Shown here: piece after piece, positions 1 to 64,000 of the stretch
How the letters are laid out: every line of letters starts with the position of its first letter
Numbering within the stretch: the stretch's first letter is position 1
The notes under the pieces: model-generated
What the model was told of the DNA's origin: nothing
The model's input: the letters and a program-made list of their open reading frames with translations, nothing else
The model's database searches: none
Origin: Nautilus pompilius
Lineage: Eukaryota; Mollusca; Cephalopoda; Nautilida; Nautilidae
DNA length: 64,000 nt
Assembly (NCBI GenBank): GCA_018389105.1
Contig: JACATO010001433.1
Location: 79,501 to 143,500, forward strand
Direction: 5' to 3'
Position numbers and translations under genes: made by a program

Positions 1-573
1 AGCTTCCAAGAGTTCATTGTGAAAACCAGGATTGATGTATTGAAGATCAAAATCAGTAGCATCATATGGAGTGAATGGCTTATTACAGTCGAACAGCTTC
101 TGCATTTCAGAAGCTACTATCCTAGATGGCCAGTTGTTTGCAGCAAGTGTGAGTGTCTTGGCATCAGTATACACATGATACATCCATCCACCAATTTTGT
201 CACAAAGTTGTATGTTTACATTGCTTACCATACGCATCAGTGGAACTTCAGATGCCTTTTCAGCTTCATTTAATGAAGAAATTCGCTTTGCTTTCAAACA
301 TGTTTGATGAACGTCACTCTGGATGTGATTTTCAACAACTTCTTTTCGATATTCTGTTCCCTCTTCTGTGCATATGGCAGGCAGTCGGTTGTGATAACGT
401 TCACGCCTTGCTGTTCCAGTATTGTCAATACACAGTCTACATCTCACTCTCTTCCGAGACACTTTCCTTGTGACTGGCAGGAGAATATCTCCAGATATTT
501 CAGTGATTTCATGAAATCCCTGGTTTTCCGTTCTCACTGTAACTCGTATACTGGTTGTAAGTAAAATACTCAT
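1..573 (-). CDS. Partial coding segment, zinc-finger-containing transposon-derived-type protein (runs off left edge)
   Basis: Reading the minus strand from ATG at 573 down to base 1 gives 191 codons with no stop, so the frame continues beyond the window. Residues 45-48 are C-R-L-C, followed by C68, H83, H89 and C92 (the segment ENHIQSDVHQTC), an arrangement like the CxxC...HxxxxxH fingers at the N-terminus of hAT/KIAA1586/ZNF862-like transposon-derived proteins. The next part (about 118-191) is hydrophilic and complex, with NNWPSR, TPYDATDFDLQY and NPGFHNELL, and reads as real protein rather than low complexity. The start is uncertain: the ATG at 573 is the first in frame, but a possible acceptor (TTTTACTTACAACCAG, ending at 551) would make this an internal exon beginning at 550. 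Overlapping plus-strand frames in 1-570 are shadows. I see coding potential clearly; the family name is an inference from general pattern and is weak. No transposase catalytic core is visible in the part present. Confidence 0.6.
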   Translation of the reverse strand, partial: MSILLTTSIRVTVRTENQGFHEITEISGDILLPVTRKVSRKRVRCRLCIDNTGTARRERYHNRLPAICTEEGTEYRKEVVENHIQSDVHQTCLKAKRISSLNEAEKASEVPLMRMVSNVNIQLCDKIGGWMYHVYTDAKTLTLAANNWPSRIVASEMQKLFDCNKPFTPYDATDFDLQYINPGFHNELLEA

Positions 574-2017
574 GTGTATAGCGTTTAAGTGATCGGCAAC
601 AAGTTGATGTTATCTAAGGCACAAAACTATTGTTGAAGGTTAAGGGAAAATTTCACTATGGGCGCGAATAATTTGGACATGTAAAAAGCACTGATATCAG
701 AGACAATTTACAGACATTTGGCTGAAACATTAATAAGTTTACTTGCAGCTGAGTAATTATTATTGTGAAGATTTTTTTACAGATAATAGACTCGAATGCT
801 TTCGCTGGTATTATTCTATACTAAGTAATTATATCTGTTAACAAGGTTAATATATATATATTTCATATCTAGAATATTGGGGTTGGTTAATCGAGTAACA
901 ACGACTGACTGGAGCTATGAAATATAGATAAAAAACCCACCTAAAATGACAAATAAATACTCTTCGGGCGCAAAACAGCTGTATCTAAATCCCTGATTTA
1001 GGCTGCCTAGCTAAGAAGTAAATTTTAAGGATGTATTACCGCTAAATTCTCCAGTCTTCCGACGTTTGAGCGCAGGGTTTCCTTACTCCGGGGTTTTAGA
1101 TAGTATCTCTTCATTACTGCACGTTTGTTTTATACACTGCTATATATTCCTTGGTTGTTTTTCTTTTTAAATAAGTTTGCTTGTCTGTAACTCTTCGATA
1201 ATGTTCGCATGACACTGTATAGGTTCCATTTTGCTTGTTGCTTCATTTACATAGGTTTCTATGGAAACGTTTTCCTGAACTTTACATCACATCTGCTGAT
1301 AAAGATGGGCATGCAATAGCATGTAGGGTAACGATTTACATGAAATTTACTGTGTAAATATAAAATTCTATATGATATTTACTAATATGTGAAAGGCGTG
1401 GTCTTGTTTATTGTTGTTTTCGTAGAATAGTCTACGAATTATTATTTTTATTAAAATCGAATAAAGTAAAGCTATGAATAGATTTTTCTGTTTTACTGAA
1501 GAATTGCTTTTTTTCCTAAACTTTCTGGTGATAAATTTACCTCTCTATATAAAGAAAATAAACTAAATTAATGATACGAAGCAGTATTATTAAACTTAAA
1601 TTATTAAAACATGAAGTCAATAAGATATGAAGTAAGACTAGAATAAATATACTTTCTATAAGATTGCGGTTAATAGCTGGAGTTTTAATAGTATATTTAA
1701 ATTATAACATTGTGATGAGATGAACGTAAGTAACACTTTGCTTGTCTTGCTTGTTAATTAGCCAACAGAAAATTAATTACTAATTACTGTTAGCATTGCC
1801 ACAAAGAGGTCCATGAAAAATTCGGTTTCCGGGTGATTTCCGTCGAGACGAAAAGGTTGTATTCAAAATAATTTTTTTATATAATCAACATTGTTTAATA
1901 CGATATATTCCCGATCTCCTCTTGGATTCATTGGGAGCCGTTTATCTATCTCTCATCTCGTATTAATTTGACACAATTAAGCCTTCGTCTTAGATTAACT
2001 GGAAATACTCTCCCTCC
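574..2017. other. AT-rich non-coding stretch
   Basis: No open frame of protein-like composition on either strand. The stretch is AT-rich, with a short (TA)n run near 850 and many oligo-T/oligo-A tracts. It could be an intron or 5' flank of the minus-strand segment at 1-573. No promoter element could be supported. Confidence 0.5.
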
Positions 2018-2345
2018 TGACGTCATATCTCTCTGTACTGACGTCATATATAACGTCATATCTCTCTGTATTGACGTCATCTCTCCATCTCTCCCCTCCC
2101 TTCTAACGTCATATCTCTCTGTACTGACGTCATCTCTCTCCATCTCTCCCCTCCCTGACGTCATATATATATATATACTGAACTTACATCTCTGTACTGA
2201 CGTCATCTCTCTCCATCTCTCCCCTCCCTGACATCATATATATATATATATATATACTGAACTTATATCTCTGTACTGACGTCATCTCTCTCCATCTCTC
2301 CCCTCCCTTCCTGACGTCATATATATCTGTACTGACGTCAACTCT
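2018..2345 (+). repeat. CRE-minisatellite array 1
   Basis: Nine exact TGACGTCA sites between 2018 and 2340, plus AACGTCA and TGACATCA variants, separated by CT-rich spacers (CTCTCTCCATCTCTCCCC). There is a higher-order unit: the block containing (TA)n, then ACTGAACTT, then CTGTACTGACGTCA and CTCTCCATCTCTCCCCTCCC occurs twice in a row (about 2157-2230 and 2230-2310) with a longer TA run in the second copy. Short frames here (1946-2231, both strands) are encoded by the repeat and are not genes. Confidence 0.9.
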
Positions 2346-4130
2346 CTATTTAATCTGCCACATTTCGCCTGTCACCGTTTTTAACTTGAAACGTTTCGTT
2401 TCGGATTGATTGGACAAAATTCGGCTCTCGTCTCGGATTAACTCTACAAATTTCGGCTCTCTCCGTTTAACACGGAACGATTCTCGTTGACGACTGTCTT
2501 GGCACCGTCTCCGCCCTTTCCCTCCCTCCCCCCTAAAAGCCCATCACAAGCGGCAAAGGGTCGCATTTAGATTTTCTCAACGTCTCTATGCCCGGATTAG
2601 AACAGAACTTTCTTTACCAGCCACCGCGAAACTGCGTGTCCTCAGCATGTCGCTCGGTAACAATTAAACAAAAAGGATGTTTGTAAGAGTGGTAACAGCC
2701 AGAAGGAAATTCCTGCGCCTAATCCGCTTCCATTATAACGGACCTGTCTGGACCTTCCCTTTCTTTTAAATACTCTTGCTAGGGCGGGTTGATAAAATCT
2801 ACCGACGGGCCGAGGGATGAATGGCAGGGTATCAAAGTAAATCTGTCTCCTAAATATAACAAAGAATGCCAACAGACACACAACGTTATATAAACCAGCG
2901 CTTGCTTTCATTATTTCTGGAGGGAGATAAAGGGAGAGATGTACACACATACGCCACCTCTCCGTGTAAGATCGTATACCGGGTGGGTGGGTGGTGGGAG
3001 GGGGATGGTTGTGCGATGTCATCGGGATATTCGCGAAAGGCAAATATACTTATCCGGGTATACACACAAACATTAAAGAAACAGTCATGCGTATCGCGTC
3101 TTCTCTAAATACAGACATTCTCTTCGTGAAATTAAGCGCATTGGTAGAAGTGTGTGTGTTTGGGAGGGAGAGTGTAGATAAGAAGGGAATCCTTTCGTAT
3201 TGACAGATGTTGTTCAAACTCTGATGGCCAAGGATTAAAAGAGCGATACCGGCAACAACACGACGACTGCGTCGCTGGGCGTGGTTTTCAGTCGATTCGA
3301 CAGGCACCCCCGCATCCTGGCGGAAACTGGGAGCGCCCGGAAGGGAGAATTATGAAACATATTCGCGCGCATGTCCGCACATAAACTGGCCGTACACGAT
3401 TAAGGGGCGCTGAGTACACAGTTCGTCCAAGAAGAAAGTGGAAGCAAACAGACACCTAGGTGTGATGAGCCAGCGAAACAGGGGTCAGTCTTAGTAGCAA
3501 ATGCTGACCGGTGAGGTCCGAAAACGGCAACAAGAGAACGGTTAGCTTCGAGCCTCTCCCCACCCCCCCTGGATGTGTTTAAAAACCCTAACCCTGTCTA
3601 CGAGGATCCACCCGCTCCTTTTTCTCGGCACGTGCGTAACTCGTAATAATAGGTAGTTAAACGCGTTGGAACATTTGGGGGTCTAGCATTTCCGCGGAGC
3701 TGTCTTCGTTGTAGAGTATAAGCCCTGATTACCGATGATTGTCTCCCCTTCCCCGACGCCGGCTCTTCGTTAAAGTTTTCGTGGACAAGAGCAAAAAAAG
3801 AAACGGTCTTTTAACTTTTGGCTTTAAGAGGTTTCTAGGACGACCAGCCACTTTTCGAATTGGTTACATTTTTTTGAAAGACCTCCCCCCACCACCACCA
3901 CCACCCTAACAGCGTAGGGAGAATTCCTAAAAGTGCCCAGGGAACGCAGATTCTTTGATTCTGTTACACGCGCGCTTCTCACCAATGGCGTCATGTCCTG
4001 GGTGCTTTTACCACAGTCGACGAAGCTTAACTTTATCCACAAGTCAGTTTAATTTCTCACCTGAAGCTCTCACTACCACACCCTCTTTTGCCTCAAGCCT
4101 GGACAAACGGAAATTTAAATTATGTATTTG
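2346..4130. other. Non-coding stretch, no gene recognised
   Basis: Mixed-composition sequence. Small frames on both strands (for example 2642-3043 minus, 3050-3307 minus) have no recognisable motif. A short CCACCACCACCACCACC run is at about 3889-3905. Nothing else is supportable. Confidence 0.4.
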
Positions 4131-4134
4131 CTTT

Positions 4135-4545
4135 CTGATTCTAACCAAGCGAAGAACCTGGAACAAATTGGTAGAGATTATTTTTAAATGTCACTATTAT
4201 GGGGTACCTCGGGGTTCACTTCTTTCGCCTATTCTTTTTAAATATATAATTGATATCAATGCTACAACCTTTAAATTAATATTAAGTTTGTACTTGACAC
4301 CAAAATATATGGCAGGGCTTAGCACTAGTGATGTTACAAGTATTCATTCTAATTCAAATAGTTGGATATGTTGTCGAACAAATACAATTGAAATTTAATG
4401 TTTTCGAGTGCAAATATCTTAGCCATGGACAGACTGAAACAAACCAGTCTTATAATTCAGACTTTCGCTTTAATTACACAGGTGGAAAAGGGTACTGTTT
4501 TACGACTTGTAATAAATACCACCCTAAAAAGTCAAAAGCAGTATA
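4135..4545 (+). mobile_element. Decayed non-LTR retrotransposon (Jockey/CR1-type) reverse transcriptase fragment
   Basis: Three short stretches in three different plus-strand frames line up in the order expected for a LINE reverse transcriptase. GVPRGSLLSPILF at 4201-4239 corresponds to the usual GVPQGSxLGPxLF block. FVLDTKIYGRA at 4287-4319 corresponds to the FADDTK catalytic box, with the AD of the FADD core not intact. QLKFNVFECKYLSHG at 4385-4429 corresponds to the WxxKFNxxKC block just downstream. SDVTSI (about 4327) sits where the SDxxxLQ helix is expected. The frame changes twice and a stop follows the catalytic box, so the copy is dead. The endonuclease domain and 3' tail are not seen. 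The family level (Jockey/CR1 versus other non-LTR clades) is inference. Confidence 0.75.
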
Positions 4546-5879
4546 AAATAGTGTCTCAAAGCCAGTAGTGTCTAAGGTGCACTAAAGTGTATTATCAGTG
4601 GTAAACCTTCAGCGTTTCTGGTTTGTGTGTCTAAACCATTAATTAGATTCTTTTGAAGCTACCTGGTATTGGCTGGAGTCCGCAGTATCTACACAGATAT
4701 CTCGGAAAAGTACAAAGAGTTTTCGTTGCGCAGATCGGACTACAGACATTTCGCGTGGATATAATTGAAGTTATTCTCAATGTTTTTACACTAAAGAGGA
4801 CATTAAATCTCTAAGGTAGGGGGTTCACAAGCATAAGACAAAAAGCAAAAAAAAAAAATCGTTTTCGATTAGTGATTAGCTTTAGTAATTGGCTAGTGCG
4901 TGAAATTGTTTCAAAAGTCAAAGATCCACGTCGTCATCTGTTGGAATTATTAATCACAAGATTTCCTGTCGGGTTTGAAACGTTTACCCTCGTTTTATAT
5001 CGCCCTGGAATTGTGTCCATTGTTTCCACAGGTTGCGAGTTTTAAATCTGCTCGGAAGGGAGAAAGAACCCTTCGTTCTTCTTGAAGGATGGCCAATATT
5101 CGGTTTTCTAAGGGCAAGACTTAAGGCTCACGCGCTTGGAGACAGGTGTTTCTAATTTTCGGGAAGGCTGTGATACGGTGTCTGACGTCACAAGGGGTAC
5201 GGTGGTACGGCTCTAGCCTGAAGCAGGGTGCGCAGCTTCGAGTCAGATTCAAATTATATAGGACAGAGACGAACCGCGTGGTCGAGTTGTTCCTTATCCC
5301 CGGCCGTGCGTTTATATCCTGCCGGTGGATCATTCGTGCGTGGCCTCTCGGGTTGCCCGCCCGCCCGTCATTCCGGTGGGTGGGTGGCGCAAAGTCCAGG
5401 TGTCCCGGTCGTGTTGCCAGTAAATGACCCGGTGGACCTTGAGAGGACAGACGGTTTCCGACCTGAGCGCAACGACACCTGCCTAGCCGGGGTGAAAAGC
5501 GACCCCTCTCAGCCATGATCTGAGCCCCGCAGGACCGTCTTACTGCGGGTGAATAAGAACCAAAACGTCGGGTCAGACCCACTTCCCCCCCTGTTTCTGT
5601 GTATTGCCTAACAGACTAGTTCTTATTTCGAACACAACCGGCTGCCACCAGACTACACGCGTCAGTAAGGCAGCTAAGGAATTGCTCTAGTCATTTTAAA
5701 GGTAGTATTTCTGCTGAATTATTGCATTTGTTCTAATACATCGTCTAAACGGGAAAATAAGCCAAACTGAAGATTTCGCCATTCAGCTTTTCCCGCAAAA
5801 CAATCGACACTTTAAATCAGAGTTTGCTATCTAGTGATGATAAAATTTGTTTAAAGAGTCTCTCTCTCTCTCTCTCCCT
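4546..5879. other. Non-coding stretch
   Basis: Upstream half AT-rich (possibly the trailing part of the decayed retroelement), downstream half from about 5110 more GC-rich. The frames at 5121-5582 (minus) and 5146-5518 (plus) overlap one another and have no recognisable domain. One isolated TGACGTCA lies at 5183-5190. Confidence 0.4.
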
Positions 5880-5957
5880 CCTTATTTTCCTTCTTTTTCC
5901 GACAAAAGCAATTCAGCTCCTTATTTTCCTTCTTTTTCCGACAAAAGCAATTCAGCT
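5880..5957. repeat. Perfect 39-bp tandem duplication (2 copies)
   Basis: Bases 5880-5918 and 5919-5957 are identical. The unit begins CCTTATTTTCCTTC and ends AAGCAATTCAGCT. A (CT)n run precedes it and an A15 run follows shortly after. The identity suggests a recent duplication. Confidence 0.95.
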
Positions 5958-8900
5958 TCAGCTTTTAAAATAAAAAAAAAAAAAAAATGTCGCGCCCGCA
6001 GCTGGCCGAACACGGCGGCCGAGACATTCCTAGGACCGCCCACACCACACCACACCAGCTGCCATCTTGACCGTTTAACAAATTATTTGGTCGGCAGGCG
6101 GCCCCAGTGCGGGCACTGATGACAACTGATCTCCTCCTAGCCCATGCTTTCTGACGCCCTGACAGGCTTCGGTGTCCACTACTCAGCAAAACCTACCATA
6201 GTGAATCCACAAATATGCCCGGACCCTCTCATTATCCAAGCCATTCGCTTTCCTCCTTTCCCTTTACTAATTCTCACAGCATCTGCAAACCCTCCGAGCA
6301 ACAACAGAACCGAAAGTCTGACGGCACTTAAGTCGAAAACCGGTCACCTAGGACACGCAGTTAGTCAAAACGACTGGCCAGGCAGCAGATGCAATTCTTA
6401 TTTGGAACATTCCATGAAAAGATAATTTAAAAAAAAAAAAAAAAATTAAAATGACGCTTTTTTCACTTCCGTTTCGTGACCCAAGATCCGTAAAGCTGTA
6501 ACCCGAGAGGCTTTGTGACGTCATCGACCGACTGGCCGTCACCGGGCAACCGTTGAAATTCCTCCACCGACCCATGGAACTTATCGGTGTCATTTTGACT
6601 CCGGTGAAGGAATTAAAAGAGAGAGAGAAAAAAAAGAAAAAAGGGACAGACATCTGAACGCAGCGACGTGATTCATTGCTGCCATCTGATGGCTGGATAC
6701 GGGTATTTTTGCAAAACGGAACGTGACACCGACGAAATGTGACCAGAAATTTATCTTAGCTTAAAAGGCAGAGAATCCCCTGACAAGTTTCCGATACATC
6801 TTGGCTCTTTCTGCCTTTCTGACAGACTCGTGTTAGATATTATTACAAGTCTAAAGATAGGTTCAGCTGCCTCTTTAAGATCGTCCGGCGATGATCGAAA
6901 CCACTGAAACAACCTAAATAACAACTGTTTTTTAAAATACGATTGAGTGACGTATATTTTTGCCATTTCTCTTTCTTCTGGACGCTCACGTAGATGGCGG
7001 CGGCCGACCCCGAAATGGTGACGTCACTTCCGTTCCGTTTTCGGGTTTCCCCCCCCTATAAACATTAACGCAAAGGAAAGGGATTTTTTTTTTTCTTCGT
7101 TCATTTCTTTAGCGAGACATTCGCGCTTTCCGCCTTTTGTTGATTTTAAACCGGGAAAGACATAAATAAATGGCGGTCGCCCATACACTGCGGCCATGCT
7201 GTTTTGCATTCCGCCGCCCCCCTCTTTCCTTTCGGTGCAAAGCGATTAGAGGCTGATATTTGTAAATCCACTGGCGTTAACGACCAGCCAAATGCTTTGT
7301 TTAAAACCGAACCCATTTCTCACGAAGCACGCGCGCGCACTCTGGCACTGTTTATCATCTCTCGTTTTCTCCCATTCTCCAGACGCCTTTGGATACGACA
7401 TTACGAAACGGCAGCATTTCTCTGCTGGTCGGCTCCCCGCCCCCAAACCAGGAATCGGCTTTTCTTTCTTGCCAGAGACTTCGAGACGGCAGAACCTTGT
7501 AGACGAAACCGCTCAACAACACGACAAGCGAGCACGCTACGGCGCCATGACAACTCTCGCAGGGAAAAGCCGTCGTACGGGCGGACGTGGGCCAGGCCGC
7601 ACCAGCCTGCTGCTGTTCTCCTGAGGCGCGTTTTTGTTGTTTTTTTTCCCTCGTTCTTTCCTACCAGTCCATCTCCATGGGTTTCCGCGCACAGCCAAGC
7701 AATGGAGTTCCAGAGGTAGGAGGGACTTCCCGGCAGCTTGCGATAGAGTCTTTTTTCACGGATAACTCTTGATTGACTCGCACGTCGACCGCCAGCCGGT
7801 TGAATACAGCCCCAACCCCGCTATCGCAGCCTGGTAACCAGCCGCTTGGTCACAAAGCTGATACCACCCAACACTTCCCCCCTTTTATCCCCTTTTTGTC
7901 AGATAGTTTCAAAAGACCTCGAAATCGGGACAGCAGTTCTCAAAGAAAGTTTTGTTCGCGTGTGTAGACGGACGGGGGGGTGACTATTAGTTATTATTAT
8001 TATATTTCTAATTGCATCGAACAATGTCCCGATATTGTAACAATCTGGGGAAGAGGACGACATTTCGATTCATATTCTCGTCTGTAGCAAAAGGCTCGCA
8101 AATAATCTCACTTTGGCATCTATGGATTTTCCCCCGCACAAACGCATCGGCTACAGATGGAGGATGAGAGTTATGGCTGGTATCTGCGCCGATCCCGGGG
8201 CCCCAGGTTTATCTGATCGCTCGTCACGTGTCGTGCTTTAAATGCTCGTAGCCACCCCGTGCTCCAAAGCCTCGGGACTGTCTCACTCACGCATAAAACC
8301 ACTCGGTAACTTGAAAGCCGGCGAGAGAGAGAGAGAGAGATTTATCTCTAACTTTACCGGCGGCGTGAAAGACTTTAACTGGCCGGATTAAAACATGAAA
8401 GTGGTTTGTAGACAGACCCCCCGACTTACCGGCACATAAAAGTGGGACTTTTATGGTAACCGACCGACTGCCGGGTTGTCGTCCTGCGTAGGCTGTTTTT
8501 CGGCTCTCACAATAGGAAGCCATAAATCAGGTTAGCGGCGGAGAAGAAGGAAAGTTGGCTGAAGTCGGTCGGTCGGATACAGGGAGGGAGCCTCTTGACA
8601 AAGCAGCAGCCGGCTGGTATGGAGTCGGGACCAGCTAGTAAAGCTCGCAAAATAAGAGAGGGGTGTGTTGGGCAAGAAGTAGATATATTGGAGGAACCCC
8701 CCCCAAGTGTTTTGTTTACTTTTAATGAACGACTCTCTGATTTATATCCTTAAGAATAGAGAAGAAAGCACACGGTGAGTGTATGTGAATGATGGGCTCG
8801 GATAGACGTTCGCGTGAAATTTACCACGGTAACTATAGCGACGAAGCCCGTAAACGTCGTCTGGGAGAAATCGATTGCATCGTCCATTCGTTCGGTTCTG

Positions 8901-9731
8901 GACGTTTTGATTGGTTTCGCTTTGTGCAAAGGCCGCTTAATGGCATAAGGGATATTTGACGCGGTTATTCAGGAATGTAAATCCAGTCTTATCCTTACCG
9001 CGATGTGCGCCCAAGACGGGATCAATTGGCTACTCGTGTGAAGCCGATAAATGTTCTAAAATCTCGATGTTCACGAACCGCGCACGCCACTGTTGACGAA
9101 GCAGGGGGGGATATGTCCTATAAGACGGCAGTGCGGCATCAGAGGGATTTAATGAACTATGGCGACTGACAGATACGAGAAAGTGAAAACGCCACCCCAT
9201 CGAGACGCTTGACAACGGCAGCTGAACCGTTTGGATGGTTTTACAGCCAGAACTCGACCCTCCCTGTACTTTCGTTTGTTGTAGCAACCAGGAAGAAGAC
9301 CAAACAGTTTTAGGATTACGCCATGAAGGTGGCTAAACAGATAGATTTTCGAAACGCAGGTTTAATTAATAAGCGGCATCGTCACTAATAAGGTGACGGG
9401 GAAAAGCCCGAGCTAAATAAATCGTTCGCTACTGTATCGGTATAAAGTTTCTTTGCTGTATTTTATGGATGTCGATTTACAGAAAAATGGTTGGATATTT
9501 TTTTTTTAATATATTATGAAATCTGGTAATATTGTTGCGCAGGCACATTGTTAGGAAACGGCACGAAATGAAAGGAGAGTGCGAAGGTAATCACGTGGAG
9601 TCCTTCCGAGTTTCCGCAGTCGGCTATGCACCTGAGTTGACACATACGCACGTCACCCCGGCCAAGAGTTCCTTGGAAATGATTTGGTTTCGCTGGGTCC
9701 GACTGACAGTACTGTAGTTTGGATAAAAGGG
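5958..9731. other. Non-coding stretch, no gene recognised
   Basis: Fairly GC-rich unique sequence with short homopolymers. Isolated TGACGTCA sites occur at 6516-6523 and 7019-7026, and a (GA)n run at about 8323-8341. The largest frame (7204-7719, plus, 171 codons) overlaps three other frames, has biased composition and no motif, and was not accepted as a gene. Confidence 0.4.
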
Positions 9732-10170
9732 CTCTCTCTCTTGTACTGACGTCATTTCTCTCTCTCTTGTACTGACGTCATTTCTCTCCTCTCTCTTGTA
9801 CTGACGTCATTTCTCTCTCTGTACTGACGTAATTTCTCTCTCTTTACTGACGTAATTTCTCTCTCTGTACTGACGTAATTTCTCTCTCTTTACTGACGTC
9901 ATTTCTCTCTCTTGTACTGACGTCATTTCTCTCTCTTTACTGACGTCATTTCTCTCTCTGTACTGACGTAATTTCTCTCTCTGTACTGACGTCATTTCTC
10001 TCTCTTTACTGACGTCATTTCTCTCTCTCTTGTACTGACGTCATTTCTCTCTCTGTACTGACGTAATTCTCTCTCTTGTACTGACGTCATTTCTCTCTCT
10101 GTACTGACGTCATTTCTCTCTCTTGTACAGACGTCGTTTCTCTTTCTGTGATGACATCATATGTCTCTCT
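9732..10170 (+). repeat. CRE-minisatellite array 2
   Basis: About 18 units of roughly 22-27 bp, each (T)TTCTCTCTCT followed by (G)TACTGACGTCA. I count 11 exact TGACGTCA and 5 TGACGTAA, then degraded units (ACAGACGTCG, ATGACATCA) at the right end. The TGACGTAA variant recurs non-randomly, at units 4-6, 10 and 14, which suggests spread of a variant inside the array. The minus-strand frame 9807-9995 (repeating MTSVQ-type peptide) is a by-product of the repeat. Confidence 0.92.
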
Positions 10171-13100
10171 GCAGGATCTCAGGTTTCGTTGGAGCGAATG
10201 GCGAGGCCGGAAACACCCCCCCTCTTTTAAAGGAGGGGGTACTGTTTTTTAACAATTTGAAATTTCGGTGGAGAAAGGCAGCCAATAAAGTGCGCACTCC
10301 TAATTCTCATAATCTCTGAATTGGGGGGGGGCAATAAAACAGCGCGTTTCTATCGCCTGCGCGGCGTACTGCTGGGTCGTGCATTACCCGCCATACTTTT
10401 GTCGGTCGGCTGGCTCTCTCTCTCTCTCTCCCTCTGGTGGTGGCGGCGGCGGCTGGCGTCACGACGACTTCTCTCGGCGAATACCACGTGAAGCAGCTAG
10501 TCTCCCCTTGCCGGGCAAATAAAAGTGCCGTAAAAACGGCTATAAACATCTCCGTCTCAACTCCCAGCGGATTAATATTACCACTGCCGTCCAATAAAGT
10601 ACGCGTCGCGTACGTCGCACCTGCAAAGATCGGTGTATCACGTGTCACTACACCAGAGAGCTGAATATATATTTGGATAGCGGTTTTATGTCGTGTTGCT
10701 GATTTCTGAATTCCGTCTGTTTACTTGGATGTAAAGGATCATAACTTCTGTAACATTACCGAAAAACATGGCCTGCAACCGTGGGGACGATGTCGCGAAC
10801 GTTTTAGGGGAAATAAATCATGACATTCGCTTAATACCTGTTTCCTTTTCAAGGCGTATAGCGAACCTTTAAAAAGAGACCCAACCAAAACTGGGAGTAT
10901 AGTTGGTAGTATTACTTATAATAATTTTCAAGAAGCGATTATTTGACGCCACACTCCTCGTTAATCATTATTATTTGTAGACTATTATTTAAATTGCATT
11001 GATATCTTAAGCTTAGTCGTCTAAGGATAGCGTTTTTTTTTTTTGTGCAGTGCAAAGCTCCATCACGATCCTCTTAAAATTGAAAGTAATCCAAGTACCA
11101 GAGCGAGGCAAAACTAAAGGTCGATATTTTTTTGCTGTGAACTGAACCATTCCCTGAAGAAACAAAGCCTGCTGATAAGTTTGATGGCGACTGATGGCCC
11201 TTCCTGGTGGCCGTGTTGTTTATCTACATCTCAAGCCGAACCGGTCTAAATCTACGCTCCGACGACTTTCGCTTGCCGCCAAGGTCGCGGGAGGGATGGC
11301 AAACTGTCATCAGCCTCGTCCAGCAGTCGGTGACGTCATTAGAGCCACACACCCCCCGCCGCGAACAATTTTCCCGGCATCCCTGACACGAGTTAGCACC
11401 GCCACCTCCCCCAAAAGGAGAGAAACCTACCAGTTATCGCCATCGCGACCCGACAAACAAATTAATTTTTGTATCGTCCATCATTATCGTTGCCTCGGTC
11501 CCGGCCGGTTTCACGGTTTGGCTTAGGATTCGTCCGACCTCTTTTCGCTCCTTCGCTTCTCTGGAAAATAGTTAAAAAGGACGACATCGATGTGGGCGCT
11601 TGCCTCTTGCATCACGATCCAGACATACCTGACAAGGCATCCTGGACAATAATAAACAGCTGAACGCTGTACTTCACCTGTAAACACTTATGACGTGTAC
11701 ACATCTATTTTCCACCTTCTCCACCGGAGAGCTTTAAAGTCGCCCAATCAGGTTATAAAAACCTATCGGCCATATCGATTACTGACAATTTCTGTAAATA
11801 AATGATATAGATAAAACAATTATAAAGATATTTTTGAATAATGAATAAATTAAATATTTTTTTTTATTTTTAATTAGCGGGCCATTTTGTTTTTAGGGAA
11901 GTTCGCGCGAGTAAATGGTGCTGAGGTCGGAAATTTGGTTAGTCTGCATTTGCTGCACACCCATTGTTGGGTGGATTGAAAGGGCTACGTTTTCTTGGGA
12001 TTTATGCTCAACGGGACGATGGCCGAAAGGTTCCTCTGACTCTCTAATTTATTCAGTTGTTTTCTCTTTCGTGGCCCCTATGAATTTTCTTTGGGCGTTC
12101 AGCGCAACACCAACAACAACAAACAGCAACAACAACAAAAAGAAGCTACATCGCATCTTATTTGTGAATCGGCGGATGAAGAAATCGGAACTTATCTAGG
12201 TACTAATTTGTGGTTAGTAGGGGGGCCGCCATTACGTATAAGAAGCAAAATTTGAGTAAAAAATAAATCGATGAGGCCGGACGACTATTCCTGAAGTACG
12301 TTTGTGCGACTGTTCACCAGGAGTAGAAGCGAGGCTGTTGCTCCCTACTATTTGTCAGGCCGCCCGTCGTCTTTTCAATTACGTGGACATGAATATTCCG
12401 TTTGTAATTATGCGTCTTATTCCTCTATCCTGACGTTTTCCTTACTGGTATTCAGTATTCTTCTGTATTTCTTTTCAGAAATTACTCCTTATCAGTCGCC
12501 AGTACGCCGCAAAGTTTGCGGATGTTTCGGTGAAATGTAACTCCTTCCCATAAAGATTGCACACTTCCTCGGAATTGTCTTCTGTTTACTATTCCACACC
12601 GATCCGTGGTGTCTCCGTGGCTTGGTCCGCCATACATAATACGTTCACGTGCATTTACCGATTAGCTCCAGTCTGCGATTATTCCACGCGCGTCTTTATC
12701 GGCCGTCAGTTTTCGCGATTCCCTTTGAAGTGTAAAACCCTCTGGAGTCACCTACCCAGGAGTTGAAACCTGGATCTTCTCTATATAATGAAGTTTATAT
12801 TAATATTTCTAAAGCTGCTTAACAATCGGGGAACCCTCGTGCCGTGCCAGAGAGGTGCACCAAAATGAGCCGCCGGGGCCCGACCGGGATTCTAACTCTG
12901 CTCCTTCACCATGGCAGCCGTCATTTAACCCGCTAGTGAGATCTCGGCTGGAGTACTTTACACCTGGCGCTTTCTAATCCGCTGATATGCATCAGTACCA
13001 CATCCAAGGATCAACGTATCGAAGCGTAGATGTAGAAGCTTCCCCGCCCGCCCGCAACAAAAGAAATTTCTGTTTTAAACTGATTTTGCTGAGTGGTCTA

Positions 13101-16100
13101 CAGGTGGTTTCAACCCACCTTCGAGGAGGAGGCCGGTAGATGGCGCCGCGCGACAGCCCACACAAAGTACCGAAAGACAGCTTGTCATCAGCCCACCGGT
13201 GGCCCTCGCCATGGCCAGGCGTTTTGTAGGCGGTGGCGATAAAAGAACGAACGTTGATCGCGGTTGAAAAAATCGCTGTAAAGACCCCTAGTTGTGTGTG
13301 CGCGGCGGGTATTGGAGAACACTTTCCGGCGCATGAAATATCAGCACTTCCGGGGGTGGGGGTATGCTAGTTATATCGAGTTCTGAGGGTACCGTTCTCC
13401 TTGGGAAGCTGTCACGTGGTTCCAAGTCGACGTATGGCGTAGGCCGTTTTACGTCAGCGGGACCTCGGTATAACTCTTTCCTGCTATCGAATTACCCGCT
13501 ACTGTGATTCGTTTTCCCCCTTTTTTTCTTTTAAAAAGGGGAAGCTATAGTTGGAAACGAAAATATAAATATAAGCGGAAACTATAAGGCAAGCACAATA
13601 ATTCAATGAGGAGAGACATGTGCATACTTTAGCGCCCCCCCCAAAGGACGTCTTTTCTACAGGACATACTAATTACTACCTTTCCTACATAATGTCACGT
13701 AAATACCATATGAAGACGGCCCCCTTTTCGCCTTCTATATCACTTATTAAAGAGGAAGTAAGGATGAATTTTCAATCAGGTCTTGTCACGCGGAAGTGAC
13801 GTCCATGAATTATAATCGATTGCAGCATTTCCAGTACGATGCTATACTGTTAACAGAATATCAGCGAGGCGTACGTACTATGCAAAGGTTAACCTTCTTG
13901 AGTTGTAAGCCCAATAGGGGGGCCCCTCTGACGTCACATGTAGGTAAACAAGTAGAATGCACGCAGAGATATCGCCTGTAAACGGTGTCAAAGGTCGGAA
14001 TATTTCTTGTCGGTAAAATAAATCTCATAGCCTGTTGCCGAGTCCTTTTTTGAAATCTTTCACTTTCTATAAAGATGGAAGTAACTTTTATCTAAGGGAA
14101 GTTTTATAAGCGGAACAGCCATGCTTAATGTACTTGGAAAATTGGAATAAAGAGTGTAAGTTGGACATCACTTGTACATTTCCGTTCAGGTTCGGACCTC
14201 CCTGTGCGGGTCTTCGACTCTCGTTGATTTGTCTTTCCCCCCCCCCCTCACGCACGTATGTAGATTACATAACCCTTTTTTTTTTTCTGTGGTATCCCCC
14301 CCCCCATTAACTGAAAGGAATCTGTTTTGGCCATACGGGACAGTCAGTCCCCGAGCTTAATCTCGCCAGTTTTTGGCAGTTCTTGGCAGCCCTGCCCTGC
14401 TCATTGTAAAATAATAAGTCGAGGAGGAATTGGTCTGGCACCCACCGTTCTCAAGTGCGTCGTCGAAGCCGCCATCGGAGACCGAGAGGAAGTCACGGCT
14501 GTTAACGAACAACCGTCGTCTCTGAGTGATGGCATCCGACCTCACGGCGAGGTGATAGCGGTTGGGGATGATGATGGGAGGTGTGTGGAGGGGGGGGGTC
14601 GCACATCAACACCATTAAATATACATAAGGTAAATGACACGTGGCCGAACAGATCAGAGCTTGGGTAATTATCCGCATCACGGTGTTTGCATACTTTCCA
14701 GATTTTTCTCCTCGTCCTACCACCCCGCCCTCCACATCTTGAGGCCTCCGAAGTATCTCAGAAGTTCGATAGGACCGTTGCTGTATACCGTTTTCATTTC
14801 CCTTCTCTCCAAATATATAGATTTTTTTTTAAAAATGTAGTTGTTTTATAAAATATGGGAACAATAATGAAAACAAACAAAAATATATATAATAAAATGA
14901 AAAGAAAATGGTCTTGTCGGGTAGGTCTGGAGAACCATTAGTGGTAATGGTAGTCAGTAGTATATTTCAAGTGGAGGTAACTCGTCGCTGACTGGAGGTA
15001 GGTGTTGTACAGAGCCCGCCTTGCCTCGTTTCAGTTTTTTTCCTTATTCGTCTTAATGAAGCTGATTAAAAAAAAAAACAAAAAGGTGGCGCTCGGCGAG
15101 GGGTTCCGGCGCCGACCGGAAGCCGACGAGGAGAGATCTGGTCGCGCAAGTCAAAACAGCTCAGCCGTTTCTTCTACTTTCCCTCCCCTCGGCCTGGTTC
15201 CGCCGCGCGGTCGGTTCGAAGCCTCGTCGCCGTCGCCGGCGTTAGCCAGTCGTCTTCGCCTTGCCCACTACTACCAGCGGGGCGTCGCGGGTAGGTTATC
15301 CACAGAGCCAACCAGTTGCGAATGTCTTCCTGAAATCCGGGCGAGACGTGCAGAGATACCTTTTTTTTAGAAATTCGTGATTCTAGCCACGCTTCCGGCT
15401 CCGTGTGGAGATTTTAGCGCGGTAGCATTCGCGCTAATGTGGCGATTTTTTTTTTTTTTTTGCCTTTGTCGTTTTGTCAAATTTAATAAAATTATCTCAA
15501 ATATTAGAAATAAAAGGACAAGTAAACGATTCTCCCAACCCCACCTCTCTGCACTTCAGATGGCGCATTACAGATCGAAATTAAGAAGATGACGGATTCG
15601 CCAGCGAACTTCCAAGGCGACGTTGTACGTCTGGACTCAGGTTTTACCCACGGTTCAGACTCCCATTTGCTTCTATCAAAATCATAATAATGCTAAATCG
15701 CTGGTACATTTAAATAAAATCCAGTCGAATTCTCTCACCTCTTGGCAACCCCTTACACCGACAAGCTTAAAGGGGGGGCTACAATGGGCCCCTTTCATCG
15801 CTGTTAGGTAATGACGTGCAGATTATTTGGTAAACTGAAAGAACGAGAGGTATCTCACAAAGGGCCGTCTACCCGCAAAGTCAATGGACACCCCTCTCCC
15901 CTTAATCGCCCAAGAATGCTGGAGGAGATTATTTTCTTCTGCATTGACGCTGGGAGGAAAGGTGTTTTTTTTTTTCTTTTTGTCTATCTGGGCGAAGACA
16001 TTTCCTAAATCAGCTAATTAAATAATGTTCACTGATCCGGAAACAAAAGGTATCTATCTATCTCTCTTTTCTTTAATGTCCGTTAAGGGGTACCGAGCTG

Positions 16101-16130
16101 TCTTGAAGAGCATCACGGGAAACTCGGCGT
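10171..16130. other. Long non-coding stretch, no gene recognised
   Basis: Unique sequence with scattered simple repeats: (CT)n near 10412-10431, a CAACAACAA run near 12108-12137, and C11 at 14237-14247. Isolated TGACGTCA sites are at 11331-11338 and 13929-13936. Frames such as 11194-11526 and 15002-15370 have no recognisable motif and compete with other frames. No upstream Wnt exon (with the conserved CxxxF...WNC block) was recognised, although one is expected somewhere upstream of 26110. Confidence 0.4.
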
Positions 16131-16351
16131 CATCTCTCCCTCTCTCTCTCTCTCTAGTACTGTCGGCATCTCTCTCTCGCTCGCTCTCTTTCTGTACTGT
16201 CGTCATCTCTCGAGCCTCTCGATTCTGGTACTGTCGTCAATCTCTCGGCTCTCTCTTTCTGTACTGACGTGATTCTCTCTCTCTACTAATGATGTCATCT
16301 CTCCTCTCGCTCTCTCTCGTACTGTCGTCAATATCTCTCTCTAGTACTGAC

Positions 16352-16390
<39 letters not shown>

Positions 16391-16858
16391 GTACTGTCGT
16401 CATCTCTCTCTCTCTACTACTGACATCATCTCTCTCTTCTAGTACTGACGTCATCTCTCTCTCTCTCGCTCTCTCTTTCTGTACTGACGTCATCTCTCTC
16501 TCTACTACTGACGTCATCTCTCCCTCTCGCTCTCTCTGTACTGTCGTCATCTCTCTCTCTAGTACTGACGTCATCTCTCTCTCTACTACTGACGTCATCT
16601 CTCCCTCTCGCTCTCTCTCTGTACTGTCGTCATCTCTCTCTTACTACTGACGTCATCTCTCTCTCTCTCGCTCTCTCTCTCTTTCTGTACGTCGTCATCT
16701 CTCTCTCTCTCTACTACTGACGTCATCTCTCTCTCTCTCGCTCCTCTCTCTTCTGTACTTGTCTTCATCTCTCTCTCTCTCTTACTACTGACAATCATCT
16801 CTCTCCTTCTAGTACTGACGTCATCTCCTCTCTTCTCTCTCTCTCTCTCTCTCTCTCC
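16131..16858 (+). repeat. CRE-minisatellite array 3 (with TGTCGTCA variants)
   Basis: About 22 units in which CTCTCTCT-type spacers alternate with (TAG/TTTCTG)TACTGACGTCATC. Nine cores are exact TGACGTCA. Six or so carry TGTCGTCA instead, and the others are single variants (TGACGTGA, TGACATCA, TGTCTTCA). CRE and TGTCGTCA units often alternate from about 16340 to 16720. Overlapping minus-strand frames 16353-16598 and 16595-16798 are encoded by the repeat. Confidence 0.9.
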
Positions 16859-19430
16859 CCCAAACTTAATGAAGTCGGTACGAAACGAACTAGTCGATTA
16901 CATTTATATGTGAGCATAAGTGAAAAAATGTACATCTTTACAGTCGGCAGCCTAATTTACGATTTCGGTTTTGTGGTGTATCTTTCTTTTTAAATCACTA
17001 CCCCCCCCACCCTCCCACTTTCCTCTGCCATGGCTCCGAACAACTAACTGGTTCACCGTGGGACCGGTCCGCGGACCCCCTGCGCGACCAGTGTCTCACA
17101 GGACATTACGTGAACCGCCGAGTAAAAGGAAAAAAGTAAATTGGATTTCCGCACAAGTGGGCGTGAATAGAGATCAGCGTTTGACCTGGCAGCACCCCCG
17201 TTCCACTAGGGTACATCTGGAATGGCAATAATTAAGACACGGCGGCGAATTGTAAGCCGGATGGCAAAATAGTGAGAGGGACCCTGGAGCTGAGAAACTT
17301 TCGAGAAATAAATACATTTAAAAGCAACCTTTAAGGGTACTCTCTGTTCTCCTCGCCTAGAACTTTATGGAAATGTCCCCCCCCCCACCCCGGTCTATGG
17401 AACCTGTAGATTATGTTTTATAAACCGGATGACCAAAGCCTGCGACCCCTGGCTCGTCGTATGTAGGTCAGGGTCGAACGAGTAAGTAAATAGGTGGTGG
17501 TGATGATGATGCATGCGTCCTGGAGAAAGAACCGCGAATCAACACACAGCCGGGTGGTGTATTGAGACTGGCGCCCATCCGACGACCCGTGGTGAGGCGT
17601 ATGGGCGGGGCCACGACCGACAAACGTGCGGTTCGTTATTACAGGAAACTAAGTGGCCCCTAGTCGGGGAATCACAAAATAAACGGGTAGAGCGAAGAAT
17701 ATTTAATAATAATTAAAAAAAAAACGGTGTCTTTGTACCGGCCGGCCCTTTGTCGAGCCGGGCCGCTCTTCTAACGGAAACGGGGTTTCTATAGCAACGC
17801 GACGCCGCAATCTTCGAAGACAAAAGGAGAGTTAATTTAACGCCCCGAAATCGCAGATTTGGCGGAATTGATGGAATTACGGGGGATCAGAAGGAATAAG
17901 GAAAAGGTTGCGAATTTTGTCTGAAGGGGAAAGTAGAAAAGAGAGAAAGAGATGAATCGGGGATGACTCCATATCTAATGAAGGCGGGAACGAGAGAGCT
18001 GTCGGTGGTACAAAAGAGGCATTTTGTCGTCTGCAGATTTAGTGTTCAGTGTGTGGCGCTGGGAAGGGGGCCGGAGGGGCAGATCAGCGAAAGGGCGATT
18101 CACCCCGGTACGGTTGGAGAGAAGGGGGTGTCATGGTGCCAGTCGGCCAGGAGCTACCAGCGGAATATTTACCACGAGTGCCCGGAAGAGGAAGCCCACG
18201 TGACCGGGCGGTGAAGAAGAGCGAGCCCAGGCCAACCGGCCCCCCTCAGCCTACTCCCGCCCCCCCCGCCGCCCACGTTAATAAATAAAGCAGTCGGACA
18301 CAAGAGTTCGCTCGGGATGGATTACCGGCGATGCTCATTAAAAGCGGCGCTGGGAACCGCATCGAAAACTAGTTCTCTACCCCCCCTCCCTCCCCGGAGA
18401 CTCTGTTCAAGCGGTAATGGCTTTTTGGCCATCTTCCGCTGGATGGGAAGTTGCCCATACTTGTTTTGTTTTTGTTTTTTTAATGGCCAGATCATAAAGA
18501 ACGAAACTCCATCTTTAATTGGCATTATTCCCACCAGGGCCCGCCACGAACCTTTAAGCGAGGAACTACCCTAACCCGGTGCTGCCGGCTTTTATGGATT
18601 TCTCAGAGCAACATTAGACTTTCTAGGTCCGGCGTGAGTACGGATGACGTACAATAAATCAAAGAACGACAACCGCAGAACACCTGCAGTTTGGTCGCGG
18701 TGGTGCCCATTCCGGCTGGAGAGCGAGCAGTGTGAATATGTTGGTAGCAAATCTAGTTCTGCTGGTGACCTTGACCGGGTGACCGACCCACTCCGCCTCC
18801 CTCGCGACGAGGAGTAGGAAAGCGGCTTCATTGTGTGGCTAGCCGAATTCTTGCTCTACTTTTCTTCTCACGGTCGTTTTATTTTTTTAATGCGCCGACT
18901 GGAAGAATCCCTTATTGCTGTTGTTGTTCATCATTTCACGCCCTGGACAAATTAAACTATTAACTGACTCGTTAAAAAAGAGCCTGTCTCAACATCTTTC
19001 CCGGCTCTTACTGGTTGGTACAGGTTATCCGAGTCGAACGTGGAATTTACTCGACGTTTACTGATCGAGTAAAGTCGAGGGCTTCGACCACAAAGAAAAA
19101 CGTTTGTTTTCGGACATCTGTTAGGAGGGTTTTTTGCTTCGTCTCTCGTCTGGTTGGGGTGGGGTGTGTGTGTTGTGTGTGTGTGCAGAGCCAAACAGGA
19201 AGTGGGGGTAGGCCCCGCAAACAATGTGATACAAATTCTGTTGTTGCTGCTATGTTACCGATCTGGGTTTAAATGTTATCCAAACAAGACAAAACAATGG
19301 GCTGGCCATTTTCATCCTTTTCTTAAAATGTATTTTTTGGCGGATCTGGCCGCATTTTCCGGGTTTTTTGTTGTTGTTTTTTTTTGCTTCGCACTTATCG
19401 AAACGATAAGAGTAAAGTATTCGTGCGTGC
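16859..19430. other. Non-coding stretch between arrays 3 and 4
   Basis: GC-richer unique sequence with several short C runs (for example 17001, 17378, 18380) and a (GT)n-like run near 19164-19184. The small frames at 17963-18288 and 18952-19272 have no recognisable domain. I see no gene. Confidence 0.4.
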
Positions 19431-20235
19431 GTGAGAGAGAGAGAGATGTGACGTCAGTACACAGACAGAGAGAGATATGGAGTGATGTGACGTCAGTACA
19501 CAGACACAGAGGGAGATGGAGAGAGAGATATGTGACGTCAGTACAGAGAGAGATGTGACGTCAGTACACAGACAGAGAGAGATGGAGAGGGAGAGATGTG
19601 ACGTCAGTACACAGAGAGAGATGGAGAGAGAGATATGTGACGTCAGTACAAAGAGAGAGGGAGAGATGTGACGTCAGTACACAGACAGAGAGAGATGGAG
19701 AGGGAGAGATGTGACGTCAGTACACAGAGAGAGGAGAGAGAGAGATGTGACGTCAGTACAGAGAGAGATGTGACGTCAGTACACAGACACAGAGAGAGAT
19801 GACATCAGTACAGAGAGAGAGATGGAGAGATGTGACGTCAGTACACAGACACAGAGGGAGATGGAGAGAGAGATATGTGACGTCAGTACAGAGAGAGATG
19901 TGACGTCAGTACACAGACAGAGAGATGGAGAGGGAGAGATGTGACGTCAGTACACAGAGAGAGAGGGAGAGATGTGACGTCAGTACACAGACAGAGAGAG
20001 ATGGAGAGAGACATGTGACGTCAGTACACAGACAGAGAGAGATATGTGACGTCAGTACAGAGAGAGAGATGGAGAGATGGAGAGATTGACGTCAGTACAC
20101 AGACAGAGAGAAATGGAGAGAGAGGACATGTGGACGTCAGTACAGAGAGAGAGATGGAGATATGTGACGTCAGTACAGAGAGAGAGATGGAGAGATGTGA
20201 CGTCAGTACACACAACACACACACAGACAGAGAGA
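19431..20235 (-). repeat. CRE-minisatellite array 4 (largest, inverted orientation)
   Basis: The array reads as (GA)n, then GATGTGACGTCAGTACA, then CAGACAGAGAGAG on the plus strand, the reverse complement of arrays 1-3. I count about 20 exact TGACGTCA, one TGGACGTCA and one TGACATCA. Units come in a short form (GTACAGAGAGAGATGTGACG) and a long form with ACACAGACAGAGAG and GATGGAGAGGGAGAG inserts, in irregular alternation. Frames at 20046-20369 and 20021-20289 are produced by the repeat. Confidence 0.93.
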
Positions 20236-23200
20236 GAGAGTGTGTTTCTTCCCCTCCCTCCGGGCAAAGTTTCCATTCGGGCGGACTAAGCGGAAGGACG
20301 TACGTGTGTGTTGCTAGTAATCAATTACCTCAACCCCCCCGTCTCTCTTACTTTGGAAAAAAACGTTAGAACAGGCGAGATAAAGGAGACGGAACCCCGC
20401 GCCACGAGTTCAAAGTGACGCCCAATTATCGTCGGTGTTTTTGTAGTTGCACCAGCGCCAATTACGCCGGACAGACGAGAGGCCGTTCCCATAGACGCCG
20501 CTACCGGCGACAGGACACGAACGAGTCGGCACGGAGTAAACTTTCGGCCATTCACGCCGCCTGTCCGAATCCGTCGAAACCCCCCCTCCACCTTTTCATA
20601 CCTTTGAACAAGGGCGGCTTTGATATCTCGGGGTGCGTGGAGGGAGGCTTCAGTGCGGCGTGCGGTCCACCGCCACACGGTGTAGCAGCCATCATTGTGA
20701 GGGTGACTGTCGACGCTCGCGCAGTAGCCAGCGACACGCTCCGCTGGAGAAACACAGGCGCCCTCTATTAGACCAGATACGTAATTACGATTTGATGACA
20801 TAAGAGGGCACCTGTAGGCGACCCGCGGTTAATTTACGGTAGAGGAGGACCCCCCTCTCTTTCTTTCTCTAATACCTGTCCTTTAAAGCATTTTATTTAT
20901 TTATTTTTTTTTAAAAAAGAAAAAGAAAAAGAGGGACCCAGCCGGCGGGATAATATTGTCGTAAAGTGATTGGGGGCGTCCATTTACCTATCATGCGTAG
21001 GCACCAGTTATTAACTTCCATCTTTCAGTTTTCGTCGTTAAGGGGTACACTGAAAAGCGGCTGGTTGGTTGCCTGCCTGCTGTCCGCGATTCCCGGCTCA
21101 TAATACCGGGCTCGCCGACGTGGAATGGCTATTTGACGCCGGTAAGCATTTAATAATGTGTACCGGGGCGTTATGCAAATCACTGGCGTGTAATAGGGCT
21201 GCGTAATATTATAAGCGATGTAAGCCCCCCACGTCGCGGACAAGCAAAGTATCTTTCAGCATTTAATTATAGGCCCAGGACGCATGGCCGAGAGGGAATT
21301 AATAGAGCGTGCATTAAACAGAAAGATAAGTTGTGGTGGGGGGAGGGAGTTTCTGCCGTAACCCTAACTTACTTCACTCCTCTCCCCTCTGTTTCTTTGC
21401 GCTTGACAGCCTCGTGTGTGTGTGTGTGTGTGGAGGGGCCTTAAAATGTAGACGATAGCATCGCGTACGTTTTTACCGCCATTTAAAGACGCGAGGCTCG
21501 CACGTGAGTGTGGCTGACAGTACTGGGCTTCTCCTCCACCCCTTTATTTTACCTGAAGACCGGGGTTAGGGTCATTTATATCTTTAAAAAAGGAGGGGGC
21601 GAAGGAATTCCTAAAACCACGAGCGGACATTTTTACAAAAATGCATCTATTCACGATCCAAGGACGGACGGACGTTACAGGTGACGTAAGCAGGTGGCTC
21701 CCCCTGGTTCCGTGACGTATCGACGTATCCTCGAGCCGGCGTAAACTTTCTTCTGTAACCACGTGACACTTTGAAATTGTTTTTTTTTTTTTACGTGTGT
21801 GTGTGTGTGTGTGTGTGGGGGGAATCTGCTTTGTGTAACGGCTCGGCCGTTTCTGTTTCGCTACCAATGTTGATAACTCGCCTTTGTTATGACGTGAGAG
21901 AAGATAATTAACGACAAACCGCCGGGTTTTTGATAAGGACGGTGCCCGCGGCGCTTTACGGGGTTATCGCCCTTCCACGCATTTTCGGCCTGCGGTATTT
22001 CGTGCGCCTGTTCCGAAGAAGGAAGGGTGGAGAAATAATGATGGAGAGATTTTATCGGCTGCCTGGGCCATCCGTCTGGGTGTTGAGTCATCTGGCGATA
22101 GGCGAGGCGGAGGGGCAATTTCTCTAACAGCAGGAATCGCCCTCTGGTTTATTTCAAACGATGGCGGGTACGCGCCCGTTATTAGGCTGGTGATCGGGAT
22201 ATTCCAGAAATCTCTAATACGTCACCAATACGCTGATGGAAAAGCATTGACACCGAAAAATATCGTTCTTCAGTTCCCAGCCCTCCAGGTTCAAAGCCGA
22301 GCCAGTTGGCTTTGTTCTAACAGTAGTTGTTCGCACAACACTCTGAGTTAACTCCACCTCCTCGACAACATCCCGTCTGCAATAACCAACTCCTATGAAG
22401 GCAATAACGGTTGACCTCAGGTGCCATTTTCACCTATAGGAAAAAAAACAAACAAACAAACATTCAGTATTTAGCTTCATCACATAAACATCGTATGAAC
22501 TAGCAATTATTTTAAATGGTGGAAAGAAGCGTTAACAGATGAACACGATAACGCCAGGGTTTCGGTGTGAAATAAAACTTAGCATTAAAAAAAAAAACAA
22601 ACAAACCGCTGGGTGTCCATATTAGCGGTCAGGTTTTGAAGTGCTGACATCACAATTAGCCGTTTATGTGTTGGCGCACGGCTTAGCAAATAAAATTTTC
22701 TTATTTTTTTTTTTATTTTGCAGAGGTAAGGTATTTTCATTTAGAATTAAATGTTTGGAAAAGCAGGTGCTGGTCGTCTTGGTAGGGCGTGCTCATGATT
22801 TTGAACGCCAGTGTATATGTGCTTTGTCGTGGTCGCTCGTACGGAGAGATGGGCTGAAACAAATGGTCCACTTCCAGGCGGTTCGCTCCTACTCCACCAA
22901 ACTTGGCTTGTCGTTACAGCCCCCCCACCCCAGCCTAACTCTCCCCATTTTTATTTACACTGAAGCAAAATCCCTGTTTACCTTATCTATAATCGCTGAC
23001 ACGGAGACCAGAAACACCATACATCTCCCGGCATCCATTTGACATTTATTCGGTATTGTGGTTCTTTATGGCAGCCATTACCGACAAAGCAAAGTCTACT
23101 CCCCTCAGTGCGTCGCACAAAAGCCCCTCCTCCTCCTCCTGCTGCTGCTGCTGCTGCTACAGATGGAGGGATTACGGAGCCCGTTCATCGTCTCGTGGCG

Positions 23201-26109
23201 GTAGCAGGTGGCTCTCCCGTCTTCCGGCTCCAAGAAACGTCCGGTCAAAATATCAGCGAGAGGCGATCGCGGAGCCTTCATAGCAGGCATTCCCTGTATG
23301 TCTTAATGGGGGGGGGGGCTCCTTTTATCTACCTTATTATTGGGGTTGGACACTCGGCGACCCGATAGATACTAGGAGGGAGCTCAAAGGAAATCTATCC
23401 CCCGCTTCCCAGAACCACGTGTACGGTCGGTCGGTCAGTCCGCCCTCGTCGGTTTCTCCCTGAGCGAAACTCGAGCCAGGGGTCATTTCACGAGTCCGGC
23501 TTTGACTCGGGGGTCCATCTCGTAAATTAGGCTGGGACGCTGCCCCCCCCAGTTTCCTTATCAATCTGTTGCCATGACACTCGTAAATCACCACGCACAA
23601 AAACAAGAACCAAAGAAGAACCATGAAGCTGGCCGGTCCAGCGGCGGTAATTACAGTACGGCCATAATATTTGGCATACCGTCATCGTCCTCTGATTTAT
23701 TCCTCCCAGGCAAAAATCCGCAGAGACCCCTCATTTACGTAGTGGCGCTGAACAACAACAAGAAATCCCTACCTTCAAAGGGGGAACTTAATGGGTGCGC
23801 ATAAGAATCTAATGTTAAAACCTTCCCTTCTCTTGTCCCCGGCCGAAGCTGAAACGAGTGGATGAGCTTCGCGTGAGAGAACGGAGTCGGGGTTCTCAGG
23901 AACGGGGTTAGCGCGAGTTCCCTTTAGAAAATTCGCGCCCCTGCGGTCCCCACCCTCTCTCCTGACCATCTGTTTCCCCTGTTTGCGTGAGTGAGTGAGG
24001 AAACAGTCGGAGAACAGGGCGCAAAGTAGTAGTAGTAGTGGTGGTGATGGTGGTGGTATGATGATGGCATTTTCAGATGTTTGAATATTCCCCGGGAATC
24101 CGACGGACGGGATGGAGCAGACCCCAACACGCCCGCCCTTCCTCTCCGAATCGCCGTACAACTTTAGGATGTATCAAGACCGATTTTAAAGTTCTAAATA
24201 GTCGGAATACGTATGGGCGCCAACGGAATGCCACTTACAACGTGCAGAATGCATTTATTTTGATTGATAAGTATTTCTTGGAGAAAGCACGAGTGGAACC
24301 CAGCCATTTATTAAACATAACGAAAGGTACGTTTAAGGATATTACTTTAGACCACACATGGACGTTATTCGATATTTGGTGTGACTCTCCTTAGCCGGAG
24401 GTAGGGCTTTAACTTTTTCGCCTCCATACTTTCGAAAACTTATGAATGAGTTCTTCACGTATTACATTCCAAGTGCGTTCCAGTGCTTGCCCCCTAAACC
24501 CGCACAGTCCACACCGGACGGACTCGATACATGTATTCCCATTAGGGCCATTCCGTGTCCCCGTTTTCGGTGTATGTAGAGCAAGACCGGCCAGTCTTAT
24601 CGCAGCGCTCTAGGGCCGTTATCTTGTTGCCAAAATTCCTGCCTATTCATCTTGTTCCAGACGGAACCGGCGCGCGTGATAAGATTCCTGATTGTAATCC
24701 TTGGCGGTCAGTTTATTGTGAATTCTGACTGGATTCTCTCTCCATCTCCATCTCTCTCTTTTATACCTCGGTGAACCTCACATCTGTACGGGTCCACTCC
24801 CGTACAAACTGCCTTCGTCTGCTTTAGGAAATCTCTTAGATATTTCTGCATTCATTTATTATTATTATTATTATTATTATTTCTTGTGTGAGGTGGGGGA
24901 GCTATTTCCTTCTCGTAGTAAAGATCTACGAGCAGAGACGCCCCCACTTTTTTTTAAAAAAAGAACACATTCGCTTACCCACAGTTGCGCAATTCATTTC
25001 CCAATTGCCTGCTACACTTCAACCTGTCTCTTTGAAGGTGTAATGTCATTTTAAAGTCATTTTTATCATTTTCCAAAATAGTTCTCCTTTTCCTCCCGCC
25101 TGGTGGCTGGCTGGTTGTTAGAGGTGCCCGCAGCTCCAGCTGTAATCGACGTCATATAAATGAAAGGTCAAAGAATATGACGTCATTTTAAGAATTATGG
25201 CACTGCAACGACTTACCCTTGTAAGAACTAGCTCCGGTTGTCTCCCATACACCGCTTGGGGACGTGTTTAATGTAATACGTATAAACATTTCTGATGTCT
25301 AACCGGCGGAGTGTTTTATAATAAGGAGCTCCAGTGATGTGCGCCTTACTTGATATCGTGTCTATAAAACTAAACAATTTAACCGAGTAGTCTGGTCTGC
25401 CTAGCTTGGCTACTATCGAAATCCTTCTGTTTATAGGCTGGCATTGACACTTGGCCCAGCAACTCATTTCAAGGTGTATGAAATAAGTTAAAGGGATTTA
25501 AAAATCAAACCGAACGGTTGTTTTTTTCTCTTCCAGCGACTGTAATGAGTAATGAGCGGTAGGATTTGGTAGAGAGCTGACTATCCGCGAAGTGTTTGGT
25601 TTAGAAAGTCGGGCAGAGATAAGACGAGATAAAACGAGTTTCAACCGATCTGCGTGAACTCTGCGCAGTATCACTAACCCTGCCAATTCCAGGCTCAAGA
25701 CATCGGATTACTTTAATACTCTATATTTATCTCGCTTTTCGTGCTTGGCCTGAACGAGAGAAAAAAAAATACAAACAAAAGACGTTTCTAAAACCGTCTG
25801 TTGGCAAAGGCGCCATGACTTCGAGTGATGTAGTCTTTCTGAAAATGACAACAATAGCTGCTAGGTGACAGGGGCACTGCATCAACCAGATCGGAAGCAA
25901 GAACAATAGCTGTTGGCTGACAGACCAAGCTACGGAGCATTGTGGAAGCCTTACACCTTATTGCATTATCCCTTACAAGCTTTCCGATTTTTTCAATATA
26001 AGTAAATAGACAGCGCAACATTTTGTAGCTTCGGTTATATAAGTAGCTGCTAACCTTGTGACCACTGATTATATTTGTTGTATAATTTTAAGCAATAATT
26101 TCTTTTCAG
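20236..26109. other. Non-coding stretch upstream of the first Wnt exon
   Basis: Since 26110 begins at a splice acceptor, at least the 3' part of this is Wnt intron. It holds (GT)n runs at about 21413-21431 and 21795-21818, a CTGCTGCTG run near 23139-23157, (ATT)n at 24854-24881, and an isolated TGACGTCA at 25178-25185. Frames at 20325-20801 (minus) and 20415-20771 (plus) are mutual shadows without motifs. A minus-strand frame at 25788-26021 has fairly protein-like composition but no recognised family. The immediate 3' end carries AT-rich sequence and a TTTCTTTTCAG acceptor. Confidence 0.5.
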
Positions 26110-26387
26110 GGTCCAGAGAACAGGCTTTTGTTTACGCAATAGCATCAGCTGCCCTCGTGCACTCCGTGGCGCGGGCTTGCAGCATAGGGGTGACTACCAA
26201 GTGCAGTTGCGGGGCGCTGCCAAACAGCCCACCCCCGGGATCTTTTAAATGGGGCGGCTGCGGCGATGACGTGCAGTTTGGACTTCGTTTCAGCACGGCC
26301 TTCACCGACATCTCGCTTGTATCCAAGCGACGGCGGAAAAAGAAGAAGGCCAAGATGAACAGGCACAACAACGAGGCTGGCAGGAAG
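26110..26387 (+). CDS. Wnt11: Wnt family (Wnt11-like) internal exon
   Basis: Internal coding exon of a secreted Wnt ligand, which signals through Frizzled receptors. It starts after the acceptor TTTCTTTTCAG (AG at 26108-26109), completes a split Gly codon, then encodes 92 residues and ends in phase 0 at AAG|GTGAGT. Visible Wnt hallmarks are SREQAFVYAIASAA (residues 1-14), HSVARAC (17-23), the KCSC cysteines (31, 33), KWGGCGDD (46-53), FGLRFSTAFTD (56-66) and MNRHNNEAGRK (82-92). The H(S/A)(V/I)ARAC block and the two-exon pattern fit Wnt11 best. Wnt16 shares VHSV and WGGC-DDVQ-G, so subfamily assignment is not certain. Residues 72-81 form a run of nine basic residues (SKRRRKKKKAK) in the variable loop before MNRHNNE. 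Joins to 59197-59489. Minus-strand frames here (26132-26371, 26145-26552) are shadows. Confidence 0.93.
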
Positions 26388-26462
26388 GTGAGTTCTTCCG
26401 TTCGCCTTTGTTCTTTGCTCCCTGAGAAACTCTCTGTAGATGCCTCCGCCTATACCGCTTAG

Positions 26463-26490
26463 AACAACAACAAACAACAACAACAACAAC

Positions 26491-26537
<47 letters not shown>
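26463..26537. repeat. (CAA)n(TAA)n compound microsatellite
   Basis: CAACAACAA repeats pass directly into about 15 AAT/TAA repeats, starting 75 bp after the Wnt donor site. Overlapping frames giving poly-N, poly-I, poly-L or poly-Y are artefacts of it. Confidence 0.97.
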
Positions 26538-27008
26538 GTCGGAGCTCCACATGATTCGTTCTGTGTCAGTAACTTTCTTTTTTCATCAAACAGTAGATAA
26601 GGTAGTTGCGACCAATCAAAATCAGTTGTGTTTCGGGATGATTGGTAAAGGGGGGGGCAGTGCAACCACGTGACACGAAAAACTTATTCATCTCGGTATT
26701 TTTCTAGTTTTTTTTTATTTTGTGGTCGGTTGAATTTTTTTTTGACGCAGGTTTTGTGAACTTCGCTTTCAAAATGATTTGTTTAACAGATTTCGGTATA
26801 ATTATTAAGAGATTAATCGTACTTGTCTAAGCAATGGGTGGCCGCTTGCGGTCTTCTTCTCGGCCAACAACGAGATTGTTATTAGTTAGATAGTCCTATA
26901 GGTGTCTGTTTTAATTGCAGTTTTTAACTTTTTTTTGTTGCTACAAACACTCGTGTATCTACTAAAGCTGTCGAATAGGACAAAGGAATTGAAGAAATTG
27001 CATTGTTT
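26538..27008. other. Intronic stretch
   Basis: AT-rich intronic DNA with oligo-T runs. Nothing recognisable. Confidence 0.5.
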
Positions 27009-27410
27009 GGAGAGAGAGAGAGAGAGAGAGAGATATGACATCAATACTAGAGAGGGGGGAGAGACAGAAAGATGACGTCAGTACTAGAGAGACAGAGACA
27101 GAGATGACGTCAGTATTAGAGAGAGAGAAAGAGAGAGACAAAGAGATGACGTCAGTACTAGAGAGAGAGTGACAGAGAGATGACGTCAGTACTAGAGAGA
27201 GAGAGCAGGGAGAGAGAGACAGAGAGATGACGTCAGTACTAGAGAGACAGAGACAGAGATGACGTCAGTACTAGTGAGAGAGAGAGGGAGGGAGAGAGAC
27301 AAAGAGATGACGTCAGTACTAGAGAGAGAGAGAGAGAGATGACGTCAGTACTAGAGAGAGAGACAGAGAGATGACGTCAGTACTAGAGAGACAGAGACAG
27401 AGATGACGTC

Positions 27411-27441
<31 letters not shown>

Positions 27442-27532
27442 TGCGTCAGTACTAGAGAGAGAGAGAGAGAGAGAGCAGGGAGAGAGAGAGACAGAGAGAT
27501 GACGTCAGTATTAGAGAGAGAGAGAGAGAGAT
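27009..27532 (-). repeat. CRE-minisatellite array 5
   Basis: GA-rich spacers alternating with GATGACGTCAGTACTAGAG on the plus strand. About 13 units, 11 with exact TGACGTCA, plus TGACATCA at the left edge and TGCGTCA near 27442. Starts about 620 bp after the Wnt exon donor. Same sequence type and orientation as array 9 at the other end of the intron. Confidence 0.92.
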
Positions 27533-30500
27533 TTTTGAGACAAGCAACACCGAGCTTTTGCCAATTTAAAACCTGCATCCACAGACCATCTTCCCGACCA
27601 GGACTCAGATACCCTTTAGTAGAGTTTTCCTCCGTCTCCGCTCTCCTCTGTTTTTACTGTGTAAGAATAACCCGCCTGTAAAATGGCAGTGTGTGGAGAT
27701 CTTTTTTTTTACCGAGAGCATCAGTTGTCTGAAGAACTCGTCTATATATAAGTTACACACGTATTTTTCCTTCTTTTTTAATGGATGTTTATAATCGTGT
27801 TTTTATAGACTGGTTTCGCCTTACACACAAAGTATATGGAAACGACGAAGCGTTTGTATCCACCGCAAATTGAGCAAACACTCACACAATGGTACTCAGG
27901 CGACCGTTGACAGGCTCTCACGAAATGATGATCTGTCTATTGTCGCCAAGACGTTTACTGTTTTTGATTAGGACTTCCTTCTTACGCGACCTCTTTCACT
28001 CACATTTTTGTGGCATTTTTCTCTTCTCCCCCCCCCTGTTTAGTGAAAGGTTCAAGAATTATGGGAGATGCTGGTTTCCTGTTCCAGCTGTAACAGAGCC
28101 ACGCTTGCTTACGCATGTATGGCAGCCCTAACCCGTACCATCTTTGACGTATAAAGCAGTTAATGAATGGGTGTGGATATATAGTTATATGTAATAAGCA
28201 TCTGACTGTTGTAAAGTATATGCAGGATGGTACAGTAAATTTGTTAGAACGTCGGTCACCTCTCCAGCAGCATCTCTGAGGAGAGTTGTCGCTAACTTAC
28301 TCCATTAAAAAAAGAAAACAAAAGGGTCGGTTGAGAATTAAGATACTTTTGTCAATCAATCTCTTGGAATTTCCATTCCCGCTGAAGGGCCTCTGCTCGA
28401 GAGGTTGGTACAGCACAGCGGAGACCACCCTTTTCCGGTTGCAGAGTCCAAAGGTTAGAGATGCAGGTAAGCTGACTCCTCGGGTTTCCCTACATTTCCC
28501 TTCAGCCTAACAGTTCTTCTTCCAAGCAGATGCGCGCGCGCTGTTTGCGGAGCTCTCATAACAAGGAGATACGGAGTACAATGTAACCGGTGTTAGGTTT
28601 ACACGCCATATCCGGTTAATCGGGGCGAGCCGTCACTTATACTGGCTTTCCGGGTTTGGCGATGTTGTGTATGTAAGGCATATACATTAATCACTATACA
28701 ATAGTCTTTCATTTTGATATAACTTCGGGATTACTTAGAAAGTAAGCTATTTTTATCTCCTTAATCCCCTATTTTAATATCTAGGTGGTCTAGCATAATA
28801 AAGGGCCGTATTGGCGACAGTCAGGGCGTTCTATTGAGAGCGCGCCCGGTTTGGTTTGGGATATAAAGAGGGTACTTGCACTCGGCTGTCTCGCATTTAG
28901 CTACAAATTATTTGGGCGGAGGGGAAAGACCGGTTTCTTGCTCTTTCTGTTTTTGTTTTTTTATTTGGCTGAAACCCCAAAAGTCCTCTCCCCCCCCCAC
29001 CACAACCAGCCTCCCCGCGCTCCCTAAACTATCCCCTTTTGGCTCTGTCGGATGCTGATTACTCGGTGCGGCGGGGCGCCTGAAGATTTATCTCAAGTCC
29101 CAGAACAGCCACGCACTGGTCACAGGCGATGATGCTGAATCCCTCAGCATCGGCCGCCTCCGGATTTCCCCCACCCCCCCGATTTTGTCTCCCCCATATC
29201 TTCTTTCTCGAGCTGGGATTATTAGGGCTCTGTTGAACGCTGCGCTAAACACTCCTGATAAGTATTCACTTTTGCAGTTTTTCCGTCGTGAATCAGCCGC
29301 TATCCGCGGCATTACATCACTCTAGCTGTCACGGGGTCTGACGTCATTGACTGCACGACTGTGGCGACCTCTACACGTTAATGCCATCGTATTAACTATT
29401 AGAACGGCTCCGCTAAAGGATCTTATAATGATAATAATGTTGGTGGTGATTTACTCTAGCTTAGTGTCGGCGCAGGCTCCATGAGTTTGAAATGGCCGCC
29501 GTTCTAGCGCCACCAGTCGTCGGCCCTCCCTCTCTCGAAGGGTCCGTAAGGGCAGGAGCTGGGGACGGCGGCGATCGAGTTACCCTGAACAAACACGCGT
29601 TCTGTTCTTGTTGCTTTTTCCTTTCTGGTCGCCCCTCGGCACGCGAAACGCGATATAAGAGAGAGGGGGGGTCTTATTCTTTTTTACAGCGAACACGTGA
29701 ATGCTGGGTAAAGTGGCGGGGGGGGGGGAGAAAAGGAGAGAAATTCTGGATCCTTACCGAGTTTTTCTGCTTTGCGACGTTTCGGAGATTTAATGAGAAG
29801 ATCGTAGCGCAGACAGGGCTCCCGCACAAAGGCCACGCCCGCCGCTCGGTCTGGGCGCTGAGACAATTAATTACGACGAACCCCACTAGTAAACTGTCTT
29901 GACGGCCGCGCTATCTCCGGCGTTACTGGAATCACCATAAAACACGATTTCTACTCGATTTCTTATCAATTAACGGGCGGGGGGGGTGATCTCCAGTGGT
30001 GGCCACCTCCTGACCATAAATCGCGTCTCTCTCCCCCCCCCCGACCGGGAGAGATGTCTGCGGAGATAGAGTCGCTGGGAATGGGAAGTGGTTGCGAAAA
30101 CAGACACCGCAGAGATGCTGGAGACGCGAAGGTCGGTCTATAGATGCGGGCGTTTGCTTCATCCCTCTCTCTCTCTCTCTCCCTCCCCTTGCCGGCGAAA
30201 CAAATAATACATGGTACACGGTTTTTCGATACTGATGGGAGGGAGGGGGTTGTTTCTCTTCTGATCCCTGGCAGGACGGCGGTGCGAAGAAATTCGGCGA
30301 TTTATCGCTGACAAATGACAAGTTACTTACTTATCTGAGATAAATAAAACTCAAGAGGAGTTGGCAGACGCATATTATTCAACTTCGCTGGGCAAGCCAA
30401 GATATCAGTCCTTTTGAGGAAGCGATAAACGCGGAAGTTTATTTTGATCAATTCGGTGGGTGGACATAAATATTGGATTAAGACGGCCGATTACTCTTCG

Positions 30501-30758
30501 ACCGGAAGGCGAATATTAGAGTGCGGAAGAATTTATGTATGGACGGCTAGAAAACAGTACACTACTGTGGAACCCATTTATTTATTTATTTTTATCATTC
30601 CTAGATATCTGATAATAGACTACCTCAGCTCTGCAGAGTAGTGGTGGAGTGGAATCTAGATTTTAGCTAAACAAAGTAGAATATATTTGGGTGGAGGAAA
30701 CCCCAGAAACCTGGCATTGTACCGGAATTAGCATACATCCAGAATGAATTGATCGGTT
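27533..30758. other. Intronic stretch, no gene recognised
   Basis: Mixed composition. Contains one isolated TGACGTCA (29339-29346), G10 at 29718-29727 and a short (CT)n near 30167-30181. The frames at 29492-29902 and 29932-30321 show no motif. A partial GGTGGAGGAAACCCC segment near 30691 weakly resembles the SINE-tail motif described at 35247. Confidence 0.4.
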
Positions 30759-31002
30759 ACTCTCTCTCTCTCTGGTACTGACGTCATCCCTCTCACCGCA
30801 CTGACGTCATATCTCTCTCTCTAGTACTGGCATCATGTCTGTCTCTCTCTCTCTAATACTGACGTCATCCCTCTCACCATACTGACGTCATATCTCTCTC
30901 TCTAGTACTGACGTCATCCCTCTCACCATACTGACGTCATATCTCTCTCTCTAGTACTGACATCATGTCTGTCTCTCTCTCTAATACTGACGTCATGTCT
31001 CT
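30759..31002 (+). repeat. CRE-minisatellite array 6 (three-type higher-order repeat)
   Basis: Nine units, seven with exact TGACGTCA. Three spacer types occur in an ordered pattern: A = CATCCCTCTCACC(AT/GC)AC, B = CATATCTCTCTCTCTAGTAC, C = CATGTCTGTCTCTCTC..AATAC, in the order A-B-C-A-B-A-B-C. Before the C spacer the core is degraded (TGGCATCA, TGACATCA) both times, so the degraded core is part of the amplified higher-order unit. Confidence 0.93.
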
Positions 31003-34000
31003 TGACCAGTTACTCATTCCTATGCCATCTATCTATTCCGCTCCCAGAAAAGCGACTCGGGCACGTTTTGTTTTTAAATAGGTTTGAGGTAAACGCTAGC
31101 ATTCAGTGCTTTAAAGAACAGCTGATTTACTTGGGGGGGTGGGTAACGATCACGTGGTCTGACGTAGGCGAATGGCGCAGAACACGTTGGGTGGATTAAA
31201 CTAACCATCGGCGGGCTTCTTGTATACTACCGGTGAGAAGTAAACGTTACGGGTCGAAGCTGGAAGCAGGTGTAGGACAGAACGACAGCCATAGTCGAAG
31301 AAACCAAATCGGTTCCGGTTTGAACAAATGCATAAGCGACCCATGTGCTGCATTACACTGATACGTAAGCTCTCCCATGTACCGGCCGCTCCTGTAACTG
31401 CGTATGATGTCGGCAGTAAACTCCGGTACAACTGCAGTCACGTAGCTTATAGATCCCCAAAATAACTCATTGAAAGCCTTCGATTATGTGATACTGTTAT
31501 CAGTTGCCATAGGAACGGTTTTTAACGAACCGCATTCATCGCAATTTCTATTTATAAGGACGAAAGATAAAGAAAACGGAAACTTAGCAAAAATCAAAGA
31601 TTTTAAAACTTATAATACAATTTTTTTTTAAAAAAAAAATGCGTATGAATATAAAAAATCAAAATAAAGCTTCGAATAGAAGCCAACATCGCATAAATTA
31701 TCCTCCTCCCATTACTTTCGTTTTTAGTTGCATTCAAATACTCCCGAAAGGTGGATGGGTAGTAGTCGGGCTAATTAACCAAGATGGAGCAGCACGACTA
31801 TCAGACGTGTATATTTAATGGGGTTTCTGCCCCCACCCTTTGACATTTTTTTTGCCGAGTCCGGTATGCAAGGTTCGCTCGAAGTGAGCGGACCCCCCAA
31901 CTTTCCGCCCGGTAACCGAATACCTTTCCGCTGACACCTAACGAGACCGCGACGTCCGTCAGCTTAGATTAGTTCGGAGTCGGGCGGGGTTCTCACGAGC
32001 TGTACGTCATCGGAAAGCCCTGGAAACATCCCCTTCTCGTTTTGTCTCTATTCGGCCGCCGAAAGTCAGGTTTTTTGGGATGGACGGTTCAAGGGCTGCA
32101 GTACTCCGGAGAGCGGGACACCCCACTTACTTCCGCCTCATTAATGCGCGACGGTAATTTCCACGCTCTTTCTCGCGATAACTTTCGTTTCAGGTCGAGC
32201 GGGAGGGGAACCTGACTTGGGTTCGGTTTATACCCTTTGAAGGGTGGGTTCGTTTAAGGAATAACATGAAATTTACGACTGCAAGAAGATTAAATCCAGA
32301 GCGAGGCTTTGCTAATTTCGCTATGCACTCACTACAAGGAGCTCGGCATACAACGCCCGTCTGAAGGGAGCCGGTGAAGTCTGCCAGAGGTTATCAGATA
32401 AACATCGCGTGCCACGTCATTCTCCATATTGTGTCATGCACTAAAGATATGTCAGCCTTATCAGCATCTTGCCTCGTACTAACTAAAGGGTCTGTCATAG
32501 GCACTGGTGAACCAGAATAAACCGTAGTAACAACTGGAAACGTTTCTTTGGAAGACCGGAAGTGACGCAACCGGGTTTTTTTTTCCCCTCATCCCAGCAC
32601 GTGCTTCGCTGCGCACAGTAAGCGAATTACTGGCGAATAAATATTTGGATTCATCTTTTACAAACGGAATAGTTTCAGTTTTACTTGTGTATTTAAAACC
32701 AGGCACTATTAAAGTTTTATCGGTAAAGTCCTTTAATAGAGTTATTTAAACTAATTTAAATATGAAATACCTATACCCCCGTAATTAATAATCGTTTATG
32801 TTTTAGGAGCATCTGGTCTAACTTGTTTTGTGACTTCAAGCTACGCATCAGGGCAGCAGCGAAAAGACGACGTATGTGGTATTGTCCATGAAACAAAAGG
32901 TTCAGAATGACTGGATGTACATACTCAGCCTGTATTTTTAAAATTTACATTTGAGTTTTGGCTGGAATTCGAAGCCTTTTCTTCACCTGATCTTTGTCAG
33001 CGGGCGTCATCAGTACGTAATACGGTTTAAATAAATAAATTCTTGTCTATTTTGGCATCCAAAGCAACAGTTTTCTCGCGGAAATATAAAAAAAAAAAAT
33101 CATAGAATTAGACCATTTAAAACGGTAAGAAGGGAGAAAATGCCAAGAAGGGGGCAGCAGTTTTTGGTGCTGTGCTACCTATACCAAGAAAGAAACTAGC
33201 ATAGGGCCATGAGGTGGAAAAAAGAGACAGAGATTTAAAGGGTTTCTCAAAGAGCAAAAAAGAAAGAAAGGGGGGGACGCGTTATCTTTCATAAGCGGCT
33301 CCCGAATTTACTTTTTTTCCCCGCTGTATCTGAAAATTTTGATGGCTTCATTCGTCAAGTTTTGTATCGACTCAATAAAAGATCAGAGACGTGAAAGATG
33401 CAAACTCCCAATCTTGGGGTTAGGTGCGGGAGGAAACAACACTTAAGGACATTTTTTTTTGTTGTTGAAAATCTGATTCGCTCGCCTGTGGCTAAAATGT
33501 ACAGATGCGCGAAGACCCACCTGCCTGTAGGCAGCCAGGGTAGCGGAATTTTCAGTTTCGAAAGTTAGTGACGACAACGTAGAAGAAACGGGGCGAATCC
33601 TAGCGACGGAAGTGACTTGTTTGACTCCCGATTCTGCCCTTATTTTGTAGTGGAGCAACTTGGACACCGTCGACGGACAAAATGGAAAGTTAGGGTTAGG
33701 GTGACGGAAGGGGAGGATCCGGCCAAAACTATACCGTTCCTCCCAAAGTATACATTTTTGAGAGCGAATGAGAGGCGCGAGGATGAAAACTTCGAGGTGT
33801 TCGACTGGCTAGAAGATAGGGAAGACATTGGTGGGAGTGGAGCAAAAAGGCAAGATACCCTCAGATAAAGTCTTGAAATCGACACTTAATAGTGAGGAGA
33901 TACTTGGAGCAATGCTTGGGATATAGAAAAGGGTATCCTTTTTGTGGGGGGTTGGTGGGTAAGGAACTAGAAAACGATGTGAGGAGAGGGAGGGAGAGAG

Positions 34001-34033
34001 AAAGGGATCGTTTATGGATGATTAAAAGCGAGT
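31003..34033. other. Intronic stretch, no gene recognised
   Basis: Alternates AT-rich (31450-31700, 32700-33100) and GC-richer segments. Contains T9A10 at 31621-31639 and 2.5 telomere-like units near 33690, too short to mean anything. No supportable gene. Confidence 0.4.
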
Positions 34034-34270
34034 ACTCTCTCTCTGTACTGACGTCATATCTCTCATGACGTCATCTCTATGTACTGATGTCATATCTCTC
34101 CCGACGTCATATATATATCTCTCTGTGTGTACTGACGTCATATTTCTCATGGCATCATATCTATGTACTGACGTCATATCTCTCCTGACGTCATCTCTCT
34201 CTGTGTACTGACGTCATATCTCTCTCTGTGTACTGACGTCATCTCTCTCTCTCTCTCCTCTCTCTCTCTC
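34034..34270 (+). repeat. CRE-minisatellite array 7
   Basis: Ten units, seven exact TGACGTCA, plus CGACGTCA, TGATGTCA and TGGCATCA. Spacers are CTCTCTGTGTAC or ATCTCTC, and several units alternate the long TGTACTGACGTCA form with a short CTC(A/C)TGACGTCA form. Ends in a (CT)n tract. Confidence 0.92.
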
Positions 34271-35246
34271 GAAGACCGCCACATCTAAATCATGGCTTTC
34301 AATCGCTGAGCGCCAGCAGATCAGACAAGAACCGTTAGCAGTTTTGTCTCCGATCCCCGCTAGATCTCGGACCGCCGTTCTCGAGTGTTGCTATAGTCTT
34401 AGTCCTGGATTTCTCCTCGCCTAACTGGATCTGGCCGGGTTTTCGAAGAGATTCCTTCAGAAGTCATTGGCAGAAACCCCTGACAGCTTCGGTGGTAAAA
34501 CTCCCGGTCGGGCAGTGATCTGAGTCCGTTCCGTTGAGGTAAACGGTCAGCGCATGGGGAAGGACCGGTTATTTTACGACCGGAAGGCCGGAGAAATGGG
34601 GCTGGTCGTTACAAATCGTTTAGCGAGCTCCGGCTGGCTTTACCAGAAGTCGGGGCTTTGACAACCGAGTCTGGGACTGGTGGTCCGTCCATTCCGATCA
34701 TCAACAGACGGTTGTATGACGAAACGCTGCACCAGTATCGTTCTGAGCCAACAACGGCTGGCCGAGCGTAACCTACATACATGACTCGGGAGGGACCCCG
34801 AGTTCGACCCCTGATGGAAACCAGCTCGGTTCGACCACCCCCCCCCCCCAGTGCGTCGTTTTTTGTCGGTTTTCTGAATCTGTCTGGCAACTCGACTTCC
34901 TCCCACAGCGGTTAGAGTAGGGATTTTCACGCTAGGGCAGCGCACGAGGCGCAGGATTGGCAATGCTTGTTAGAGGAACCCGGTCGCTGGGATTTAATTT
35001 GGTTAGAATCGATTACATGGATAAGTAAGACGCCAGACAAAACCGCTAGATCATTGGGTTGGTAACATCTTTCTCTTCGAATCCGCGTGCCGACGTCGGC
35101 GAATAATGCACTCACCAGAAGCAGCCTCCATGGTTTCAGTTTCCTAAACCGGGAGGAGGAGAACAGGATGAGGAGGTTAGCCGCACGTGCGTCTACCGCA
35201 GAAAATCCCTGCTAGAATTCTCCTAAATTTTTTTTTATTTTTTAAA

Positions 35247-35400
35247 GATGTGGGAGGAAACCAGATATAACCCACGTGGCCGACTGGAGAAGGAAAGTGA
35301 GATGGAGCCGTATTTAGGGGAGGCACGGCAAGAGCTGAGCCGGTCCACAGCAGGGATCGAACCCAGGCCCCTCCTTAACTTTGGCAGGTGCGGGAACCTG
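35247..35400 (+). mobile_element. SINE-like conserved tail fragment
   Basis: GATGTGGGAGGAAACC at 35247-35262 followed by CCCACG, and GGGATCGAACCCAGG at 35353-35367. These two blocks in this order recall a widely dispersed animal transposon tail (TGTGGGAGGAAACCGG..., then ...GGGAATCGAACCCGGG). The 16-bp first block recurs exactly at 42339-42354. An oligo-T stretch precedes it. Family name and boundaries are not determined, and the resemblance is from memory of the motif. Confidence 0.45.
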
Positions 35401-38154
35401 CCGTGGGACCTCGAAGATCGGGGGCCGGTATCAGATTTGAGCGCGTTCAGACGAACGAACAGAAGGAAAGATTTACCGACGATGCTTAACCTTTCCTGGT
35501 TTTAAGCATAACGGTAAATTCAGTCTCCCGTCGCGGTTAGCACGTCAGCAGTTTGTGAAGTTAAAGACGATAATCTATGTTGGGGAAAACGCATTTACCA
35601 GCTTCCCGCCCCACCCCCCTAGTAGATTAAGTAGCTAAGCTTTCTTTGGAGAAGAAGCAAACCCACCGTCGGCAGACGGTAGACGGGCGCTGATTGGTCG
35701 AGTTGCCAACACACATAGAGACGTCTGGGTGACCAGGACCAAGGCAGCCGAATGTAAGGTGTAAGAATCGGTGAATATTTCCTTTTTTCCTTTCGAGAAT
35801 CTAGCTGTCGTCTTCTATATTTCGCGGAATAAAATGGTTTTTTTTTTGTTGTTCTTAACCCGTGGATAAGGGGACTGACCCCGCCTCCCCCCACCTGCAA
35901 TTTCTATTTCTTCCTTTTAAAGCCAGAATAATAACCATCGCGAAATTCGAGAACAACAACAAGGATAAGTATCTCGGTTTCTGCCTGACCGGGTCCATTT
36001 CCGTCGAGTGCCACTGCGGTTCGGGAAAGGGAGGAGACCCGGGGTAGGAAGGCATTGTGTGGTATCGACCGGATTCAGCATGGGCTCGGGGAAGGAGCGG
36101 AGCGCGCAGTCAGTCACCTGGTAATAACACGGAATCTCAGGTCGGCTCCCATTTGGAACGTCGCTTCTTGTTTGGTCGAGCGGACGGGGCTAGGAATTTA
36201 GTGGTGATGCCAAATCGTGACGGGAACAAGGTGATTCCCCCCCCCCCACCATCCCTCCTCCTCCTCCTGCCATCTGCTGCTGGCTAAAATTAGGAGGGCA
36301 TACGACTCATCTTACGTGATACATCTCTCTCTCTCTCTCTCTCTCTCTCTAGGAAACAGTCTTAACGTGTTTAATACAATTACCTGGAGGTACAGTAGAA
36401 TATGAGGAGAAGAAGTTCAAGTTGTACCTACGTTTTATCGTGATACAAAACATAGATAAGGCCCGGATGCCAATAAAAGAACAACGGCAGCAAGAATAAC
36501 GATGCCGCCTCAGCACGGTAATTACGCTATATACAATAAAATGATGTAGATGCCCGCTCTAGGTAAGGAGCTGCTGTCCACAAGCATTCGCATCCATAGG
36601 TGTCTTAGCGGACGGACCAACTATCCACCAGCATCCAGCAAAAATAGAAACTCCGAGAAAGTGCGAGACGACGGATACATTAAATTAGGCCGGGCAAACC
36701 CTGACTTCTTCCGTCTTAATCCGAACTGCACCCTTTCAGGGCCGATGCCTCCACCCGTCAGACCGGAAGTAGAAACCCTTGTTCTGCCGTTTTACCAGTT
36801 GCCGAAATGCGATCGAAGGCTTTTTTAACCTTAAAACTTCTAAATTGGAGAGCGGTGCTTAGGCGTTGCCTCAGTAGTGTGAACCTTGCGCGGTCCCCTT
36901 AATCTACAGGTAGGTTGGGGCCGTGGTGAAGATTCGGTGGCTCGACAGCCCCGGATCTCACCACGGTAGGCTAGGGAGGAGAAAAGCTAGTCCGCTGGAC
37001 TGAGGCGGGCCCCGATCAGAAAACTGAAGAGTCCCGCTAGGGCGCTTCGTTCGTAACCACAGCTCCATCGCCCCCTCCCCTCGCTAGGGTTACCTCCCTT
37101 GTAGAGATTAATTAATAAACGCTCCCCCCCGCTAAACAACAACAAAGGTTATCTGTGTTTTTACGGGGTTGAATTATTTATGATCGATAATAAGGCGACC
37201 CGTATTAGGCTGTCCGTCGTGTCGTCTGCGTAGTCGAACAGCGCGCGCGTTCCCTGCATTCCCACCACCCCCAAAAGAATGTGAAACTCGAACCCTTATG
37301 TGGCTGGAACGCGTTGTTTTGGGCCTGATTTAACCTTTGCAAATCGCTTCGCGGGGGTGGGGTGGAGTGGGGTGGGGAGTTCTCCCCCCCTACTCGTGTG
37401 TTTGTCCGACGATGGCGCTCGATAACATGGTAGCGTACCGCGGAAGAAGGTGGTGAGCTTTATGCGGACGCTTCCATGCGTTCTCTCGGCGCAGATCAAA
37501 GGCATCGCACCTGTGGAAACAAGATCTGGGCACGACGAGGTGATGCTCAACCTTGCCCGCCATCAGAGACCCCCGCCTCCCCCTCCTGACTCCGTCCCTA
37601 AACCGGCATCCCGTTCCGCGGTGGACGACGGGAAGAGCGAGGAAGGCGGAGGGAGTTTCAGAAGCTTCTCTGAAGATGGCGAAATATCGCGATGTTTAAT
37701 GGCGGGGAAGGGAGAGTGTAAAGTCAGGCGCCCCGAAACTATCCGACTTATGGGAACGTCTTCGTGTGACGGGAAATCCCATACTGACTTCAGAAAACAT
37801 CCGCGCCTATACAGTATATTAAGTGGCATTAGCAGCTTGTGAACTTTGCCCTCCCCCTCCCCCCCCCGGTCCGTAGCCAGGACCGGTTCAAATATCAAAT
37901 TATGGTACTGATTTTCCTAAACGCTTCTGCCCCCCCTTTTTTTTTACTTCTTTTCGTTCCGGAGGCCAGCGGGATTTTTCGTCCGCGCGTTTCCCTGACA
38001 GTTCCACCCCGGCCGACCTCTCCGCGCTGTACGCGGGGATGATGAGGGGCCGAAAACGTAGTTTCTCTAACCCCCCTCCATCCCTTGTCCGCAACAGAAG
38101 GATGGTGAGTGGCCTGGAACCTTTAATCCCCCCTCGCGCGCCATCTCTGTTATA
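35401..38154. other. Intronic stretch, no gene recognised
   Basis: GC-richer DNA with C runs and a (CT)n microsatellite at about 36325-36351. Frames such as 37450-37842 (plus) and 37563-37898 (minus) are opposite-strand shadows of each other without motif. Confidence 0.4.
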
Positions 38155-38558
38155 CAGTCGACCCCCCCCCGCATATTCGCGGAATCGCAAATATCTTCCG
38201 AGATTTTTTTACGGCTTTTTTCGTGGCATTGGCTGGAGGTTTGAAAGTAGCCAATCCGAGAGCGTTATTCATTTCTCCTCGCTGCTGATTGGCTGCTGCC
38301 CACGAGGCGCTGTCTCAGGCAGATGCAGCCCCGCATCATCCCAGTTTACCGCGTGTAGCTATCTCGAGTATTTCTCTGAGTGTTGTATTTTTTATTAAAT
38401 TATTATTATATATTTACTTATATTTTTTTATTATACTTTACGTTATATTTTGACGTTTATAGGCATTTTTATGGACCACGTCCAATATTCGCGGTTTTTC
38501 ACTCTTCGCGGGTGCTCAAGGGACGTAACCCCCCGCGAATACCGGGGGAGGACAACTG
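38155..38558. mobile_element. Tigger/pogo-like non-autonomous DNA transposon (MITE)
   Basis: Flanked on both sides by TA (38153-38154 and 38559-38560), the target site of Tc1/mariner/pogo elements. The left end reads CAGTCGACCCCCCCCG then CATATTCGCGG. The reverse complement of the right end reads CAGTTGTCCTCCCCCG then GTATTCGCGG. The two inverted repeats therefore match over about 26 bp with a few differences. Behind the right terminus (reverse complement) come further repeats of the CCGCGAA type, as is characteristic of Tigger ends. The 404-bp interior has no transposase frame, so it would need a transposase supplied elsewhere. The AT-rich middle (38390-38450) is typical of such elements. 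Confidence 0.85.
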
Positions 38559-40377
38559 TATATGCATCCACGTCGCGTCGATCCTGCGCGGATATGCTGC
38601 CCCTTCAATATAATTTTCCCTTAAATCCGTTTACCCGCCCCAAAATTGTTTCTCCGAGTAAACTTTCGCCCATTTATCTAGCGCCAGCGGGGAGGGGCCC
38701 CCATGTTCCTCTCAGCCTCAAATAGTCGTCGGCGAGGACAGGGAGATGAAACTGGGGGGCCCCTTACACAACTAGGAAATCACCAATTGACGACTCTTGT
38801 TGTTTTTTTTTTCCAATTCGGAATATTCTAGAAGGAAAAGGGATTTAGATTGGAAGGATTAGGACCTCGGTTTTGAGCGTACGTAAGGATAGAAATATAT
38901 TTGGACTTCCATCCATACGCAGAGCCCAGTCGCGAACATCCGGTGTCGCGGTGTCGGCGACATGACGTGGACGGAAACGGATGACGTCACAGAACTCCTT
39001 CGGCGCCACGTCGCAGTCACGAAGCCAGGCTTTCTGCTATTCGTCCGTCGTTCTTGTTCGCCTCACTCAGGCGGTGCTTGAATTACCCACCCGTCACCAT
39101 GGACAGACGAACAAATAATCTCTCAGTGCGTAATCTAACCCGCCGGGTTTCTTTATTTATATTCTACCTTCCTCCCTGATAAAAAATATAGCGCCATTGT
39201 GTATGATCCCAGCGGTCTATTGTTGGTTGTCATTAAGGCCTTTTAAACTGTTAGTGTCGTGGCTGCACGTTATCTGATATTAAAGCTACCCTGCCCCCCC
39301 TACACACCTTACAACACCTGAAATAATCTCATCGCATTGCCAGACAGAGCCGCTCACTCCGCGTGATACCGGTGTCCGTTGTCGGTTGTCGTTAACCTCC
39401 CCTCCCATTAAGTCTACTCGCTACATGCCCGTTGAGACACCGTCTGCAACCTCGTGACACCTGAAATAATTGTGACCTCAACAACGATGCGTACTTTTCT
39501 GAGGAAATACGCCAATAGAAGGAAGTTCCAGAAAGCGTATACCGCTGTAAAGATGTAGTGGAGCTCCGAGTTCCTTGTAGGTTAGTTACAGTGTAACAGC
39601 ATCGCTACTGATACCAGAGAAAAAATCAGCTGTCTTGGAATATCGTCTTTATATTATTAAGAAGGAAACGAGTACAGGGAATGGAACCAAAGACCTGTAT
39701 GGAAACGACAAAACCTCATACAAGAACCTATTATTCGCAAATGGGCCGTGTGTACTCTATAAAGGGATACGTCTCGCTGAGACTTTCTCTTCCACGTAGT
39801 GTCGGAGGTAAGGGGAGGAAAAGGAACCGTGTCACGACCCTGTGCACTCTCGCCTCGCTCTGCCACATCAGGCCCCGACATCACCCCGAAATCCACGGTG
39901 GCTTATACACGGCGAATCATTCCCATTCGTTCAGATATAATTGCCCAACCAGATTACTAACGACGCCCAAATCGTTTCCATTTTTACTTCTGGATAAATA
40001 CCGCGCGATTAAGTGACATATCTTTGGAGTTGCGCCACACACGTGGCCGTCTCGGGTTAATATTCAAATAAATACGCAACAGGGGGGAACCCGGTGGTGG
40101 AGATCGGGAATCTCAGTTCTGTGTCTGCGTGCATTTCACTTTCTAAGTAAATTTTTTTTTTTTTTTTAAATTTTTTAAAATTTATTTTCTTAGACTGTTA
40201 TTTATGCTGTTGTTTTCGTTTAAGTCTGTTTGTGGTGGTGGAGGGGTGGGACGAGACCTTACTTTCTATTGAAAGCCGTTTAAAAGTACCTCTGATAATG
40301 GGACTTTCATAACCGGATATCCTTTCCCAAGGTCGGAATCCGTCATCACATTCTGCGAGCCAGTCACGTGAGGAAAC

Positions 40378-40390
40378 GCGCGCGCGCGCG

Positions 40391-40425
<35 letters not shown>
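40378..40425. repeat. (CG)n(CA)n alternating purine-pyrimidine tract
   Basis: About eight CG dinucleotides followed, with one CC break, by about sixteen CA dinucleotides. Such alternating tracts can adopt Z-DNA under supercoiling. Confidence 0.95.
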
Positions 40426-40427
<2 letters not shown>

Positions 40428-41758
40428 TTTGGTAAAAGTGAGGTTTCTCCGGCTGCAGATAGGGTGCGCTACTGTCTCGCCCTCGTCTGGCTACTGAAGC
40501 CACGGGAATATCATTTACTCGTTATGGTAACGGCTGTTCCCCGGAGCCGAGTCATTCCATCCAGCCAGGTGACTTGTTCTTATCGTTCTCCTGTACCGGC
40601 TCGTTCTTCTTTGGGGAGGGGTGTTTCTCCGGTTACTCCGCTTTCCTGCCAGAACAGTATCTACCGGGTGTTCCACACACGCTTTATTTCGGTGGTATCG
40701 GCCCGTTTTTTTGAGCAGTTAAGGGTTACCCATAGCTAGGCTACCGCATTCACTTACAAGAAAAAATTTAAGAAAGTCAGTTGCATGGTGGGTAATTCTC
40801 CTACGCAGTATGCTAGCGCTACCATGCAGTGTCTGCTCTGTCAGTAGATTCCAGAAAAATATATTATTTAAAGCATGATTTGGTAGATCTCCGAACCAGT
40901 TAAGCCTATCTAAAGATCACACACAAAAAAACATTGATGAGCTTATATACACTATACTTTTGTATTCATACGACTTCATGTTATACAGCGACTTCTCATT
41001 CTATCGCATATTATGTAAATAAGATGATGACTCTAAATACATTTGCAAATCGGATCAAAAGAAGTCGGACAGTTGTGTACTGTCCAGGTGAAGTGAGGCC
41101 GTCCTAACTCGTCCTTTGCCTGGGCATCTCTAATGACGTGCAGTCACCTTAGAGTAAGAACGTTTTAGTCGATCTTCAGTCGTAACACCGCCATAGCAAC
41201 GAAATTAATTCACTTTTGGTGTATCATCCTGCAATAGGTATTGCCACCGATAAAGGATTCACCAAAAACCGAGCCTATACAGGATAGGAAAAAAATGAAG
41301 AGTTTCATAGACAGGATGTCTGTGCGCTTCTGGCAAGACTTTGTAAAGTGCTGACGTGAGCACGACACCTGACACATTACCTAAATCAAAAGTTCCATGT
41401 CCACACGTTAGCATGAAAGCAACTCCTCGCTCTTCAAAGGACAGTTATATGATGATGACTAATGTGTGGATAACGTTATAGTTCTTGACATAATTTTTCA
41501 TCAAGTAAATGATCGTGTCCTGCATAAACATTTCGGCGAAGCTGCCATACTCGGGATAATTTTGATTAAGATGGGAGTTCGATTGCAGACAATTGACCCT
41601 GTGTGTAGAGACCATCTCCGTCAAGAAGCCAAAGCTAATTAGTTAATTAACTTCGCAGTCTTATCAGCACCATCACGTCTCTGAGTGCATTTTACCACTT
41701 CTAAAATGCTTGTAAGGAAATTCTTAGATGTATCAGAATATTTTCGAAAATAATTCTG

Positions 41759-41762
<4 letters not shown>

Positions 41763-41796
<34 letters not shown>
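41763..41796. repeat. (TG)n microsatellite
   Basis: About 17 uninterrupted TG dinucleotides followed by a G run. Confidence 0.97.
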
Positions 41797-41798
<2 letters not shown>

Positions 41799-42338
41799 GG
41801 TAATCAGTTTATGAATGTTTAACTGTAACAGCATCTCCTATGAAAGCAGTATCCTGTATCTGATATCTTTCCTGGATCCCATCTCTCGTTTCACGTTGTT
41901 TTCTTTAAAAAATTTTTTTGATTCAGTTCAGGGGAATTTTATTAAACGTATATGGGCAAAATCCATAGCTCTCCTGCCAGGAAAACCACAAAAAAAGAAG
42001 TATGAACGTCATAGTCGTCCAGGCTGTTGTACTGCAGAGCGTTCGCCTGGGTTTTGATGTCTCTACACTTGTTTACTTACATTGTAAAAAAACCTCTCCC
42101 CCCCCGGGTCTCATAGTATAGATTTTAGAACATTTAATAACATACCCCATAGGAACGTTGTCGAATCATGCCCCAGTCTTTACAAGGGAAATAACCTTTC
42201 TATAGGGGAGGCAACCCCCCCCACCCCATCGCGAGGAAGCGTAGTGCCGCAGTTATCCGCTTGCGGGCGTTGTTTATTCCGCGCCGTGCTCCGACCCCGG
42301 CAGAGAAATCCCCACTGGGAATTCTTCCTTCTTTTTGA

Positions 42339-42455
42339 GATGTGGGAGGAAACCGCGAGGCCTCTCCCCTCCCTCTCCCTCCGACCAGCTGGTGAAGAAG
42401 AGCTAGAAGGAAGGAAGGTACATCAACCTCGGGCCCTCGACCCTCCGTCCTCACA
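42339..42455 (+). mobile_element. Possible second copy of the SINE-like tail
   Basis: The first 16 bases (GATGTGGGAGGAAACC) are identical to 35247-35262, and the sequence diverges quickly afterwards into CT-rich DNA. Only a short match, so it may be a fragment or coincidental. Confidence 0.3.
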
Positions 42456-44997
42456 CGAAAGTTTCGCCCGAATTAAAAATGGCGGCCGTCTGTGTCAGTC
42501 CTGCCGGGATCGCCCCGTTCTATCTTTAGCGTGAAAACTCGGTGTCGCTCTCATTACATGTACTGAACCTTGTCAACGCGAACGCCCTCCTCTCTTCTAC
42601 CCAATAGGCAGACGTGCATTCTGGGAGTTTCTTTATTATTCCCCTTTTGTCTGTCTTTTCTCTGCCACCCGGTTGAACCTCTAAGAAGAAACATAATCGA
42701 GATGGATGAGTTATCGCCATCGGTTTCATATACTGCAAGTAAAATAAATGAAGCAGCCCTCGGCGCTCATTATTATTGTGTTTGTTGTTTCTAGCAGGTA
42801 AGATGATTTAGATAAGAGGGAGTGAAAACAGAGAGCGAGTATTGTTTTGACAAGGGAGCCGACTAATTTCGGCAGCCCGGGTGTTTGGCGCGGCTCTCAG
42901 GGAGGAGGGGTGGATGGGAAGGTTCTCTCACCCAGTGTTTTGACGCGACGACAGCTGTTGTGGATTTATTACGAAACCAAGTGAGCCATGGCACGGTAAT
43001 CCAACCCGCGACCGGTCGGCGAGGGTCGGCCGAACGAGAAAAGGAATAGCACGGTCTTATCTTACGCTTGACATAACTAATTTGAAAATCCCCCCATCAG
43101 GATACAGCCACACAAGTTAATCCCTTATTTGCATACGCCGCAGGAAGTCGTCTGTGTCTCTGTTTATTTTCTGGGTACAGAAATGTGGGCTTTCCATTTT
43201 CTCTCTCTCTCTCTCTCTTGCGTCTGTAGTCAGCACGTGAGAAAACAACGGGTTCTCCAAAATTCGGATCGGCTTCGTCACTGGAGGAAGGCGCAGCAAT
43301 AGGGATAGAATTCCCCTCTCCTCCTCCTCCTCCTCCTCTCTCTCTCTCTCTCTCTCTCTCCCTCCCTCAAGGACATGCATTTTTTTTCTTTGTCATGAAA
43401 ATTTCTGGCCTAACCGCGTCGAAATTACCGCATTCAGTTCTTCGGCGGACACGATAAGTAAACTTAAAAGCTGAAGGAACGCCATTCCACGTCAGAAAGC
43501 CGGGCTCTCTTTTTGGAATTCCTTTCGACCTTTTTTCTTGCTCAGCAGCTCCGTCGACGGTCTGAAGGATAAGTCGTTAACTGCCGGGAGGAAGGACCAA
43601 GTTAATCTCCTCTCTGACCGCAAACTCGTCGTCCACGGTAGTGGGATTGCAGTAGGCTTCGTGAGAAGTAAAATGACACCTAACCGACCGCATGGTGTTA
43701 ATCTGCAACTTCTGACAGAAATTGTCCGAGGGAAGATAACTAGGAACCGGAGGATTTTTTTCTCTCTCTTTTATTTATTTATTTTTTTTTTGTCAAAAGC
43801 GCGGTAATCTCCCTAAACCCGGACAGAAAGTGTCGAAAGCCTTTTGTGGATTTCCCCCTCTTCTAAACTAATCATAAGGGCGCTGCTGGTCCTTTCTCGT
43901 AGTAGAAGACGACCGTTCACAAATTCACACGCGAACTTCCGGATGGAGGTGGGGGGTCGGCGAGGTTCGCACTGCGACCCTCGCTTTTAGGTAGTGTCGT
44001 GGGATATCCCAGAACCCCCCCCCCCCCGCAGACAGCGTGTACGGACATCCGGGGAAAAAAAACTCTACCGGAAGTCTTCTTTTCGAACGGAATGCAAATT
44101 AGATGTCTTAAGTGCGTCCCTCGACCGGGTTAAATTTTGCTGTTGGCATTTGGGCAGAGTCAAAGTCCGTTATTCGTGAAAACCGGAAGGAAGGGTGCCG
44201 CGGACATTATAAGAAAGCCGGTCAGCTGACGAACCGATCCGTAAGCCGGGACCAAGTGAACCCCGCTGGCCGGCTGTTCCATACGTTTGCCGAGATTGGC
44301 GGCCCATTCTGAGGTGTATTTATGGCAGTCGTTTTTCCCCAGGGTAGAATTATACTGAGCCTTCAAGGGGGGGGGGGGCGGTGGTTGTCATTACTGTGAG
44401 CATTTTCTGTCAATGAAGTTTACCCGCTTCCCGATAATATCGCGCATGAAGGTGATCGCAACTAACGGCACCCCTGCCACCCCCCTCTTCGGCCTGTCGT
44501 GAGAAACGGCCGGCACCGCCTCTTCGTATCGTGAGAAACTGATGGAGCGCGAGCCTTGGATTTACGGGAGTTTAACTATAACGAGGGAGCTTCTACTCGA
44601 GTGGATTCTTCCTTTATCCTCTTTTCCCTGAATCACCATAATACCATTTAAAAAAAAAAAAAACCGACAACAACGAACAACGGTGTAGCCTTCCACGAGA
44701 CCAATCACAGCACAAGTTGTACGTGAGGGACCCGACTGACATTCGGGTTTCCTAAATAAAGGGTAACTCGGTTTGGGCGGACAAAGCGCCCCTAGTCGGC
44801 TCGCTTGGACCTTTATGTCTCGAGGAGTCTCAAGACCAAATGAAAGAGCTCTGTCTATTCGCGTACTTTTGAACAAGAAAGTAAACAGCTTTGGTTGGAA
44901 ACTGGATACAGGTGGTCTAATTAATTCGAGATTTTAACATCTGCATCTATTCCCACAAGTTTCACAGCGGTCTAATTCCTTGATTTACTATATAGCA
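42456..44997. other. Intronic stretch, no gene recognised
   Basis: Includes (CT)n runs at about 43201-43219 and 43336-43361 with CTC repeats between, C13 at 44015-44027 and G12 at 44367-44378. No supportable gene. Confidence 0.4.
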
Positions 44998-45104
44998 TCT
45001 CTCCATCTCTCTCTCTCCATCTCTCTCTCTCTCGTACAGACCTTATCTCAGTACTGACGTCATCTCTCTCTCTCTCTCGTACAGACGTTTATCTCAGTAC
45101 TGAC

Positions 45105-45160
<56 letters not shown>

Positions 45161-45164
45161 GTTG
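44998..45164 (+). repeat. CRE-minisatellite array 8 (small) with long (CT)n
   Basis: Two units with AGTACTGACGTCATC, each paired with a degraded CGTACAGAC(C/G)TT unit, then a CT tract of about 40 bp with one slip. It looks like a short, eroded member of the family. Confidence 0.88.
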
Positions 45165-45174
45165 ACCCCTTGTT

Positions 45175-45515
45175 TAATAAATTCTCCGTCCCGCAGGAAG
45201 CGTTATTTATTGACGCGATATCTGACTCCTCCCTTTCCTTACGGTAAGTATTTATTAAACTCCCCCACTCATATTCTCCTTAGTTCTACAGGAAGCATTT
45301 ACGGATGCGATAGCTATTTTTCTCTTCTCCTACAGGAAGCATTTATTGACTCAATGTTTAATTTCTCCTCATTCGTGCGGGAAGCGTCTGTTGACGTAAT
45401 ATCTAATTTCTCGTTTGATTTAAGCCCACGTTTAAATTCTCCTCACGCCTGCAGGAAGTATTCGTTGGCGCAAAATCTAAAATCTCCCTTCCCCTACCGG
45501 ACGCGCCAGGATTTA
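45175..45515 (+). repeat. Diverged tandem repeat with CTACAGGAAGC motif
   Basis: Five to seven imperfect copies of a unit of roughly 45-70 bp: (T)TCTCCT...(C/T)GCAGGAAGC(A/G)TTTATTGACGC(A/G)ATATCTAATTT (split here for reading). Examples are CCGCAGGAAGCG near 45192, CTACAGGAAGCA near 45286 and 45332, and CTGCAGGAAGTA near 45451. Each unit carries a pyrimidine stretch ending in CAG|G, similar to a splice acceptor. A related GCAGGAAGCAC appears again near 47220. Confidence 0.75.
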
Positions 45516-46285
45516 AGCGAAGCGCGATTAAAAGTATTGACAGCGCGTGCTTATTCGCAGCGGTCGAGTTACACGCGCCCTCTAGCGGTTGTCTGTAGGG
45601 ACAAGAGTGGTGTATAAAATCACCGTGTGTTGTTAGACACAGATTGCACTGTCCTTTCAGAGCTCAACCGACCGAAAGTAGAATTGCATCGAATTGAAAG
45701 GGAACCCCGAGACTGGAATGGAACGGTTGATTGGTTGGTTCCTTCCTTCCCCGGTTCGGTCTGAGGAAAGTACTTTTTTTTTTTTGGACCGCTATCATCT
45801 GAAGTTTGGTCAGTTTAATAACACGTGGCGCTCACCAATATTTCAGGTCTGCAGGCCGTTTCGGAAAAGTCCCTAACCCCCTGGCATCACGTGATTTATC
45901 GTTTCTTCTGCGAACCTTGTGCACTTTTCCACGATTATACCTTTCCGCCGCCGGGGGTAGATCCTCCCCCAAGCTTTGTCGTTCGTGACATACCACCCCG
46001 TGGTGGGGCGGGGTGGAAATAGCGGCTGTTTTCTGATCATATGATGATTTATTACCATCCTTTCAGATGCCTCTGGCCTTATTCATTAATGCATCGTTTG
46101 GATTCTCCTCTTCAGCAGGTTGCAGCACAAGACTGTTCAGTTGTTTTTTGCTTTTTTAAATACAGAATACGTTCACCTACGCTTTTAGTGTACATATTAA
46201 CTAAAACTCTCTCTCCCTCTACTTAAACAGAAAGGTTCCAGCCGCCAAGTCGGAATACCACTCACCTTAGTGACCGAGTCACTGG

Positions 46286-46800
46286 GTAAATTCTCCTTAC
46301 TTCTTCAGATCAGACCCGCAGTGTCTCTAAATCCTCCTTAGTTTTGCAGAACGGACCGCAGTCTCTCTAAATTCTCCTTACTTCTTCAGAACAGTCCCCG
46401 CAGTGTCTCTCTAAATCCTCCTTAGTTTTGCAGAACGGACCCGCAGTGTCTCTAAATCCTCCTTAGTTTTGCAGAACAGACCCGCCAGTGTCTCTAAATC
46501 CTCCTTACTTCTTCAGAACAGACCCGCAGTCTCTCTAAATTCTCCTTACTTCTTCAGAACAGACCCGCAGTCTCTCTAAATTCTCCTTACTTCTTCAGAA
46601 CAGTCCCCGCAGTGTCTCTAAATCCTCCTTACTTCTTCAGAACAGACCCGCAGTCTCTCTAAATTCTCCTTACTTCTTCAGAACAGTCCCCGCAGTCTCT
46701 CTAAATTCTCCTTACTTCTTCAGAACAGTCCCCGCAGTGTCTCTAAATCCTCCTTAGTTTTGCAGAACGGACCCGCAGTGTCTTTAAATTCTTCGTAGTA
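46286..46800 (+). repeat. 41-bp minisatellite, about 12 units
   Basis: Units of 40-43 bp with the order TTA(C/G)TT(C/T)T(T/G)CAGAAC, then (A/G)G(A/T)CCC(C)GCAGT, then (C/G)TCTCTAAAT(T/C)CTCC. Two subtypes occur: one with TTACTTCTTCAG and one with TTAGTTTTGCAG. The outermost copies on both sides are the most degraded. Every unit has a CTAAAT, a pyrimidine stretch and a terminal CAG in the sense direction of the Wnt gene. Confidence 0.95.
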
Positions 46801-49800
46801 TTTTCAAAATGCAGAGGAATGATGGACGCCTTTTAAATACTCCTTCATTACCAATGCTGCCATTTCTTTAGGTTACGATAGGTAGATAAAATCGACACCT
46901 GGAAACCAGTAGACCACAGTCGTAATTGTAGCCTCTTTCTTAGCAACAGATATAAATTATTAACCCACTCCCCACCACCACAGAAAATAAATTTATGAAA
47001 CATCACTTTCTTCCAAGTCCAGCGTAGAAGTTTTGGAAACAGGATCCTACGGTGGCAATGTATCATAAAAAGTGGAATGGATAGGGTTAAAAGCAGTACA
47101 GCTCGTGGCTTATAGCACCGGTGGGTGGGTAGGGAGCGCAGGCAGCCCGATCAGTCTCTCAAAGGGTCTCTCTCCGTCTCCTGTTCTCGATCATTCTCCG
47201 ATGTCCGCTGCCCCCTAACGCAGGAAGCACCTCGACAGACCGCTAATCTTCATGGCGTTTCTAACCCCCGCTCCTAGCTGCATGGAGATGAGCTGTTTAC
47301 AGTTCGCCTTCAATATACGACCCGGTCTTTCTTTCTGTCCTCTCACTGGTGAACTGCAAGAAGAGAGCCCTTATATTTTATACCAGACATAAATAAGTCT
47401 ATCGGAGGTAAAGCCAAGCTAATACGGCTTAATGTGTTCAAAATGTCCCTTTCAGCTTTCAGAATCGTTTCAAACGTACTGTCTGTAGGTTCTTTCTGGA
47501 TAATCCACCATTAATCGAAATAACCGTCTGCGAGTCCATTCTTTGATGCGGGTGAAACATCAGCAACTCCGGCACATTTAAAAATAATTATTAAATTTGT
47601 ATGGTAGCATTCATTTCTAACCAATTCCTTTATCGATAAAACTACTGGAAGGTGGCAGTGTTTTGTATGTCTGACCCAATATATGTAAAATAGGGTTGAT
47701 ATATATATATATATTTTAAATTCTAAGAGAATTATGAAAGATGCTACGCAAAAGGAGTCAGTATATACAAAGATTAGAAGATAATAGAGTGACCACCGAA
47801 TCTCATCCTACCCATGAAGTACCATTGTTCTATCGCAGCCCTACATTTATGCGTAGGGTCGCTTAGGTAATTCATTACGTATTGTTTTTAGATTTGTTAT
47901 AAGCAAACGTCGCCCCCTCCCATTTCTATTGTTTCGCATTTTCTTTTCTCTTTTTTTTAGACTTCTCAAGCCGTTTGTTTAACTCCTTTAAACCGACCTA
48001 CTTTTTTTCAGCCGGCGAATGCTGACTTGTCGCGAAAAAACAGACGAGAGAGCAGAACCGTATTTTCGTATCTTATGGCGTCGTTCAGAACCCGAGCGGT
48101 CAGTTTACGATTGTAGCTAAGGAATGTTCCCGACTACCAGAGGAATTGTTTTAGCCAGGTGCTCCAGTCGCGACAGCTGTCGTACTTCTCCGGTTACCAT
48201 TGGCAACGACAACAAGAAGAAAATATGATTTATATATATATATATGTATAAAAGAAATTAATAGCTATTTGGAAACGCTTCGAGATTTAAGGGGCCCAAA
48301 TAAGGGATAGAAATAGTCAGCATTGCGTAAGTGCGGTGAAGTGTTTGAATACATGTATTTCCTTCGATTGTTTACGAAAGACGATATCCGGTTTCTTCTT
48401 AATCTCTGTGCAATTAATGTCAACGTTCGCGATTCGATATAAACGACAGTCGGAAATTTAAAAAAAAAAAAAAAAATATTTTTTTTTTCCCTATAATGTA
48501 CAGTGTAGTATTACGACCCACGGGATTCCGCATCAGCTGTAATACCGTGTGCCTCGTTGGATGATATCGCATGAACCGTTAATGGCCGGGCCGTCCTGAT
48601 CGCGCAAGGTCGGAAGGGGAGCATTTTTCAGGGCCTTGTCTGGATTCATCGTTTGTGTGGAGGGCATAGGGAATCGCCGGGAGCTGCCTCGCAGTCGCGA
48701 TTGTGCAGTAATTGGCCGTAACTGGCAAAGATGCTGGTGTGTGGGTGTGTGTTGGGGGGGGTGGTTCTGTTAATTAAACCGCCCCATCTAAGAGAATTTC
48801 CGTTGCTCTTAGTGGTGGACGAGTTGGGCTAAAGGTAAACGGGATTGGCGGGGTGAGAATAGGTAGGAATGGGGGGGGCGCGGCCGGCGGCGGAGAAAGG
48901 GGTGAGTTCGAGAAAAAAAGGATTTTCTTTTCAAAAAAAGGGGGGGAGGGAGGCACTCATGATGAATTATGCCGATAACAGGTCGAATCTGGGCGATGAG
49001 AATTCTGGAGCCAAATTACTCTCCTGTCTGTATCCGGACAACAAGCACCTGCGGCAGGATGGGAGAATTTGCCACCACCGCGGTATGATAAGGGGCCCAC
49101 CCCAGCCCGGATATGAATCTTTAATGAGCACCTCGGATGGCTCTTCGAGAGACGACGATTAAGGGTCAAAGGGCCGAGTCCAAACCCTTAAGAGCAGCGT
49201 CTGAAGTATTTACCGACGGAATTTGTGTGTGTAGGGAGGGGTAGGAGGAGGAGAAGAAACCCGGATCGCCAAGAGGATAATTCGCTGGGTTCCATGCCAC
49301 GCCGTCCGCAGACCTCCACGCGACAGGAGAGTAGCTTCATATCTTCATCACGAAGTGAATATACGCGTCCGAGCCTATGACGTAGACGAAGGCGACACGG
49401 ACCTATCTACGTACCGACCTATAAGGAGAAGAGCATAAGTGGCGATACTGGGTTTTTATTCCTGTAATGAAATATTTCTTCTTCTTCTTTTTTTTTTAAA
49501 TAAAAAATACGCTATTCTGGGTGGTCTGGCGGCTAACACAGAAATCCGAAGATTTGTATGTATTTTGTCAATTTAAAAAAAAAAGCCCCATCATCCGCTC
49601 AGGTGTCCGTGGTTACGGGTTATTTCTGTCTGTTCGTCTTCCGTGAAGCTGCACCGACTCGTGACAAAGATCGACTGAGTCATCCCACGTTTATTATGCA
49701 TAGACACGTGGTTAATGTCGTGGCGACGAAGAAAAGGAAAACACATACATATTTTCTGTGCTGGCGGGTGGGTGAGAAGCTATAACCGTTGAGTGTGCAG

Positions 49801-50773
49801 ACAAAACATTTATACTCTAATTGAAATAAAATTCCTGGCTCTCGAAGTCTGGCTGCACACCTATTTGAAATGGGAGGAAATAAAAGCTCCCCCCCCCTTT
49901 ATTAGAGCTCGCGGTGGGGGTGAGGTCGCAACTTACCGGTGTAGGATCTTGTCGCATGGACGTGTTGAAAGGTTTATGGGCGAATCTCGTAGCGTATTGT
50001 CTGCCGGGGCGGGGTTAGGTGGGGGAGAGGGGGACTCGATCTTGTTAAGAACGCCCCGCCCGGCGAGATCTAGCTTGTAGAGGTCACGGAACTCTCCTGT
50101 GCGAGAGGCGGATTAAGTTAACTGCGCGAAACTAAATAATAGATAAAACCGCTCAGGAGATTCGAACAATGGCCGTCTCGGCTTCCGTAGTCGCTGACAG
50201 ATTTCTTTTTGGTCATTTTATTTTTAATCTTTTCCGGTAAATTGCGAGTTCGTATTCTTCGTCTTTGAAGCGAAACAATGGCGACAAGAATACAACAACG
50301 GGTCGACCGCCCTTCTAGCTCCCTACTACGCACCGGAAGAAGGCCGGTTTGGTCGGTTAGTTCGGTTATAACTGACAAGGTTATGGGGGGAATGTCCGAT
50401 CGTTAAGAAAGGGCTTTTACCCAGGAGTCCGTACGAGACGGGCACCGCGCCTCCAGTCTCCTGGCATACGGTTACGCCTCTTACCGATATAGAACAGGCA
50501 GCCGGGATTTTGTTTTCTTAAAAGAATAGACAAAAAAAAAACGGGGTGGGGTGAGGGGAGGGGGGAGATCTGTCTCCTCGAAAGGCTTCACTTCCGCTAT
50601 CCACCAATTACTGCGGGGGTAGACTCTTTCCTACCAACAGCAACAGTCCAGTCACCAGTAAGACGGTGAATTGAGGCCGGCAGGTGGTGCTGTGTCGGGC
50701 GAGCAAACAGCGCTTATGTTTCTCAGCTCGGCAGATTCTGTTTTCTAGCGAAGGGAACTGGCCAGCCGCCCAG
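46801..50773. other. Intronic stretch, no gene recognised
   Basis: AT-rich part 47550-48500 with (TA)n at about 47698-47713 and 48229-48245 and an A/T palindromic run at 48460-48488; GC-richer afterwards. Frames at 48869-49162 and 49793-50080 show no motif. Confidence 0.4.
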
Positions 50774-50777
50774 CTCT

Positions 50778-50829
<52 letters not shown>
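50774..50829. repeat. (CT)n microsatellite
   Basis: About 27 CT dinucleotides without any TGACGTCA insert; it shows that plain CT tracts also exist apart from the CRE arrays. Confidence 0.97.
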
Positions 50830-50833
<4 letters not shown>

Positions 50834-53800
50834 CCCCTACCCTACCCACGGGGAACGGGGCGGGGGTGGAGTACGGATCTGAACGGACAGGCGAAGAGGA
50901 CCCAGCCGCCAGGTTCCGGTTGGACTGTGCCCAGAAGGGTCGGTAGCTATTTCCTTCCAATTTGCAGAACACCCCCGAACGCCGTAACGGAAACACATTT
51001 AAGTCACACAAGTAAACGCGAGCCCTAATTCCATGTGACAGGCCCGGTCGGAGCTGCCATGTTTCGGTACACCCGTCCCTGTCAGGACGCGGACGTCCCG
51101 ACATCTCTCCTCTTTTACCAGAACTCTGCGAATTTTTTCTTCTTCCTTGTTGTTGTTTGTTCTTTCCCTTTTCTGGTTTCAGTTTTCAATCTTCCGAGAA
51201 AAGGGGCGACGTTCTCTTCTAGACAGAGTGTCTAATCACGTGTTTTATTTAATTATTGCTGCATTTTCTCCCTGACAAAGCAAATTTAGTATATTAATTA
51301 CTATTTTATAATTTCATTTGTTATAACACACACACACAACACACACACACACATATGTATATATGTATAAACATGTATATAAACAGATATATTTGTTAAT
51401 TTGTTTTCTTATGATAATTGATGACATAGGACAATTTGCTCACCTAACCAACAAAAGTAAGATAGATAGATGATACCTGTGTGACATCGATACTTAGATA
51501 ATAGTGGGATGCGAGTAACGCGATCCCGGGCGTTGTAGGCAATTCGGAAATAGGGCGCGGACAATATGGACATTTTGGGTAGTATGGACACTACTCAGAA
51601 AGAAAGAGCGCCTGTAAAATATGGACACTTCGTGGAGAGGGAACGTCTGAGGAATGCCTGCGTATGGGGCGTAGATTATGCGGAAAGGTGAGAGAGGCGC
51701 CGTTTCTATTTTAAAGAGAAGACGTGTTTCAGATTCCGCCAAGAACGAGCCGTATGGACGGAGTTTGGACGATGACTTACGGCCTCCTTAGCCCCTATTG
51801 CGTCGTCACGGAGAGTTCCGAGCTGGACCCCGCCTCCCCCTCAGGTCTGAAACGTCGGCTGGAATTTTGCGTTCCGCGCCCTGTGTCTGAATCACTCTGA
51901 CGAAAGCTGGGCAGCCAACCGCACTTTTGGTTAAAATGGCCATAGCTTGCGCATTAAATGAACGCATGCCCCGTATCGCGCCGATATTACACGCACCTGT
52001 CGTTACTAGGAAATAAACCTCACCTTTGTTCGTCCCCTTCTCCGTCTCCCGCTCTTTTTTTTTTTTTTTAACTAGAAAATATTCGACACGAAAACGAGGC
52101 TTTATCAGATTAAGGATTAAAACGATCATTTTATGATGATGGGGTAAACTTTTCACTACCCATAGACGATGTGGCAGGCGTTGCCCCATACACCTCTTCT
52201 TTGGAGTCCGGGGGGACGAGCACGCGCAAGACGACTCAGCAGGGGGTTAGGGTGTGCCACAGGGTCGTCGTGGAAACCGGACTGCCCGGGGTTAACTTAC
52301 AGCACTAGAAATGCGGTTTCTGTAAACAACCTGGTTATTTATTGGGTCTCTGGCGCCCGTTTGGTTTCTGTTGTATGGCTCATGATGGATCGCGTTTTCC
52401 CGGTGTGTTCCGGGCCTCAGAGATGTAGTAGAACTGTTTTGGAGGAGCCAGCAGCGGGGCAACAAAGGCCCTTTATTCCATATAAAAGGAGCCCGCTCCG
52501 TTATACGGCCGGCCAAATAAAGGCGAGGATTTGGGAGAAATTAACCGAGTTATCGAGCGGTGTATGAATGAATGACCGCGGGAGCTGCAGAGGATAATAA
52601 ATTCTGTTTGTTCGAGTCGGCGGGACCGGGGACGAGGCTGGATGCGCGGACAAGGAACCAGCAAGGCGGACGACAATACGGGACTTTTATCACTAGCGAC
52701 CGGCCGGGCTCAGATGGCAAGAGGCCACCGACAGCTCTCAGTCAGTCAGTCTGTCTGTCCTGCGTGGGATCTGAGGCATGCATGCACCTCTAACAAATCC
52801 GACCGAGCCGAAGTCTTTCCTTTCGTTCGAACAAAGAGAAATCCGCGATAACGCGCATAAATACGTAATTCTCAATAAAGGAGCGGTGGTGATGCTATAT
52901 TAACAGAAGTCTATCACATAAGAAGTCGTCGAAATGTACATCTCCAATTTGTTTTGTAAGTTAAAGAAGGCATCGAGCCCTCTGGCATGGGCTGGATATA
53001 CTACTCCCCGCCGAAGAGAAATGCTTATCTTTAAACCTGTTTAGTTTTTTGTGTCATTCTGTTTCTGATTATTAATATCTATATTTAATAACAAGCCGCC
53101 GAAATGCTATTTTAATTAGGCTTATATCCCGACGATGGCTTTCGCTTAGAAGCAGTTTTCCGGGAACATGGTTGCGGGATAAGACGGGGAAACCCGAGGT
53201 TTCGTTTTGTGGTAGACACGTGCCGCCACCTTCTGGACAGCTGGCGGTCAGTGGGAGCCGCCGCCCGTATCGGGTTCTGCGCCAAACCGCGGCCGCGCCC
53301 TGGCGGTTGATGTCCGAAAGTCTGACTGCCGTTTCATCAGTCTGTCCGCTTAAGGGGGCGTAGAAGGAAAGAGGAAACATCGACTACAGATAAAACAACA
53401 GCAGTATTTTTACAAGTCACTTAAAAGGACTAGAAACTCTGTAGACGGTAAAAAAAAAATGGAAATAATTGTTCGAGGGTTCGCTAGTTTTTTTTTTAGG
53501 GGGTGGACGGTGGGACCCCGTCGACATCTCGGTCGGAGATCTTCGTCCGTGACCCAGCTGCCGATGAGGGAAAAAAATTACCACGGCAGTTAGGGAGCTA
53601 GTTTCCGTCATACCTTATTAATAGTAATACAAGTAACTAACGAACGACCTCTTTCCTGTCGTCAGGACTTTGTTCTCCAGGAAGGGATATTTTAGGGGGC
53701 AATGGATTTCTTTTTTTTTTGGGAGAGGTCCTTTTTTTTTTAGGCATTAGGCTCTAGGATACGCTCAGGTACTCGTTAGGGAACCCGGTCGTTTTTCAAC

Positions 53801-54348
53801 TGTTGACGTCATGTGTATTTTAGTTTCACGAACCCGTAGCCATTTTAATGTTTTCCGGATGCGGAAACACGGAAGTCGCTCTCTTGTGGCCCTCGACCTT
53901 TTTTAATAGCTCCGGCGGGGGGGGTCTGTTTTCGGCGACCGCCGACGGAGATAGGGAGCAGTATAAGGGCCCCGCGACGAAAATTGGCACCGTTCCGTCA
54001 CCCCCTTTTTTTTTAATTGTCGCGAACTGAAAGGGGGTTTGAGCCGACTCCGACGGGGGATTCGAACTCTGGCCTTTCACCTTAACGTCTGCCCCCCCCA
54101 CACACACCCCGGTCAGTACTCGCGCTAGTAGTTTCGAATTTAAGGAATTGCAATAACTTATATCATTAATTCTCAAGAAAATTTCGGTAGATTTAAGTTT
54201 TCGACACTTTTAGAGAAATGTATTGGAAAAACGTTACTCTCCTGTCGAGAAAACCACGAAACAGCTTTGGCCAAGACGGTGTTGGCTTGTGTGTGTGTGT
54301 GTGTGTGGTGCGGCTCGTCACCGTTTAACTTACTTTTACTTTGAAAAG
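50830..54348. other. Intronic stretch, no gene recognised
   Basis: Contains an (AC)n run at about 51327-51351, an isolated TGACGTCA at 53804-53811, and a GGGGATTCGAACTC segment near 54056 that faintly resembles a tRNA-type T arm in antisense, but with no complete tRNA. No gene recognised. Confidence 0.4.
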
Positions 54349-54396
54349 CAATAATAATAATAATAATAATATAATAATAATAATAATAATAATAAT
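54349..54396. repeat. (AAT)n microsatellite
   Basis: About 15 AAT repeats with one interruption; it generates poly-Y/poly-I/poly-L shadow frames on the minus strand. Confidence 0.97.
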
Positions 54397-55350
54397 ACAC
54401 GAAAAGACAAAATAAGTCTTCCTCTTGTCGCGTCGTAAGTTGTTTCTTTTACATAGGAGACCCCCCCCAAAAAAAAGCCTGGTGAGAGGAAACGTGGTGG
54501 TGGAGTTAACCACCAGAGGGCGTTGCATGAATCGCGTGGTGTAAATAGATGCAGTGGATTTTGACCACCAGTGTATATATTAACATTTGAGCTTAATAAA
54601 TTCTTATACGTGAAGGAAAAAAAAATAAAAAGTTTATTTTTCGACGTTTTTGCTTGATGAACTTCTTGATGTTTATTTTTATGGTCGCCAGGTGGCGCAC
54701 GGGTGGAACGGTTAAGAACACCGAACCAATTCAAAAAAAACAAAACAACAACAACAACAACAAAAAGAAGCGAATGATACGAATTAAACGAAGCAGAAAA
54801 TAATAAATGATGTGTAGAAATTCGTCTTTCAGTTCTGGTGTCTAAATATCCTGACCGGGAGTCGAACCGTTAGAAGGACGCGGGCGGAATGATGTTTCAG
54901 ATATTCGAGTGGCAAGGGAGGGAATTCTGGTGAAGCGTCGTGGCCGATTATGGTCCACCAGCGGAAGAAACAGATTTCAAACAATGAAGCAGCAAAAAGT
55001 CAAGACAGAATATTTCTTTTTATTAAAAAACAAACAAAAAAAAACAACCCCCCCCCCCCCACCTCTGTCGGAAGTCTGTCCTCCTGCGCTTGTGGAATCG
55101 GCGGTGCCTTCAGACGGGGCGAACGGCCCGCAGAAGGGAAGTTACCGGTGGAAGCTCCTGAAGCGGAGCCGCGCCCCGTAAATCAGTCAGCGGCCCGAGA
55201 GGCTAACGGCAGCCTTATTTTCGTATTTCATTGTATATAAAACTGTCACTCATCGGCCCGACGCTAACCACCTGTCGCTGATCCATAAACCCAGCTGATA
55301 GCTTCTCCAAATTGTTATGTCTGCCATAAAACCTGTTAAAAGATCGGGTC

Positions 55351-55381
<31 letters not shown>

Positions 55382-55735
55382 ACCCTCCCGGCAGATGCGT
55401 GGCTAATTACGGTCTGTTTATGGCGACCCCCCCTCCCCCTTCAGTCCAAACCCCGTGGTGAGCGGAGGAACCGGATCGTCAGCGACACGGAGGCTCGAGC
55501 ATAAAAGGGAAGAGCTATTCCAGACCTCCGCTTGTTATGTTCATCGGAAGGTTTGAGAAAGAAAAAAAACAACAAGAGAGGGGAAAGTCGATGAAAAGCG
55601 AGAGCTGAATTCTATAGCCATTGTTTAGTAAATCTTAATCTGTCGCGTTATTCCTTTCCGGGTTTGTTTTCATTTTTCACTGTGCGGGCGGATATCAGGG
55701 GCTTTCGGTTAATTCTAGTTGTCAGCATCGAGTGG
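54397..55735. other. Intronic stretch, no gene recognised
   Basis: Short (CAA)n near 54747-54764, C13 at 55048-55060 and (AC)n at about 55355-55381. Nothing else recognised. Confidence 0.45.
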
Positions 55736-55950
55736 AGGGAGAGAGAGAGAGAGGGAGAGAGAGGGAGAGAGAGGAAAGGAGAGATGGAGAGAAGAGAGAT
55801 GGAGAGAGAGGGAGAGAGAGAGAGAGATGAGAGAGAGGAGAGAGAGAGGATGGGGAGAGAGAGAGGGAGAGAAAGAGAGAGGATGGAGAGAGGGGAGAGG
55901 AGAGAGCAGAGATGGAGAGAGAGAGAGAGGAGAGAGAGATGGAGAGAGAT
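55736..55950. repeat. 215-bp GA/GGAGAGA purine tract
   Basis: Nearly pure purine plus strand made of GAGAGA, GGAGAGAGA, GATGGAGAG and GAAAGAGAG blocks, broken only by a few T and C bases (in ATGG and GCAG). No TGACGTCA. Frames of poly-ERE peptides (55664-56011, 55719-55952) are artefacts. Confidence 0.95.
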
Positions 55951-57463
55951 GACCCTTTTTATACTACTGTACCCTGTAATGCATCATCATCCCAGTTGGC
56001 CAGAACTGTAAACTCTCTTCTTCTTTTATTAAAAAAAAAAATTTTTTTTTCATATTTCAGGATTTTCTTTTAAATACTAATATCCCCGCGTAACTATCAG
56101 CACTAATGTACCGATTCCATAGAATATACGGAATATTCCATTGACGAGTCCCCAAATTGTGGCAGCTAGTTTAGTATCTCTGTCGCGGTAACCGGCACGG
56201 GATTTCATTGTCGGTTCCCTCTATATTGTAATATTCCCGTCATCCCTTTGTGTGCGTGTGTGCGCCAGTAATTAACCCTTTGAGGGTTACGCCTTACATT
56301 TACGGGTGTACTTCTCAGTTTTAAGTTGTAGTGAAGGTGACGTCTTTTGACGTCCACCCTCAGTTCATCAGTTATCCCAGCACCTCTCGGTGTGTGAGCC
56401 CAGCCTCTTCCGCTTCTTTCTTGTTGAGACGGTGAGAATCCGTTCGCGGGAAGCCATGCTCCCAGCTCCACTGGGAGGTGCTTTTCGAAAGCCTTAGATA
56501 CAGTTGGGTGTGGCGAGTAATGAATACTTCGGAACATCCGGGAATCGCCAGGGCACGAGTCGATAGCTATCGATTATTTCTTTGATGATTCGCGATTAAC
56601 AATTTTTTTCGGTGGAAACGAACAGCCTGACGCGGACGTGGGCCCCGTTTCGAGACAAAACCGCCACAGGATATCGGTTTCTCTTAAAGACCGAAACAGG
56701 ATCTTCGCCCTCTTGGGAAGGGGTCCGCCCAGACATCCACCAGCGCGTAGATTTAATTACTGGCGACGAGGAAATTAGACTTCGATAAAAAAAAATTTTT
56801 TTTTTTTAATCGACAAAAAGGGAATTCTTCTCTACGCTCGTGTCCCCCCACCCCCTTTTTTTTTTCTTTTTTTGCCATTGTCCGTTTTCGCGGTGCTCCC
56901 TTTAACCGCAGATCAACGGGGTCGTTTTTCAGAAGACCATTACTGCGGTCGGGCCGTTGTTGCTCCGATGCCACAACATCCGTGAGCGGCGGGAAGCCTC
57001 TTGTTCGCGGGTGTTAAGGGACCATTTTTCGAGGATAGCTTAGCTCTTTGTTGATGATGGACGAATGGGCATTTAAAGACCCGAAATTCCACCTCTACAG
57101 ATATACCCCCCAAACGAAAGTTCTGGTGAATCTTTTGTTCAGAAGACTCGTGGGTAGAATTCAAACGCGTTATCGGACTCTTAAAGGATGTGATGCAAAA
57201 TATCGATAACTTGGTGCACTAATGGGGGTGAAATTTGAAAGGGTTTAGTAGTGACTTAATTCTGTTTAAAATAACGCAAACGAATATTTTTTTAATAACA
57301 AACTTTAAAAAAAAAAGGTATCCTTTCCTTCTATGCGTCTCAATGAGAGTGATATCGATTTTCGCTGAAAAGCTTAATTTTTCTAAAGGGTTAACGTTTC
57401 AGTGGAGCGAACACCGGTGCAATTACAGATCAGGAAAGTTAATTTCGGCCCAAGCGTTTGTGT
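55951..57463. other. Intronic stretch, no gene recognised
   Basis: Two head-to-head homopolymer junctions (A11T9 at 56031-56050 and A9T12 at 56787-56807). Frames at 56205-56537 and 56940-57164 (minus) have no motif. Confidence 0.45.
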
Positions 57464-58170
57464 GAGAGAGAGAGAGAGAGAGATATGACGTCAGTACTAG
57501 AGAGATGACGTCACAGTACTAGAGAGAGATGACGTTACGTCAGTACTAGAGCTAGGGAAAGAGGGAGATGACGTCAGACGTCAGTACTAGAGAGAGAGAG
57601 ATGACGTTACGTCAGTACTAGAGTTAGGGAAAGAGGGAGATGACGTCAGTACTAGACAGAGAGAGAGATGACATCACATCAATACTAGAGAGAGATGACG
57701 TTACGTTAGTACTAGAGCTAGGGAAAGAGGGAGATGACGTCAGTACTAGAGAAAGAGAGAGAGATGACGTTACGTCAGTACTAGAGTTAGGGAAAGAGGG
57801 AGATGACGTCAGTACTAGACAGAGAGAGAGATGACATCACATCAATACTAGAGAGAGATGACGTTACGTCAGTACTAGAGCTAGGGAAAGAGGGAGATGA
57901 CGTCAGTACTAGACAGAGAGAGAGATGACATCACATCAATACTAGAGAGAGATGACGTTACGTCAGTACTAGAGCTAGGGAAAGAGGGAGATGACGTCAG
58001 TACTAGAGAGAGAGAGAGAGAGATGACGTTACGTCAGTACTAGAGTTAGGGAAAGAGGGAGATGACGTCAGTACTAGAGAGAGAGAGAGAGATGACGTTA
58101 CGTCAGTACTAGAACTAGGGAAAGAGGGAGATGACGTCAGTACTAGAGAAAGAGAGATGACAGTACTTCA

Positions 58171-58222
<52 letters not shown>
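57464..58222 (-). repeat. CRE-minisatellite array 9 with TGACGTTACGTCA
   Basis: About 10 exact TGACGTCA and about 8 copies of the extended near-palindrome TGACGTTACGTCA (plus one ACGTTAGT variant). The higher-order unit, about 70-80 bp, is GATGACGTTACGTCAGTAC, then TAGAG(C/T)TAGGGAAAGAG, then GGAGATGACGTCAGTAC, then TAGA(C)AGAGAGAG, sometimes with a TGACATCACATCAATAC unit. The array ends in (GA)24 at 58175-58222, about 970 bp before the Wnt acceptor. Confidence 0.93.
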
Positions 58223-58225
<3 letters not shown>

Positions 58226-59196
58226 TGATGAAATATACGTCTACAAGACGATTTCTACTGACTTTTACCTCCGGCTTTCATAATGTCGGTACTGTTCCAA
58301 TAAAGATACGGGACATGGGCTGGCGGGTGGTGAAAATTCCTTCTCAGAGCGGGATTCGACTCATGGAAAACAACAGAATCTTAAAACCATCATCGCTATT
58401 ATTTATTTCTGTTTATCCTTTCTTTCTTTTGCATTTTTTACCTAACGAAAACCCAATACATTTTATGAAGGCGCATGCAGCAAAAGCAAATGTTTAGTAA
58501 GGCAAAACTCCAACCATGCAACGTTTTGAGGCTTATTACTGTCACCTAGCAGATAATCTTCGTTGCAGTCGTGTCTGCAGGAAGAAGCCAAATCATCGCA
58601 CACAACGTCTAACAATAAAACGCCTGCGATTGATTTCTAAAAAAGACCAGAAGGAATTCAAGACGTGATGTTTTGCATATTTTTTTTAAAAACTTTTGTA
58701 CGCTTCCCTTTAGGATTTCCATAATTTCAAATGAATGAAGTCGCCCGAATGAAGAAAAACGAAAGAGACATTCAGAATTTATTTTCTCTATGAACTTTCG
58801 ACATCCTGTATAAATAAATATTTTGCAAAATTTTCTCCGCAGCTAATAACAGTCGCGGCTTTTATATTCCGCTCGGCTCCTGACACCGTCCACCGTCGTC
58901 CCCAAACCCCTGATGGGAATTTCATTCCCCCTTTTTTACGATGGGATCAAGTAAACAGCGATGATCGCGCCATTTTCCTACCCGCAACATCCGGCTGATA
59001 TGAATTTAATAAATGGCTGTGATTTAAAAAGAAAAAAAAATATCTGCCCCTCCCCACTAGCCCCCTAACCCCCACCATTGCTGTAGTTGGCGGGTTAGGG
59101 TTGGAGAGGAGATTTACGACTGCCCTCCGTCGGTGTTTCCTTAATTTATCTCGAATAAAAGCCAGGAAAGACTGACGGCTGACCTTTCTGTTACAG
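58223..59196. other. Intronic stretch before the second Wnt exon
   Basis: AT-rich DNA with oligo-T tracts; the last bases form the acceptor TGACCTTTCTGTTACAG. Confidence 0.5.
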
Positions 59197-59489
59197 GTAG
59201 TTGGTGGCAGTTTAACGACGGCCTGCAAGTGCCACGGCGTTTCCGGATCCTGCTCGATCAAGACCTGCTGGAAGGCGCTGCCCGACTTCGATGTGGTCGG
59301 GTCCACGCTGAAGAGCCGCTATGCCGTGGCCGTCGAGGTGAAAATGCGGAGGAGGAAGAAGACGAGGCACTTCGTGCCCATCAATCCCACGATCACGACC
59401 ATCAGAGACGACGAGCTCATTTACTACGCCAAGTCCCCGGATTACTGTAGCCCCGACCAGAAGACCGGGTCCATTGGAACGCACGGGAG
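59197..59489 (+). CDS. Wnt11: Wnt family (Wnt11-like) internal exon with acylation-site motif
   Basis: Encodes 97 residues plus two bases of a split Arg codon, between acceptor TTCTGTTACAG and donor AG|GTACGT (GT at 59490). ACKCHGVSGSCSIKTCW (residues 9-25) is the Wnt thumb hairpin; the second Ser of SGSC (residue 18, codon 59248-59250) is the position acylated by Porcupine in the family. KALPDFDVVGSTLKSRY, then RHFVPINPTI, DDELIYYAKSPDYC (71-84) and KTGSIGTHGR follow. The SCSIxTCWK block, the R-H-(L/F)-V-P spacing before DxELxY, and GSxGTxxR resemble Wnt11. The variable loop KMRRRKKTRH (49-58) is strongly basic. The final Cys-rich exon, expected to begin with xCNxTS, is not recognised downstream. 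Frames on the other strand or at 59229-59450 are shadows. Confidence 0.94.
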
Positions 59490-62400
59490 GTACGTCCGTC
59501 AGATATTTCCTTTATAGATAATTAATTCCTCTCTCAATCAGTGATGGGCAATCAACGGGCGATAACTCTTAAAAGTATCTTTTCGTGTTTTTTTTTTTTA
59601 AAAAAAATCTCCACGTCATGCAAATCCAGCCAACCCCGGCGATGGCCGCACCGTAACTGTATGTCATATCTATTCTTGCATAAATGGATATGCGATAAAT
59701 AAACATTCTAACCGTTAAAAGACGATGGGAAGTTTCACAGATTAAGACGACTTTATATCTAACACCGGTTTTTATGACGGTTATGATGCCTTGAATTGCT
59801 GATGCTGAGTAAAGTAAAGTAGTTGATGAATATTTTGTTTACGGAATCCGCACACCTAGAGAGGGAGAGGGAGACGGGATAATACTCAGAGTCAGTGTAA
59901 TTTTTTTTTTTTTTTAAATCATCTACATAACAAAACAAGAGAGAAAGCATCACGAATTCGTTGGAAGACACCACGCCATTGCTGCTGTTAGTCACGTGGC
60001 TTCCTTCCATATTTTACAAGTGATTGGAACCGTCCCCTCACCAGCTGTTAAACGATATAACATTCCGATAGATTAAAAATTCTGAAACACCCAGTAACAG
60101 TCTTTTTTTAAAAATGGAAATGGTGATTCAACGTATTAATGTCACGCATATAAAAACGAAACATAATGTTCCGGTGACTACTAGGCTGTGGTGCTATTAG
60201 AGACATATTTCGCCCGGAAGCTGACCACGTCCCCGACGACAGTGCGCGCATCTATTGTTAATAACATTAGTTGCGGTTTTTAAACAGAACGGCAGTTTGG
60301 TTTTCGTTTAGTACACCCCCCCCCGAACGTTTGTCGTGCATATCCCGTTATCTTTAAGGTACCACGTGGGTTTTTAATCGTTAAAGAACTGTCAGGTGCT
60401 TCCAACCAAGGCTTTTCTCGCTTAGACGTACTTTCACTTTCTTTCCGAAAAGTACACAGCGGTCGGTAACTTAACTTTTCATCCGGCTGTTCATTGGCTT
60501 GCTGTCAGAAACAGGGCGCAGGGACCTGGATCAAACTCGCCAATCCGTGTCTGCGTCGCCCACCGACCGAATCAAAAAATAGGGGGCTGTGTCGGGACTT
60601 TCTGCGCCAGCTAATTATTAGTCAAGAAAGAAACAATCCACATGGCCCTTGGACCCAGCACACGCGGTGTCGAGGTCATCAGAATCTGGGTCCCCCCTCC
60701 CCGCCTGGTCCTGATAGGAAGGGTTAATTTTTTTTTTTTTGAATTAAGGTGATGACACGTAGCAGAGCCCCGGGGGTGGGGTGGGGGGGGAGACACCGGC
60801 GGGGTCCTAGTTGGGTCCCGCCCGCCAGTCGTATCGATCCCGTTTCATCCGAAATCCGCTTATAAAACGCGCTCTATCTACATCGACCCCTCAAATCTCG
60901 ACGGCAGCCGCTCGCGGAATAGGGGCTGAACGGGCGGCCACTTCACCTGTTCTCTAAAGAAAATGAAAGTCCGTCCATCTTTGCAGCAGCAACAACAGAA
61001 AAAGTCCCCCCCTCGACCTTTGTCATATCGTTCGTGTTTAATGTGATGTATTATCGCCAATCCCCCGATAACCGAGTAGGAATGTTTCTCGGCTATTAAA
61101 AAAGGGGGTTGGAAGAGGAGGGGAGCCCAGTTTTAAGATCGGCTTCCTCTTTGATGGCCGTTTAGACGGCTTTGTAGACTAATTCTAGAGGGGCGGATTT
61201 TACCACAGATGTGACAGGTGAGAGATGACCCCAGCTGATGGGGAGGTCGCGGCTGACTGGCGCTCGTTCACCCCCGTCTACCTTCCTTTCCTTCCCTCAC
61301 AATTTCAGCTTGTCCAAAAACAGTTAACCCTCCGCCTGCCCGCGGACCGCCGGAGTTTGCGGGTCTGCGGAAGTTTCCGAGGAATGCATTGTAGTCAGCT
61401 TGGGACCTCGAAAAGTGTCCCTCTGTGCCTCCTGTTCTGGCCGCAGCTCGGTTAAGAATATAATGGCTGCTCTGGGAACTCGGAGTCGGTCGTCCATTCG
61501 GCACAAAAATGCGCTGTAAAGACCTAAAGACCACGTGGTGTCCCCCCCCCTCCCCGCAGTGCGCTCAGAAACCAATCTCGCCGTCCGCAGAACGAGGCCT
61601 TGGTCCATCCTCGCTCAAGGACACACGCAACCGAGAGAGGCGATAGAAGTCGATTGCGAACCGCTTCGGGAAAAACGAAAACAATAGAGTTCTGAAAAGA
61701 AATTTGCTTAGGATCTACTTAATTCGATCATACGTTCTGATCGATATCGATTCTCCTCTCAGTTCTACTTTATTACGTCTGATTTCCACGAAACCTGCTC
61801 ATCACTTCAGCGCGCAGCCACAGGAAATAGATACCATCTTTGATTCTATTTATAAAACGACTTCTTCTTCTTCTTCTTCGATTATTCCGAGTTTTTAAGA
61901 AACTTGGTTAGTAATAGCAGCAACAACCATAAAATTCTAATTTTGTTTTCTTTAACATTTGTTGGCACATCTAATGTGTCCATTTTGCGAGAACAAGAAA
62001 GAGCTAGCTGGCTAATTGGAAGTGACACCGGCACAGCTGCACGGACCACCCCAGATTCTCTGCTCTAAGCCCCCGACCAGCCCCGTTTCCTTCTCCCCCC
62101 AACCTTGTGTTGTCCGTATAAACCCGACTTGACAGCTATCGCTTTTTTCTCTCTCTCTCTCTCGCATGTATCAAAAAAAAAGAGGGAGGGGAGAAATTGT
62201 TGTCATCTCTGGCAGCTGGGTCCGGCTAGGTCAGTGGTAAGTTAAGCCGTTTATACCACCAGAGCCTAAATAGCGGCCACCCCCATCTCAACCCCTCATA
62301 CCACTGTGAACTAATTGGCGCTCCACGGAGCTCCATCCACTCTTTTCAAAAATAAAATGGCCAATGCAGTTCTGCACAAACTTAAAAGACACTCAGATTC

Positions 62401-62900
62401 TTCCCCGTTTGGCGTCATTCCAACTCCCAGATAACCAGAGGCTAAACCGAGAGTCGGTTTTCGTATTCCTCTTTGAACAACATACTTTTTCATCATCGTC
62501 AATAGCCGTTTCGATGACCACGTGGATTCCCTGCCCTGCTGGGCTGACGTCAGATAAACGGGAAAATTGGGAAAGTACATAACCTGATCGATAATCGCGT
62601 CTACTTCGATTCCAACGTTATTATCGATAGAAAACCGTTCTGCACCCCCCTTTTTTTTGAATTACTGTAGGATAAACAATTACTGTTCTAAATAGTTTTA
62701 AATAACAGAAACGCATCAAAAAGTTTTGTTTGTATTTATTTATTTATTTTGGCCCTTGCTCTAGGTTAGAATTCCTTTTAAGGATTAAGTTACACTGACA
62801 ACACCAAATCGTTGCTAACTCCATCTTTTGCATGACATGCCTTAAAAGTAGATTGTGGATCCAACACGAGTCAACTGCGTCAGTTGTTTGGTAGTCACGG
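59490..62900 (+). other. Wnt intron, 5' part, no gene recognised
   Basis: Begins with donor GTACGTCCG. Includes T12A8 at 59588-59607, an oligo-T run near 59900-59916, C8 at 60316-60323, (TTC)n near 61862-61879, (CT)n near 62148-62162 and an isolated TGACGTCA at 62545-62552. I looked for the last Wnt exon (Cys-rich, CCGRG and WCC motifs) and did not find it. Confidence 0.5.
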
Positions 62901-64000
62901 TAACCATGATGCACCGGTGTGGGTAGATATTTTGTAAAGAAATATGCACTTCAGCCTCTGAAATGAGATGTCAGCTGTTTCTTACTCTTGCAGTGTTTAT
63001 AATAGTACCTACTGTTTGATCCAACATCATGTCAACTGGGCCATATTTTTCTGTTCTTGTTCTGACAACGGCTTATTAGTTCAAATATCCGGTGTGACAT
63101 CGGTTTATATATTATTGTTTTGCGACAAAGGTTTAACTCCATGGCTTATTTACTTACACATACCATTTATTTCAAAGGATTCAAAGGAATTTTAGCAAAT
63201 TTAAACTTACGACAGTTTTTGAATACTCGTAGGAAGCGCTATAGCTCTCCTGTCAAGAAGTCCTCGAACAACTTTGTTTTACGCCATAATTACGCATTAA
63301 GGCTGTACAAAGAATTGACATAGCAAAGAGATCGTGGGCCATTGCATCTAGTATGATAAGCACCTTATTGCAAGCAGTAAGAACAGGCACATGGAAGAAG
63401 CAGCCTCAGTTCGCAGCAGGCGGTCCATGAACAGGAAGTTTCACGGGAATTAAGACTTTGGAAAGAGACAGAGAATTTGGCAACGGGATATTGTCTAATT
63501 CAAGAGAATTCACCGGTCAACCATTGATTGCAACGCCCAGAGCTAATAGATCGGACACAAGTCTGCGAAGAGGAACATCGAAACCAGACCCTGATTGATA
63601 AATGGCTGAAAATGTGGCAGAACATGCGCAAGTGTCCATGGTATCGATCAAACATCGTCTCTAAAGCATTGAATACAAAGGAAGAGGTACGAGACGCACC
63701 TACACACTGTCAATCATATCAACTGCAATGGCCACCACATTTTCCCTGCCTTTTGGAACACAATTTATTTGATGATTACAGATTTCTACAGTTTCCGACA
63801 GTGGTCGTCCAGCACAGGAATTTGTACTTTAATAAAAAAACACAACCTAGCAGTCATGACAAAATATGGGACGGTCTGTCTGTCCTTCATGGTGTTGGCT
63901 CTGATTTGGGCCACCGGAAGGTCACTGTGATTTCTACCTGATACATCAACTGCCTGTTTACACCAGTAGTCATCTATCCAAGGTGGGCGAAACGTCTTTT
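62901..64000 (+). other. AT-rich right end with unrecognised ORFs, possibly a decayed mobile element
   Basis: Frames at 62968-63195, 63120-63323 and 63528-63941 (plus) follow each other in lower-GC DNA. The 137-codon frame at 63528-63941 has non-repetitive protein-like composition (DKWLKMWQNMRKCPWYRSN, then HDKIWDGLSVLHGVG) but no motif I can name. The neighbouring, shorter frames could be pieces of the same broken element. I do not assign a family. Confidence 0.3.

Follow-up and report, generated by a model that had tools for sequence, protein, structure and literature searches.

CRE-bearing minisatellite arrays in CT tracts of the Nautilus pompilius genome look more like a spreading repeat family than like gene switches

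Analysis of a 64-kb stretch of the Nautilus pompilius genome (hereafter the window) revealed nine arrays that combine CT tracts with the perfect palindrome of the cAMP response element (CRE), of which they hold 86 copies. We have high confidence that a dispersed repeat family exists here, and its arrays look like those of a spreading family rather than gene switches. The explanation that we favour, and consider probable, is that of a dispersed minisatellite family growing in CT tracts and copied from tract to tract, with the CRE mainly a passenger; our confidence in the mechanism of its growth and spread is moderate.

The window contains 96 exact copies of the core TGACGTCA, as against a mean of 0.81 and a maximum of 4 in 100 dinucleotide shuffles, none of which attains 96. 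A previous sequence-only reading of this DNA gave a chance expectation of about one core per 64 kb, and its hand counts for the nine arrays (9, 11, 9, 20, 11, 7, 7, 2 and 10; total 86) were all exactly reproduced, the remaining 10 copies being singles outside the arrays. Across the 727.6-Mb assembly the exact 12-mer TACTGACGTCAT occurs 37,003 times versus 311 for the reversed pattern (119-fold), a count that bears out the proposed dispersed family. TGACGTCA itself occurs 93,914 times versus 19,528 for its reversed control, a nearly five-fold excess that calls for caution in motif-enrichment studies of this genome. Because those 37,003 copies have the TAC...T context, this excess is probably due in large part to CRE-bearing arrays. 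Although assemblies are error-prone in simple-sequence regions, the shuffles and the reversed control refute chance, and we consider it vanishingly improbable that the arrays are a chance product or assembly artefact of simple sequence. The idea of an ordinary, genome-uniform satellite, raised in the same reading, holds in that the motif is genome-wide but fails on uniformity, the array-motif density of the window being about 17 times the genome average.

In six arrays the CT strand lies on the forward strand and in three on the reverse strand, confirming that both orientations occur; relative to CT the orientation of the arrays is constant. The forward set comprises array 1 (2008..2347, 9 exact TGACGTCA), array 2 (9732..10170, 11 copies, 23-bp unit), array 3 (16133..16861, 9 copies, with AGTAC, CTAC and GTAC units), array 6 (30760..31003, 7 copies), array 7 (34035..34270, 7 copies) and array 8 (44998..45160, 2 copies). 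The reverse set comprises array 4 (19433..20240, 20 copies), array 5 (27017..27532, 11 copies, chiefly in AGTAC units) and array 9 (57464..58223, 10 copies). Array 9 has a higher-order organization with a period of about 163 bp (69+94), the copies of which are up to 98% alike and are recent. The notion of one shared core stands for TGACGTCA, which is found in all nine arrays, but not for TACTGACGTCAT, which has only 56 copies in the window (37 on the forward and 19 on the reverse strand) and none in array 4, at 19.4 kb, where the unit is based on the subtype TACTGACGTCAC. Variant cores are intermixed in several arrays, for example TGTCGTCA in array 3 (16.1 kb) and TACTGACGTAACGTCA in array 9 (57.5 kb), and further arrays lie on the same contig within 20 kb of the window (two in segment L009 and one in L012). 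CT tracts devoid of the core also exist, 10 of the 19 (CT)7+ clusters in the window having TGACGTCA within 300 bp; the family, with its one core motif, is distinct from plain CT slippage, as had been claimed.

Two contigs were studied in depth, yielding 30 arrays (12 and 18, respectively) that were located through their matches. Read along the CT strand, (CT)n-GTAC-TGACRTCA-T and (CT)n-CC-TGACRTCA-T are the units seen most often, with the most frequent core spacings at 17-25 and 38-40 bp; TRF also reports repeat units. CT-bearing edges (6 bases or more) are present on the leading side of 27 of the 30 arrays, on the trailing side of 28 and on both sides of 25, and at all ten of ten further loci the outermost core on each side has a CT run of at least 6 bases no more than 25 bp away. 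The arrays display the features of dispersed minisatellites, namely tandem units of about 7-100 bp, many loci, a shared core and unique flanks. Classical satellite DNA was considered and rejected as a label, very long arrays being absent (median length about 517 bp, n=30) and five of the nine window arrays lying in a gene intron.

The occurrence of one complex motif at many unrelated places requires copying, and there are mobile elements that contain tandem repeats; hence the arrays might be what is left of a short transposable element of that sort, for instance a MITE or a retroposon that targets CT. However, a blastn comparison of 79 flanks (up to 300 bp each; 40 arrays on 11 contigs) recovered three matching pairs, all of them GA/CT/CAT simple sequence, and no common element ends, so that no transposon body is seen. 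An Rfam search of the whole window likewise returned nothing at gathering score, which bears on RNA-derived elements only. An element whose body had vanished at every locus would still fit these data, but we regard a transposon origin as unlikely. The CT tracts that flank the arrays on both sides make short target-site duplications hard to recognise.

Under the favoured account of growth in CT tracts, slippage and unequal exchange would raise the number of units in a tract, perhaps with the aid of pairing between neighbouring palindromic cores, and ectopic gene conversion or template switching, with CT serving as the homology, would copy units from tract to tract. In single-strand folding, six of eight array segments (two of the eight being opposite strands of one stretch) had z <= -2 relative to shuffles. 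Arrays on one contig had a k-mer cosine similarity of 0.451 versus 0.361 on the other (permutation p=0.0008), and the subtypes are unevenly distributed: the AGTAC type accounts for 7 of 12 arrays on one contig versus 2 of 18 on the other, and the CTCC type for 2 of 12 versus 13 of 18. Against this account, similarity within each contig does not decay with distance (Spearman -0.002 and -0.09). Nor were array edges more decayed than the middles (p=0.75 for the 28 arrays having 8 or more cores), unlike a simple unequal-exchange model; change at the 5' edge tended, if at all, to be lower (p=0.058). Should units indeed be copied from one CT tract to another, this would offer a transposon-free route for the wide dispersal of a short motif, and could seed transcription-factor sites into the introns of developmental genes.

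Such a gene is present in the window. A Wnt exon at 26110..26387 and the next one found, at 59197..59489 (both on the forward strand, with boundaries judged by eye from AG/GT), together match PF00110 with E=2.3e-66; an NCBIfam search with the Wnt fragment gave no match. The 32.8-kb intron between them (26388-59196) houses arrays 5 to 9. The presence of five arrays in a single Wnt intron, the 86 perfect CREs and the local density speak for a regulatory reading, in which CREB/ATF bZIP proteins would bind the densely clustered CREs, the arrays would act on the Wnt gene and selection would keep them; tandem repeats with homotypic motif clusters can act as enhancers (PMC13373173). Sequence conservation gives a mixed answer. 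In 180 copies anchored on GTAC, per-position identity of the core (0.78-0.87) is hardly above that of spacer positions 10 to 15 after GTAC (0.73-0.84), which, by the test set in the earlier reading, speaks against a regulatory role; in favour of one, a leave-one-out count gives 2.9-9.6% variation at the six non-CpG core positions, whereas of the four adjacent bases three vary more (15.0-23.9%) and one does not (4.5%). Further, 287 core spacings show no 10.5-bp helical phasing, and the arrays, split six to three between the strands, have no fixed orientation to the Wnt gene. Considering also the CpG changes and the CRE-less arrays of the same build described below, the claim that the arrays are maintained as CREB/ATF platforms lacks support, and such a role appears improbable.

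The CpG of the core is its most frequent site of change: of the 30 arrays, 11 show C>T there and 14 show G>A, and no other single change is seen in more than 6. By copies, the CRE arrays have 47 CpG transitions and 5 non-CpG changes, each versus 582 exact; eight other minisatellites pooled have 45 CpG transitions versus 333 exact (42 of the 45 coming from L025) and 18 non-CpG changes versus 620, the minisatellite at L011, which itself carries TGACGTCA, being excluded from this total (3 changed, 4 exact). Loci selected for CpA yielded 72 copies of TGACATCA and 1 of TGATGTCA, an asymmetry which suggests that TGACATCA is a spread subtype and on account of which we do not claim CpG methylation. 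Five of the ten CpA-selected loci are without any TGACGTCA and yet have the same architecture (3, 3, 24, 3 and 12 copies of TGACATCA), indicating that an intact CRE is unnecessary for expansion.

These CRE-less arrays also bear on the alternative that the core is a meiotic hotspot of the M26/CRE type, at which bZIP binding to ATGACGT(CA) would favour breaks whose repair expands and spreads the arrays. The M26 heptamer ATGACGT lies in the reverse complement of TGACGTCAT and is present in eight of the nine window arrays, and TGACGTCAT is also found in a minisatellite with a 29-bp unit that is unrelated to the family (L011:8045-8307). However, the heptamer is lacking from array 4, despite its 20 cores, the five TGACATCA arrays without an intact CRE show that expansion does not need the motif, and the hotspot paradox predicts the loss of such a motif. 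In both fission yeast and budding yeast CRE/M26 gives rise to hotspots (PMC9775316, PMC3534124), but some CREs are inactive as hotspots even in fission yeast (PMC9775316). A self-spreading hotspot, made less likely by the CRE-less arrays, seems quite unlikely. By analogy, an animal counterpart of M26 can be envisaged, wherein bZIP-bound CREs in CT tracts promote germline breaks, repair copies the unit into other CT tracts, and the TGACATCA arrays are derivatives growing by slippage alone; we hold this to be highly doubtful. Under the favoured passenger account, bZIP binding to the cores, if any, would be incidental.

A literature search at the level of titles and abstract openings found no description of a CRE-bearing CT-tract minisatellite family, and one 19-base pattern had no matches in IMG/VR. 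Among known systems, the Jeffreys-type human minisatellites are comparable in forming dispersed arrays with a common short core and otherwise unique flanks, for which a role in recombination was proposed; their core is G-rich and their arrays are not nested in CT tracts, whereas here it is a palindrome inside CT. The founding minisatellite papers are named in PMC3880010. The ade6-M26/CRE hotspot of fission yeast shares the identical heptamer, bound there by an ATF/CREB-class bZIP factor, but involves single sites, whereas here there are arrays, some without the motif (PMC9775316, PMC3534124). An enhancer that MORC3 represses, a tandem repeat in which PU.1 sites are clustered, likewise has dense homotypic transcription-factor sites; that case is one interferon enhancer with functional data, as opposed to many arrays recognized by their sequence (PMC13373173). 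The sugar beet BvMSat07, a minisatellite derived from a microsatellite, is similar in its dispersal and in having a unit composed of a microsatellite plus other short motifs; it differs in being from a plant and in its GATCA sequence, with no CRE mentioned in the excerpted account, and its authors propose that palindromic motifs may favour slippage (PMC2820488).

The exact CRE core, TGACGTCA, occurs 96 times in the window as against 0.81 times in shuffles, and 86 of these copies lie in the nine arrays in which the sequence-only reading had recognized a dispersed family of CRE-bearing minisatellites; its hand counts for the individual arrays agreed exactly with ours, and the other ten copies are singles. 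Across the assembly to which the window belongs (727.6 Mb, 2558 contigs) we recovered 18,388 + 18,615 matches to TACTGACGTCAT, where its reversed control gave 145 + 166, and 93,914 places with TGACGTCA against 19,528 for its reversed control. The density of the exact 12-mer is 50.9 per Mb in the genome and 875 per Mb in the window (17x). Scaling up roughly from 30 arrays, we arrive at ~6,300 arrays, or ~0.5% of the genome, an estimate valid only to an order of magnitude because the sampled arrays were found through matches on two contigs.

These 30 arrays (12 on the window's own contig, C1362, and 18 on another, C1) remained from 36 detected clusters after removal of six that lay inside another array and were opposite-strand echoes of the palindrome. 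Both orientations are represented, as had been proposed, with three of the nine window arrays on the minus strand. When the CT strand is read, GTAC (or AGTAC, CTAC, ATAC) stands before the majority of cores, with a T and then a CT run after them, and the 19.4-kb array (array 4; 19433..20240, minus strand) is of a TACTGACGTCAC subtype. Core-to-core spacings (n=287) peak at 17, 23, 21, 25 and 19 bp, with additional modes at 38 and 40, and show no 10.5-bp phase. CT-bearing edges of at least 6 bases were found on the leading side of 27, the trailing side of 28 and both sides of 25 of the 30 arrays; likewise, in ten extra loci on nine other contigs, selected via a TACTGACATCAT match, a CT run lies no more than 25 bp from the outermost core at either end. 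A blastn comparison of 79 flanks of 40 arrays recovered just three matching pairs, each of simple sequence.

Among 180 GTAC-anchored copies following a CT run, identity is 0.78-0.87 in the core and 0.73-0.84 at spacer positions 10 to 15. Leave-one-out variation amounts to 2.9-9.6% at the six non-CpG core positions, 7.4 and 13.0% at the two CpG positions, and 4.5, 23.9, 16.7 and 15.0% at the four bases adjoining the core, part of this flank variation being accounted for by the CTCC unit type. By array, the CpG changes most often (C>T in 11/30, G>A in 14/30; any other single change in at most 6/30); CpG observed/expected for the window is 1.01.

TACTGACATCAT occurs 4,907 times genome-wide (2,434 + 2,473; reversed control 143). 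Five of the ten loci sampled at such matches (L033, L034, L035, L039 and L040) lack TGACGTCA, a proportion without meaning because the loci were selected for the variant; they contain 3, 3, 24, 3 and 12 copies of TGACATCA respectively, and share the CT setting of the CRE arrays. Three of the five are small; L035 (contig C7, ~150.3-151.8 kb) is a 1.5-kb array with no TGACGTCA, representing an amplified CpA subtype. The ten loci together hold 72 copies of TGACATCA and one of TGATGTCA; therefore, the core change was probably amplified after its origin. L035 and L040 show that the CRE is unnecessary for array expansion. This bears on a bold alternative, namely that an M26/CRE hotspot, as known in yeasts (PMC9775316, PMC3534124), lies behind the arrays: the heptamer ATGACGT is common to that hotspot and eight of the nine window arrays, but array 4 and the CRE-less arrays both weaken this reading.

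The ten single TGACGTCA copies of the window (5183, 6516, 7019, 11331, 13929, 25178, 29339, 38982, 53804 and 62545) stand in non-CT context. Over 142.6 kb of unmasked sequence off arrays and CT tracts, 16 copies were found where base composition predicts 2.0 (8x); TCACGTGA, with 17 copies outside CT tracts in the sampled loci, is similarly ~8x above expectation. Among 24 singles from the window and loci L009-L032, 20 are in non-CT context, two lie in CT remnants (L018) and two belong to a separate minisatellite (L011). The 20 non-CT singles look like ordinary CREs, and a search for regulation would probably do better to start from them than from the arrays. The L011 minisatellite (8045-8307; C1362, ~12 kb before the window) has ~9 copies of a 29-bp unit containing TGACGTCAT in non-CT context, with variants TGATGTCA, TGACGCCA and TGACATCA. 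L021 carries a pair of similar 18-bp minisatellites separated by 2 kb (5774-5880 and 7784-7868), with TTTACGTCAT and TTTACGCCAT in their units.

Two window exons with boundaries set by eye (26110-26387 and 59197-59489) code for a portion of a Wnt protein (PF00110, E=2.3e-66), and five of the nine arrays lie within the 32.8 kb separating them, which we read as one intron. This intron also carries a 41-bp minisatellite of ~12 copies without the core (46287-46797). At L025:4237 an array starts directly 3' of an apparent 5' splice site (CAG, GTGAG, CT run; by eye). Open frames of 191, 126 and 137 residues, close together on the contig (window 1-573 and L009:8709-9970, both minus strand), may be parts of one protein or mobile element.

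AGTAC-type units occur in 7/12 arrays of C1362 and 2/18 of C1 (p=0.013), CTCC-type units in 2/12 and 13/18 (p=0.008), and arrays are closer in k-mer content to others of their own contig than to those of the other contig (permutation p=0.0008); therefore, array subtypes differ between the two sampled contigs. Within C1362 and C1, k-mer similarity does not fall off with distance. Array 9 (57464..58223, minus strand) is a higher-order repeat with copies alike up to 98%.

The arrays thus combine CT nesting, unique flanks, contig-level subtypes and local amplification. Within tracts, units would multiply through slippage and unequal exchange, perhaps assisted by pairing of neighbouring palindromes; six of eight array segments have a folding z of -2 or lower. 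Between tracts, units would be copied via CT homology. The absence of distance decay in similarity and the undecayed array edges count against this mechanism. Among the papers listed in a literature search of titles and abstract starts, none described this CRE/CT minisatellite family. Dispersed minisatellites having a common core are a known class, and we file the arrays as a new family within it. The family is also placed with minisatellites grown from microsatellites, which have been described (PMC2820488).
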